Shown piece after piece: positions 1 through 64,000 of a stretch of 64,000 bases of DNA. Each line of letters opens with the position of its first letter. Positions within the stretch are counted from its first letter, which is position 1. A model generated the notes under the pieces. That model was not told where the DNA came from, searched no databases, and saw only the letters and a list, made by a program, of their open reading frames with translations. The stretch lies in the NCBI GenBank assembly GCA_032622095.1, contig CP136061.1, positions 36,523,797 to 36,587,796 on the forward strand. The letters run 5' to 3'. Source of the DNA: Siphonodentalium dalli. Taxonomy: Eukaryota > Mollusca > Scaphopoda > Gadilida > Siphonodentaliidae. A program made the position numbers and the translations under genes.

Positions 1-46
1 CATGTAATTTATAGATGTGTTTTCCTGCACCAATACTTAAATTTAG

Positions 47-210
47 TATATAGAGGATATGAAATGAGTGTTTCTCGCATATGATATTTATGAAACGAGT
101 CTAAGAATTTTCAGTTTTCTCGAGCCTCTGGCGAGAGAAAACTGAAAATTCGTGACGAGTTTCATAAATATCATATGAGAGAAACACGAATTACATATTC
201 TATTTATCAT
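47..210 (+). repeat. Long hairpin repeat, family HP, copy 1
   Basis: Two arms of about 57-60 bp (68-124 and 131-187) are reverse complements with only a few mismatches, around a short loop containing GAGCCTC. The left end carries TATATAGAGGAT. The right end runs through ATTCTATTTATCATATGA. Three other copies (15363, 26222, 48656) share these ends and this layout but have different stem sequences. It is non-coding and looks like a small non-autonomous foldback element. No target duplication was identified. Confidence 0.8.
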
Positions 211-1240
211 ATGACACCTATAAATTGATTATGATGTCCAAAACGCACACAACTCACTAAATAGCTTTTTGACATCGGCAGCAAAAGGTTAATGTGAATT
301 CACTTCATTGCACCGGAAGCCCAATTACACCTGGTGAACTAGCAGAAATAATATGCACACGAAGATAAGTGCGCTATTCTGTTCTCAGTTTGTGACATTA
401 TATCGTATGTTTATTAGATAAATACGAATTACATATTCTATTTATCGTATAACAATGTCCAAAACTATATATTTCAAGATTATAATTGCAAGAATTTCGG
501 AATCGCGTTGATTGACGAGCTCGAATTTGACCTGCATTTAGTTAGAGATGCGGCTCGGCTCAGGCTGCCATTCAGCCAATCAGAACACACTTTTGGTCAA
601 CAAACCAATCAAATTATCGGAAGGTGATATGAACTAGTAGTTCATATGAAATTGATTTATGACATACTTTCCAACGTAAATAATGATTGAGTCATATGAT
701 AAAAAACATTACCATCCAAAATATCACCAGGTTATGCATTGTTCACGCACTGGGAAATTTGCCTGTAACACACAATGCATATAAAACGCATCTGATCACA
801 GCTAATTATGTGAGAAGTAAAAACACTGCAGATCCACCAGTAGCGACGCAATACCACTGCATGTAAATAGCATGTAATTATCTCGCAATAAGCAATCACA
901 CAGGCATCTGAAGGCAAATGTCAGTAGCACGGTACTGCTAGCACCGTTACATGTGGATCTACTTACATTTAACTGCACATGTCGTTATTTTGGGAAAAGA
1001 TGCATTTTATATGCATGTTTTCGTCATTTTCTGGCACCATATTGTATTCTATGACGAAGTGCCTGCTGACAATACCGTGCAAACTTCCCAGTGTATGTAC
1101 GTACTACGTACCCTAATGGGATTCAGCTACGACCTCTTCTTTTCATAATTCCACCCCCTCTCTCACTCTATGAAAAAGCCAAATAATGGAAACAGATGAA
1201 GTAACACATTTGGGGATACCTGAAAAGTCCCGTTTAATCA
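211..1240. other. No recognisable gene; one short HP-end echo
   Basis: The short ORFs here show no domain or motif I recognise. Bases 421-450 repeat the HP right end (TACATATTCTATTTATC type), followed by TGTCCAAAAC as at 236-245. This suggests a solo end or a nested fragment. The rest looks like unique AT-rich DNA. Confidence 0.5.
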
Positions 1241-1737
1241 GATCATGACACGAATCTCTACTCTACTCCACCAGTACAAAACCTTGGAACTTTTTGAAGT
1301 TTTGACAGGGAACCTTATAAATTCGAAAATATAGCACGGGGAATATATTTATTAGTGATTATCTGTTTCTTAATAATGTACTTCACTGTAGGCGAAGGTC
1401 CCAACTCGAAATTTCACGATTTAATTGAATTTGTGAGCGAGTTTGCTTCACGTCGCTTACAATTTTGGCATTTTCCTGGGTAATTAATTTGATGTTTATT
1501 GCGATATCGGCTCACAAAAGTCAGAAAAAAGCATGCAATTTTGAGTTGGGACATTCGCCTACAGTGAAGTACATTATTAAGGAAAGGGGATAACAACAAA
1601 GAAATATATTCCGGCGTTATGTTTTCGACTTACTTTATAAGGTTCCCTGTCAAAACTTCAAAAAGTTTCCAGGTTTTGTACTGGTGGAATATGATCTCTA
1701 CGGGCGTTAGCCAGATTAGAGATTCATGGCATGATCT
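1241..1737. repeat. Foldback repeat of about 500 bp
   Basis: Outer arms (1241-1337 and 1622-1737) share inverted tracts such as GGAACCTTATAA / TTATAAGGTTCC and a TTTGAAGTTTTGACAGGG block. Inner arms (1378-1412 and 1540-1574) share GTACTTCACTGTAGGCGAA in inverted orientation. The spacer is about 130 bp. The right arm resembles 44055-44185, so this is a dispersed repeat. It abuts the LINE relic on its right. Confidence 0.65.
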
Positions 1738-1789
1738 AACGTTTGCTGAGCTCTCTTTGATGTTGTCAAATTGCGGTGAGTATTCAGGG

Positions 1790-3055
1790 GGTTTGACACC
1801 TATTAGATATAAGAAAAGTTATGAGTTGTACGGTTCAGAAAAACTCACCGGTCTAAATTCAACAGTCTATAATCGCCTTGAAACAATTCATAGAATGTGT
1901 TTGAAGCACATCCAAGGTTTTCATGCAAGAACCAGCACTGATATGGCATTGGGTTTCATAGGAATGTCACCACTGCGTGCTTACATTGAACGTCGAGTGT
2001 TATCACTATTATGTGCATTATGTAATGTCTCTCCTTATAAGAGAGTGAATGAAGTATTTATCTGTCGTCTAATGGATGCATTGTCTGGTCTTACTTCTTC
2101 CCAATCGTTTTTCAACAATGATTTGCATGTTTCGAATCAGCGTAATTTGACAGAACATATTATTTCTGTTATTGGCACGTCGACCTTTATGAATAAGTCA
2201 ATGTGGAAAGAACTTATTAAAGTTTCAGAAGTATCCAATCAACGCGACTGGGATAATATAGTATCATCGGACACCGAATGTTCGCGTTGTTTTGCGATCC
2301 ATTAAGCGCCTGTTCTCTCTATAATATATGGCGCATTTGTCATAAGCATCCACGCAATAAACATAAATATGTGCTTGTTGCGCAACTTATATGTTCACTT
2401 ACTCAATGCAATAAATGTGTTGTGATCATATCAGATCTAGCGGAGCTTGTGGAATCATGCAGATTTCTCATATCTATTCGAAACGATATATGGTATGGTA
2501 TCACAAATATATTCGGAATTTCATTTTATCATGTACTGGACAACACGAACACGGAGCAAATTATTCGTGTGTTTTTGGGTCATATTCCGCCCACATTAGA
2601 ACCAATTGTCGAAGACAAGCTTGAATATGTGCGTTATTAACGCGTGTCAGGATTTATATGTCAAAATGTAACATTCAATATCTGCCGCATTCTCCGCTGT
2701 TATGATCGAAGGTCCATCCGCCATATATGCATATATAAATGTATCAACATTTTAGTGGAATCTGGTTTGCTAGTCCAGCCCGAGTCTCCCGGAACACTGA
2801 ATGGTTTGGGGCACTTTAGACCGCAATACTTGTATGCAGTCCTGTGGCTTGCGCAATCCCCAGACTTCTAGTCTTCCTGGTGTTACTCCGGGGGGGGGTT
2901 GCATGCCAGGATTATAATATGTATCACAGAATCATGAATACGAATTAATTTTCATTTCATTGCATGTTATTCTGTAAATATTTATCGCTTTTTCCCTTTA
3001 TGTTTTTGTTCAGATATACTCTCCTGAATTGGAGGAAATAAAGATATATAATTGG
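1790..3055 (+). mobile_element. LINE relic: C-terminal end of a reverse-transcriptase ORF plus 3' UTR
   Basis: Two overlapping plus-strand reading frames (to 2305, then 2278-2640) fit one protein broken by a single frameshift in the overlap. The first holds a segment I recognise from LINE ORF2 C-termini: YGSEKLTG, a leucine-rich LETIHRMCLKHIQGF stretch, RTSTDMALG and AYIERR. The second carries a decayed cysteine-rich stretch (CNKC ... ESCRFL) where a zinc knuckle would lie. After the stop at 2638-2640 comes an AT-rich 3' region ending in a GGAGGAAATAAAG-type tail near 3040-3055. The RT catalytic core is absent, so this is a 5'-truncated dead copy. The clade (CR1/L2 or relative) is uncertain. 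Confidence 0.65.
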
Positions 3056-3520
3056 TTTCCCCTACGACCTCTTTCTTTTCCTAATTCCACCCACACCCTC
3101 TCATTCTTTCTTTCTCTCTCTCTCTCTCTCTCTCTTTCGCGCTATGGTCCTTAATTGGTTTTTATAATTCTACTCGCACCCTCTCACTATTTCTCTCTCA
3201 CTCTGTATCATGATTTCTCTCTCACTCGCTGGTCTGCTGTGAGCATTGTGATGCTCGTTTTCTTTTCCCAGTAAGAACATAACGGTTAATCGCTCTTAAT
3301 ATCCCCTATTATCATGCTTATTAAGGCGACAAATTGAAACCATGCTACTTGGGGCAATTATTCTCTTGTCAATCGCTGACAAAAGATACAGTTTCAATCA
3401 TTATAGTGACAATTTTGCGATGGGAAGCAACCAATGCTATCTTACTGTGCACGGGACAACACATGACAGATTCGCAAATAACACATCACAATACCATTTA
3501 CAGAAAATCGAAAATCCGTT
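3056..3520. other. CT-rich low complexity and unassigned DNA
   Basis: A (TC)n microsatellite lies at about 3100-3135, and a second CTCTCTCACTC-type stretch at 3180-3225. No gene is recognised. Two small overlapping ORFs at 3334-3539 have no recognisable content. Confidence 0.6.
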
Positions 3521-5585
3521 AAAAAGTCTTGAAGTATGAGGTGCCCCGGGGTTATATGATGAAGCTATCAGGCTATTTCAGGATAATTTCAATCTGTCAC
3601 GCCCATGCCGCCTGATTTTTCTCACCGATTAAAATATTGTTTCCTGGTTGTCGATGTACACCCGATTGGTTTTCATCGTTAATAGCATGTTGGCGCACCA
3701 AGCACGGAATTGACTCCTTACTTCCACCATATTGCAAGTCCATATGCTAATACATTACGTTTTTGTGACAAAACCGTTTTATAGCACCGTTATTGCTGTC
3801 GAATGTAGAAATTAGTTTCGTTGTCTTAAAGGGGCCCAATGCACTCGCAGTGGGTGAACGTATGAAATTATATAAATCTGTAAAAGCATCACCACAAATA
3901 CGAAATAAAACACACTGTATTCTTAGATTAATAATTGATAGCTGTCCAATTTCGAGTGTTGAAACTATTGTTATGTAAACAAAATTGTGTCAGTGATGTG
4001 TCAACAAACGTTACTAATCTCGTTGTTAGATACAATATTTTAGTCTAAATATAATTTTCACAATATTGTTTTATGCTTTAACATTTTCCAATAGTTCTAT
4101 CGAGTCTTTATTAAAAAAAACGTTATTTCTACTTGGACTTTTACCATGACAATAATGTTTACATAACAATAGTTTTGAAATAATGAAAAGAACTTTAACA
4201 TGTACATGTTGATAATAGTTGTTTTACAGACTTGTATACAAATGTATGTTAAGAAGCATGAACCCACGTCGAAGGTCTTCAGTTGCTTTAAAAAGACATG
4301 AAGTATGAGGAGCCCCGGGGTTATATGGTGAAGCTATCAGGATATTTCATGATCATGTTAATCTGTGACGCCCATGCCGTCTGATTGTTCTCACCGATTA
4401 AAATAGGTATTTTCTAGTTGTCGATGGACGCCCAATTGGTATGCTATAAGTCATTGAAATGCGTTGGTTAATACCATATTGGCGTACTAAGTATGGAATT
4501 AACTCCTTACTTACACTGTAATGCAAGACCGTATGTCAATTCGTTACGCTTTATGACAAAATCGCTTTATATCACCGTTGTTATTGTGGAATGTAGAAAT
4601 TAGTTTCGTTGTCTTAAAGGGACTCAATGCACTCGCATGGTCTATACCATATTGGCGTACTAAGTATGGAATTGACTCCTTACTTACACTGTAATGCAAT
4701 ACCGTATGCCAATTCGTTACGCTTTATGACAAAATCGCTTTATATCACCGTTGTTATTGTGGAATGTAGAAATTAGTTTCGTTGTCTTAAAGGGACTCAA
4801 TGCACTCGCACTGGGTGAACGTATGAAATTATATAAGTCTGTAAAAGTACCGCCACAAATACGAAATAGAAACACTTTGATCTTAGATTAATAAGCAATA
4901 GTTGTCCAATTTCGAGTGTTGAAACTATTGTTATGTAAACAAAACGGTGTCAGTGATGTGTCAACAAACGTTACTAATCGCGTTGTTAGATACAATATTT
5001 TAGTCTAAATATAATTTTCACAATATTGTTTTATGCTTTAACATTTTCCAATATTTACCATCGAGTCTTTATTAAAAAACCTTTGGTATCTAGTTGGGCT
5101 TTCACTGTGACAATAATGTTTACATAACAATAGATTTGAAATAATGAAAAGAACAAAGTCGGTTTACTTTAACATGTTGATAATAGTTGTTTTACAGACT
5201 TTAATGCAAGACCGTATGCCAATTCGTTACGCTTTATGACAAAATCGCTTTATATCACCGTTGTTATTGTGGAATGTAGAAATTAGTTTCGTTGTCTTAA
5301 AGGGACTCAATGCACTCGCAGTGGGTAAATGTATAAAATTATAGAAGTCTGTAAAATAACCACCACCGAGATGAACATGGAGAAATAGAAACACTTTGTT
5401 CGTATATTAATAACTGATAGCTGTCGATTAACGAAATTCCGCGTGCTTTTCTCACCGATTAAACGTTTTTTTTCTGGTTGTCGATACACACTCGATTGTT
5501 TATCTAAATGCATTGTTGCGTTGGCACCTTATTTGCACTTTATCGCAACGGCATAACTTTGTATACAAAAATCGCATTCACCATG
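3521..5585 (+). repeat. Tandemly duplicated block, unit about 770 bp, with partial extra copies
   Basis: Unit A starts at 3521 and unit B at 4290; both begin with GAAGTATGAGG then GCCCCGGGGTTATATG. Unit B contains an extra internal duplication of 173 bp (ACCATATTGGCGTACTAAG at 4473 and again at 4646). A third partial copy of the middle section lies at 5202-5330. A more diverged piece (CTCACCGATTAAA, CTGGTTGTCGAT) lies at 5447-5580. The copies are clearly related but diverged. No coding content is recognised. Confidence 0.8.
3963..4174. mobile_element. Small TIR element inside duplicated unit A
   Basis: Exact 18-bp terminal inverted repeats AACTATTGTTATGTAAAC (3963-3980) and their complement (4157-4174) bound a 212-bp non-coding segment. 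TTGA flanks both sides, a possible 4-bp target duplication. The same element sits in unit B at 4923-5133 with a slightly mutated right end, so it inserted before the block duplicated. A related stretch occurs at 32146-32262. Its TGTTATGTAAACA core also resembles part of MITE-1. Confidence 0.6.
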
Positions 5586-5852
5586 TTGTGTCGTAGTATT
5601 AAAATAATACTTTCGTCTAAATTAAAGTGTCTCAACATCTAGCCTTAAATTAAACATTACTACATGGAGTAAGTAAATACATATTCTTGCTGGCACTTTC
5701 GGTCACCTGACCTTTATCAACATTGTCAATAGACATGTATTGTTTCCGTCGATGTGATTGTAAATGTTCACTATATGTTCATGTGGCTAAACCCCAGAAA
5801 GATTCTTTATTTCCACAACTCATGAATCACGGACATCTCTGGATTTCAGTTA

Positions 5853-5937
5853 AAATTCAAATTATTTATTCTCAATTACCACGAATATGGTTTATATGAG
5901 ACAATAATTTTATAATGAGAATAAATAATTTGAACTA
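5853..5937. repeat. Short hairpin
   Basis: ATTCAAATTATTTATTCTCA near 5853 pairs with TGAGAATAAATAATTTGAA near 5917. The loop is about 45 bp. The surrounding 5586-6080 shows no other feature. Confidence 0.6.
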
Positions 5938-6079
5938 AAGTTGGCTTTACTCAAATTGCAGCTATAAAAGTTTAATCGCTATGGATCAACAGTTCTGTAA
6001 GTACACGAAAGTCTTGTTCTCGGAATATGTATACATTGGAAAGACTTATCAATATAATAGAAATAATCCCCCCTCAGAT

Positions 6080-6640
6080 AGAAACCAGTACATTGGCTTC
6101 CCGTTTCCGAGCGGATTAAGTTGAAGATGATCGCAATGACTTACAAGTCACCACAATACATCAATTCAATTCAATTCAATTATTTATTCACTCAAATCGT
6201 CAAATATGACACAATAGAGCTCGGTGGAATACAGTGCATATAATTTCTGTGCAAATTACAAAAGTGGTGCGCATTGAAAATTACACATATTATAATAATA
6301 CAGTTGATTGAGAACAGCCCATGGTTGTGCAAATGTCGGATTTTAATGTATTACGTATATAGTATGCCTCAGGAGTTTTTGAATAAAATCAGGACCTCAG
6401 TTATAAGGTATGTGCACATGTACCAGCCAGGCATCTCAGATCCGATGACTTAATGCTCTTAGCTAACCCAAAGGTAGGTAGTAGTTTCGGTGAAAGTCGT
6501 TTTCCATAGCCGGACCGACTCTCTGGAATGCTCTACCGTTGACCATCCGCAACTTCCTGGATATGATGAATTCAAAGGTCTTTGGAAAACTCATTTATTC
6601 ACGGAACATTATTTTGAACATGTGAGCGTGGCAATAATGA
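6080..6640 (+). mobile_element. CR1/L2-like LINE C-terminal relic, split by an insertion
   Basis: Bases 6090-6155 read as HWLPVSERIKLKMIAMTYK, a well-known segment near the C-terminus of CR1/L2-type reverse transcriptases. The match resumes after an insertion at about 6405 with PARHLRSDDLMLLANPK, then a frame-disrupted DRLSGMLYR-like stretch where LWNALP is usual, and ends near KTHLF (about 6600). The catalytic core is absent. The fragment is old: it has several frame breaks and a nested LINE tail. Confidence 0.65.
6161..6402 (-). mobile_element. LINE or SINE 3' tail with AATTG repeats, nested
   Basis: Read on the minus strand, the segment ends ...GACGATTTGAGTGAATAAAT followed by about four AATTG units (6162-6182). 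This is the simple-repeat tail typical of a target-primed LINE or SINE insertion. It lies exactly inside the CR1/L2-like relic, so it is the younger insertion. No coding sequence remains in its roughly 240 bp. Confidence 0.6.
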
Positions 6641-6984
6641 ACTAGCTTTCAGTGCGGGCTACATAATTATCACATGCTTGAACTGTAAATTTGTGAATTT
6701 ATTTTAATGTTGTCAGGTGCCCTGAAACCTTAGTGGTATGTGTGCTATTCCAGACACATGTGATATGATATAAGTAATATTTTTCTTCAATGTGTAAAAC
6801 AACAGAATGTGATGTGTCTTACTGATGGTGTCACGAGCGTTCGCCTCACTTAGTTAACGAAAGTTTAAGTCAGTTAATAAATTGCTATGAATTGCGTAGG
6901 TCTTCTGTGGCACAGAAAGTCGGCATATATGACATTATTTAATGTTATTAACGGCATATATTGATGAAAGGAACGCATCAGAAA

Positions 6985-7175
6985 CAATTTAATAAGCATT
7001 TGAATGCTTTGAGACATGGATGAGTGCAACATACACTCATGTGTTCTATAAATTAAACACGCAGCATGGTAATTATAATGAAAATGAATTTATGACTGGG
7101 GTAATATATATTAAATGAGTTATTCATCATATGAGATGGTCACATAAATGGCCGGATTTACTGTACAGTACCCCT
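6985..7175 (+). mobile_element. MITE-3, left-truncated copy
   Basis: This matches the internal and right-hand parts of the element at 54694-55038: CATGGATGAGTGCAA, GGTAATTATAATGAAAAT, and the end GTACAGTACCCCT. It ends at a TTAA (7176-7179). The left terminus is missing or too diverged to see. It is non-coding. Confidence 0.65.
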
Positions 7176-7179
7176 TTAA

Positions 7180-7690
7180 ATATGCATACAATTCAATCAT
7201 AATAGTGTATCAATATAAGCCCCCAATCTGTCGATGTCATTGATATAACAACACATACATGTAGAAGAATCCGTGCGACTGTAGCACCTCATCCGAGTCT
7301 ACCCACATATATTCTATAGCTAGATATAGAATATTTCTGGTGAATACAATGCCCCTTGTTTTGTCTTCAGTGACGTAATCTCCATGAGAGATATGGGTGT
7401 GACTAAACACCGCCCGGACCCCCATATAGACTATATGAGTGATTTTAAGGCCAATATAAGTGCAGGGGTGTCATGGAAACCCAATCAGGGTCGCTCTTAA
7501 CCCTCAAAATGCCGGCATCGGCGAAAATTTTCGCCGCGAAATGAAGCTAACAGCCCGAGAGATATGTTGTAAAATGGAGAACAAACTGTATATGTCTTCT
7601 TTCACATTGTTATTGTCATGATTGGTGCATATTGGCAGTGAAGTAGACGGTGTATGTACATGTGGGGGACCAACCAAGCTTCCTTTTTTT
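7180..7690. other. No gene; possible solo TTAA element end
   Basis: TTAACCCTCAAAATGCCGGC near 7498 resembles a piggyBac-like terminus next to a TTAA. It is followed by the short palindrome GGCGAAAATTTTCGCC. No matching right end is visible. The rest is unassigned. Confidence 0.3.
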
Positions 7691-7695
7691 AATGA

Positions 7696-7935
7696 TGTCC
7701 CCGTATCCGAGGTGGTTGGATTGTGGACAATATCTTCACATGCTGGGCTGGACTAGGTTGCCACGGGTTCGAACCCCGACATGGGGGGAAATCTGGACCG
7801 CTTTTCAAGCTTGATCTGAGTTGAGGGTCATCCCAATGTGCCATTCTGATCGACACATGTCTACTTTGATAAGAAATGATAATTTGTGACCGTGCCTCGA
7901 TAAATCGGATATTTAATTTAGACAATAAAGATGAT
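7696..7935 (+). mobile_element. tRNA-derived SINE
   Basis: A Pol III box-A-like stretch (TATCCGAGGTGGTTGG) lies near 7708 and a perfect B-box GGTTCGAACCC near 7767. The spacing is somewhat longer than in an ordinary tRNA, as in long-variable-arm types. A tRNA-unrelated body and an ATAAAGATGAT-like tail follow. I call it a SINE rather than a tRNA gene because no acceptor stem or full cloverleaf can be drawn. Confidence 0.6.
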
Positions 7936-9600
7936 CATATGACTTCGATAATTCTTTGCGAGCAATTATATATAGTTTTAAAATATTATTGAGACTTTAA
8001 TAATTAGTCTTGTATTATATACATATACACTGGTAGTCGCTAAAGCGATTTATTGTGTCTTTGATAGTTTGTTCCTAATACGGTGATATACAGAGCGTTG
8101 TTCAACCTTCTGTTTGTTCAACCCAGTTAATGGGCCATATAATAACATCAGAAACGACAGAGAGGCTTAGCCATGATATGTTTTTACACTGTTGTGTCAT
8201 CGTGTTATTTTATTTATATTAGATGTTCATGTGAATCATGTTATTTGCGACGCCCATTTGGCGTCAAGTTTGCCTTATGAACGAAATCTTAACTCAGATT
8301 GTTGACACATTAGTCAAAATTAGTCTCATAGTAAAAAAGTTGGTTCGTATATATGGTGATTCAATTCACTAAGCAATATTTTACAACAGTTAATATTGTG
8401 CCAATTTAAGTGTTATGCATCCATCTCATTTTCAAATAATTAGTTTACAATTGGGCGCCAATGTAGTCGTTGCTTTGCCTTCGTTTTTAATTATACCAAC
8501 ACTTCCCAGTGGTACCGGCAAATTACTTGTGGCTATCCACGTTAGAATGACATATGCATGTTCCGCCCTCAGATATAAAACCGGCAATGAAGACGCCGAT
8601 ACCCAGGGTTGCTACATGTATGCCGTGACCAATGCGGTTAGTGTATGGATAATTATTAGTGGTCCGTGAATCGGGAACAATGACCTTGCTACTGTAATAT
8701 AGGAAAACTTAGGAGAACTCAGAAAAAAATTCCTGCTACTAAAATAAACCTAGCACCCATAAACTACTCGATCTGTTTTGTTGCCAAAATCACAAAGGTG
8801 TTAAAAATCCGTTAGTATTTAGTAAGGTTCCCCGGCCTGAAGCATGATCTCATCCCAACTGACTTAGTACAATAACGAATATCCCCATATATTTCGAATA
8901 AGAGATTATATATGTACAAGTACCTTGCTGGCATATTGTATGATATGCAAGGTCTAAGTGTTAACGATCAGAATAAATTAAATTAAATTGAACTGAAGTA
9001 GACACTAAATAACCCGTTTTCATCAACTATGCCCTTTCCATGGCTTCATGTCTCAACCCGATATAACTAATTGGTAAATGGAAGCTAAGAAAATATTTGT
9101 CCCTGTATACAAGTAAAGGAATCGAACTAACTCAACAATCAAGGGTCGCGACATATTAAGAAGCCGGGGAACTCTTTGATGTAATTAACTAATCGATCGT
9201 TTTATGGACAATGTTTCTGGTTGATACTCAACTCTAATTAGATGAAATGCACAACAGCGGGAACTTCGATTGCTAGCTTAACAAATTAGCTTGTAGTTAG
9301 TGTGCCGTCAAGACAAAGTCCTCTTACTGTGCACTTGGTTCCGTCCAATTTAGTAATGCACAATAAGTTCCACGACCTCAATGCTCTTGCATTGAATAAT
9401 CTCAATAGCTTCAAATGGAATCGCGAAAAGGCCATAAACTCGACAACATGCAAGTGTTCCATAAAAACTGCACAGGTTTGGTTTTATATGCTTTGGATTG
9501 CAGACAGTTCAGCAGGTTTCGGTGTTGAACTGTTTGAATTGTTCGCACTTTATAATAATGAATGATTTGAATGAATGATTTATTTATTATAGTGACATGC
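7936..9600. other. No recognisable feature
   Basis: This is AT-rich DNA with short ORFs of no recognisable content (for example 8415-8669 and 9302-9565). An ATTAAATTAAATTG tract near 8970-8985 could be the remnant of a LINE or SINE tail. Confidence 0.5.
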
Positions 9601-9658
9601 GTGAGGTCATACATAATTACAATAATAAACAGCAATACAATCACGCCCGGCCCACACA

Positions 9659-9741
9659 TGTATGGCCTATACGTCACTCTATATACACGATATAACTACA
9701 TGTATGGCCTATACGTCACTCTATATACACGATATAACCAC
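9659..9741. repeat. Two tandem 42-bp units
   Basis: TATGGCCTATACGTCACTCT starts at 9661 and again at 9703, each followed by ATATACACGATATAAC. Two nearly identical units produce the repeated peptide seen in a spurious ORF. Confidence 0.85.
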
Positions 9742-9826
9742 ATTTACGTGTACTTTTGAGACGGTATAGCTTCGTCTTCACTCGATCGGGAATATATTAA
9801 CAAAGAACACCGTTCAGCCAGGTTCA

Positions 9827-10135
9827 ACCTGTTCTCTCGAAAAACCCGCACATTTTCTGCATATTATATAGCTTGTTTTAGTAGATAATCTGCTGATAAT
9901 CGCCTCATTTTGAGTCAATAATGTGCTGAAATGAGAACGTTTTAGTGACATTGACTCGTAATGAGGTGAATCTCAGCAGGTTTTGTGCGGACAATGACAC
10001 AAATAAGCCAACTCACGACTTTTCAGGTGTACGCTCTTCAAAATGTGCTTTCATTGTGGCCCACGCCATAAAACTAAACAACGGATATGATCAATTATCT
10101 GCTTATTTTAGAATCAAATAATCACATTATGTACA
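9827..10135 (+). mobile_element. Dispersed repeat R4, subfamily B
   Basis: It begins CCTGTTCTCTCGAAAA and contains the inverted pair AATCGCCTCATTTTGAGTC and its complement. Next come GCCAACTCACGACTTTTCAG, a diverged copy of the ACGCTCTTTAT motif, TTCATTGTGGCCCACGCC, and TGCTTATTTTAGAATCAAAT. Other B copies lie at 20758, 38907, 51535, 51741 and 52359. It is non-coding, probably a MITE. Confidence 0.7.
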
Positions 10136-10164
10136 CATTGATCTGTTGCACTGTTGACTAATCC

Positions 10165-10568
10165 ATGCTGAAAAAAGGTCGGTACCTGACTTTTCAAATT
10201 ATATAACTTGGATAAGCCATCCGTATTCGTGTTTGATGTATTTACGACATATTTTGCTCTCAAGAAGTGAGCATAGTTTCGTATTTCCAATCGCCACATG
10301 GCATTACTTTGTATGCGAGACACAATACTCAATATAGGCTCTATTTGGGCTATATGGTTGACTCGATCTTGTCAAATGTGACGCGAGTTATAAGTATTGT
10401 TTCTGCGTCCCAAACCAATGTGATAATAGTCAGTTCACTGAACACTTCGTAAACAGATGAATAATCTAATTGATATAAATGTATTAAAGGGACAAATAGA
10501 ACCTATATCGGATGAATTATTCAAGTTATATAATTTGGAAAAGTCGGCTCCTGACTTTTCTTCAGCAT
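10165..10568. mobile_element. MITE with TIRs of about 58 bp
   Basis: Left arm 10165-10222 (ATGCTGAAAAAAGG ... CAAATTATATAACTTG) and right arm 10505-10568 are imperfect inverted repeats ending in ATGCTGAA / TTCAGCAT. The interior of about 285 bp is non-coding. It sits 3 bp from the left TTAA of a MITE-1 copy. Confidence 0.65.
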
Positions 10569-10575
10569 AGATTAA

Positions 10576-11011
10576 AGGCACGGGCGGCGTTCGTTGCAGA
10601 AATATTCATATTTCAAAGCGCCATCAACAGAAGGAATATTAAAATATATATAGTTTTGTTCATATGCCAAACATAATCAGCGCGTAAATAGTATATTGTC
10701 GTCAAGGCGTACGATGGTGTACATAAACAAGAGCCTGCTCGTGTTACAGAAGTTGTTCTTCTGTTTACATAACACAGCGTAATTATATTGGTTAATCATA
10801 CAAAATTATATAAACGCTCTTTATTATTTCCATATCAGGAAAACATTAACAAAAAACGATCTTTATGTTTACCATATCCGGGTCAAAACAAAAGCCAGGA
10901 AACGTAACGTTTATTCTTTTGTTTATATTTTACTATTCTTTCTGTTTATGGCGGTTTTTGACGGAGGTGAATATTTTAACAGCATACCCACCGCCAACGC
11001 CGCCCGTATCT
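10576..11011 (-). mobile_element. MITE-1 copy G (diverged)
   Basis: TTAA flanks both ends (10572-10575 and 11012-11015). The termini AGGCACGGGCGGCG and CGCCGCCCGTATCT are inverted repeats and are diverged from other MITE-1 copies. Internal landmarks are shared: CTGTTTACATAACA, ACGCTCTTTATTA, TTTACCATATC and a TTTTGACGGAGG stretch. Length 436 bp. It is non-coding. Confidence 0.8.
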
Positions 11012-11015
11012 TTAA

Positions 11016-11882
11016 CAGGAAACAATACCAAGCGTAATAGCCTGAGTAGTTCAGAAAGTCAGTCTTAAAAACATGATTGCGGTGTCAGTATAAACATAAC
11101 CACATCTTATCCAGAAAACATCGTTAAATTTCAACATACACAGTAGTTGCATAATGACAAAATAACACTTCTGGTACTTTGGAAATGTTTGACATGCTTT
11201 CCAAAGATGGGACATCTGCAGTTTTTGGTGGAAATGGAATAGAAATCACTCTGCACTGATATATTTCCCCAGTGGTTGCTAGAGTTAAATGTGATTGCAT
11301 CGTTAACTGCGGTTTTTCAATGATTCTTATCAGGTACGATTGATTCTGATGACATTTCGAAATAAAAGTTACAAATACCGAATATTTGAGATCCGATTCA
11401 ACTGACCGAAGTGAGATTCGGTTGCACGATGGAGGAAGAATTGCTTGATAGCCTTGTTATCACTAATGCTTCACAAAGAATGATACAACGAGAGCCAATG
11501 TTTGACAATGAAGAAACCGAGTGCTAGGTTATCAAGCAACCCCTCCACCAGAGCCGAAAGGATTTGAACGTGCAATCCCTGAATACGCTTCAAGCAAATA
11601 CGGTGATTACGTTACAGTATCAGTGTGTGTGTGTAAACTGAGCCACAAATACATCTTGGTAATATAACATAGGTGTATATATATTTAGTGAACTCATTAC
11701 AGTTTTGCCACCTGTGTAAATACCAGCATTTGATAGCATGAAAAATGTACCTATTATTTTGGAACATATCTCGTCTACACAGGAATTGTGAATTTAAACT
11801 TATGTTTGGGTATACATAAATGAGTGAACGATGTGACTGCTGACATATCTTGTTTGCCATGAACTTGAGTAATAAACTTTTT
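11016..11882. other. No gene; one foldback
   Basis: GGAAGAATTGCTTGATA near 11438 and TATCAAGCAACCCC near 11530 form an imperfect hairpin of about 120 bp (11431-11549). A short TG run lies at 11622-11632. Nothing else is recognised. Confidence 0.45.
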
Positions 11883-12211
11883 CAGCCTGTTCTTGTGAAA
11901 ATAATACGGACTTATTTTGAATGTCACTTTCCAGTCCCATCTGGAGGTTATTTGAGGAAAACTACGCTCTATATGGGCGTAAAAATAAGCCCCCATAGAG
12001 TTTATTTCAATACGAAATAAGGTCATAGGCACTATATAAACTACTATGTTCATCGACACGACTTACCAGATGAACGCTCTTTATAACGTGTGTTCACTGC
12101 GGCCCTCGCCATTCAAGTGAATAACGGGTTTGAGCTTATTTCAGAATCAAATAAGTCCAATATGAACATACGTGGATATTTAGGTTCTATTTGCAGGAGG
12201 ATATGTTGGCT
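11883..12211 (+). mobile_element. Dispersed repeat R4, subfamily A
   Basis: It starts CAGCCTGTTCTTGTGAAAAT. It includes an inverted, colour-coded-looking pair of GCCCATATAGAG-type stretches (for example CTATATGGGCGTAAAA), AACGCTCTTTATAACG, CACTGCGGCCCTCGCC, and ends near GAGGATATGTTGG. Other A copies lie at 23069, 24542 and 31192. It is non-coding. Confidence 0.65.
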
Positions 12212-12399
12212 TTTTTATTCATTGAAAAAGATAATATAAATCTCATTAATAATCAGCATAATAACAAATTGCCAGACCATTTGCTATTTCTCATGAATCC
12301 ACTTCGATAACCTTGAGTACCGGTAGCTTTGACTGTTGTTTTACACAGCACTATGTGAACGCTCTTTATACTAACCATGCCAGAAACAAGTAAGAATGG

Positions 12400-12640
12400 A
12401 CGCTCTTTGTTGTCCCACCATGCAGGGAAACAAACCCTTGTTTATACGCCAATTTGGAAAGAAAACCCAGTCGTATTATGTTATCAGTCTGTCCATCCGT
12501 CCGCCTGTTAGCGTTTTGGCTCGATACCGACAATTCCAATGTAGGTTATTTAATCGGAATATTGAATGTTGTTATTTGCATCTCTCAGTCTAATCTGTTT
12601 TGAATTATTTGATTAGAACCAATGTGTGTTTCTCTGCCAA
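12400..12640 (+). repeat. Fragment of the repeat seen at 44229
   Basis: It shares CGTATTATGTTATCAGTCTG followed by a CCRTCCGTCCG run, and the phrase TCGATACCGACAATTCCA. It is preceded by GTTTATACGCCAATTTGG where the other copy has an ATACGCCCTTT end. It is non-coding and partial. Confidence 0.55.
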
Positions 12641-13673
12641 AAAATCAGGTAACATTCTAATATGGATTCGATCCAATTATTGCATAAGCTATGGCCATGC
12701 TCGTTTGTGTTACATCCACTTCAGTTGCCAAGCAGGGGTCAAAATATGACGATAAATACGTCAAATGTCCACGGACTTTATTCATATGCGACAGAACGAC
12801 TTATTTCGAGTCATAATTTAGAGATCAGGTCTCGACAATTATTCGGTATTGGAAAAGAAAAAAGTATAAAATTTTAGACTATTCCTGACATTGTAAAAAT
12901 AAAGAGCGTGTGTATCGCTTCTGTGCGAAAAATTAAAAACGGCTGAAAATTGCGTTTTGTTTAAAAACTAATGTAAGTCTAAATGTCATATCGAATTACA
13001 AACATTAACCGCGCGGCTTATGTACAGTAACTAACTGCATTATGAAATCGAGATATTTACTTATAATTACATCGCAATAACATATATTAACCTGAGATGC
13101 ATTTTGATTTGGAAAATAGTGTGAACTTTATAGTGACGTTGCTGTGACGAAATTCTTGCTCACCGTTCACTTCCGCCCAAATTAATTGTTTATAGTAGCA
13201 TGATGGAATCCATTACCATTGAGCATGATGTGATTTTATTCTTGTATGTGTACAAATATATTACCATTTCTTCTAAATTAGGTAGACATAATTTGTAGAT
13301 GCCATTGAGCTAATTGTACAATCGGTATGATTTTGATGTACATGTAACTTGAATGGACATGTCTGATTTACTGAAACAAGCACAACTTAAGTCTTTATTG
13401 TTTCACGCTGACGAAATTGAAGACCCATAGTCCGATTTGACACCAAAATAAAAATAACTTTCCAAAGTCAATTTCCAGCTAACGCGGAAGAAAATGAAAT
13501 ATACTCGTCATCACCATCATTCGTATTACACGCAATCCATAGACTCCGCCATAAATACGTCGAAATCGATCACAAAACTCGTAATTTAGAACTTTTGGTA
13601 TTGGCTACCGCTATTTTATTTCACATGGATAAACAAAGTTAAGCAAATTTTAACACAATGTGGTTAGCTTCAC
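12641..13673. other. No gene recognised
   Basis: A stretch near 12900-12960 (AAAGAGCGTGTGTATCGC, CTGTGCGAAAAATT) resembles the edge of the repeat at 17690-17730. Otherwise it looks like unique AT-rich sequence. Confidence 0.45.
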
Positions 13674-13677
13674 TTAA

Positions 13678-14171
13678 AGGCACGTGCGGCCTTAATTGTC
13701 GAAAATATTCATATTTGTTCCAAACACCGTAAACAGAAAAACATTAAAACGCATACAGTTCCGTTCATATATACCATGACCATCGCGTAAACAGCATGTT
13801 ATCATAAAGAACTACTATATTTTACCTAAGCAAGAGCCTGATTGTGTTACAGAAGACAGCACGATGCTACTGGCTAATCACACACACATGGCATATACGC
13901 TCTTTATTAGTTCCATATTAGGTATTCACCAACAAAGAACGCTCTTTATGTTTACCATCATAATATAAACAAACACCAGAAAAGTAACTTTTTATGCTTT
14001 TGTTTACATAACAATGGTCAAACATATGTCCATAACATACTGTTTGTGCGATATTTCTTATTTGTATATGGACAAAGTCTATCTACATTTTGATGTTCTT
14101 TCTGTTTGTGGCGGTTTTTGACGGGTGGAGATATTTTCACAGGATACACACAGCCAAGACCAACCGTGTCT
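13678..14171 (-). mobile_element. MITE-1 copy F
   Basis: The element is exactly 494 bp. TTAA lies on the left (13674-13677) and TTAT on the right (14172-14175), so one target copy has mutated. The ends are AGGCACGTGCGGCCTTAA and, on the other strand, AGACACGGTTGGTCTTGG. The right end abuts a Tx1/L1-like LINE fragment. ORFs inside it are shared repeat sequence, not genes. Confidence 0.85.
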
Positions 14172-14660
14172 TTATGGATATATATCAAATTCAATGTACT
14201 AAACGATTACTCTCATACATTGAGTGCATCATTATGTGTATATTCTATGATAAATGGAAGACTGATATAATATACGCTTCGGGTAGCAGGGAAATTATAT
14301 ACAAAATGTTCAAACATGATATCCATTTCGAAGATTACTTGAAGGTTCTTGACACCAGAAACTGGTTAATATTATGTAGATTTCGTACATGTAACCACCA
14401 GAAACCATAGAGACAGGCCGATGGAATAATATTGATCGAGTTGACATAATATGCTCAAAGTGTCACAAAAGCCGTATTGGTGATGAATTTCACTATTTAT
14501 TGGAATATGATGTGGGTTCTTTGCGGATGTAAGAAAATGCTTTTTACAACCAAAATATATTAGAAGAATAGATTCTACTGCGATGAATGAAATTCTTAAT
14601 ACGAAGAATCACAGACTATATATGTTCTTTCATTATGATCACCACGAACGTTTTCTCAGT
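14172..14660 (+). mobile_element. Tx1/L1-like LINE, C-terminal fragment
   Basis: The plus-strand translation contains KWKTDIIYAS, FKHDIHFEDYL, LCRFRTCNHQKP and, after one in-frame stop, ETGRWNNI. Next come CSKCHKSRIGDEFHYLLE and a decayed tail (FLQPKYIRRI). This is the zinc-knuckle C-terminus I associate with Tx1/L1-like ORF2 (FRTCNH, GDEFHYLLEC). No RT core is present. The element is truncated at the MITE-1 junction and decays after about 14660. Confidence 0.7.
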
Positions 14661-15362
14661 TCACTATTAATGCATGCAAATATCTAGGAGAGAAACACTA
14701 TATGGATTCCCATTCATTCATATATGCTGATGGTCAGATGCGGGGTTCGACAGATAGTCGGACTTTCTGTTTAACTCAGCTAACAGCACATCCGCATGGA
14801 TGAATAAGAACCAAGTAACTAAATATCTGCCAATGAGCGCAGTGAGTATCCGGGTTTATTCAGTTATAATTGATTATTTATAGTCATGTTATGATTGTCA
14901 CACTTGGATTCTATGTTAGTATATTAAAATATATATGCATGTTTCCCGGAATCAATTATACAATATAGTCACAACGGGTGAGCGAAATGACAACCAACGG
15001 GGTAAAGTTGTAAATCCACACCCCAGTTCTCAAAGTAAAATAACAAACTGAGTGTTCACCTGTGTAAGGCTTTGTAGCTTGCTGATATTGAATCCACATC
15101 AGCTCGACTCAATTGAGATGTTAATTTTAGTCTGGCATACATAATTATTCAGTATAAATACTAAAATTGACGGTATATGACCCTCTCATTTGTAGCTAAA
15201 ACTAAAACTTAACACACGATGGAACAAGGTTTCACACTTCGGACGATAATAAGCTAGTAGCGGTGTCAGAATTAAACTCCCAATATATTCATCGAATTTA
15301 AACATGCCATCGACCCGGAACCATATGTACATATCTATTATATAATTGCTATATGTATATTG
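14661..15362. other. No gene recognised
   Basis: This may include the 3' UTR of the preceding LINE fragment, but no tail repeat is visible. No other motif was noted. Confidence 0.4.
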
Positions 15363-15515
15363 TATATAGAGGATATATGAGTCCCCAGTTAATAGCGGAA
15401 TTTACAAAACAAGTCCAGTAAATTAGGAAAGGCTCGGTCCAGACCAAATATACGAACGAGTTTTGTAAATTTCGCTATGAACTTGGGACGAGTTGTAGAT
15501 TCTATTTATTACATG
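15363..15515 (+). repeat. Long hairpin repeat, family HP, copy 2
   Basis: The left end is TATATAGAGGAT and the right end TAGATTCTATTTATTACATG then ATCCAAAAC, as in copy 1. The stem at 15381-15410 pairs with 15460-15488. The inner segment TACAAAAC pairs with GTTTTGTA, where copy 1 has TATGAAAC with GTTTCATA. The loop carries GGCTCGG. Confidence 0.8.
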
Positions 15516-16940
15516 ATCCAAAACATCGACAAATACATACTTAAGTCAACAAATGGGACGCGAAGCTAACATTCTTCTATATGGCATGCAGTGTCGTTTC
15601 ACGTAACTATGTGTTGTTTGTCCGCGTAAAGAAATATAGTCCCAGATAGATAAAGACTCTTTGGCATATTTAATGGCGTATATTTAATGACATAACTTTT
15701 CAAACTCTGCATCCATTTGTTTGAAAAATATTGGAATCCATAGTAATTTGAGACGTATCGTACGGAGTGTAAACAGACGACAAACCGGAAGTCAAATGTC
15801 ACCTGGCACTATTTCCTGTTATTAAACGAACGTTTAATATCAAACGAACGTTTAATATCACAATTTATAGAATGGGTTTATTGAATGGAATAAGGGTAGG
15901 ATCATGTAATAAGTATACTTCTATAGTTATATACCACAGCATCCTTTTTGTAATACATAATGTATGTAATGTATTAACTTGGATGAGAATAAAGCATTGA
16001 TTGAAAATTTGGGAACGCAACTATGGACGCGCTTTATAAGAAGAGGTAATTGGAATGGTTGCTAGGATAACTAAAAATAAATATAACTAAAAATAAACCA
16101 GTGTTAAACTTCCTCTTTTGAAAGTAGATATTGGCCACCAAAAGCTCATATTAATGGGCTCGTCACGCCGATGTGATAATTTTCTGAGGTTGAATGGTGT
16201 CAAATCTGACAGCGCATCTTTAAAGTATGCGTCCACGGGAAAGTTTTTCGCATATTTATCAACAATATTTTTGTCCCAGTAACCGGGACATAGTATGATA
16301 GAAGTGAGCGTTGCTAAGTAAAATGTGAGTATTCACACTTAATTATGAAACATGACCAAAACATCAAGTGTCATCACGATCGATGTATTGTAAAATATGC
16401 CCATTATTTGTGCTAAGTAATTTTAGTGGTATTTATATGGCAACCAGCTCCGGATTGCAAAACCGCAATTCGAAATTTATCATGATAATGTAAAAAAAAT
16501 AGCGAACAAGTGCAGTGGTCTAAATTGACACCAAATTTTTGAAATTCCCTATATAAATGTAATTTTCACCTTACCATGCAATTAAAACTACTTGCATTCA
16601 CTGTCATTCGCATCACACATTCGTAGCTAACAAGTATGACAGGGCCTTCTGTGTGCCTTTAACAATCTTACTGTCACACCAAAACACATTTGCCTCTAGT
16701 ATGACGGTGAGAGAAGATGAATGTAACAACACGTTTGCCCAAAATCGACTGTAAAGAGCGATTAATGTTTAATCGATTTACCAATGACTGTGAAAGAACG
16801 GACGCTTTGTGTGTTACTCTTTGAAATCGGGTACTAGGAAATAACAGCTAAAACGGACAATACTCACTAGGACGTCCAAATAATGTCTACTTAATGTTGA
16901 AAGGGAATACGATATGTCACTCTATACACATGGTACTCAT
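15516..16940. other. No gene; one duplicated small palindrome
   Basis: Near 15822-15862 there are two tandem copies of an 18-bp near-palindrome (AAACGAACGTTTAATATC). The rest is unassigned, with scattered AAAGAGCG motifs (for example 16754). Confidence 0.45.
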
Positions 16941-16946
16941 AGCTTA

Positions 16947-17064
16947 TCATAAATAGATACAACAAACACGAACGCTCTTTATTAATATCATAAATAAATA
17001 CAACACACACGAACGCTCTTTATTAATATAATAAATAAATACCACAAACACGAACGCTCTTTAT
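16947..17064. repeat. Three tandem units of about 40 bp
   Basis: Each unit reads CATAAATAAATACAACACAC-like followed by GAACGCTCTTTAT, starting near 16947, 16987 and 17027. The ACGCTCTTTAT motif occurs once per unit. A fourth motif copy follows at about 17091. Confidence 0.8.
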
Positions 17065-17439
17065 ACCATGTCAGAAATATATATAAAATTACGCTCTTTA
17101 TTGTTTTAAGTTGAAGACAAACCAGGGCTCGACATATCTAAAGTAAATAATTTATAATTCGAACAAGTATTGCTGTTATAGAAAGTCCATATAAAGGTAT
17201 ATACATATTTATCGACATGTCGATTTTCGAAACCCCACCACAATGTATAGAAATATATCACAATTTCAGACCTCAAACTGCCCGATTCATAATGTTCGGT
17301 CCGCGTACTACATATGATGGTTAGCTCTTATGTAGTTCTGTGTTGGGGCGCAAACTATACGCACAATTTAATGCGAGATCCGTATAGTATTACTAAATTT
17401 ATGTGCCGTTTTCAACATTCCGCGCGAATGCACTTTATT

Positions 17440-17795
17440 TTTTCGCCATAGCATAAAAGTTATAGCCACATGGCGGTTTGCGCTCCAAAATACACCTGTT
17501 AATATTCGCTTTTGAATCTGTCCGTCTATGGGTATTATATGTCCCAGAAAACGCGTTGAAGTAATATAAAATACAACTTTGAACACGATGTTTGGGTCCC
17601 AAACAAACAATAGCCATGTGCACGGCGTGTAGCAGAAAAGAGCGTTGCGTGTTAGTCCAGTCCTGATATGGTATAAATAAAGAGCGTTTTTTTCAATTCT
17701 ATGCGAAAAATTGAAAACAGCTAGAAAATGACATGTATTTTCCAGAGCACACGAAGGCGGTATATCAATATTTCGTGCATTTGTCAACCGATCGT
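17440..17795 (-). mobile_element. Dispersed repeat R6, copy 1
   Basis: Read on the minus strand it matches 52030-52358 and, in part, 24765-24935. Shared landmarks are GTTTGGGACCCAAACA, an AATATACAACTTTGAACACG-like stretch, TTCAAAAGCGAATATTAA and TATTTTGGAGCG. The shared peptide CLGPKHR in ORFs of two copies is a by-product of the repeat. It is non-coding. Confidence 0.65.
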
Positions 17796-18355
17796 ATACC
17801 TCTTTCTAAATTACGTAGACACAATTTCGAAGGTCGAATGACCCCATGTCCTTTTGTCATATTATGTTTATAATAACGGAATCTAATTTCAATTCTGATG
17901 CGATAATTCCCATCACTTCGTTAAGTTTTATATGCTCTTATTGTTAAATGCGTGCATATCTATCCACTTAATTTGTATCCCTGGGTGTGCTAAAAGCAAT
18001 CATTATTAAGTTTAAAGAAACGTGACAGCACCAACTTATACATGGTGATGATTGCTTGGGTCAAATTCCGGCCCAGCTCAAGATCAAAATATGTTGTCAA
18101 TACTTGAATATGGCGACAGAAATTCCCATTAAAGCCACTGCATCTGCGCACAAATCGGATTAAGCATAAAACAAAAAAGAGCGTCCATTTTAACATATTC
18201 CTGATATGGTGTAAATAAAGAGCATTTTCCAGTCACTTCCAGTCAACTTCCAAGTATACATAAGTATAAGTATACATAATTCTTGGTGTTCAAATGACCC
18301 ACGTCCGTTTAAACATAGGACGGACGACGCTAAAACACTGCTTTCTTTCTTTTAA

Positions 18356-18796
18356 AGGTACGGTTGGCCTTGGCGGTGGGTATCCTGTGAAAATATACTT
18401 TGTTCGTATACAAATAAGAAATATCGCATAAACAGTATGTTATTGTCATATATTTGACCATTGTTATGTAAACAAAGGCATAACAAGTTACTTTTCTGGT
18501 GTTTGTTTATATTATGATGGTAAACATAAAGAGCGTTCTTTGTTGGTGAATTCCTGATATGGAACGAATAAAGAGCGTTTATGCCAGTTGTGTGTGATCA
18601 GCCAGCAACATTGTGCAGTCTTCTGTGACACAATCAGGCTCTTGCTTAGGTAAAATATAGTAAATCTTTATGATAACATGCTGTTTACGCGATGGTCATG
18701 GTATAAATGAACGAAACTGTATGCGTTTTAATGTTTTTCTGTTTACGGTGTTTGGAACAAATATGAATATTTCGACAATTAAGGCCTCACGTGCCT
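18356..18796 (+). mobile_element. MITE-1 copy E
   Basis: TTAA flanks both ends (18352-18355 and 18797-18800). The termini are AGGTACGGTTGGCCTTGG and the complement of AGGCACGTGAGGCCTTAA. At 441 bp it lacks about 50 bp near the left end (the TTTTTGACGGGTGG region). It is otherwise close to the 494-bp copies. Confidence 0.85.
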
Positions 18797-18800
18797 TTAA

Positions 18801-20485
18801 TATTCCATGTGTTCTTCATGAACTAATAATCATAATGACTGGAGAGAAAGTGCCACTTTTTGCTGAAAGTGGTAATATTATCGCACTTCCTTAACATTTC
18901 CCGTGGAAGAGATGCAGTCTATGCGGAATTAGTGCACATATTTATGAATCCGCTTTTTAAACCGGGGATTTTCATTAGAAACAAAAATTCTTGATTTATG
19001 GGTATAATTGTATGCTGCTACTCCAGCCTAATCTCCAAGAATATTTCAGGCCGTAGCCGTTTAGCGGAATGTGTCTTAATCTGACTTAACTGTAAAATCA
19101 CGCAATAAACTAAATGGAATGTCTAAGGTATTCTAGGCACTTATATTAGTAACATATTTGTTTAGGGCACACACAAAGGCACATAAATAAAAACAATGAA
19201 AACGCGCATGACACAAAAGTAATAATATAAAAAATAACCTAATCAAAATCAAAGCTAAACAAGACAACACGAGATTAAATTAAACAATAATATAAAGGGA
19301 AAAAAACAATAGATAAAAAATAAAAACAAAACTAAAAACAAAAACAAAACAAAAACTAAGGAAACAGACTGCAAATAAAAATAGATTAAGCGTACATGTT
19401 TTAAATCTAAGTTCGTGCGGCGTTCGTTTATTTCAGATTTCGTAATGTGTATCAACATAGTCATCCATTATGCCAATTCAATTTCCATAAAACAAGTTTG
19501 TTTTTCGGAGAAAAAAAAAGTCCTCACTATGCCTCTAAATTGTTACCATTCGCTTCCTTAAAATTCAATAAAACTTTTCGGTCAAAAATTTATGCAGCTT
19601 TCTGTACGGTCAACTTTTGGGGAATATTTATGTTATAGCAGTTTATTTTATAGCGAATTCACAAACTTACCGGCTCCTTGTAACAACTTCTTCACACAAG
19701 TGGCAAACAAATCCGAAAATTGCATATCCAAAGTAATTAAAGTTGAATCTAATGTAATTACTTACTTCTGATAGGACCGGGACGGCTCGCCATCATGTCT
19801 CACTTACTGGGAGATGTCACAGCGCTGAATGTCAGTGATAGTCAATAAACATCTTTAATAAACATACGCAGGAAAATGACATGGAAATCTTTGAGAACCG
19901 GAACAGGTGTGATATTAATTGAGCACCAGCGAGAGATGTTTTGAGGATGAAATGATTGATTGCGCCCACCAATCAATCAGCTCCTAATACCCACATAAAC
20001 ACAGGCTTAATAACTGTCCCCAGTAGCCAATGGGCCATCTTATAATGTATTCAACACTCGGCGTTGAGACGCAAAAATCAATGACAAAATGACTGTCTAT
20101 TAAACTAGTATTAAGAAAGAATTATATTGAGTTGGCTATTTGAAAGTGAAAATGATAATAATTAAGTATATCGACAGACGATGTTCACTGCGGCTACTCT
20201 ATTATTCCGAGATAAAGGCTTCGTCTTGAGACAATGGTTGAGCAGAACAGCATCTTGAATGACTACACGGCCTTTGCTGGAGGGATTGTTCTGAGAAGAA
20301 TATGTGCGCCCTGACGAACACCACTGAACTGTCCGGGAGTGTTAAAATACCAATAAGCCGATGAAGAAGACAATTCTGGCACTCGTTTGGCACGACTTTT
20401 TAATTCCCTGTGAAAATGTCAAATAGTAATCGACCTATTTACAAGTCTCCATGGCGGGTGGAGATCTATAACACCGAGATGTAGG
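18801..20485. other. No gene; A-rich tract
   Basis: Bases 19185-19390 are A-rich with AAAACAAAAACAAAAC runs, which gives a spurious hydrophobic ORF on the other strand. The remaining ORFs show no recognisable content. Confidence 0.5.
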
Positions 20486-20572
20486 GATAGATAATAGCGC
20501 ATCGTGTTCATTCTGAATAGATAATAGCGCATCGTGTTCATTAGGATAGATAACAGCACATCGTGCTCATTC
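20486..20572. repeat. Three tandem 30-bp units
   Basis: GATAGATAATAGCGCATCGT begins at 20486, with copies at 20516 and 20545; the third is slightly diverged. Confidence 0.85.
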
Positions 20573-20757
20573 GTTATAAAAGCAGAGGGCAAGACTATTT
20601 CGTGATAGTGTCATCCGCATTGATATTATTCAATATGTTGCACCATTTATGAAATATAAAAACATTTATTGCCACCATCTGAACAAATCCATGGCATTTG
20701 TTTGTGGTCTTATATCGACGTTTAAGAGAAGTCGTTTTACCTGCATTCATCTGTACA

Positions 20758-21413
20758 ACCTGTTCTCCCGAAAATCCGCACATTATCTGCTTATAATATA
20801 ACTTGTTTTAGTTAGATAATCTGCTGAGAATCGCCTCATATTGAGTCATAATGAGGCGATTATAAGCAAATTAAGTGCGGACAATGATACAAATAAGCCA
20901 ACTCACGACTTTTCAGGTATACCCTCTTTAACATGTGTTTTCACTGTGGCCGCGCCATAAAACGAAATAACGGACATTACTCCAATAGCTGCTTATTTCG
21001 GAATCAAATTATGTACCTATTTCATATTATAGGTCGATTATGTACCTATTTCATATTGTAGGTCGAGTATGTACCTATTTCATATTATAGGTCGATTATG
21101 TACCTATTTCATATTATAGGTCGATTATGTACCTATTTCATATTATAGGTCGATGTACCTATTTCATATTATAGGTCGATTATGTACCTATTCATATTAT
21201 AGGTCGATTATGTACCTATTTCATATTATAGGTCGATTATGTACCTATTTCATAGTATAGGTAGATTATGTACCTATTTCATAGTATAGGTCGATTATGT
21301 ACCTATTTCATATTATAGGTCGATTATGTACCTATTTCATATTATAGGTCGATTATGTACCTATTTCATAGTATAGGTCGATTATGTACGTATTGCGCGA
21401 GGGTATGTTGATC
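20758..21413 (+). mobile_element. Dispersed repeat R4-B carrying an expanded minisatellite
   Basis: Same order as the copy at 9827: CTGTTCTCCCGAAAATCCGC, GAGAATCGCCTCATATTGAG and its inverse, CCAACTCACGACTTTTCAGG, TTTTCACTGTGGCCGCGCC, then a TGCTTATTTCGGAATCAAAT block and an end near GAGGGTATGTTGATC. The block that is present once or twice in other copies (TATGTACCTATTTCATATTA) is here amplified about 13 times. Confidence 0.75.
21009..21391. repeat. 29-bp minisatellite, about 13 units
   Basis: The unit is TTATGTACCTATTTCATATT then ATAGGTCGA. One unit lacks 4 bp (near 21150) and another lacks 1 bp. Some units carry CATAGTATAGG instead of CATATTATAGG, and the shared variants suggest local unit spreading. 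Confidence 0.95.
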
Positions 21414-21443
21414 TATAATAGAGAACGTTTATTTTATCGTTAA

Positions 21444-21774
21444 CCCTTTACCCAACAGAAGGGCCCTGTGCCAATGCATTCTCTTATATATGCGAGTCGA
21501 CCATAGGTCGCCTCGCATATATAAGAGAATGCATTGGCTTAACACATTTTATTTAGGCCAATGCATTCTCTTATATATGCGAGGCGACCTATGGTCGACT
21601 CGCATATATAAGAGAATGCATTGGCACATGGCATAACTGTAGCTATCAGAATGTGGTCAATGAGCCGGTTCCAATGATATCCATATTTGTATGGTTTTAT
21701 TGAGACAGACCCAAGATAATTTAGGCTGTTGCAGCTTTATTTGGCCGGTTTTGGCCGGTTTGTTGGGTAAAGGG
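21444..21774. mobile_element. TTAA-flanked element carrying the double-hairpin module
   Basis: TTAA lies at 21440-21443 and 21775-21778. The termini are CCCTTTACCCAACA and its complement. Inside are two palindromic hairpins of about 70 bp in inverted orientation (21474-21540 and 21557-21630). Each is CCAATGCATTCTCTTATATA-type DNA folding on itself around GTCGACCATAGGTCG. The right TTAA is also the left TTAA of MITE-1 copy D. At 331 bp it is non-coding and piggyBac-like in target choice. Confidence 0.8.
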
Positions 21775-21778
21775 TTAA

Positions 21779-22272
21779 AGACACGGTTGGCCTTGGCGGT
21801 GGGTATTCTGTGAAAATATCTCCACCCGTCAAAAACCGCCACAAACAGAAAGAACATCAAAATGTAGATAGACTTTGTCCGTATACAAATAAGAAATATC
21901 GCATAAACAGTATGTTATGGTCATATGTTTGACCATTGTTATGTAAACAAAAGCATAAAAAGTTACTTTTCTGGTGTTTGTTTATATTATGATGGTAAGC
22001 ATAAAGAGCGTTCTTTGTTGGTGAATACCTGATATGGAACTAATAAAGAGCGTTTATGTCATTTGTGTGTGATTAGCCAGTAGTATTGTGCTGTCTTCTG
22101 TAACACAATCAGGCTCTTGCTTAGGTAAAATATAGAGGTCTTTATGATAACATGCTGTTTACGCGATGGTCGTGGTTATATATGAACGGAACTGTATGCG
22201 TTTTAGTGTTTTTCTGTTTACGGTGTTTGGAACAAATATGAATATTTTCGACAATTAAGGCCGCACGTGCCT
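21779..22272 (+). mobile_element. MITE-1 copy D
   Basis: The element is exactly 494 bp, flanked by TTAA on both sides (21775-21778, 22273-22276). The left end AGACACGGTTGGCCTTGG differs from most copies by a single base. The interior matches copies A, B and F throughout. Confidence 0.9.
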
Positions 22273-22276
22273 TTAA

Positions 22277-23068
22277 CCAAAATAGCGGAAAATATAAAAT
22301 GTTCTTGATATACATTCATACATGTCCGTTCCACATGAAGTGAATGTTCTTGGTGGATCTATGTAACCTAGTAGTATTGCGCTGATTGTGAGTAATTTTC
22401 AAACAGGCCTCTTGAAAGACTAGACGGTCGTTATATGTGATAAATTGGTACACAAAGCCAGATCACTACGTGAAAATGTGTAGTATATACTGGTTCACAG
22501 GCTCATACTTAATTAGCTATGGTCCATTGTCTATTTGCGATTGCTTTATTATTTTGGGGTTTAACGTCACATAGTAATCGACGTCAAATAATAATCGACC
22601 TATTTACTATGCGATATCACGTCTGGTGGAAATTCGATCAAGAATAAGCGTAGCAGCTATGTAACCGTGAGTAAGAGTCAAATCAGACACATACACAAAT
22701 ATAACAACCAGATCAGTGAGAGTGGAGTGATCTATTGTGTTCAGAATTATTCAGACTGGCCAGCGCGCACACATATGAATATAAATGTAACACAGGTAGA
22801 AAAATGTCTGGTAGCATCACACAGCAAACGGATATGCAGTTCATGCACTACTGCATCTACCCAAGTCATTAAACGCACAAGGCTCAATCGAGCTTCCAAA
22901 TTCTGTCTACGCAATTTGGAAAGAGGTTGACAAATACACGATATATTGATATACCGGCCTCATATGCTCTGAAATATACATTTGTACTTTCCAAAGTCAC
23001 AGCAATTTTCCAATTTTCGCACAGAAGTGAAACAAACGCTATTTATTTCTACCATATCAGGAATCAGC
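22277..23068. other. No gene; probable SINE or LINE tail on the minus strand
   Basis: GGGGTTTAACGTC near 22556-22570 is the complement of the GACGTTAAACCC end seen in the SINE-like repeat at 43380. A GTAATCGACCTATTTAC phrase near 22595 also occurs at 20418. The remainder is unassigned. Confidence 0.4.
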
Positions 23069-23235
23069 CTGTTCTCGTAAAATAAGCACGATATGGCTTA
23101 TTTTGAATGTAGCGTTTTAAGCCCATATAGAGCGTATTTGAGAACAAAATACGATATATATGGGCGTAAAATACGGCGTTCAAACTAAGCCCGTATAGTG
23201 CTTATGTCAATATGAAATAACTCCATATTCACAAT
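23069..23235 (+). mobile_element. Dispersed repeat R4-A, partial
   Basis: It starts CAGCCTGTTCTCGTAAAATA. It contains GCCCATATAGAGCGTATTTG and an inverted ATATATGGGCGTAAAATACG, and stops before the ACGCTCTTTAT part found in fuller copies. Confidence 0.6.
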
Positions 23236-23689
23236 GGGGCCATGTCTCTAGTCCGAAGGTTCTCTTTTCCGAAGTTTATTGTTATTTTAAAAGCTAATTC
23301 GATATTCTAAAGTATTGAGAGGGTTCTTCATACCGAAGACTCTTTATGAAGGAAATAAACTTAACAAATTAAAACAATAAATGTGATTTCCGTGGGTTTC
23401 CATAATATTCAATGTCATTACCTAGGAGGTTATTTCTGAAAACATGTTTACGACACACAATATAATACAAATATATTCAATAAACGAGATAAGTAATACA
23501 GATCATAAATAAATATATAAATAAACACGTAATACATAATAATGCATCACATGAATAATGTAATTCTAAACATACATGTGTACGTTACATATATAATATA
23601 GAAATGGCTGATTTAAGTTTCTATGAAAGGAAGACTCTACTCAAATGTTGTTGGTTTCTATATTCTCTGCTTCGTAGAATAAAGTCACC

Positions 23690-24148
23690 ATATGTGACCC
23701 GCCATATCAAATCCAGTCGTAAGTCGGGATTTGTTTTACCCTGTGCCAATGCATTCTCTTATATATGCGAGTCGACCATAGGTCGCCTCGCATATATAAG
23801 AGAATGCATTGGCCTAAATTGTTTTATCATTTAAAAAAAAAATGTTTCTTACAATTTTTAGAACATAAAATAAAAAACATCCATTACACTGCAGGGAACC
23901 CCACACATATAGAAGCATATAGAAGAGTGTCGTCTGCTCATGTTTGTCTGGGGCTCTGTATGGGTGAATTATAAAATTGTTAAAGAATGCAAGAAAAAAT
24001 TATTAAAATTATAAAAAATTGTTAGGCCAATGCATTCTCTTATATATGCGAGGCGACCTATGGTCGACTCGCATATATAAGAGAATGCATTGGCACAGGG
24101 TAAAAAAAATCCCGATTTACGACTGGATTTGATATGGCGGGTCACATA
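23690..24148. mobile_element. Double-hairpin element with long TIRs
   Basis: Outer inverted repeats of about 50 bp (ATATGTGACCCGCCATATCA ... GGGATTT, and its complement at 24103-24148) enclose the module CCCTGTGCCAATGCATT ... GGCACAGGG. The module holds hairpins at 23743-23813 and 24024-24094, each a near-perfect palindrome of about 70 bp, with an AT-rich spacer of ATTGTTAAAGAATG-like repeats. The total inverted-repeat arm is about 125 bp. No TTAA target is visible, unlike its relatives. Confidence 0.8.
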
Positions 24149-24541
24149 TTTCCATTATATATAGAGTTCTAGATAACGGGTGATAATAAGACTATGTTAT
24201 AGATGGCAGATCAGCCAGAATGCTAAAATAGAACGCTCGTCATTGAGATATTTTTATTTTAGTCATGCAGTCATTGTGTTTTCAACTTTCCATAATAGAC
24301 GATAAACTGATATCGGCTGCATGATATTAATTAAATAAATTAGAACAGGGTGTATAAATGTACTATATGTGAATACTAGGGTAAGAGTATTTTTTCTTCT
24401 CGTGTATGTTTTTGTGGGAGGGGGCATGTAATTTTTGATTCATTTCTGGCTAAATACGTCCAGAATACAGAACCTTCGGAATAGAGAACCCACATAACAG
24501 AGAACCCTACACATGGACAATATTTAATCTACTTTTTTTTA
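24149..24541. other. No recognisable feature
   Basis: No ORF, repeat or motif stands out in this interval. Confidence 0.4.
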
Positions 24542-24712
24542 TCGACACGGCTTACCAAACCGCGCTCTTTATAATGTGTTTTCACTGCGGCCCGCGCCAT
24601 TAAACGAAACGGGTATACGCTAAATATAGGATTATTTCATAAAAAATAAGTCACATTTGAACCTATGTGAATATGTACGCCCCATATGAACGTATTTCCA
24701 TGAGGATATATC
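24542..24712 (+). mobile_element. Dispersed repeat R4-A, partial
   Basis: CGACACGGCTTACCAAACCG, CGCTCTTTATAATGTG, TTTTCACTGCGGCCCGCGCC and a terminal GAGGATATATC stretch match 12055-12211. Confidence 0.65.
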
Positions 24713-24764
24713 TCAGGAATAGACTAATACGAATGCTCTTTTCTGTTGCATGACGTGCTAGTTG

Positions 24765-24935
24765 TTGTTTTTTGTTTGGAAGCCAAACATCATGTTCAAA
24801 ATTGTATTTTTATGACTCCATTTTGGGACATATAATGCTCGTTGGGAGATAGTTGAAGTAGTTCTCGACCTATAACATGGCAAATTTTAAAAGCGAATAT
24901 TATTATTTGTATTTTAAAATGCAAAGTGGCTTCAA
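24765..24935 (+). mobile_element. Dispersed repeat R6, copy 2 (partial)
   Basis: TTTGGAAGCCAAACATCATG, TTTTGGGACATATAATGCTC and AAAAGCGAATATTATTAT align with 52178-52340. It is non-coding. Confidence 0.55.
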
Positions 24936-25429
24936 ATGCAAATGAGTTGAATGAAATGTAAACGAATATTGCTATAAAGGTAACATGAACCATGGTCAGT
25001 TTCGATTGGAAATATTTTCAGGCCGAAATATTCGACTCATTTGTCATGAGCATAACGTAACACGTTCAAGATATTGCAATATCTCATTGTCAACGATTGT
25101 ACATGATTGATTGATTAACTACATAATATAGTTTTATCTGTTGGGGGTAATTATGGTGTACAGGTATATCAATAATATATAGCTGGTGGTTGAGTGGGGA
25201 GGGGGTAGGAACACAAGTGGGGAGTCCGCAGAGTATTAAACTGCGTATACACTTAATCAATGTGCAGTCCTTTCTTGTGAGATAGTTTAAGTCGGTCATA
25301 ATAGTATAGATGGCCATCTTTAAAAAGTATAACGCTTCTATTTCTGTCTTGACCCTGGCTTCCATATATTCATAATTACATGTATGTAACTTTGTTCTTC
25401 TGTTTATTCTTCAGTGTTTTATACATCGC
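24936..25429. other. No gene recognised
   Basis: ORFs 24796-24993 and 25090-25365 (minus) have no recognisable features. A GGGGAGGGGG tract lies near 25195. Confidence 0.4.
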
Positions 25430-25745
25430 AATAAACAAATATGAGACGTGGCTCGACTTAATTGGGCCGGGTGAACCACCCATTTTGAAGCGACGCATGG
25501 CGGTCAAAGTGGAACATGGAACAACCTGACCCACAAGGTGACACATTCCCAGGTTACTACCTCCCTGGTACCACACGGACTCCTTCATCGCCATTACTTA
25601 CGGTATTTTCCCCGCGGCAAATAGGGTGTCATATTAGGGGACTACTACCTTCGCAGTGGGGCGGTTGCCGTATCATACACCGGGCACACACGGGTGGTGA
25701 CTTGTATGTGAGTATCCATGACATGGATTACTACAACGGCTACTC
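25430..25745 (-). repeat. SINE-like dispersed repeat, minus-strand copy
   Basis: On the minus strand it shares ordered blocks with 42590-42910: CCCCACTGCGAAGG, then TCCCCTAATATGACACC, then ATGGGTGGTT with CCAATTAAG, then GTATAAAACA. The ORFs on both strands here are GC-richer repeat sequence and carry no recognisable domain. Confidence 0.55.
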
Positions 25746-26221
25746 TTTTATTAACTCATTTATTTATTATTATAAATGATTAGTTCTAAAGTTCTTGGTT
25801 TAACATCGTTTCAACTGTTATGGCATATCACAACTCAAGAGCAGAAACGGGTAGTCAAATTTTATTGTTGTGAATTAACTAAATTATAAAGCAGACATTG
25901 TAAGAGATTACAACAATGAGTTATGTACATGTAAAAGTAAAAGCACACAAGAGGAAAGACTTGGATTCAGGAAAATGTATTCAAGAACAGAATACTGTGC
26001 CAACATATATTCTAAAACACAGGACAGCACCAAATATATATAAGTATACGTATACGTGGAATAAATAATAGCATATATTGAAATCGTAGTCACAAAGATT
26101 GCACAACGAGAGTTCGTGTGCAAAGAGAGTGCATGGTTAGTGTGCAAGGACCCCACCCGCCCCACATGTGATGTCGCTCTAATTAATAACATGATTGTTT
26201 TTGTAATACTTACATACATGT
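25746..26221. other. No recognisable feature
   Basis: AT-rich. The minus-strand ORF at 25908-26219 is low complexity and unrecognised. Confidence 0.4.
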
Positions 26222-26370
26222 TTATATGACATCACTGTATATAATGTACATAAATTATATATTTTTTAAATGATATTAATGAAACTCGAGTTTTGCCGAG
26301 CCTCAGGCAATACCTTATACTCGTTTTGTTAATATAATATGAGACAAACACTCATTTCTTGTCATCTATA
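26222..26370 (-). repeat. Long hairpin repeat, family HP, copy 3
   Basis: Best read on the minus strand: ATATAGATGACA, GAAATGAGTGTTT (as in copy 1), a stem ATTAACAAAACGAG pairing imperfectly with CTCGAGTTTCATTAAT, and a loop containing GAGGCTCGGC. It is more eroded than the other copies. Confidence 0.65.
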
Positions 26371-29169
26371 TTATTATTATTATTATAGTTTATTTCAGAG
26401 ACTAGAAATTCATATAATGCAAACACAATTACATACGTACGTTTGATAATGATGTGGCGTAATGTTGTGCTGTTATAGATTATTTATAAACGAAAAGCAT
26501 ATATGTCCTACATTATTCCGATAAAGTAACCCAAACTGGAATCATATGGGAAAATCATGATGACCGTTCATTAATTAAGATTTATTTAGGTTTGTTTTAA
26601 ACTGAATCATAACTGATCCGATTAAATTGTTTCATTGTAAACAAACAAAAAAAGATTCCACAACGAAACAGTCAAAGTAGCTTCTGGTATGAGATTTGGC
26701 AATGACAATGTAATACTTGTAATATTTTATGAATCTGGCATGAACCTCGCATCAAGTTGTCGGTCTAGTGGGTGACCAGGAACATAAGTCTCTCAATCAA
26801 CTGGAAGATTCAACCAACTCGTAGTGTGTTTTGCAAACGTATACGTTTTCTCCAAGCATCGTGTTGAACATTTCAATCCCAAGTACCAACTCTGTTTCTG
26901 GGCGCCATATTGTGTAAAGACATTATGTACTTGTTTGGATGCGTAAAACTGAGAAGTTAGTTTTCAGGCACTATGCCATCTGGGGGAATGTATCATTCTA
27001 CTAAGATCCACGAAAATCTGAAGCAAAACGACAGAAACACTCCATATAAAACATCGTCTGAACTACACTCAATTGTAAATATTTACTACTCCATGCGGGA
27101 CGCATCTATCTGTGATAAACTGATGAAAACGATTTCGTCATCGAGAGTCACTGCATTAAATTGATATATGAGAATGACTGTGTGTTGAAAATTTTGAAAA
27201 AATTACTTCTTTGAACAAGATTATTCTCTATTTCTATTTGATCTCCTCACCGGGGTGTTTAACATCACTTTAAGATACGTTGATGCATGTTTTGGGGCAA
27301 CTGCGCAGCTGGGGTTGGTGTGTCAATTTCCTGTGATCGTTTCTGAAGAGAGATCATTGTCGACCATTTACGCTGCGAGCGATAAACTGACTACAATGGT
27401 CTGAATCGCCATCTGAGTTATGTCACCAACACATTTCCTTCCGGAACAACCTCAAATTATGCGGTGTCCAGTCCACATTTCCAGAGTATCTGGATATAAT
27501 TAGATGGAACACATTGTTTATCCACCAGATACATAATTGTGGATGGGGATGGAGGGGAGATGATGGGAGGGGGAATTTTTTTTTTTTCACACATCGATCT
27601 ACCATGGAGCCAGTTTTACTTGGTTTCATTTATTAAAGTTTCCCAATTAGCGACACATATACTAAGGATCAGTCTGGAGTAAACTACATACCCACATATA
27701 AAAAATAGTGGGTCCTTTCGTTCAGTTTTCATTACCCAAACCCGGGATTCCTTGTAATTACCGCCAATCAAAACTTAGCTCCAAGAAATGTGTGCCCCAA
27801 TAAAAAAACTAGTAACATGTCACGTGCTCTCGGTAAATTCCGAAGGTGTGGCTAAATGTTGTTAAAATAGTATCCATGACGTCATGTTATACCGGAAGAG
27901 AAATTCACAAATCGACAAATAAAGTAGATTGTTGACGAGCGGTCGAAAGTTTAAAATCAAGAATCACCGGAATTTGGATTGCAGGCAACTGTAATTAAGG
28001 TACAACTGGCCAATCTTTGGAGCTAATAATACGGCTGTGTAAGGTCGGGAGGGTTTCGGTGGGGTTGGTGATATAATTGTGTTGCTCTTCGCTCGTTTTG
28101 GCTGCGGTGGTACTACTGCCGGTGCTGGGGAACTGATATATCGTTTTGTTATGTCATTTAACTTTTTTTTAGTTCTGTAGTTGTTTTAGCAGATAGTCCC
28201 GACATTCATGTATTTTTGATTCGTGACCGTTGATTTGTGTTATTTTTTGACAACATGGGCGACAAATCGCCTGGCCAATATAAAAAATAATTCGGTCTGA
28301 GTCCAAGAGATCCACATAAATTGACATTTTTTATAATTTCAAGAAGATCTGTCTTAGTTATTGTACATATTATTTTGGATCCCGGAAGCTAGCTGTTTCC
28401 CTTTATTGTCAGTAAAACAATTAACCGCCGAACGAAAAGTCACAAACCCTGCAACTATTAATTCCGATTCTTAGAATCGGCTTCACATGGTTGAAGCGGC
28501 CATGACGGCACTAGCACGTGACCATGTTTACGCCTGTCAATCACAACTAATTTCAGATTTATATTTAGTGCAGTGTGACGTAATTTGGTGGAAGCCCACA
28601 ACCGTTCAGAAATGAAAAGTTGATGGGAATGCAATAGACTCAGTATCAGTATGAATCTGAGTGTATGTTTACATAGACTGACTAAGGATATCCCATTAGA
28701 TTTAACAGCGCACATAATGTGAATACAAAGATATTAAATGAAACAGCCAATGCATGTGAATATACAATATACAACAAAGATAACGATTCCCAATCGGACT
28801 TCCTACCACGAGCTGCTATACCATAAAAGGATGGGATCGAACATGAACATATTCATGGACTGTACCAAATTATACTCATGTTTTTTTGTCAAACTAAAAA
28901 CGGACTCGCCAAAATGGATTCAGTTTCTCATGTTTTTATCTGTAGTATACAATCTTAAAACTAACAGGAAACTGGAAAATAGGAATATTACAAACGGAAA
29001 AAAATCCCAATAATTCCCGCACATATACACACAAAATAAATGATTTCGAGAAAAGGTTATTAATATCAAACTAGCAATGCTATTATAAATCTCTAAACGA
29101 CACCGTAAACTATTTAATATTGCTCCACAGGTTGATAGAGGTATCGATCTGTCTTCCCTTTGTGCTGCC
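26371..29169. other. Long stretch with no recognisable gene or repeat
   Basis: Small ORFs (26973-27164, 28458-28715, 28738-29013 and others) show no motif. Local features are a T run at 27575-27590, a G/T-rich stretch near 28040-28135, and ATT trinucleotide runs near 26372-26390. This is the largest part of the window without visible transposon structure. Confidence 0.5.
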
Positions 29170-29173
29170 TTAA

Positions 29174-30213
29174 CCATTTCTTGAAGGGAGCTGCGCTGGC
29201 GCAACATTAAAGACCCTGTGCCAATGCATTATCTTACATATGCGAGTGGACCATTGGTCGCCTCGCAAATATAAAAGAATGTATTGGCCTAACAATTTTG
29301 TATAAATATTTCTTACATCCTTTAACAATTGTCATCATTTTTTTATCCTTTTATTTTTACATTCTTTTAACAATTTTTATAATTTTTTCTTACATTTTTT
29401 AACAATATTTATCAATTATATAATTTGTGCTTACATTCTTTAACAATTTGATCATTTGTTCTTACATTCTTTAACAATATTTTATATTTGTTATAAATTT
29501 TTGTTTTACATTCTTTAACAATTATAAAAAATAATATAGAATTTGTATATGAGCCCTGTGTTATACCTCACGGCAAACAAGGGTCGTGCTATCTCCCCCT
29601 GGCTTGACACTGGCACGTGCTACGTTTGTTTGATTTATACGTCGCGCCAGCTATATTTCGAACAATTTTAGCATTTCTGCCGTCTGCTATACTCATTTCC
29701 CTTGGGAATAGGTCCTCTGACAAAGCACTATAAACAAGCCCTCGTTCTGTCTTTATTTATATTTCTATAAAGTGCATGAATCTCATATTTTGCGCTTTTG
29801 TTGGTATAAAGATCTTGTCATTCATCTCCCTTGAACCTTCGTATATACCAGTGCAATATATTTATATATGACGTAATGACGCAAAAAAACTTCAAATTGT
29901 GCATGCTCTCCGCCAAGGGGGTCCTAAATGGGGACTGATTTTCCCTGAATCACCCTTGTCTAGCACGTCGTATAATACAGCGTCGAGCCACAGATGGGTC
30001 CTGTCAGAGAAATTCTGACGAGGTTTTTTTTTTTACCGTCGTGCTCCAGTCGCGCTATCTTGAACTTGGTCATTTTCACACTAATTAGGCGGACGCGACC
30101 CGTGTCTGGCTCAACGTATAACGATGCGATGCGACATAAGGTCGACTCGCATATATAAGAGCATGCATTGGCACAGGGTTTTCGCAAAAAATCAGGAAGC
30201 TCCCGTCATGAAA
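29174..30213. mobile_element. Double-hairpin TTAA element, large copy
   Basis: The left TTAA (29170-29173) is followed by a degraded GGGAGCTGCGCTGGCGCAAC terminus. CCCTGTGCC starts a hairpin at 29212-29288. The right side has a half-eroded hairpin at 30122-30172, GGCACAGGG, and GCTCCCGTCATGAAA as terminus. The interior has TTTAACAATTTTTAT-type repeats (29300-29540) plus about 580 bp of GC-richer sequence not found in the related copies. At about 1.04 kb it may be a longer progenitor or a copy with an internal insertion. Confidence 0.65.
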
Positions 30214-31191
30214 TTCGACACACAGCGGATAAACCGCCATCAATGATTGTTGCATAGCAGCATTAAAAACCCAACATTCAAATGTTTAGATAAATGACGT
30301 TGTTTTTTCCAAATGAATGTTTTATCGCTAAAAAACTTGGCAAGTGGTAGCGTGAACCCTGTTCATGTGAGGTATTAATGACGATCGATGAATCAACCTT
30401 ATTCCTTATCCATCAACACTCAACATTAAAGAGCTATCTTACAATATGTCGATATACTTATTGTCAACGTATTATCGTTGCATTTCACGAGAAAACGTGT
30501 GTTAAGAATGATGTGGATTGCAATTATTGTTCAAATTTCATTCGCATGTTAAGCGAATTTTCTTACTAGTTTGCGACCTGTCGAATCTAAGGGCATCTTT
30601 AATAAATTAGTACGCCCAAAGTAAGTTTTATCTATTGACGGATTGTGCTAATCTGCAGATTTACCACCAAGAGAGGATAACTTATTCGTGTATCTGAACA
30701 TGTATGCCAGTTTGTCTCCAGGGGGGGGGGGGTCGCTAAAACTTAGGTGTAGTGAAGTTATTTCCCAGTGAACATGAACATCTGTGATCATTCCTCTGTC
30801 AATAAATAAACCGAACGACACGAGTGTACTAATACGTTCGTTCATGTGTACGACTGCCAGCACGGAAGAATTGCACGAGAGTCTCACTGTGTACGTAATG
30901 TACATCATAGTGAAATAACAAAAATGACAGATACATGTATATCTATATGCACTCCAAATAATGTCCACGTAATCTGAACGGAGGAACCATGTAGGTCAAT
31001 AACAGCATATCTTCCTACAAATACATTTATTTTGGACCTAAATATTCACATCGGTTCATATTGTAAATATTTGATTATGTAACAAGCCCTCAATGAACTT
31101 ATATACCCGTTATTCCGTTTGATGGCGCGGGTCACATTGAAAACACATTATAAAGAGTGTACATCTGCTAATTCGATTTAGGTTCATATAG
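30214..31191. other. No gene; G run and inverted R4 piece
   Basis: A run of about 11 G lies near 30721. Bases 31095-31190 hold, in inverse orientation, an R4-like piece (CCGTTATTCCGTTTGATGGC, then GAAAACACATTATAAAGAG). The ORF at 30648-30968 is unrecognised. Confidence 0.45.
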
Positions 31192-31598
31192 CAGCCTGTT
31201 CTTGTGATAATTAGTGGATAATGAGCTTATTGTAATGAGCGAAATAAGCTCATATTGGCATTACTTCAATATACGCTCTATATGGACATAAAACGCAGGT
31301 TTTAAAACAGTCCACTATCGTTTTACATAGAGAGAATCACGCTCTTTATAATGTGTTTTCACTGTGGCATGCGCCATAAAACAGAACAACCGATATAAGA
31401 TCACTATGGGCCTATTTCATAATACAAGCAGTGCAATATAAACATATGTGAATTTTTCGGTCCAATATTTTTTTAATTATTATTTTCACGAGGATATGTT
31501 GGATGTAGAGCGTAAATAATTGTCAATTTAATGCCGATATTGGCTTATAAACGTTTTTGAAATTTAGTTCAATATGAGCTTATTTTCAGAACAGGCTG
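31192..31598. mobile_element. Dispersed repeat R4-A, complete-looking copy with TIRs
   Basis: It begins CAGCCTGTTCTTGTGATAA and ends TTATTTTCAGAACAGGCTG, an inverted pair. CATAT occurs close to both borders, a possible but inexact target duplication. Inside are CACGCTCTTTATAATGTG, CACTGTGGCATGCGCC and GAGGATATGTTGGAT. At 407 bp it is non-coding. This copy defines the ends of the family. Confidence 0.7.
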
Positions 31599-32916
31599 CA
31601 TATTAACTCCGTATAAAATTATATCGCGCATATTTCATCAAAGGAAGCGGAACTGTAGTGCAGCAGCGAGTACAATACCAGCCTTCAACGCGCCGTGGGA
31701 CATAACATATTACAGTGCTGGGGTAGTGGGTACCAACATGGGCCAAGCGAAAACAAAAATACAATACGTGATCGGATGTATGTACACACTACCACGCATT
31801 ACCCGAAGTGTTGTGCTGGACACCCGTCTTTGTTCTTAAAGATGCTTAAAGCGAATAATAATATTCAATTCCAAAACATTACATAGTAACTTATAATTTG
31901 TGTCACTTTATCCAGCGATCAATATATGTCGATAAATCTATAACACAAATATACATGCGTTATCTTCTGTGAACAGATTAAGGGGACACAGGGCCTTCGT
32001 GTAAACATTGCTTTCGACGTGCCAATTACAATAATTATGTAATAAGTATGCAAAACATCAGCAAGGAAGTTCAGGCAAAATAAATCACCTTCGTCGCTAA
32101 AACTCTCTTTGTGATCTCCAATAACGATATTTCGCATATCGAAACCTTTGTTATGTAAACATTACTGACAGTGGAATTACCGACAAAAGTCCAATAAAAT
32201 ACCCAACTTTAACCAAAACTTGATGATAAACATTGGAAAAGGTAAACCCGTTGAACAAATATTCTGAAAATCATATTTACAATGTAGATTAAAATATGTT
32301 ATCTTACTGCACGATTGTCGCTGTTTGCTGACTAATTACTCTAATTTTTTTTTTTTTTACATAAGTGTGGTTTCAGCACGAGAACTTTATTTATTTGAGA
32401 AATATCAACAATGAATGTAACAACACAGTGTATATATATATATATCCATGATCTTTTTTGGCTGTAATGTTTTTAAACTGTTCTATTTTTCACATATACC
32501 CAGGTGCCTTCGTTCCCTTTAAGTGAACATCACACTGTTAAATCTGGAAGCATAAAACTTTGAGTCACTTTAAACTTATCTAAGCCAAGTTTCGATGTCA
32601 ATAATACCACATAGCAAATAGTGTTACGGGTAAACGGCGTGTTTTAAAATTACTTAAGAGGTTGCTCATAAATAAAATGTGCGTTCAATACTTTGGAACC
32701 GGTCTCATCTGAGATGCGATGCACACAGTGCTATATGTCCGCACTACTCGGATCTAATACCGGCCGGGTAACACAATTGAAAATTGACTCTATACGTGTG
32801 CATCTCCCCGCTCCAAGAAGCAGAAAGAAAGGCCCGTTTCAATATGAACGAAGCAATTTTTCACTTAAATAATCACAATTTAAACTCGGAGTATATAATT
32901 GTCTTCAACAATTGGA
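31599..32916. other. No gene; one old repeat fragment
   Basis: Bases 32146-32262 (TTGTTATGTAAACATTACTG ... CATTGGAAAAGG) match, in inverse, the interior and end of the 212-bp TIR element at 3963-4174. A (TA)n run lies near 32431-32445. Otherwise it is unassigned. Confidence 0.45.
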
Positions 32917-33160
32917 TTTTTATTTTGCGGCTGGAGTGTATTTGACTAACTCGCCTGACACAAAGGGCGCAGCAGAAAGGGTAATTGTGCCTGCACTGAC
33001 TACCCGGCGATGTTCAATTGATCTTCTGATATGTGGCTTAAACATTTCCGCAGCACTGGACAAAAGAGCAATTCTCGCATTCTTGCCTCGCTGGGAATTC
33101 AAGTTACCGTGTTCTTCGAAGACAAAGGAGTCTCTCTTAGATAATTCCTGACACTAAGTT
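32917..33160 (-). other. Unrecognised open frame on both strands
   Basis: The minus strand is open from about 33160 to a TAA near 32917, with a composition that looks coding rather than AT-noise (SQRGKNARIALLSSAAEMF, then SIEHRRVVSAGTITLS). The plus strand is also open (32912-33151). I do not recognise a family and no splice context is clear. It could be an exon fragment of a host gene, a transposon remnant or chance. Confidence 0.2.
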
Positions 33161-33189
33161 AGGGAGCGGACATAAGAATTGTCCATATA

Positions 33190-33545
33190 TACTTAATTGG
33201 CTTTCTCGGAACATAACGACATCCTGGCGAGATTAATCGACACGATTCCCAACGATAAAGCACCTTCGGTGGCACGAAGCATTGTTTGAAATCTGTGTCA
33301 ATTGCCACGTGTCAACGATGGTATTTGAATGAGTCTGGCTACCTTGAGGGTTGCCATTGGAGCCGTAGAAGGTTGTCGTACACATTGGCTTCGATACAAG
33401 CTAACGGTATCTTCGGATCTAGATAATTGCTGGACTCGACAGTAAATAATAAAGTCACAAAGGGCGTAGTGACGAGGGTCGGCATGTGTCACCCCATCCC
33501 ACAAAAGTTGGTATAAAGTTTCAGCAATGGCAAATTCCATTGTTT
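33190..33545. repeat. Duplicated block, copy 1
   Basis: Shares with 34827-35150, in the same orientation and order, GACATCCTGG, AACGATAAAGCACCTT, GTTGTCGTACACAT-like stretches, TTTCGGATCT-like stretches and GTGTCACCCC. Minus-strand ORF 33298-33555 spans it but is broken in copy 2. The two copies are about 1.6 kb apart. Confidence 0.7.
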
Positions 33546-34290
33546 TAAATATCATTTGGACATTTCAAACCCAAAAATTATTTTAACTGTTCCGATAATT
33601 TGAGACTCTAACCAGTATTTGGTGCGAACTTCCGTTGTTTTAAAATCAAGTATTTTCCTACTTTTTGCTCAAATGTTTAGACTGAAGTGGCCATCAGTTG
33701 GAAGTTTGACGGCAGTGAGGGAATTTATAACAGTCGGAGATTTTGACGAACCAGTTGGAAGTCAAACCCAAAGGCGAGGGGTGCAAATTCAATTTCCAGG
33801 ATTTGGACATTATAGTCTTTTTCATATATTGTATTGATCAAAATTACATAGAAATTATTATAAACATTAGTAATAATAAATTGCACTCTTTTTTCCAACA
33901 CCCATTCAAACTGACTCACGGAAACCACACACGCCATTATCCACCAACTTCTCTTTAACTACAGGTTACGCAATGTATTGTGGACTTGTGTATTGTATTG
34001 TGGATCATTATTCAAATTGAAATCATGTGCTAATAAGTGATTTTTAATTACGCTGTAATGTTTCATTTAATATCGACTTTCAGTAGATCGAACTGTCTGT
34101 GTAACACGATGCCAAATCGTGATAGTGCTGTTCTGAGAGAAATAAAGTGTCAATCGAGAGGGTGTATCTAACTCAATATCTTGATATCAGTTTGTCATAC
34201 AATATTAGGATCTAGAGTTTTCTTCAGAGCTTCACTAGGCAAGACATTTTGGTCTTATTCATTGGGGTAGCAATTGGAAATTGTATATAT
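33546..34290. other. No gene recognised
   Basis: Three overlapping short ORFs near 33619-33958 have no recognisable content. Confidence 0.4.
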
Positions 34291-34294
34291 TTAA

Positions 34295-34822
34295 CACCTT
34301 CATGACGGGAGCTGCGCTGCCGCAACATCATTAATGACATTATGTCATTGCATTATCTTATATATGCGAGTCGACCATAAGGTAAGAGAATCCATTGGCC
34401 AAACAAATTTTTATAATTTTTTATCTATCAGTTTTCTTACATTCTTTAACAATTTTTATCATCTGTTAAAATATTTTGTATCATTTTTTCTTAAATTCTT
34501 ATAATTTTTTCATCACATTCTATAAACAAATTTTTTATTTGTTCTTAATTTTTTACAATTTTTTTTATCATTTGTTCATTCTTTCTTTATATTTTTTTCT
34601 TACATTCTTTAACAATTGTTATTATTTTGTATCATTATTTCTTACAATCTTTAACAATTTATTATTTTGTTTTTAATTATTCATACATTCTTAACAATTA
34701 TAAAAAATAATATATAATTTGTTAGGCCAATGCATTCTCTTATAAATGCGACTCGCATATTTTAGAGAATACATTGACACAGGGTTTCCGTAAAAATTCA
34801 TAAAGCTCCCGCCATGAAAGGG
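34295..34822. mobile_element. Double-hairpin TTAA element, second copy
   Basis: The left TTAA (34291-34294) is followed by CACCTTCATGACGGGAGC and GCTGCGCTGCCGCAAC. The right terminus is GCTCCCGCCATGAAAGGG before TTAG (mutated TTAA). Both hairpins (34343-34400 and 34724-34785) have lost part of one arm. The interior is built from TTACATTCTTTAACAATTTT repeats. 528 bp, non-coding. Confidence 0.75.
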
Positions 34823-34826
34823 TTAG

Positions 34827-35150
34827 TTGGCTTCCTCTTGACAAAGCGACATCCTGGTGAAATTAATCGCAACGATAAAGCACCTTATGTGAGACGCAGC
34901 ATCTTTTAAAATCGGTGTCAATGACCACGTGCCAACAATGGTAGTTGAATGAATCGGGCTACCTAAATGGTTGTCATTGGAGCCGTGGGATTGTCGTACA
35001 CATCAGTTTTTCTAACAACTAATATTAGTTTCGGATCTCAACAACTCAATGGCTCAACGGCAAGTAGTCACCAAGGAAGTAGTGACAATGGGTCGTGTGT
35101 CACCCCAAAGTTGGTCAAAAGTTTCAACAGCTGCAACGGCCATTCCTGGC
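34827..35150. repeat. Duplicated block, copy 2
   Basis: A diverged counterpart of 33190-33545. It lies exactly between the double-hairpin element and the end of the Tx1/L1-like LINE relic. Confidence 0.7.
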
Positions 35151-35164
35151 ACATCAGTTGAGAA

Positions 35165-36800
35165 GTACAGGCAATAAAATAAAGCTGAAATTGTTCCCCT
35201 ATTAGGATTTTCGCATGAACCCTTTCTCGACTGAGTGAATATACTTATGTGGTAGTATACTGCTATGCAAGCACTTGCTAGTTTATATGAATAGTTCAAT
35301 AGTGTGATAGGTCTCCAGTTGTGTAGTACAGTTTGTCCTTATTTGGTTTGGGCAATAGAGTGATCACCCCTTGTCTTTGAGTTAAAATAGATAATTTACC
35401 AATCGTGTATCCGTGATTAATTGAGCGCCATAATAATGACCTATATCTCTCTCTCCAGAAAAAGTTATGAAACTCTACTCCATATCCACTCAGACCAGAT
35501 CTTTTCTCATTCGACATTGCTTTGAGTGCAGTAAGTCATTCATCTTTTGTAATTAGCCCTTCGATGATTGTTCTACAGAGAGATGTGGAAAGTCGCAGTC
35601 GTTGAGTATCGTATTTAGATCAAACAGCTTAATTTCTTTTTTCGAATATAGGGATTTATAGAAAGTTCTAGATGCATTGACTATTTTGTTGGTGTCAGTT
35701 ATTGTTTGTCTATTTTCGTGTATAATTTTAAACAATGTTTTTGCTGTGAAATGACTATTTTCCATATTCAGAAAATACTTGCTAGGTATTTCTCCTTCTT
35801 CCACCTTAATTTTGATATGATCAATGAACCTTTCATTTGCCTTTTCTCGAAATCACTTAGTTTTTTTCAACTTCATTTATGATATTGATCAGACTTTCAC
35901 AGTGTTCTGTGTCGGTGTTTTCCGCTTTGATGTGATTTGTTCTTAATGTCTGTCATCCATCTCGGTTTGGATTTCTTTTTGTTTTGTTTAGACGAAAAGG
36001 CTAGTGTATATCTCCTCGTATGTCTAAAAGTAGCGCTTTGAAGAACAAGAACAATTATTTGTATTGAGTTCTGGGCCGTTAATATAGTCGTTGTAATATA
36101 CCGTACATGCGTACCTATTTATTCTATTTTTTCTATTATAATTTGTTTTACCATTCTTGTTAAGAGATAGTTATTGAATTTAGCTTCCTCTTTTGGTACT
36201 ATGAAAAGTGAATGGCATTGCATTATGTTAGAGTGATCTGATCGGTAACCTGGAATATGTTCGGAAGTTACTTCGTATCTACGAAATCAAGTAGTTCGTC
36301 TGATATTATAATATAATCAAGGCGTGGCATTTTCACTGGTGACCCCTCCTCCAAGCATAGCGTTTCAGAGTTTTATTTTTTGTATCCTCCATATATCGTT
36401 TTTTCATAATTTCGTTAAGTTTTGAGTTTCCTTTAGGATTTGGTGCTTGTTTGTGGTTTAGTATGTCCATAGGTATGCCCCTTACCAATTTCCAGTCTCC
36501 ACATCGGTTCGTCATCAATTGGACCGTATATATTTAAAATTATAATCGTTTACCTACTGTGAGATCTATAATTATATAATTCCCATTTTGGATCACGTTG
36601 TATATTGTGTACTTGAAATTGAAAATTGTTGAGCAGAACTGCGACTCCCCTTGAACTCCCATTGAATGAAGCGAAATAGGATAATGACGTCATAGAGGAG
36701 ACGTAGCAACCGTGTTTTTACTTTTCTGTCAGATTTTTTGTATAAAATGCATCTTTTTTGGGAATATTGAGATGGACAAGTGAATTGGATGCCACGATTA
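35165..36800 (-). mobile_element. Tx1/L1-like LINE relic: endonuclease and start of reverse transcriptase
   Basis: Read on the minus strand across many frame breaks. From about 36690: YFASFNGSSRGVAVLLNN and FQFQVHNIQRDPKWE, an APE-type endonuclease region of Tx1/L1-like ORF2. GDWKLVRG is at about 36500. PRLDYIIISDELLDF at about 36325 is followed by GYRSDHSNI, which keeps the catalytic-type SDH triplet. RT follows: EEGEIPSKYFLNMEN (35804), GYGVEFHNFFW, RQGVITLLPKPNKD (about 35350) and WRPITLLNYSYKLASACIA (about 35290). It stops before the YADD motif. Clearly dead. The 3' boundary touches the duplicated block. Confidence 0.8.
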
Positions 36801-36837
36801 TGTGCACTATACACACTACTGTTGAAGACTATGAATG

Positions 36838-38163
36838 TTTTTATGCTGTTCTGTACTTGTGGACATTGATTCTGGAGGATTGTACTTGGGAGTGATGCCG
36901 AAGATGAAAGGTGGTATGATTATTGTCAACGAACTACTTTGTTATGTGACAAACAAGATTGGTGACTCGTGTGATGGACTTATAGTGAAGCTATGCACGG
37001 AAAAGTTTAGTGAAAATGCATTTGAAGATGCTTTGATGACTCGGCTCTATTGCATGTCTGATAATGATGATATTCTCAGACATCGCGCCGATAGAGGAAA
37101 TGCTAATGTCGTGAACATGCAATGTATTATCGAGATGCTCCAGCAGCTACCTGGTGTTGATTTACCGATATTCGTTGCAAGGGATCTGTCACAATTGCCG
37201 CCAATTAACATGATTGATCGTGGTGTTTGTCGCTTATCAACAGAGATAAATAGAATGAAAACACAAATTGATTCACTGGAGAGACTCCTCAATTAGACTA
37301 TTCCAGGTGCGAATGATGTACTTTCGAATACGATAAATATGAGTAGTGGTGGTGTTGTACGAGAAGAGAGAGAGATACACGCCAGTCGACGAACCAGCAA
37401 AGGAACTAGAATCAAACCGCAATGTTTCAAATATGCCAATGAATAATCACAACAATCAATCTAATAATGCAGAGGGAATGCAAATGCCAGTGACTGTCTC
37501 TAATAACGAGAGTAAATGGAAAACCAAATCTATCGCTCCTGGTTGGATTGCAGCAGATCATTGTAGGCATACACGCCGTGACAGAAAGGATTATGTACAT
37601 CGGTAAAAAGCACAGAGAATGAGTGGTCAACTACGAAGAGTAGAAGTAAGACAGTGTATGCTGATGTCTTGAAAACACCTGTTATGACTGAACGAAACTC
37701 TCTGCCAGACAACAGAAACTCACGGTCATCAAGGACAAGACGAAACCTTGTTATTGGATCATCACGAAGACAGTCAGCCAATTTGAAGACGGTGAAATCA
37801 CACTCCACCTTCTCAATATTTCTTTCCCGATTAACGCCAGATACCACTGTGAAAAATGTTGTTGACTATGTCCGGGATGAATTTAATACAGTTGTTGTGA
37901 ACTGCCATAAATTAGTGACGAAACATGACAGCTATTCTTCATTTAGAGTAGATGTATCAAGTTCAGTTGGACTGCTGGACACTTTTCTGGAATCAACTAG
38001 ATGGCATACGAATGCATTAGTGCGTAAATTTTATGTTGCAAGATGTGATAGTGTTTGTGGAACTGCATGCATCTTACGTGCTTAATTTTGTTTTAAATTG
38101 TTTATTTATTATTTATAACTTATATATGGACCTCGTGTCTGGAATAAAGTACATACATACATA
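36838..38163 (+). mobile_element. ORF1-only LINE derivative with ATAC-repeat tail
   Basis: Three plus-strand ORFs (36835-37296, 37346-37606, 37654-38085); the first and third are in the same frame, separated by a stop at 37294. The first has an acidic alpha-helical N-terminus (MTRLYCMSDNDD), LPIFVARDLSQLPP and a C-terminal coiled-coil-like STEINRMKTQIDSLERLL. The third has SRLTPDTTVKNVVDYVRDEF and HKLVTKHDSYSSFRVDVSS, then WHTNALVRKFY, a pattern I know from ORF1 proteins of CR1/RTE-style LINEs. Only about 50 bp after its stop comes GGACCTCGTGTCTGGAATAA and then (ATAC)n at 38146-38163, a LINE-type 3' end. ORF2 is absent. Confidence 0.6.
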
Positions 38164-38906
38164 CATATCCCCATTCGGACGCTGTTGTATTTTCTAATTT
38201 ATTAATCAAGTGAGTGTCCTGAAGACAGTATATTGAAATAGTTCTTTTGTTTGCGAAATTTCAAGAGTCTCGTCTTTTTATCCCGACCCAATCCCCTACA
38301 GTTGAAGGAAAGAATTTTAAAAGACAAAATGATTTAGGTAAACAGGAACGCTATCAAAGAAACAATCAAATGTGTTCACGCAATTTAACATTGTTTTCAC
38401 CCTATTGTTCTTGATACAACTTGTGTACCACATGAATCTTTTCTCAGACTCCACTCGATCACAAAAACTCTTCTTACAAATAACACTTAATGAAACATAT
38501 ATGTGCAAAATTCTAATTTAATATCGATTATCGACAACTTGCTAAACAAAACACACGAAACAAATATTTTTAGGATAAATTCTAGTATAAATTTGCAATT
38601 AACAAAAAACTGTTCCACTTCTTGTTCTTGTGTAGGACTGTGCAACTGTATTACATTATATATTATACGTGACAGTAATTTACATTGTAATGTGTTGTTT
38701 ATTCTTCTATACTGTAAAACAAGATACATAATGTTGGGCCGGTCTTCACCCAACACAATGTAGTCAACCTATAACATTAAACAAGACTATATATGACAAT
38801 TCAAAATAACTATATGCCACAGCAAGATATATTCATGTTAATAACTCATAATATTCAACTACATCGGCACGACGTCTGAACTATTCAGAAATTCAGAAAC
38901 AGTCCA
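38164..38906. other. No gene recognised
   Basis: AT-rich; overlapping ORFs on both strands at 38487-38763 are mirror images without recognisable motif. Confidence 0.4.
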
Positions 38907-39120
38907 GCCTATTCTCTCGAACTCCACACAATATATGCTTATAATAAAAAACTTTTTGTGTATATATTCTGCTTAGAATCGCCTCATTTTGAGTCGATAA
39001 TGTGCTGAAAGGGATTATGTGGGGACAATGACACAAATAAGCCAACTCACTTTTTAGGTGTACGAACTTTAACATGTGTTTTCACTGTGGCTTGCTGCGC
39101 CTAAAACGAAATAACGGATA
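38907..39120 (+). mobile_element. Dispersed repeat R4-B, short copy
   Basis: CCTATTCTCTCGAACTCC, TAGAATCGCCTCATTTTGAG, GCCAACTCACTTTTTAGGTG, TTTTCACTGTGGC and AAAACGAAATAACGGATA occur in the usual order. It stops 6 bp before the large palindrome. Confidence 0.65.
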
Positions 39121-39126
39121 TATATA

Positions 39127-39285
39127 GGTTATCACCACCATGTGTGTTCCCGAGATCAGTATTCAAGTCGAGCTGCCTTCTCTGGGCAGTCTATCGACGA
39201 GTCCGTAGGACGAGTCGCTAGACAGCCCAGAGAAGGCAGCGAGACTTGAATGCGGATCTCGGAAACACACTGGGTGGTGATAACC
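39127..39285. repeat. Near-perfect palindrome with 78-bp arms and 3-bp loop
   Basis: Arms 39127-39204 and 39208-39285 are reverse complements apart from about ten mismatches. The borders are GGTTATCACCACC and GGTGGTGATAACC. It is GC-richer than its surroundings. The centre is GAGTCC-GTA-GGACGAG. It is non-coding and its function is unknown. It lies about 140 bp downstream of the end of the Crypton-like gene relic. Confidence 0.9.
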
Positions 39286-39421
39286 AATTTATCTTACAAT
39301 TCGACTCATAAAAATGCAATAAAACTGAATGTAAAACAGGAACTATTTTATTACGCGCAACACAAAACGTACACAATTCTCAGCACACGACATCGTGAGA
39401 AGTCAATTTCTGAGAACGTAA

Positions 39422-41161
39422 CTATTCAACTTCGCTTTGGCTGGAATCAGATTCAATGATGAGGCGACGATATTTCCGTTTCGAATGTTCGACATAATTG
39501 TCACTTTTCACAGGATAATTGTAATATTTTATGGTGCAATCTCCTTGGATGGTAATAGAGTTGGAGAGAGGCATTGCAGGAGATGACTGTCCATTCACAG
39601 TTTTAATGAATTTCGAAGTTTCCGACACTTCAACAATCGATTTCTGACTCGCACTCTCCGTGTCACGTGTATCAACAATTCTAGTTGGAGCGGAATTCGA
39701 ATTATCAATGGGATCAGAGGTTGATGTTCGTTTCGGTGCTATGCAAAGAATATCCGACATTTGCCGTTGCATTTCCACTGACGCAACAGAATAATTATTG
39801 ATACTGGCAATAATTATGTGTCCCGAAAGCTGTGCTATTGTGTTCGGAGTAATGTCATTATGAAGGAGTCGAGTACAGGTTATTTTCCGGACGCACGCAG
39901 TTATTGGTCTTTCTACCAGGAAGTTCACCTTTCTCTGCCATGTTCTTCATGATTTTGGCTAAGGCGTGTTCACCCATAGGCTGAGCCTTATACCAGATAT
40001 GTGAATCTGGTTTTCGATTATGATTCACTTGAATGTAGAATGGTGAATCATGCTGCAAAGTGTTCAATGGACGCTTTGGTGCAAAAACCATGTAGGCTGC
40101 AACTGGACATTCTGTAGCTGGAACTCCAGGGATGGCAAATGCTTTCGGAATGAATGCTCGGTGGTGAGTATTGGAACTTTCTCCTGTTCGGGTTTTTGTC
40201 GACCTTTCATTATGTTTTAAATATTCAATTCCATTTGCGTCCTTTTCAAGCACAATGTCATTCCATCTTAAACTATGCTGTTCCTTTCCAGTGCGCATGC
40301 CGAACAATTTCACATTGTTATACCACATTAGATTCAGCAATCCGTATGGGCAGTCAACGCTTAACACACCTCTTTCCCTAAGAAGAACTTCCTCACTTTC
40401 TGTTATTGGTTCAGCTGCATTTGGCCGATTACCTTTTCCAGCTTCTTTTAACTGCTTCCTCTTACTTGCCAATACTGTCCTAGAGCTTTCGAATTCTCGG
40501 TCCATGCATATTAGATATGGATACTTCTCCCTCAAATATCTATCGATACCGCGGTGGTAGGATGTCAATGAGTCCGGCTCATAATCAGATCCATCTGCTT
40601 TCCTGACAGACAGTATGAAGGACCCTATATAATTGTCCATGCGAATTGGATCAATCAACTCAATAGCCCGAAATTCATTCCTCTGGGACAGAAATCTTGT
40701 AACGCCATTATTACAACTTGGGTTTTTTTCACAGTGTTTTCATTCTGCATACTAGATACAAAGTCATCTTTGTCAGATTCCTGAACATTAACAAATGTTG
40801 GTGCTTTCGATGTTGCCATTGTTGGTCACTGCTGAGCACTTACTTCTGTCAGTGGTGATGTAACAACAGTAGTATTAGCAGTTGAAGTACTTGCAGTTGT
40901 ATTGTTAATGTTGTTATTTTCACTATTCTTCCTTCTCCATGTCCATAATGGAACTGAGGACCCATAATCAGAAACACTGGCTGAGATAGTGGCATCTGCA
41001 GGCAACATTTGATAATTAGTACACTGACTTTCAACTAAAACATTTCTTTCACTAGTTTTAGGACTGTTTTATTTGTCGATTCTGCTCACAACATCATGCA
41101 AATCGTCATCTTCTCGAAATAGCTGCATTAGTTCGTCGTATGATACCTTGATAAATTCCAT
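39422..41161 (-). pseudogene. Crypton-like tyrosine recombinase (DUF3504-type), broken
   Basis: Minus-strand reading starts plausibly at ATG 41161 (MEFIKVSYDELMQLF) and ends at the TAG at 39422. The best-preserved stretch (to 40658, 266 residues) has the core-binding region IGSFILSVRKADGS and the catalytic-domain start with box-I arginine in FGMRTGKEQHSLRW (Arg near residue 122). Next come a KHNERSTKTRTGE block and TNNCVRK where the family usually has a His-x-x-Arg motif (Asn replaces His). The second frame continues with LSGH and NNYS, matching the family's late His and nucleophile Tyr. Damage: in-frame stops at 41069 and 40826, a frameshift near 40690 and another near 39890. Family knowledge: these are DNA-transposon recombinases, sometimes domesticated. 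I infer a dead transposon or dead derivative. Confidence 0.75.
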
Positions 41162-41171
41162 ATTGTTTTAA

Positions 41172-42589
41172 ATTTACGTACATGTACATTCGCAAGAATC
41201 GATCGATTTCCGTTGTGTACTCTGCAGAAATTGCAAATGCAGACGACACTTTAAAAGCATCTAAATCACCCATTAAAACTAATTCATGGGAAATGCAATG
41301 AAATTACGGACTTTTCGTAAGTAATCTCTCTTGAATCCTTAACAAAATATAATTTTATTTCAATTTCCCTTCTGTATTTTATTGAATAAAAATTGCCGTC
41401 AGCAGCTTCTGATCAAGACCGTACTGAATTACGGAGAATTCCCTACTTCGCTTATAATATAAATTGTCGAAATAGTCCGTATTCGTGCGCGCTCGCCGCG
41501 CTGTAAACAATGTGTTGCTTTTTTAATTCCCAAACATTTTGCGGTGTGTTATTTAGTTTTTTCGGTCCTGTCCTGTCCTGTCCTCTCTCCACATTCTTTC
41601 CACTTTCTTAACACAAGCATTTATTATGTTACGTTCGTAGCGAACGTTGATGTTATTTTATGACTTTCAATTGGTTATTTAGACGCTTTGTTTTGAAAAC
41701 AAGCCAGTTTCAAAACGCACGTGCACTCGTTGTTGCCATCCACGATATCCTTGTTGCCATCCAGGATACAAGATCGGAAACCGCCTAGGCGTTTTGGCGT
41801 GTATTTGAGGAAATATAGCTAAATTGTAAGATAAGATCCATTATCTGCTTATTTCAAAATCAAACAATCACATTATAGGTCGATTATATGTGCATATTTG
41901 CGTGAGGATATGTTGAACAGTCATAAGATAACAGATATGAGAATTATTTCGCCAACGGGAATTACTTTAAATAATTTAAACGGACATGGCTAATTCGTGA
42001 AATGTTTATGGATAATGGCAGATACTTTGATCTGATCATTTTCGCAGAATTGATCGAGAATATTAAACAGTAAACATTCGACCTATCTGATAAAGGCCAT
42101 TCTCAAAAATGGACTGTATACATGCAAACATAGTGCTAATTCTATAATGTCAGGACATGTCTGCAGTCTGTATGACCCTTCTTGAATATGTATGGCCAAT
42201 ATTTCATATAAGTGGATCCTTATAATGCACGACGTGATCATTTAAAAAAAGTTGTGATGGTGTCCAGTTCCTTTGAGACTGATCTTGACCTTTGTCCCAT
42301 TGGCCATGCTTTGACATCAATCCATTCAATGTGTCCCAACACACTATATTTATCACCATCTCGCGAAACGTGTTTAACAGTATTTGACAATATTGACACA
42401 GAGGCCGGATTCGTCATCTCAATTTAACCTGGTTTAAACCCCCATTGGCGGTCCAACCAAACTGAGATTAATGGGGGTGTTTTTGTCGTTCAGTTGCTAA
42501 CTAATTGCCAACTCCAGTTCGGTGATGTGAGCATGCAGACGAACTACAGTTACCAATCGGACCAAAAGGCAGGCCGATAAAACGCTTAT
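41172..42589. other. No gene; small repeats
   Basis: The region upstream of the recombinase relic contains a (CTGTC)n run at 41570-41590, an R4-B fragment at 41835-41925 (CATTATCTGCTTATTTCAAA, GAGGATATGTTGA) and a hairpin ACCCCCATT/AATGGGGGT at 42437-42480. No clear promoter element is identified. Confidence 0.45.
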
Positions 42590-43400
42590 TGACTCGCCAT
42601 AAATTATCGTGAACGGGCTTTATTACCCCACGTGGGCCCGGGTAGAATAGGCATACCACCCCTCGCATACCACCCCACTGCGAGGGGTAAGAATCCCCTA
42701 ATGTGGCACCTTCTTTCCCGTTGGGTGAATCCCGTGTTGTGTGGTGTAGGAGTCCTGGAGGTATCATAGGGCCGTCGTATTATGTGAATCGGCGACTTAG
42801 CTCATGGTCCTCTTTTGTCCTAATTTCTGCAAGATGGGTGGTTGAGTTGACCCGATTTAAGAGGGCTAGTCATGCCTCTTCGATGTTTGAGATAAAACAT
42901 TTGCCATCTGTTATATTATATTTCTAGTTGTGTCTTCTGTTTTCATGTCTGTTTCTTTCGTGTCATGCCTGTTAGCATTTCGTCTTCATCACTGTCAAAT
43001 AATGTTTCAATTTTGTACTGTTCACGCCTGTCTCACTGTCTCAAATATGATAAATACCTTATCACTGCAAAATGTTATTTTAAAAACTATTTTACATATT
43101 TAGATGTGGATGTTTGGTAATTTCGTATTCTTTATTTGTTATTTTTTATATCTATTCTTATACGTTTTATAGCATAATTGCACACTTGTCAGTTCTTGAA
43201 TTTATATTCATGAGTCCAAGTGGAAACATTTCTCTTGGGTGCTTTCATTTATACATAGATCATCGTTGCATTGTTTTAATCTAATCCACTGTCTGATTTA
43301 TCTACACAGTTGCTTCGCTACGATAATTTGTTATACCTGATTCTGTTCTTGGTCGTGATATGGCTTAACGACTAAAACGACGTTAAACCCTCAATCAATC
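42590..43400 (+). repeat. SINE- or LINE-end-like repeat with AATC tail
   Basis: A GC-richer head (CCCCACTGCGAGGGGTAAG, CCTAATGTGGCACC) shared with the minus-strand copy at 25430-25745. The end is CGACGTTAAACCCTCAATCA then ATC. GACGTTAAACCC plus an AATC-type tail is a SINE/LINE terminus I associate with molluscan repeats. At over 800 bp it may be two adjacent repeats. Confidence 0.5.
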
Positions 43401-44228
43401 ATGGGATTTATTTATCGAGATACAAGTATCGCTCATGGGCCACTAATCCGATCTTATTCTGGGTTTAAATTAATCTGGCAAAGGGTATATCTCAACATGA
43501 GTTTCACGTGCTGTTTGTCACTTTGTGATATATTTTCTGCAAGATGCTTTACTCGAAAATACACCATTTGGTGCGTTTACATGTATATCTGTTTACATAA
43601 GAGTATAGGATCTGCCCATCTATCTGTCTGCAACTTTTGGACGCAACTTCTGGACCCTGGACCGATTTCAACCAAATTAGGTGTGGTGCCTCGGATGTTA
43701 TACCGGCGTCAGGTTTTCAAAATTGTGATTTAAAAATAAACATTTAATTAAAAAATGAAAATATAGTGTTAAATTGAGTAAGGAGTTGAATCTAAGAATA
43801 AACAAAATTTTATATTAAAATTAATTTGTTTGTTCTAAATTTAATTAAATGTGTGTTGTTTTAATTAAACTTTTCTAATGATAAAAATGTGCGCAAATGT
43901 GCCACAAGCCCCTCTGTCGGTTCTAAAGAATCCACAAATTAGTCAATCCTGGATCAAGAGGTCAGTCAAGTAAAGGCAACTTGCTTATGTGAGTGCACAC
44001 CAGAAGCGGCATCTGAACTGTTGGAAGTGGGCAACCAGAGGGACAGGTTTTAATAAAGAAATATATTACATGCGTTGCTTTTTTAATGTTATACATTTAT
44101 CGTCATTCAAAAAGTTCCCAGGCTTTCAACTGATGGAATATTGTGAGAATTTATGGGCGTAACCAGAGCAGAGCTTGGTGGTATGATCTAAATGAGTTGT
44201 CAAATTTGACACGTACAGAACTATTATT
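43401..44228. other. No gene recognised
   Basis: A TTCAACCAAATTAGGTGTG phrase near 43668 resembles parts of other dispersed repeats. 44055-44185 resembles 1600-1745 (AAAGTTCCCAGGCTTTC ... TGGAATAT ... ATGGGCGTAACCAG). Confidence 0.4.
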
Positions 44229-44626
44229 ATACGCCCTTTTTGAAAAAAGGTCGTATTATGTTATCAGTCTGTCCGTCCGTCTGTGTAGCCGTCCGTCCGT
44301 CAGTTAATATTTTTGTTTCCGATCGATAACTCCAGTTTGGATTATTTTATCTGAACCAAAGTTGGTATGTGTATTTCCCAGCTAGAGACACAGGCCAAGT
44401 TCGAATATGGGTTCTGTCCAATTTTTTGGACATGAGTTACGGCCCTTTTTCAACTTAGAATTTGACCGTCTAATTATTTTTACAAGAGTTTCGGACTTTT
44501 TTCGACTTAGAATTTGACCGCATTTTGGCACTGAAATTAGGGGTATATCAGATTTTCTTCAAATGTAAGCTCAAAGTATTATTTTATTTTGCGGTAGTAC
44601 AATTCGAAATGGTTAAAGGGCGTATT
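44229..44626. mobile_element. MITE-like repeat with short TIRs
   Basis: Ends ATACGCCCTTT (44229) and AAAGGGCGTAT (to 44626) are inverted. Inside are CGTATTATGTTATCAGTCTG, repeated CCGTCCGTCCG, and two similar AACTTAGAATTTGACCG stretches. A partial relative lies at 12400-12640. It is non-coding. Confidence 0.55.
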
Positions 44627-45224
44627 TTGCCACGCCCTAGCGATGCTCTTGTTTTAGAATTGCAAACTATGTATATAGCATATCTGATCATGTAGTAGCA
44701 TCGTTCTGGTGTCAGAATTAAAACCTTGAACCCTTCAAATGAATTCGCACAAAACCCCAGTATTTGTAATTACCACAAGCCAAAAAAACCCACAATAGTT
44801 GTAAACATTATATTGAAGCTCTGTGTTTGAGCTCTGTTTGAAGTGCAAGCAATTTATGAAACGCACGTGAAATGCTGTTTCCTGCAGATTGTAATCCCAC
44901 ATCCAGATAGGCCGCAGAGGTCAGGATAAAATGGCCATCCATGAGAAGCTTCAGACATCCTTGTCCTTTAGGGTCATTGTCCATTTGGAAAGTACTTGAG
45001 AAACGGAAAATCATTGGGAGCAGATTATCAAACAGCACTTAGAGCTCTATAGCGAAAATCAATGAACTGTGTTTCGCATGCTTACAGCAGCGTTGTGCCA
45101 TGACCGTTCACAGTCCCACTACCATTGTGTGTGTGTGTGTGGGGGGGGGGTGGGGTATTCTTAAAATGCCGGTAAATGTTGTCCAGAAAGTTGTCTATGT
45201 CCATAAATGCTTTTATTTCAGCAA
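44627..45224. other. No recognised gene; one unassigned minus-strand ORF and a GT/G run
   Basis: A minus-strand frame (about 45053 to 44808) encodes FRFSSTFQMDNDPKGQG and LLMDGHFILTSAAYLD, which looks less AT-biased than neighbours but matches no family I know. (GT)n followed by about ten G lies at 45128-45152. Confidence 0.3.
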
Positions 45225-45228
45225 TTAA

Positions 45229-45513
45229 CCCTTTCATGACGGGAGCTTACTGAAATTTTGCAAAGACCCTGTGCCAACGAATTATCTTATATATGCGAGT
45301 CGACCACAGGTCTCCTCGCGTATATAAGAGAATGGATTGGCCTCACAAATTTTATATCATTTTTAATAATAGTTAAAGAATGTAACAAATAATGATAAAA
45401 AAGGTGATAAAGAATGTACGAAAAAATTATCAAAAAGGATAAAAAAAATTGTTAATAAAATGTAAGAACAATTGTTAAAACATTGTTAGGCCAATGCATT
45501 CTCTTACATAAAC
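45229..45513 (+). mobile_element. Double-hairpin TTAA element, right-truncated copy
   Basis: TTAA 45225-45228, then CCCTTTCATGACGGGAGC (the clearest version of this terminus), CCCTGTGCCAACG, a complete hairpin at 45273-45343 and the AT-rich ATTGTTAAAGAATG spacer. The second hairpin breaks off after GGCCAATGCATTCTCTTACA at about 45513. Confidence 0.75.
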
Positions 45514-46140
45514 CAATCTTAGATGCTGACTATTGCTGAGTTCCAGTCTATGACTAAAACAATATATAGGTGTGAACCAGAAATAAAGTTGTTTCATCTG
45601 CTGAGTAATTAGCTGAAAGCGAAGTTTCTTCCGGTTGGTTCACCAGTGCTTCACGTGTAACTTTGTCACTGTGTTGCCAGTCCTTCTCGCGATCAATCAC
45701 CACTATGATATTGATCATGACATGGAATAAATTGTTAGCATTAACACTGCCATTTTTCTTCATTGGCTGGAGGTTTATGAAATCGAAATAGCTTTACTCT
45801 TAGACATATTTTCATTAAGGACACGTGACCGCCAAATATTATAGATCCCTATGAATTGTGGGTATTACCCAAATGGTGGGTATTCCCCAATAAACAATGA
45901 CGTCATTTACTGCTGTTATAAAATATGGCGATAAACCTGTGACATCTGAGACTTTAGTGATTGCGCAATTGTTTCGTATATTAGGACATGCTCTGATAAC
46001 ATCGGCATAAATCAAAGCGGAGTTATGACTCTTAGTGCATATACAGCGTGAATTTACTTGGATTATCGTGATTTTTGTTGCGGGAATAGACAAGCTTCGA
46101 AATATGAGACATGGATATTTTAAAATGTGCACACTTTATT
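45514..46140. other. No recognisable feature
   Basis: Two small minus-strand ORFs (45554-45763 and 45839-46132) have no recognisable domain. Confidence 0.4.
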
Positions 46141-46295
46141 TAAGGAATAATTTCGGTTTCCTAATGTAATTACACTCTAAAGGCATATGCCGAATCACAA
46201 CCCTATAAATAGCTTCGCGATTTATAAGAGTTTGTGATTCGGCATATGTCTTTAGACTGTGTGATTACATTAGGAAACCGAGATTATTTCTTATA
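46141..46295. repeat. Near-perfect palindrome with arms of about 75 bp
   Basis: TAAGGAATAATTTCGGTTTC on the left pairs with GAAACCGAGATTATTTCTTA on the right. The centre is AGCTTCGCGA. Half-like relatives occur at 48300-48375 and 49507-49562, inside introns of the second recombinase relic. So it is a dispersed foldback family. Confidence 0.85.
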
Positions 46296-46843
46296 ATTAT
46301 GCCATGTATTGTTAAATATTGATTTAAAAAAGAAAACATTGCCATTTACAAGACGGTTGAAACAGGGAACTATATTTTGTCAAATAACGGGCCGAAACAG
46401 ACTCTGTCCGAATAGGAACTGTCACGACTCGGGCCGAAGGCAGCTCGTCCCATTTCCGTCCGTATAATATCGATCAATCGATCGAGTTGGTTTTTCCCCG
46501 AAGCGTATGTCAAGGACGGAGCAGAAACATGGCCGAAAATGATTCGTAAATTAATAAACTTTCGACGAAATATAACATTATCAGCAGAATATTGGAAGAG
46601 GAACACATTTTAGTTTCCATGTTGACTGGGACTCATTAGCGTGCGATAATCAGTAAGTTTAGTGAACATTTTCTTACAGGAATTATCCTATATCTGTCGG
46701 CATTCAGTCAATTTTGTTTCTAGATTTTTTCACTCACGACAATCACTTGAGATTTTACCGAGAACAATAAGTTTTCAGAAGAATAAACCATCATGATATT
46801 AGTATATATTAGTAAGATCATTTATTTTTCAAAAACTTATTTC
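46296..46843. other. No recognisable feature
   Basis: The minus-strand ORF at 46370-46606 is unrecognised. Confidence 0.4.
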
Positions 46844-46847
46844 TTAA

Positions 46848-47341
46848 AGGTACGGTTGGCCTTGGCGGTGGGTATCCTGTGAAAATATTTCCACCCGTCA
46901 AAAACCGCCACAAACAGAAAGAACATCAAAATGTAGACAGACTTTGTCCGTATACAAACAAGAAATATCGCATAAACAGTATGTTATTGTCATATTTTTT
47001 ACCATTGTTATGTAAACAAAGGCATAGAAAGTTACTTTTCTGGTATTTGTTTATATTATGATGGTAAACATAAAGAGCGTTCTTTGTTGGTGAATTCCTG
47101 ATATGGCACTAATAAAGAGCGTTTATGCCATTTGTGTGTGCTTAGCCAGTAGCATTGTGCTGTCTTCTGTAACACAATCAGGCTCTTGCTTAGGTAAAAT
47201 ATAGTAGGTCTTTATGATAACATGCTGTTTACGCGATGGCCATGATATATATGAACGAAACTGTATGCGTTTTAATGTTTTTCTGTTTACGGCGTTTGGA
47301 ACAAATATTAATATTTTCGACAATTAAGGCCGCACGTGCCT
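46848..47341 (+). mobile_element. MITE-1 copy A
   Basis: The element is exactly 494 bp with TTAA on both sides (46844-46847 and 47342-47345). The ends are AGGTACGGTTGGCCTTGG and the complement of AGGCACGTGCGGCCTTAA. It is almost identical to copy B in the opposite orientation; I found one clear base difference. The ORFs inside are shared by the copies and are not genes. Confidence 0.93.
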
Positions 47342-47583
47342 TTAATCATGGGTAAAATTTCAAGTGATTGTTCAAAAACTAGTTTACTTTCATCATAGGA
47401 TATTTTGTAAATGTACCGATTGTAGATGTATGCTGAGTCAGTAAAGCTCAAGTTTTTTTTGTGGTAATTGTTTAATTACGTTGAAATATTATTAACTAAT
47501 CAAGATCAAATCTATAATTTTAAAGTTCATTCTCATCACCGTGGTTGTTCATCGTCATGTTTGTGTCATTAAATAAATGTGTT

Positions 47584-49492
47584 CTATGAAATATATAAAT
47601 TACAGTTATTGAAAACAGGATTGGATAACATTCCCACAGATGCCTTGCTAAATGGATATACCACAATAGAGTCATTACTGTTTGAAGTTGTTTCCTTCAA
47701 AGTTGCGGAGCTATTTGTTTCTTTCTGTATTACTGTCGGATTCTGGATCTCTTCGGTTTCTTTTGGTTTTTTCATTTCAATACGGTCCTGCATAACAGTG
47801 CTAGATAGAGTAGAGTTTAACAGGCGTTTTTGTTCCTCTGAACATCCTCGATAATAACTTCTGACAGATGCTTCGTTTCTGTGTCCAGACATGAACATAA
47901 TATGTCGTGCCACAAGTCCAGAATTATTCAGCGAATGTATTGCCGTTGCTCGTAGACAATGAGCAGTATATCTCTAAGAACAATTGCCTGCTTGCATATG
48001 TTCGTCATGTAATTGATGAATGTCATTTTCACTAAGGATTTTGTGCAGTACCAGTATTCAGATTTCTCTGGATTAACCAATGCGTCTTTGTCACTCTGGT
48101 TGAATAATGACGATGCTTTTTCGAAATCGACGACTGCATTGAATAGTTCATGGTACCATTCTGTAAAATAAAATTAACAAAATATAAGTACCGGTCGGTA
48201 TGAAGCATAAATGAGTATATAATACATGTTTATGCAGAATATAATATAAAATGCATGATGTCATAAATTTACGTAAAACATACATTTTATTCCTAATTAT
48301 TTTAATGTAATTACACAGTTTAAAGACATTTAGTTTAACTGACATTTGCCTAATATAAACTTATAAATCGCAAAGCGAAATTTGAAGGCTGATTGCACTG
48401 ATTAGACTGGTAGTGATGTTGTTTCTTAAATCCTTACTATTAACTATAACTTATAAGATAGCCTATTAGTGTATTGTATCACATAATTTGCCCATAAAAG
48501 CAGTTTCATAATTATCGATAAGAGACACGTTTAATATCAGCGCGTGCGATGAGGTCGCACCGTTCTTCAAATGACTTGCGATCGCTGCGGTTTTTATCGT
48601 TGTTTTCGATGGATATTTCGCATTGCTTCGCGTTTATTTGATCATGTGATAAAAAGTATCTCACACTCGTCCTATTTTATACGTAACTTATCAACCTCGT
48701 CCACTAAATTCTATTTGAGCCTCGGTAAACCTCGGCTCAAATTGAATTTAGTGAACTCGGTTGATAAATTCCGTATACAATAGAAACTCATGTGAGATCC
48801 TCTATATACAACATTTATCATTTAAATAAAATTTATTAGATGAAATTATTATTCATAATTATCAGATTAATACGCACCTTCAAATACTTTCAATTCCCAT
48901 TGTTTTTCGTCGCATTTGATCGGTGATGACTTTCAAGTTCCTTCATGTCATCTTCTGTAATTTCTTGAATCGAGTATTCTTGGTGCTGTTCCTGGTTGTT
49001 CCAATTGAACTTGAAGTCAACAATGAATTGGAATGATCAGTTGACATCCGGGACATGGAAGTACAATATTCAATTTAACTTATTACATCCATGGGATTTA
49101 TGTTTTTGATATCTCCATTACTATATTTGTACTAAGCTTCCTTAAGATTGGTGCATAACAAAAACTTTTTGGATGGATTTCATTACATAACTCCGCAAAC
49201 ATTGGCACTGATTTATGACAGATGCAAATTTTAGAACAGGGCATTGTTTGTTTTCACTTAAATCCTTGTTACATTTTGTTTTCCAATAGCGATTCTCACT
49301 TATTATAATAAAGCGTTGAACTTACCCACTTATAGATTTGTCCACCTCCATTGGCACAATCGTTCCATCGCTATTACCTTCACTGGTTTCAGTTGTTTCT
49401 GTTGGTCCACTCTTGTCGGTACTGGAAGTACTTGTAGTATCATATTGGCATTCTCGTATTCCTTCATTATTAAGTTGATTAATAGTAGCACT
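47584..49492 (-). pseudogene. Second Crypton-like recombinase relic, intron-containing and internally deleted
   Basis: Three exon-like blocks on the minus strand. (1) 49490-49329: acid- and Ser/Thr-rich; preceded by a pyrimidine-rich TTTTTCATTTTAG acceptor and followed by a GTAAGT donor. (2) About 49000-48883: EITEDDMKELESHH and, one frame off, KQWELKVFE, then a GTGCGT donor. (3) From 48163, after acceptor TTTATTTTACAG: EWYHELFNAVVDFE. Joining (2) to (3) gives an in-frame KVFE-EWYH junction as in DUF3504 core-binding regions. Block 3 then jumps to the catalytic C-terminus: HCLRATAIHSLNNSG (His-x-x-Arg), FMSGHRNEASVRSYYRG (His and Tyr). The box-I region is missing, there is a frameshift near 48030 and a stop near 47973, so it is not functional as read. 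A further open block (50167-49958) upstream may be an earlier exon. Confidence 0.65.
48656..48808 (-). repeat. Long hairpin repeat, family HP, copy 4
   Basis: The best-preserved copy: arms of about 68 bp (48658-48725 and 48730-48797) around loop TAAA. On the minus strand it begins TATATAGAGGATCTCACATG. The inner stem TATCAACC pairs with GGTTGATA, and the loop flanks are GAGCCGAGG / CCTCGGCTC. It lies in the apparent intron between blocks 2 and 3 of the second recombinase relic. Confidence 0.85.
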
Positions 49493-49506
49493 AAAATGAA
49501 AAATAT

Positions 49507-49562
49507 ATATAGATTTGTGATTCAGCATATAACTTTAGACTGTAATTATATTAGGAAACCAA
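49507..49562. repeat. Half copy of the palindrome seen at 46141
   Basis: GATTTGTGATTCAGCATATA, ACTTTAGACTGTAATTATAT and TAGGAAACCAAGAT match the right arm of the 46141-46295 palindrome. It sits just upstream (minus-strand sense) of the first exon-like block's splice acceptor. Confidence 0.6.
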
Positions 49563-49957
49563 GATGAAGATTATTCATTAAATAAATAGCGTTTATTATA
49601 TGTCACATTGTTCCTGGTGCGATAAACAGGAAATTTGTTCACATTTATTTTATCTAGTAGGCCTACTAGTTCAGTTATTGAAATTGCAACAAGAATTTTG
49701 TCAATTTCACTATTTGCAATTCAATTGCATCCAATTTGGTCCAAAAATAATTTGTCTTAAAGTTAAAACAATGTCATGTGATAAATTAAAACTAAAGGTC
49801 CCTTTAACTTAAGGATATGGATCTTTTGATTTAGTTAATAAAGGGGGGATAATCATAAAGTGAGTTCGAACCTCTCTTTCGCAGAAGTTTCATAATGTTG
49901 TTCCACATCAGGTTCAGCCTCAGGTATATGATTATTATTATTATATAAAGTTATCCA

Positions 49958-50167
49958 TTATTCTCCTTGGGCTCGCAATACTGTGTTCGGAAGTTCAGTC
50001 TTGATGATTGGTGAACTTGCACACGTTGCAGCGGAGTCTATCACTGGCATCAGTTGGTCATATGCCTCATATAACATTTCTTCATCGTCTATCATTGGAA
50101 TATTAGCAATATAAGTGGCATCACCCCCTGGTCCAACATCAGGTAATTGATTGAATTTGAAAGTCAC
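49958..50167 (-). other. Possible upstream exon of the second recombinase relic
   Basis: An open minus-strand frame with a coding-like acidic composition (NIPMIDDEEMLYEAYDQLM, then PIIKTELPNTV). It lies upstream and in the same orientation as the intron-containing relic. No clear donor follows it, so the assignment is tentative. Confidence 0.3.
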
Positions 50168-51534
50168 ATTGGCATTACCAAACAGAAATAATAATTATGG
50201 GTCAAACCCGAATTCACCGACCTCCATTATGATAGGCCTAAGTCTAAAGCTGAGAATACTGGAATAACCTTTTTTCAAACTTTCTCTTTTATAGTCCGTA
50301 CATATGACATCATCGTCATTCGCCTGCAGGTAACCAGGTGAGACCACCAGGTGGGCTAAGGTGGAAAGGTTGAACTGGGGGTGGGCGTAGTTTTTGGCCT
50401 TGAGTTGTATTCAAAAATGTCAACAAAACACAAAAGTTGTGCTAGTTTAGCCGTGCATTTCGTAATAAAACGTCGCAACACGACCAAATTTATACTCTGT
50501 AAACAGCTTGGGAATGTTTACATGTATTTCATTGGAGCATTGTCTTTATTTGGATATTAATTTATTACTCTTTTATTGGCTTTCACACCATTTGTGAAAA
50601 AAAACATGTGTACTGCGAAGAAAGTGGCGTCCTTAGTTACTATGCAACGGTCTACAAATGTCATTGCGAGCAAGTACTTTTGGGTCGTTTGTGTTGCACT
50701 GATAAAATCTCGACCTAATGTAATTATCCGATATAATTACATTAGCTTTGATAAACTCAACGGCAATTTACTATAGAGAAAGAAGTGCGTGTAATTATAT
50801 ATATATCTATATTTACATGTATGCTATGGTTTGTAGAAAAATACATGTGAGAGCATTTACTTGTAAAGAAAAAGAACATTTTGATAGATATTTTGTTCAC
50901 ATACTGGTACATTCCGTTTGTTTTGTTTCCGTATTTAAGAAGAAAATGTCAATGTATTAAATATAGTTGTGTTCTCTGGCGTCGGCAACACACGAACATG
51001 TAAAATGTTGGTTTAAATGTTATGATTTGCCCGCAAAAAATCAATAACCATTCCGCCATCAACATCTGAAGTCAAAATGAGGGTACATTTTATGCACACA
51101 ACCCCGGAACAGGAGACTACACTACAATGGCCGTGTAAAGTTCATGATATAAATATTTCGTCAGTCCAACAACCCTCTTAGTAGTCAGAAGGTTTACGGC
51201 TGAACACTAGCAGTCTTAGCCTGTAGCAGTAAAATGCCCAACTCTTCGCAAAAAAATAACGCAATACACACTACATATTTGTTGGGAACTTAACTCGACA
51301 TACCAATTCGATCATATACATGTATTTCCGCCCTTATTGAACTTATAAGAAGTCAATGTTGGCACTAAAATGACACTCATTTCAGTTCGTTATGCACTCA
51401 AAACTAGGTGATTCTAAGGCTATATATATTGTGAACCTATAAAGATCCTATTATAAGTACATGATCATTTCACGAGAACAGGCAGTATCAACTATTCCCG
51501 CTACAAGTACTGAATAAATCGACATGTCGATTTA
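50168..51534. other. No gene recognised
   Basis: ORFs 50576-50776 and 50748-50960 are unrecognised. A TTTCACGAGAACAGGC near 51470 is an inverted R4-A end without a visible partner. Confidence 0.4.
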
Positions 51535-51737
51535 AACAGCCTGCTATTAATAGAACGTTTTTTAGGTAGATAATCTGCTTAGAATCGTCTCATTTTGAGT
51601 CGATAATTGTGAAAATGACGCGATTTTGAGCATATTATGTGCGGACAATAACACAAAAAAGCTTGGTCACGACTTTTCAGGTGTAAGGTCTTTAACATTT
51701 TTCAATGTGGCCCGCGCCATAAAACGAAATAACGGAT
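51535..51737 (+). mobile_element. Dispersed repeat R4-B, copy next to another
   Basis: GATAATCTGCTTAGAATCGT, TATGTGCGGACAATAACACA, CACGACTTTTCAGGTGTAAG and GTGGCCCGCGCCATAAAACG occur in order. It runs directly into the following R4-B copy. Confidence 0.65.
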
Positions 51738-51740
51738 CAG

Positions 51741-51965
51741 ACTGTTCTCCGGAAAATCCGCAAATTATCTGCTTATAATAGAACTTGTTTTATTTGATCA
51801 TCTGCTGAGAATCGCCTCATAATGTGTCGACAATTTTATGTGCTGGACATGAGAGCGTTTTAGTCACATTATCGACCCATAAAGAGGCAATTCTCAGCAG
51901 ATTATGTGCGCACAATGACACAAATAAGCCAATTCACGACTTTTCAGGTGTACTCTCATTAAAAG
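51741..51965 (+). mobile_element. Dispersed repeat R4-B, second of a tandem pair
   Basis: GACTGTTCTCCGGAAAATCC, CTGCTGAGAATCGCCTCATA, the inverse AGAGGCAATTCTCAGCAG and CCAATTCACGACTTTTCAGG. It ends where the R6 copy begins, about 65 bp later. Confidence 0.65.
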
Positions 51966-52029
51966 CACATGGCTCATTCGAACCTCCAATTTATGTTTCT
52001 ACGATGGGTCGATAAATAAACGAACTATT

Positions 52030-52358
52030 GATATACCAGCTTCATATGTTCTGAAAAACACTTGCGAAAGTCACAGCCATATTTCAGCCGTTTTCAACGT
52101 TTCGCCAGAAGTCAGACAAGCGCTCTTAATTGCTACCACAGAACGCTCTTTCAGTTCCACATCGTCCAAATGGCCGTTTTGTGTTTGGGACCCAAACACC
52201 GTATTCACAGTTGTATTTTTCATTACTTCATTGCGTCTTTTTGGGTTACATAATGCTCGTAGAAAGGTATTTCAGATATCTTTCGACATATTTCGTTACT
52301 GAGAAAAATTCAAAAGCGAATGTTAATGTGTATTTTGGAGCGTAAACCGCCATGTGTC
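52030..52358 (+). mobile_element. Dispersed repeat R6, copy 3
   Basis: GTTTGGGACCCAAACACCGT, TTTTTGGGTTACATAATGCT, AAAAGCGAATGTTAATGTGT and ATTTTGGAGCGTAAACCGCC match, inverted, 17440-17620. AACGCTCTTTCAGTTCC carries the recurring motif. It is sandwiched between R4-B pieces. Confidence 0.65.
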
Positions 52359-52603
52359 TTTAACATGGGTTTTCACTGTGGCCCGCGCCATAAAACGAAA
52401 TAACGGACATGACTCCATTATCTGCTTATTTTAGAATGAAATAATAACATATACCTATTTCACTTTTACATGTCGATTATGCGCGTATTTGTGCGAGGAT
52501 ATATTGATCTGATCTATAAATCTTATTTCAGAATCAAATAATCATAGTATGTACCTATTTCAATTATAGGTCTATTATGAGCGTATTTTCGCGAGGATAT
52601 GTT
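52359..52603 (+). mobile_element. Dispersed repeat R4-B, 3' part
   Basis: TTTTCACTGTGGCCCGCGCC, AAAACGAAATAACGGACATG, TGCTTATTTTAGAATGAAAT, then two GAGGATATRTT ends (52494 and 52588). It may be the continuation of the copy at 51741 interrupted by the R6 element. Confidence 0.65.
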
Positions 52604-54120
52604 AATTTAAAATACTGATGTATTGCTTCAAATGTATGTACTCATTGTAAATTTGACGCGGTCCGAGCTCTCCTATGTTTGAATAATCAACAATCAAACT
52701 TTAACATTATACACTTTAATACCAAATATAATTGTTCAATGCCATGTTCATTTTTTTTTCTTTCACTTGATTGTATGGTGATCGGGAGAGAAGTAGCATA
52801 TAAGTGGCCCGCACTTGTTCTTCAATCCCGTTGCCAAATGTATGTATTTATATGCATATATGGCGAATAAATATGTTTAAACCAAAGAAATGCGTTGCAA
52901 TCCATATGTATATGTGTTACAAAGAGAGTGAGCTTGTCAGTGCTGCAGATCACGTCAGGAGACCAGCGAGGCGGAGAAAAGGTGCAGTTTCTCATATAAA
53001 TTGTACCGTTATTCAAGAACATGTTCATCGGAGCCGTGACCATCACAATCAGATTATCTTTGCGCCACAACAAAGCGGATGAACATTAACAAAAGATCAT
53101 AGAATACAATGCTATACGGTACTTTGTTAATCTGTTCAAGTGATATGACTATCGGTTTCTTTTCATTGAGACCAACAAATAATTATAGTAATTCATCTCG
53201 TTCGAAAACTTCTGAGATAATTTCTGGGACAGTGCACACAGATCACTGGTACGACAAGACGTTATTTATCTGTATTGATGGAACGCCAATACAACACAAA
53301 ATCTTATCCTGTCAATGAAATTGCAAGTTTCTAAACAGATTCCCGCTGAGATAATAGGCAGTTTCTATGGAAACAATAGATGTTACCAAGTGACCTGAAA
53401 AATTAAGTGTTTGGTCTCTGGGTAAAATAAAAGACGCCTTGTTCAGAATTGAGTTGTGTGTCATTACGCCGATTTTATCATAAAAGATGTGGATATTTTT
53501 GGCTGTGTTACCAAAGCGTGAATGAACACAAATGTTCTATCCTTGTCATTGAGAGTGGTATCGAGGACAGCGCCAGTGTAATTGACCCACGTATGAGAAC
53601 GTCCCATGCCTTCACAACATCATACGCTGTAATCACATACATGCGGTTCGGTGCCACATCCCGTTCTTGTACAGTTATACGTCCAAGTTCGGTGTCCATT
53701 TGTTCTAAGCCGCCGAATGTCAGAACAAAATGGAGCGTATTTCAAAGTTATTATATTAATCAACGTCATCAAACAGCCTAGATAGTCAGCCAAAGTGTTA
53801 TCGATAGAATTGTGAGTTTATAGATCACGTGTTGTTGTGAGAAAAGAGTCGCACTTTTACCGCTCCTGTACGTAATTTCTATTTCAAAACTGGAAACGGT
53901 CATATTTTATCGGCGTCACCGCAAGAGTTTTTGAATTTATATTGTTACACTGAGTTAATCTTGCTGACACGATTCAAACATCAAAAATAAAAGTGGTATT
54001 TAAAGAATTGAGAATTTATTCTAACCCCGCGTACGGAATGTTGACAACGGTAGTGATCTCGAAGGACAAATTAACGCACAATGCTACTATTATTTTTGAT
54101 GTTGGATTGTCTAAGATTGA
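52604..54120. other. No established gene; two unassigned coding-like frames
   Basis: The minus-strand frame at about 53733-53508 reads GGLEQMDTELGRITVQERD and AYDVVKAWDVLIRGSITL, less AT-biased than the surroundings and conceivably a host exon. The minus-strand frame near 53073-52822 reads LWRKDNLIVMVTAPMNMF. I recognise neither. No paired splice sites were established. Confidence 0.25.
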
Positions 54121-54124
54121 TTAA

Positions 54125-54618
54125 AGGCACGTGCGGCCTTAATTGTCGAAAATATTAATATTTGTTCCAAACGCCGTAAACAGAAAAACATTAAAACGCA
54201 TACAGTTTCGTTCATATATATCATGGCCATCGCGTAAACAGCATGTTATCATAAAGACCTACTATATTTTACCTAAGCAAGAGCCTGATTGTGTTACAGA
54301 AGACAGCACAATGCTACTGGCTAAGCACACACAAATGGCATAAACGCTCTTTATTAGTGCCATATCAGGAATTCACCAACAAAGAACGCTCTTTATGTTT
54401 ACCATCATAATATAAACAAACACCAGAAAAGTAACTTTCTATGCCTTTGTTTACATAACAATGGTAAAAAATATGACAATAACATACTGTTTATGCGATA
54501 TTTCTTGTTTGTATACGGACAAAGTCTGTCTACATTTTGATGTTCTTTCTGTTTGTGGCGGTTTTTGACGGGTGGAAATATTTTCACAGGATACCCACCG
54601 CCAAGGCCAACCGTACCT
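54125..54618 (-). mobile_element. MITE-1 copy B
   Basis: The element is exactly 494 bp, TTAA at 54121-54124 and 54619-54622. It is near-identical to copy A, 7.3 kb away in the opposite orientation, including an identical 66-residue spurious ORF. The unique flanks differ, so the two are separate insertions rather than one inverted duplication. Confidence 0.93.
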
Positions 54619-54693
54619 TTAACGCCATTAGAAGCGAAACATAGGTCGACTTTGTCGTTTTGGACCATACAATCATATATTGGTTGACCTTAA

Positions 54694-55038
54694 ATGGGTA
54701 CTGTACGCTAAATCGAGCCACTTATGGGACCATCTCCTTTTATACTCAATATAATATATGCAACAAATGAACGAATTTGAGCCATGGATGAGTGCAAAAT
54801 ACCCCCATTTACTTATGAACGGTGTACAACAAGATGGTAATTATAATGAAAATCATTTTTGGCCGGAGTCATCAATTCATTTTCATTATAATTACCATGT
54901 TGTTTGCTTCATTCATAGAGCTCATGAGTGTATTTTGCACTAATCCATGGCTCAAATTCATTCATTTGTTGCATATATTCTGTTGAATATAAAAGGAGAT
55001 GGTCCCATAAATGGCCGGATTTCATGTACAGTACCCCT
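54694..55038. mobile_element. MITE-3, complete copy
   Basis: TTAA lies at 54690-54693 and 55039-55042. The right terminus reads, complemented, AGGGGTACTGTACA and the left ATGGGTACTGTACG. Inverted arms extend inward for about 150 bp (GGGACCATCTCCTTTTATA and complement; CATGGATGAGTGCAA and complement), so nearly the whole 345 bp can fold back. It is non-coding. A truncated relative is at 6985-7175. Confidence 0.88.
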
Positions 55039-55260
55039 TTAAGTACAAGTATTTAATATCCCTACGCTGGCACGGTTTTATAGCGAAGTGTATTTAATGA
55101 GTATATATTTGAAAAGTTGTACCAGTACAAACACACTCCCATTACAAACACCCAGTACATATATACAGAGTGACTTGGCCTCACGCTGGAAGCGGAACTC
55201 TGCGAAAGCGGTCAGGCTGATCTAAAGTAGGCTATGCGTATATGAGTTAACTCGTTTTAA

Positions 55261-55706
55261 AGGCACGTGAGGCCTTAGTTGTCGAAAATATTCATATTTG
55301 TTCCAATCACCGTAAACAGAAAAACATTAAAATGCATACAGTTTCGTTCACATATACCATGACTATCGCGTAAACAGCATGCTATCATAAAGACCTACTA
55401 TATGTTTACCTAAGCAATAGCCTGATTGTGTTACAGAAGACAGCACAATGCTACTGGCTAATCACACACAAATGGCATAAACGCTCTTTATTTGTTCCAT
55501 ATCAGGAATTCACCAACAAAGAACGCTCTATGTTTTGTTTACATAACGATGGTCAAACAAATGACAATAACATACTGTTTATAAGATATTTCTTATTTGT
55601 ATACGGACAAAGTCTGTCTACATTTTAATGTTCTTTCTGTTTGTGGCGGTTTTTGACGGGTGGAAATATTTTTACAGGATACCCACCGCCAAGGCCAACC
55701 GTACCT
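55261..55706 (-). mobile_element. MITE-1 copy C
   Basis: TTAA lies at 55257-55260 and 55707-55710. It is 446 bp, with a deletion of about 48 bp in the middle (the TTACCATCATAATATAAACA region). The termini match copies A and B. Confidence 0.9.
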
Positions 55707-55752
55707 TTAACCTGGAAGGACGGAAAACATAAATAGATAAATATACGAAATA

Positions 55753-55873
55753 ACGACATACGGGTTGGATATACGACATGCGGGTTGGATATACGACATA
55801 CGGGTTGGATATACGACATACGGTTGGATATACGACATACGGGTTGGATATACGACATACGGGTTGCATATAT
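55753..55873. repeat. 20-bp minisatellite, six units
   Basis: Unit ACGACATACGGGTTGGATAT; one unit lacks a G and one has CATGCGGG. It starts about 40 bp from the right TTAA of MITE-1 copy C. The array is open in several frames on both strands, which explains the repetitive peptides there. Confidence 0.95.
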
Positions 55874-56395
55874 ACTCTGAAACAATTACTTCCCGAAGTC
55901 AAGCAATTTCTAAATATTTTCAAGTTTTTTTGGACAGAAGTGAGAGAAACGCTCTTTATTATTTACCATATATCAGGAAAGATTAGCAGCAAATGATCTT
56001 TATCAACGTCTATTTCTAATTTCCCGCGACACTTTATAGTGATTTGTTGAGGCCATTATTTTGTCTATTTGTCCTGGTTAGTTATTCGGCTATGACGGTA
56101 CCCAACAAAGCGGATATTATAGATGACAGAATGTATGCAATGTAATGGCTATGTTATTTTAGACAGTAGTGACTGTTCAAAGCCACATTGTTGTTAAACG
56201 CACATGGCTCATCATATTTATGCGTAATTTGGTAGTATGGACAATGTCAGTCGACAAATACAGGAATAATCGTTTTTGCTATCAAATAAATTGTCCATGT
56301 CAAAGCAATCGTCCAGTTGTTTATTTCACCGAATGGATACAAACCCTCTTTATTCAATCCATATCAGGAATTGACTAACAGCGAATGCTCTTTAT
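55874..56395. other. No gene; repeat edges
   Basis: AACGCTCTTTATTATTTACC near 55950 and AATGCTCTTTATTGTC near 56383 carry the recurring motif, followed or preceded by CATATCAGGAA phrases. No ORF is recognised. Confidence 0.4.
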
Positions 56396-56890
56396 TGTCT
56401 CTCCAGTATGCAGCAAACCTGAGTTTAGTGTGCCTGTCGTTTGCAAAATGAGGTCCCCACAGTGTGATTTTAGTGACGCTATCCCGCATAACGGGCTAGC
56501 ATCACTAAATTCACCATCTGGGGACCACTTTCTGCTAAGGACTCATCTTCTCTGGAAAGTTTCTTTATTATACAATGTCTATAGAAACTTCTTCACATAG
56601 ATTATATTACTTTGTTCGTAATAGCTGCCCTATATCCCCAAATTAGCAGACGACATATTGTATAATCAAGGTTCCCAATGGGTGTACATCACAATATTCA
56701 CCATTTGGGGACTTAAATCTGAGTATTTCTCCCGTAGCAGATTAAGCCATGCAGAATGAGGTCCTCAGCGGGTGTATTTGGTGGTGCCAGCCCGCAATGC
56801 GGATAGCATCACTAAATTCACCCTCTGGAGACATCATTCTGCAAATGACAGGCACACTAACCTCAGGCTTCGCATGAAGGGGAATTCCCA
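56396..56890. repeat. Inverted pair of units of about 130 bp
   Basis: GTGTGCCTGTCGTTTGCAAA, ATGAGGTCCCCA, GACGCTATCCCGCATAACGG and CATCACTAAATTCACCATCT at 56425-56525 recur in inverse at 56740-56870. A third fragment (ATTCACCATTTGGGGAC) lies at 56695. Each unit contains its own short palindrome around CCGCA. No protein function is recognised. Confidence 0.65.
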
Positions 56891-56942
56891 TCAATCCGTC
56901 CGGCATGGCGGTGATGTATCGATCCCATGGTAGATCCACGAG

Positions 56943-59290
56943 AGATTCTTCTGATTAGATAAGATAAGATAAGATTTAATCGTTATAAGAAACCACAATG
57001 GTACATAACGCTTTACACAAATAATGACAAAAGACAAGTGTACAAGTAAATAACAATATGAGGAACAAAAATAACAATATAACAATAGATAACTGTCACT
57101 GTGGTTATCGGTAATCAAGTGGTGGACTGGTGCACAGTATTGGAATAATCTCGAAGTATTGCTCTCTCTCTCTTTCGTGGAAAAGGTTAGTTATGAGTGT
57201 GATGAATCTTGTGGTTATCTCACTGTCGAACGTACCCACGAAAATGTCCGAAGCTACCTCGGTTGGTAGAATTGAATAATTGATGCCCGAAATTTGTCGG
57301 ATGTCGTTGAAAAAAACTTGTTCTGATAGTGGCGTAAGCTGGGCATATAAAGAGGAAATGATGTTCGTCCTCGGTCGCGTCAAGACATATGGGACAGCAA
57401 CGATGGTCGTTGGTAGATGTATCAGATTGTTTATCTTTTGACTTTGTGATATGTTTTCGATGTCGGGCTGTTTCAATCGATAATTTGTGAGAGCTAACGC
57501 GTAGCTGTGTGAATTTTGAAATGTTAGTTCTACTGATATTTAACTGCAAATATGTCTCCATTTGAAAATCATGTTTCGTCCTCCGATAGAATGTGAGTTT
57601 TTTGTTTTTTCTCAATCGGGCACGCCACCAGTCAATGTAGCGGCCTTGCAATTGTGTTTTAATTGAGCGTAAAATGGCCGTTTTATTGAGAGTCGCCTGA
57701 GCTTGCCATACCGGCCCAAAGCCTAGATGCTCTAAAATGGATGAAAAACTGGAAACCCAAGTCGACTGCTTTGTTGAGACGGAATGTTTATAACATTGTG
57801 ATGCTATTTCCCTGTGATCTAACTCAAGCAAATGGAACCAAAATTTTATTGCTCGAATGATTAACGAGATGTCCGCGGGGAATATACCAAGTTCGCCACG
57901 TGTCCCGATATTGAAGCTATATTTAGATAACCCGAGCAGCCTTTTGTTGAAATGTAGACTGAGTTTAGCATACGGTCGGTCATCATATAGATCCTCTAAA
58001 GCCCTTCCTGGTCGACAGTTGCCTATATTAAGACACATCGGTCCCCAAACATCAGAACAATAGACATATATTGGCTCAATTGTGCTTGTAAACAGTTTAC
58101 AACAAGTTGGTATGTCAAGTTCGCTCAGTGGTAGTTTGCGCTCTAGGGCAAACAGTGCCTTGCGTCCTTTATTGGTGAGCTGTTTATGGTCGAATTTACT
58201 CGCAGACGTTATATTTACCCCAAGATAGCGGTATTCATTTACGACGTCCAATGCAGCGTCGTTTATTTAAAATTTCAGTTGCTTCAAGCGGTGTCCGGGT
58301 TTATTGAACACCAATATTTTTGATTTGTTAATATTCACAGTTAATTGCCATTTGTTAAAGTATGATGCGATGACATCTAATGAATTTTGTAAACCACTTT
58401 CACTACTCGATAGTAGGACAATGTCATCAGCGTACATTAAACAGTTGATTATCGAATTTCCAACTGTTATGGGATCACATCCGTCATTAAATTCGGCTGG
58501 TAGATCATTAAGGTAGAGATTGAACATTTTTGGGCTCAAGATATACCCTTGTTTGACACCAATTGTCGTTTCAATTGGAGCCGTGAGCCCATCCCTTAGT
58601 TTTATGGAGTATTGCGTTTTCGCATACATATCCCTGATTACACTAAGAAAATTTCCCGAAATGCCTTGTCTCTTCATCTTATAAAATAATCCCTCGCGCC
58701 ACACGGTGTCAAATGCCTTTTTTAGGTCAATGAAACATGAGTAAACTCGTCGGCCTTCTCGGAAGGCTTGGTCCACAATAGTGTGAAGAGAAAATAGGTG
58801 GTCCGCTGTGCGGGACCCTTTTTTGAATCCGATTTGACATGGGTCCATTGTGTTCCCCTCTTCCAGAAAAGTATGCAGTCTGTTATCAAGTATTTTGCAG
58901 AAAAAATTTGAAAGGCAGCTCGATATGGCTATGCCTCTATAATTATTTGGGTCACTTGTGTCTCCACACTTGTGAATGTACTTGAGCATGCTGTTTCGCC
59001 ACGAGTCCGGGAAACTGCCAGTAGAAAGGACGCCATTAAACAGTTTTACATATATGGGTAAGAGCGGTGGTAATGATGCTTTAATCATTTCTTTTGAGAT
59101 GCGGTCTGGGCCACACGATTTATTATTCCCAAGAGTTCTGGCGGCATGTGTGATCTCCGACTCCGTAATCGGTTTATTGAGTTTACTGTTGTGCGCAGAG
59201 TGATAGGACTGGGGTCTATAATGGCTATAAATTGTGTGCGTTCCTCACGGTGCTTTTGAGAATACCTTTCACAACAGGTATTTGGCAAAA
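56943..59290 (-). mobile_element. 5'-truncated LINE with reverse transcriptase
   Basis: On the minus strand, RT is open from about 59244: LGNNKSCGPDRISKEMI, then from 59088 HKCGDTSDPNNYRG, FKKGSRTADH, FIDLKKAFD (Asp near residue 121), GVKQGYILSP and MYADDIVLL (YADD near 219-222). The TAA at 58267 is the only break before the same frame continues (ORF 58251-57220) through EYRYLGV to a zinc-knuckle-type CCPICLDATEDEHHF then ICPAY. A probable 1-nt frameshift in an A7 run near 57310 diverts the C-terminus. The endonuclease and ORF1 are missing. The 3' end is a run of TCTTA units (56956-56976). Clade not fixed; the catalytic triad is intact but the copy is dead. Confidence 0.85.
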
Positions 59291-59636
59291 ATATATTTTT
59301 TTTAATTTAATAACAATCTCGGAAAGGTATCTATCTCATTTTTGATAGAGGTCATCATTTTTCTTTACAAAAGCAACATTTTATTTTTTATTGATCTGTA
59401 ATTGCAGCACTATGTGACCAAATAATCATAGTTTTCAAAAAAGTTTAGTTCGCCGTCGTATTTGAGATTAGTGAACATAGAAAAACAATTAAAGTTGATA
59501 AATCCGTCCAATGAAAAATAAAAAAAATCAAACAATCCAACCCCGAAATCTATACCCTAATAATCAAACTAAATAGCCCTATTGTCAAACAGACGTTGTT
59601 TCACGAAGGACAGCTAATTTTGGTGTGGTACTCAAC
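59291..59636. other. No recognisable feature
   Basis: AT-rich, no ORF or repeat recognised. Confidence 0.4.
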
Positions 59637-60006
59637 ATACATCGAGTTTAATAACGATTTTTGTCTTTTCTTTCCGTCAGTTTTACAGATTTATTTTCGC
59701 GGGAGGCCATTTTGAAAGTGCGAAACAAACTCGAGAAACGCTGCAGTAAATGACTCCAAAATAAAATAATTTTACAACGATAAAAAAAAATGTTTTATCT
59801 AATTCCTTATCTAGTGGGCATTATATATCCTCCGCATGATTTTTGTCATTAAGAATGCCGGATATCAATTAAAAGAGAGATATTAAAATTAATTTAATAA
59901 AGGTCAAGTTAGTTTCGCTTTCAGTTTTTCAAAGTGGCCTCCCGCGAAAAGAACTCTGCAAAAGTGACGAAAAAAAGAACATAAATCGTTTTTAAACTCG
60001 ATGTAT
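59637..60006. mobile_element. MITE with TIRs of about 100 bp
   Basis: CATACATCGAGTTTAATAAC at 59637 and its near-complement ending at 60006 head arms that both contain TTTTCGCGGGAGGCCA. Arm identity is high. The interior of about 170 bp is non-coding. The right end touches an ATG-repeat LINE tail. Confidence 0.8.
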
Positions 60007-60250
60007 GATGATGACGATGATGATTGTTTATTTGTATAATATTTACAAGCTTATGACAATGGTGATAATAAACAAACAAAAATGATATTATACAGGAGCG
60101 ACATGGCCCAGATGGGCCGTCTTCCTGTCGCCCCTTCGTATACAAACATGAAGTGGCAACTAATGAAGTGAAATGATAATGAAAATGATTGAATGTAGTT
60201 GATAATAGACAAACAAGGTATCCAAACCACTTATGGGATGCATCTACATG
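60007..60250 (-). mobile_element. LINE 3' end with CAT-repeat tail
   Basis: On the minus strand: GAAGGGGCGACAGGAAGACG, GCCCATCTGGGCCATG (a short hairpin), then AT-rich sequence and (CAT)n at 60026-60007. This is the layout of a LINE 3' UTR. No ORF2 is present. Confidence 0.55.
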
Positions 60251-60549
60251 CATGTGTTAATACATATGTATTGGTAGTTTTCATGGGCTTATAATAAATA
60301 TGTCACTAATGATGGGGTATGGCCGGGGCTGTTTTAATTCTTCATTGCATGGTTAAGAAAATAATGGCTTCCGATTATCAAATGCATTGAATGATCGTTG
60401 TTGCTGAAATAGCTATTTGTAATGATTATTTATGGGTGGTGGAGGGTTAATATTCTTTGAGGGAATTGATGATTTAACTGATTTTTCATCAATTATACTT
60501 TGTAATGAGGGTCTTGCCATGTGTTCCCTAATAATTAGGGTGCTTTGTC
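60251..60549. other. No recognisable feature
   Basis: AT-rich; borders the satellite domain. Confidence 0.4.
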
Positions 60550-60915
60550 ATTTATCTTAGTGTAGTTGGCGGGGTAGGGCATATGATTCATTTATTGTGA
60601 CAGTTTAACAGTTAAAGTTACTTAAATATTTCTTTGAAAGTCTTTTTTTTTTATATTTATTTATTTGATTTTTTTTTTTTTTAGAAATATATATCTTTTT
60701 TATAAATATATACAGCAGGTGTCATATAGTGTCATGAGTCTTAGTGTAGTTGGTGGGATGGGCACATGATGCATTTATTGTGACAGTTTAAAAGTTAAAG
60801 TTACTTAAATATTTCTTTGCAAGTTTTTTTTTTTTTTTTTGAAATATATATCTTTTTCATAAATATATACAGCAGGTGGCATAAAGCAAGCAATATACTG
60901 AATGTGTGTATATAA
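60550..60915. repeat. Two tandem units of about 184 bp
   Basis: CTTAGTGTAGTTGG starts at 60556 and 60740. Each unit runs through TTTATTGTGACAGTTTAA, a poly-T stretch and ATATATACAGCAGGTG. The CAGCAGGTG block links it to the satellite that follows. Confidence 0.8.
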
Positions 60916-61075
60916 ATAAGTATTACATTTCATATACTAGTTAGTAAGTAGAGCCTATTGTAATGAAAAGGTAACTGCATATAATTTAATTTGTTAAGTA
61001 AACTTCAAATCACAAATAGTGTGGTATATTTTGGATATAGTTTAATTTATTAAGTTATATGAATATATTAGTATG

Positions 61076-62540
61076 CCACTTGTTCCAGGCCAATATATGG
61101 ATTATAACAAGCAGCATACAATAATATTTTATATTTAGTCAGCAGGTGTCATATAACATATAATATACCAGATGTCTGCACATAAATAGCTATTAAATTT
61201 CATATAATGTTCAGCGGTTATATGAATATACTAGTATGCCACTTGTTCCAAGCCAATATATGGATTATAACAAGCAGCATTCAATAATATTTTATATTTA
61301 GTCAGCAGGTGTCACAGAACATATAATATACCAGATGTTTGCACATAAATAGCTATTATATTTCATATAATGTTTAGCAGTTATGTGCATATACAAGTAT
61401 GCCAATTGTTCCAAGCCAATATATGGATCATAACAAGCAGTATACAATAATATTTTATATTTAGTCAGCAGGTGTCGTATAACATATAATATAGCAGATG
61501 TTTGCACATAAATAGCTATTAAATTTCATATAATATTCAGCAGTTTTATGAATATACTAGTATGCCACTTGTTCCAAGCAATATATGGATTATAACAAGC
61601 AACATACAATAATATTTGATATTTAGGTAGCAGGTGTCATATAACTTACAATATACCAGATGTTTGCACATAAATAGCTATTAAATTTCATATAATGTTC
61701 AGCCGTTATATGAATATACTAGTATGCCACTTGCTCCAAGCCAATATATGGATTATAGCAAGCAGCATACAATAATATTTTATATTTAGCCAGCAGGTGT
61801 CATATAACATATAATATACCAGATATCTGCACATAAGTAGCTAATAAATTTCATATAATGTTCAGCAGTTATATGAATATACTAGTATGCCACTTGTTCC
61901 AAGCCAACATATGGATTATAACAAGCAGCATACAATAATATTGCATATTTGTCAACTGGTGTCATATAACATATAATATACCAGATGTTTGCACATAAAT
62001 AGCTATTAAATTTCATATAATGTTCAGCAGTTATATGCATATACCAGTATGCCACTTGTTCCAAGCCAATATATGGATTATAACAAGCAGCATACAATAA
62101 TATTTTATATTTAGTCAGCAGGTGTTGTATAACATATACTATAGCAGATATTTGCACATAAATAGCTATTAAATTTCATATAAAATTCAGCAGTTATATG
62201 AATATACTAGTATGACACTTGCTCCAAGCCAATATATGGATTATAACAAGCAGCATACAATAATATTTTATATTTAGTCAGCAGGTGTCATATAATATAT
62301 AATATACCAGATGTTTGCACTTAAATAGCTATTAAATTTCATATAATGTTCAGCAGTTATATGCATATACGAGTGTGTCACTTGTTCTAAACCAATATAT
62401 GGATTATAACAAGAAGCATACAATAATATTTTATAATTAGTCAGCAGGTGACATATAACATATAATATACCAGATGTTTGCACATACATAGCTATTGAAT
62501 TTCATATAATGTACAAATTGTTTGTACATACATGTATTAT
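61076..62540. repeat. Satellite array, period about 163 bp, nine units
   Basis: CCACTTGTTCCAAGCCAATA-type starts fall near 61076, 61239, 61402, 61565, 61727, 61890, 62052, 62215 and 62378, a spacing of 162-163 bp. Each unit contains GGATTATAACAAGCAGCATA, TTAGTCAGCAGGTGTCATAT, CCAGATGTTTGCACATAAAT and AATTTCATATAATGTTCAGC. Identity between units is high. Minus-strand ORFs here are satellite-derived, not genes. Confidence 0.93.
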
Positions 62541-63898
62541 GTATTATCATGTTATTTCAGCAAGCAGGTGGCATATGATAAATAAGGTACCAAATATATG
62601 TATGTACATAATCATACATTAAGTACCATATAATGTATCAATTGTTTCATATACCAGATGTTATGTGTAATCTTTTGAAAAGTGAAATAACATTGTATGT
62701 AGTTTAATTCAGTCAATAAGAATACTTGAATACTATTATTCAGTCAATAAATATACCAGTATACAACTTGCTCCAAGCCAGTCTATGGATCAGGACAAGC
62801 AGCACGCAAATATATTTTATTTTTAGCCAGCAGGTGGCATGTAAAAAATAAGGTATCAAATGTATGTACATAGTCATTAGGTTCCATATAATGTACCAAT
62901 TGTTTCATTGACCAGATGTTATATGGAATCTTTTGGAAAGTGAAATAACATTGTATATAGTTTTATTTATTCAGTCAATAAATATACTAGTATATTATTA
63001 TTCAGTCAATAAATATACCAGTATACAACTTGCTCCAAGCCAGATTATGGATCAGGACAAGCAGCACACAAATATATTTTATTTTTAGCCAGCAGGTGGC
63101 ATATAATAAACAATTTACAAATATGTCTATATAAATAATCATTACATTCCATATACCAATTGGTATGTTGAGCTTATGATAATGAAAAATATGTCTATAT
63201 AAATAAGCATTACATTTCATACACCATTTAGTATGTTGAGCTTATGATAATGATAAGGCAACTGTATATAATTTAATTTAATCAGTAAATTTCAAATCAC
63301 AAATAATGTGGTATCTTATGGAGATTGTTTAGTGTATTCAGTTATGTGACTATATCAGTATGCCACCTGTTCCAAGCCAATATATGGATTACAACAGACA
63401 GTATACACTAATAATTACATTTAGCTAGTAGGTATCATATTACAAATAGTATGCCAGATGTTTGATCACACATAGCTATTAAATTTTATATAATGTACAA
63501 CTTGTTTGTACAGATAATGTATTATGTTATTTCAGCCAGCAGGTGGCATATAATAATATAAGGTACCAACTGTATGTACACAGTCATTAAGTTCCATATA
63601 ATATACCATTTGTTTCATAGACCAGATGTTATGTTGAGTCTTTTTGATAGTGAAAAAAACATTGCACATAGTTTAATTTGTTCAGTCAATAAATATACTA
63701 GTATACTATTTTTCAGTCAATATATATACTAGCATACAACTTGTTCCAATCCAGTTTATAGATTAGGACAAGCAGCATACAAATATATTTAATTTTTAGC
63801 CAGCAGGTGACATATAATAAACAATATATCAATTGTGTGCATATAAATAAGCATTACCTTCCATATACGAATTAGTATTTATAGCCTATGATAATGAA
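62541..63898. repeat. Diverged, longer-period satellite relatives
   Basis: Variant units centred near 62770, 63025, 63370 and 63745 keep TTGCTCCAAGCCAG, GGACAAGCAGCA and TTAGCCAGCAGGTGGCAT. They alternate with GTACCAATTGTTTCAT and TGAAATAACATTGTA stretches, so the period is about 250-350 bp. This looks like the older edge of the array. Confidence 0.8.
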
Positions 63899-64000
63899 AA
63901 GACAACTTTGTCCGTATACAAATAAGAAATATCGCATAAACAATATGTTATGGTCATATGTTTGACCATTGTTATGTAAACAAAGGCATAAAAAGTTACT
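63899..64000 (+). mobile_element. MITE-1 fragment H, cut by the window end
   Basis: ACTTTGTCCGTATACAAATA, AGAAATATCGCATAAACAAT and GACCATTGTTATGTAAACAA match MITE-1 positions from about 80 onward. The left end is missing: satellite sequence (GATAATGAAAAGACAACT) passes straight into it with no TTAA. Confidence 0.85.

Follow-up and report, generated by a model that had tools for sequence, protein, structure and literature searches.

The window, meaning the whole 64,000-nt stretch of DNA that was analysed, is from Siphonodentalium dalli (GCA_032622095.1, contig CP136061.1, 36,523,797-36,587,796, forward strand). It contains four complete mobile elements, three of them short and non-autonomous and one carrying a DUF3504 recombinase, and the relic of a further hairpin (Table 1). 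The sequence-only reading had described a dispersed hairpin family of four copies, and copies 1, 2 and 4 indeed lie where it placed them. Copy 3, however, has decayed to a relic in which the 5' arm and the GAGGCTC apex survive but the TATAGAGGAT end and the greater part of the 3' arm are missing; its relatives form a separate, older repeat. The hairpins themselves are real, but each constitutes only the 5' part of its unit; the short elements are ~330-650 bp long and have a defined 3' end of their own beyond the hairpin.

Table 1. Mobile elements and their parts in the window
Feature	Position	Strand	Remark
Complete non-autonomous element, family f1, 653 bp, ATAG...ATAA, 3' end TCATATGATAA	50-702	+	full-length relatives ~98% identical
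f1 hairpin; tandem G·A loops 66-67/188-189, 97-98/157-158, 122-123/133-134	50-202	+	
f1 post-hairpin motif TTTATCATATGA	203-214	+	inverted copy of 3' end (691-702)
Complete non-autonomous element, family f2, 547 bp	15366-15912	+	3' end located where the model predicted
f2 hairpin	15366-15504	+	
f2 post-hairpin motif	15505-15518	+	
f2 3' end GGATCATGTAATAA	15899-15912	+	
f1-like hairpin relic within older repeat	26222-26370	-	3' arm degraded, TATAGAGGAT end absent
Crypton-type transposon, family A, 2.7 kb, ends ATAGGTTATCACC ... AATTGTAAGATAA	39124-41834	+	
Family A terminal hairpin; tandem G·A loops TCGAGC/GCGAGA and ACGAGT/ACGAGT	39124-39287	+	
Family A post-hairpin motif TTTATCTTACAATT	39288-39301	+	inverted copy of 3' end (41822-41834)
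DUF3504 tyrosine recombinase reading frames, frame-broken copy	39422-40739	-	Pfam DUF3504 E 8.9e-23; intact relatives exist
Complete non-autonomous element, family f4, 330 bp	48476-48805	-	monomer length 330 confirmed by arrays
f4 hairpin	48654-48805	-	
f4 post-hairpin motif TTTATCACATGATC	48640-48653	-	
f4 3' end ATTATGTGATA		-	

Element anatomy and the associated recombinase

Every hairpin forms the 5' terminus of a transposon laid out as ATAG-(hairpin, ~150-185 nt)-TTATN8 ... N8ATAA. The 3' end is an inverted copy of the post-hairpin motif in families A-E, the five for which a 3' end was read, and that of the window Crypton was found as the predicted inverted motif. Insertion occurs at RTAT^A without target duplication, and the two empty sites (L035 and L038) showed zero duplication, with an ambiguity of 1-2 bp. 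Terminal inverted repeats with a target-site duplication, as in MITEs and foldback elements, were absent from these elements; a foldback MITE was rejected on the one-sided hairpin and the lack of duplication.

The anatomy was first seen in recombinase families A-D; families E and F, examined as a test, gave the same result, so that the hairpin lies at the same end in all six. One family A copy, L069, has no hairpin within 1.3 kb and is probably truncated. Families D and B matched Pfam DUF3504 with E values of 1.5e-32 and 3.8e-23, respectively, and no frame of at least 250 aa other than the recombinase occurs in the stretches that span B, C and D, where its catalytic residues (R-H-R-Y) are intact in the HSLR/HTVR, SGHK and NNY motifs. 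The best solved relative of the recombinase is QRICH1 (E 4e-13), while IntI4 reached only E 0.3. No reverse transcriptase was found in the window element, and a scan of IMG/VR returned no viral relative of its recombinase. Gene-less elements retain the hairpin and end motifs only, and these must therefore act in cis. We conclude with near certainty that these hairpins form a terminus shared by Crypton-type (DUF3504) tyrosine-recombinase transposons and the short gene-less elements derived from them.

Hairpins and an absence of duplication are features of HUH systems as well, and the short elements could in principle be moved by an unrelated enzyme of this kind (a Helitron- or IS200-like nuclease), the hairpin being shared by chance or capture. 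The chance of this is negligible: ATAG/ATAA ends, inverted N8 motif, target and loop positions are common to recombinase and short elements, and the end motifs of f1 and B differ by one base. Furthermore, Helitron and HINE features (5' TC, 3' CTRR and a 3' hairpin) are absent, with the hairpin here at the ATAG end. A Replitron or other HUH transposon, considered from the literature, was rejected, as the sequence bears no sign of one.

Covarying stems and fixed G·A loops

The folds of copies 1 and 4 are much more stable than those of shuffled sequences (z -13 as DNA, z -15 as RNA). The ATGAGT and ACGAG steps noticed earlier correspond to the opposing strands of tandem G·A internal loops. When 11 hairpins were folded as DNA, every 2x2 internal loop was GA/GA (5'-YGAG/CGAG) and lay at a distance from the end that hardly varied, the CGAG/GAG columns were invariant in 13 families, and the apex was a GNA triloop in most families. 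A strict pattern for the 5' arm matched 5443 sites in the genome, compared to 4 for the reversed pattern.

The proposal that stems covary between copies was borne out. Across eight short subfamilies, 91.4% of cells were paired, compared to 75.7% in shuffles and 33-43% when the arms were slid, and compensatory double changes occurred in 36 of 65 pairs, a level reached in none of 500 shuffles. For the recombinase elements, double changes occurred in 37 of 66 pairs for families C-F and in 20 of 76 for family B, with only two G·U cells in each set. Whether arms mutate independently, an outcome that the sequence-only reading had set against itself, has a split answer: mostly independently within families, that is, in dead copies, and together between families, in active lineages. 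Dead f2 copies carried 111 single-arm changes and 9 double changes. For f4, 12 apparent loop substitutions coincide with the full set of 12 loop positions in a single copy; they are attributed to L047 read in reverse orientation and were left out of account. In dead copies, then, decay mostly strikes the arms singly, which places the origin of the covariation in mobile lineages.

Such covariation might be a neutral by-product of arm-to-arm copying, by template switching or hairpin repair, with no selection on the fold. Copying of one arm from the other, also raised earlier, does occur occasionally: in copies L021 and L027 the outer loop was rewritten as a perfect complement, 7 of the 9 double changes in f2 are paired where ~2.4 doubles would be expected, and young elements contain nearly no G·U intermediates. 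However, copying would erase the G·A loops, yet these non-pairing loops persist in every family without a change of position, and single-arm changes dominate in dead copies. We therefore find selection on the folded structure supported, as had been suggested; the copying explanation is highly improbable and is already largely refuted by loop retention.

The hairpin is very stable as RNA, in which tandem G·A loops likewise make good motifs, and a role as a precursor of small RNAs, a substrate of ADAR or Dicer or a structure in the 3'-UTR of the recombinase mRNA was considered. The small-RNA and ADAR purposes proposed earlier found no support, the hairpin being common to recombinase transposons and their gene-less derivatives, where only a role in cis is left to it, and always lying beside a transposon boundary. 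Furthermore, in all six families the G·A strand runs antisense to the recombinase gene, G·U cells make up less than 1% in young recombinase elements, the GNA triloop of most families is a DNA-type apex, and nothing in the window matched Rfam. Action as RNA is thus very unlikely. A hammerhead-like or other ribozyme, which the ATGAGT...ACGAG steps recall, was rejected since the conserved core is absent, as is any Rfam match. The hairpin's constant position at the same end, adjoining the recombination boundary, points instead to a DNA recombination site.

Rejoined ends and head-to-tail arrays

Joining both ends of an element extended the hairpin by 12-16 bp, with a gain of 9-17 kcal/mol, and left a bulge of 1-3 nt beside the crossover in all seven families tested. 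Exact head-to-tail junctions numbered 64 in one family and 9 in another, compared to none in controls; none was found in family C. Some arrays mix subfamilies, with one unit 97.9% identical to a unit at another locus and 93.6% identical to its neighbour. Rolling-circle concatemers as the sole source of arrays were rejected, because units within an array can be less alike than units across loci.

A folded strand as the candidate joining site

We favour, at a probability of roughly two in three, the reading that the joining site of this transposon family is a folded DNA hairpin, in the manner of integron attC, and that one folded strand is recombined. As read from sequence, the recombinase would join the two ends into a circle, thereby rebuilding a long, almost perfect hairpin with two inverted 12-nt recognition boxes at its base and a small unpaired bulge adjoining the crossover. 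The enzyme's substrate would then be one DNA strand in the folded state, with a preference for the G·A strand, whose tandem sheared G·A pairs and apical GNA loop would lend it stability and set it apart from the complementary strand. Recombination would subsequently join this folded site either to double-stranded DNA at RTAT^A or to a boundary of an element already in place, and Crypton recombinases would likewise mobilise the short gene-less elements. If what matters is pairing and not sequence, compensatory changes, with arm-to-arm copying as an occasional contributor, would let the stems diverge and leave the loops as they are.

As DNA, the two strands differ little in energy (0-8 kcal/mol), with a slight reversal in a truncated F copy. 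That such small differences should underlie a strand preference counts against the folded-strand reading, and a double-stranded cruciform would need the same sequence, which counts against a single-stranded substrate. Also against the reading are the distance between this recombinase and integron integrase, the missing attC boxes and single extrahelical bases, and the lack of an exact junction in family C.

The hairpin could also work in double-stranded DNA, as a cruciform or as a replication origin or terminator on the excised circle, with the recombinase using an ordinary double-stranded boundary site; folding would then be required, though for something other than a single-strand recombination substrate. 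This predicts the same anatomy and the same junction palindrome, and circles are the textbook Crypton intermediate (PMC3212892). However, one recognition box would then lie ~155 nt from the 5' boundary unless the hairpin were extruded, and no duplication of a 6-8 bp crossover core was seen. We consider this explanation unlikely.

A broader proposal goes beyond folded-strand joining, and here we judge the odds to be even: that this animal genome may harbour an integron-like system in which Crypton recombinases recombine a single-strand hairpin with tandem sheared G·A pairs, thousands of gene-less cassettes are mobilised, and head-to-tail arrays are built by boundary insertion.

Implications and comparison with known systems

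Recombination through a structured single strand is known from bacterial integrons and a few phages; if the folded-strand reading is true, it operates in animals too, and the hairpins would be a DNA case of classical covariation, in which structure and not sequence is selected in genomic DNA. Crypton termini have so far been hard to define and, to our knowledge, the mechanism of Crypton movement is not established. Precise ends, target, nested empty sites, arrays and a structured attachment site are now given for six recombinase families, and the Crypton mechanism is therefore directly testable.

Points in common with CryptonA are a lone tyrosine recombinase that has the R-H-R-Y residues together with DUF3504 and QRICH1-like domains, the abundance of gene-less derivatives and the lack of target duplication. 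Kojima and Jurka (PMC3212892) described animal Cryptons as having no terminal repeats and mentioned no hairpin or palindrome; in contrast, we found a long terminal hairpin in six of six families and an inverted end motif. If the hairpin and ATAG...ATAA ends are general, that description is incomplete. Fungal-type Cryptons have 4-6 bp direct repeats at their termini, whereas the two empty sites here showed none.

Foldback elements and MITEs are likewise short, abundant and palindromic with AT-rich targets, but the present elements are asymmetric, with neither inverted repeats at both ends nor a target-site duplication. IS200/IS605 and REP elements also combine terminal imperfect hairpins, used as single-stranded DNA, with absence of target duplication, but are moved by HUH (Y1) transposases, and no such enzyme was found here. 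The strand-biased circularising elements (SE) of Vibrio have similar imperfect inverted end motifs and tyrosine recombinases that act on one strand (PMC9345347), but are bacterial and without a long hairpin.

Relative to integrons, the recombinase belongs to another subfamily (not IntI), targets are dispersed genomic RTAT^A sites and the mobile recombinase gene lies inside the cassette. The attC R boxes (RYYYAAC / GTTRRRY) are replaced by N8ATAA / TTATN8, and the single extrahelical bases of the L stem by tandem G·A loops. Nevertheless, integron attC sites and cassettes share with the present elements an imperfect palindrome that folds and serves, here putatively, as the joining site, inverted boxes at its base, unpaired bases near the crossover, strand-distinguishing stem features, a variable terminal stem, a hairpin retained at one end of the integrated unit, and head-to-tail arrays (PMC2727003).

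A transposon with the hairpin at one end

The sequence-only reading had grouped four hairpins into a dispersed family. Copies 1, 2 and 4 were present as described in the window (C1:36523797-36587796, in a 2.23-Gb assembly of nine contigs), and copies 1 and 4 had folding z-scores of -13 (DNA) and -15 (RNA). The transposons and domains are of an animal kind. Copy 3 is related to the family, but is degraded and embedded in another repeat. A strict pattern for the 5' arm matched the genome 5443 times, including a few matches in a tandem satellite that shares the same words, compared to 4 matches for the reversed control. A 29-bp tandem satellite, TATAGAGGATAACGAGTTATGCTGGGATA, found at L099 (C1:20211515-20212256) and at C1:25801095-25801749, looks derived from the 5' arm of the f5 family of hairpins. 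Loci L049-L068 (family 3) represent an older repeat with an internal f1-like hairpin, and many copies cluster on C7 at 18-30 Mb.

We compared copies at different loci and found a sharp left boundary, conservation starting only at ATAGAGGAT; beyond the hairpin, the copies go on aligning up to another sharp boundary, ...ATAA. What these boundaries delimit is a transposon with the hairpin at one end. A TTATN8 motif directly follows every hairpin and the 3' end is its inverted copy, a rule by which the 3' end of the window f2 copy was located. The insertion target is RTAT^A, and target duplication was absent at the two nested insertions whose empty site could be read (in the tandem repeat around L035 and the f1 element around L038).

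Elements also form head-to-tail arrays. Genome-wide, the exact joint of TTATGTGATAA to ATAGAGGATCTCA is present at 64 places and that of f1 at 9; the reversed controls gave 0 matches, and the family C joint was not found. Units of the sequenced arrays measure 330-331 bp. Unit 1 of array L119 is 97.9% identical to units of L120, on another chromosome, compared to 93.6% to its own neighbour, and unit 1 of L120 differs by ~12% from its other units. As units can be closer to another locus than to their neighbour, at least part of array growth comes from different elements inserting at the boundary of a resident one; L119 units 2 and 3, which are 99.1% alike, might have originated as a dimer.

Features in the window, with element end motifs
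Feature	Positions	Strand	Post-hairpin motif	3' end	Remarks
Hairpin copy 1	47-210
Hairpin copy 2	15363-15515
Hairpin copy 3	26222-26370	-
Hairpin copy 4	48656-48808	-
f1 element	50-702		TTATCATATGAC	GTCATATGATAA
f2 element	15366-15912			GGATCATGTAATAA	3' end at 15899-15912
f4 element	48476-48805		TTATCACATGAT	ATTATGTGATAA	one mismatch
Family A hairpin	39124-39287		TTTATCTTACAATT
Family A recombinase element	39124-41834			AATTGTAAGATAA
Palindromes, GCCAATGCATTCTCTTATATATGCGAG...	21470-21625, 23745-23813, 24026-24094, 45273-45341				near-perfect, 33-bp arms
Long inverted repeat	54684-55048				arms 125 nt at 87%; another inverted repeat nested within
Second tyrosine recombinase fragment	47584-47973	-			Phage_integrase E 5e-4; no recognised hairpin
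Reverse transcriptase	57220-59244	-			RVT_1 E 1e-33, two adjoining frames; probably a non-LTR retrotransposon

All six recombinase families examined carry the hairpin

The autonomous partner of the short elements is represented in the window by another long hairpin, which shares the G·A loops and adjoins a DUF3504 tyrosine recombinase (E 8.9e-23). More than 130 recombinase matches were scored in the genome, many of them intact. Families A, B, C and D share this anatomy. Families E and F at first showed no hairpin within 1.3 kb; extending them as a test revealed one at the expected end in both, together with the 3' motif in E, while the anatomy of F was read from the hairpin end. The recombinase gene is always antisense to the hairpin strand bearing the tandem G·A loops. 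Families B, C and D retain intact catalytic residues.

Stems covary between families and the G·A loops are conserved

As had been proposed, stem arms covary between families: compensatory double changes affect 36 of 65 pairs among eight short subfamilies, in which 91.4% of cells are paired, a level that no shuffle or slide came near. Recombinase families C-F showed compensation at 37 of 66 pairs and family B at 20 of 76, each with only two G·U cells. Independent mutation of the arms, which the sequence-only reading had counted against its proposal, nevertheless dominates within families (111 single-arm vs 9 double changes in f2; 9 vs 0 in f1). Insertions thus decay freely, and the covariation arose in still-moving lineages. 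The suggested copying of one arm from the other does occur, a loop in f2 copies L021 and L027 having been rewritten as the other arm's perfect complement, and absent selection to keep them it would erase the loops.

In DNA folds of 11 representative hairpins, all 2x2 internal loops were GA/GA in a 5'-YGAG/CGAG setting, the B73 basal loop and the C apical loop being scored with DNA parameters as parts of larger loops. Measured from ATAG, the G·A loops lie at 17, 48-49 and 73-74 nt in short families, and at 43-49 and 70-80 nt in recombinase families. Columns C48-G51 and G109-G111 are invariant across 13 families; the stems otherwise differ. A GNA triloop (GCA or GTA) forms the apex in A, B, C, D, E, f6 and some f5 copies; GNA triloops and tandem sheared G·A pairs stabilise folded DNA. 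Copies L108 (family D) and L114 (family F) have lost the apical part of the hairpin that lay between the apical loops, as is typical of deletions in palindromes. The GCCAATGCATTCTCTTATATATGCGAG palindromes differ from the hairpin family in sequence and are without tandem G·A loops.

Rejoined ends predict a folded recombination site

When the 3' and 5' ends were rejoined in silico, the hairpin of every one of the seven families tested gained 12-16 bp and 9-17 kcal/mol; a bulge of 1-3 bases lies 3-7 bases away from the joint, except in C, where the bulge is opposite the joint. A circle would therefore carry one long imperfect palindrome, with a box at either outer end, unpaired bases inside each box and, between these, a variable stem whose loops are asymmetric. 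We infer that the element is excised to such a circle and that the recombinase acts on the folded strand, the G·A loops determining strand choice. In linear DNA the putative recognition box lies ~155 nt from the left boundary, becoming adjacent only once the hairpin is folded out, and this provides a reason for the fold. DNA folding energies alone do not prove strand preference, and the strongest rival is that the hairpin acts as a cruciform in double-stranded DNA. That it works as RNA is unlikely, because gene-less elements retain only the hairpin and end motifs.

Relation to known systems

Judged by protein, the group belongs with animal Cryptons: among solved relatives, the recombinase is closest to QRICH1, a DUF3504 protein, and the integron integrase is far. 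The main Crypton survey gives animal Cryptons as lacking terminal repeats (PMC3212892). A full-text literature search of partial coverage found no description of a hairpin in Cryptons, and Repbase may contain an undescribed record. The integron attC site (PMC2727003) has the same plan as the predicted rejoined palindrome and in the integrated element, as in a gene cassette, the hairpin stays at one end and the opposite end has a single box. The likeness lies in how the site would work, whereas boxes, extrahelical bases and enzyme differ. These elements would work like integron cassettes by site, but are not integron cassettes.
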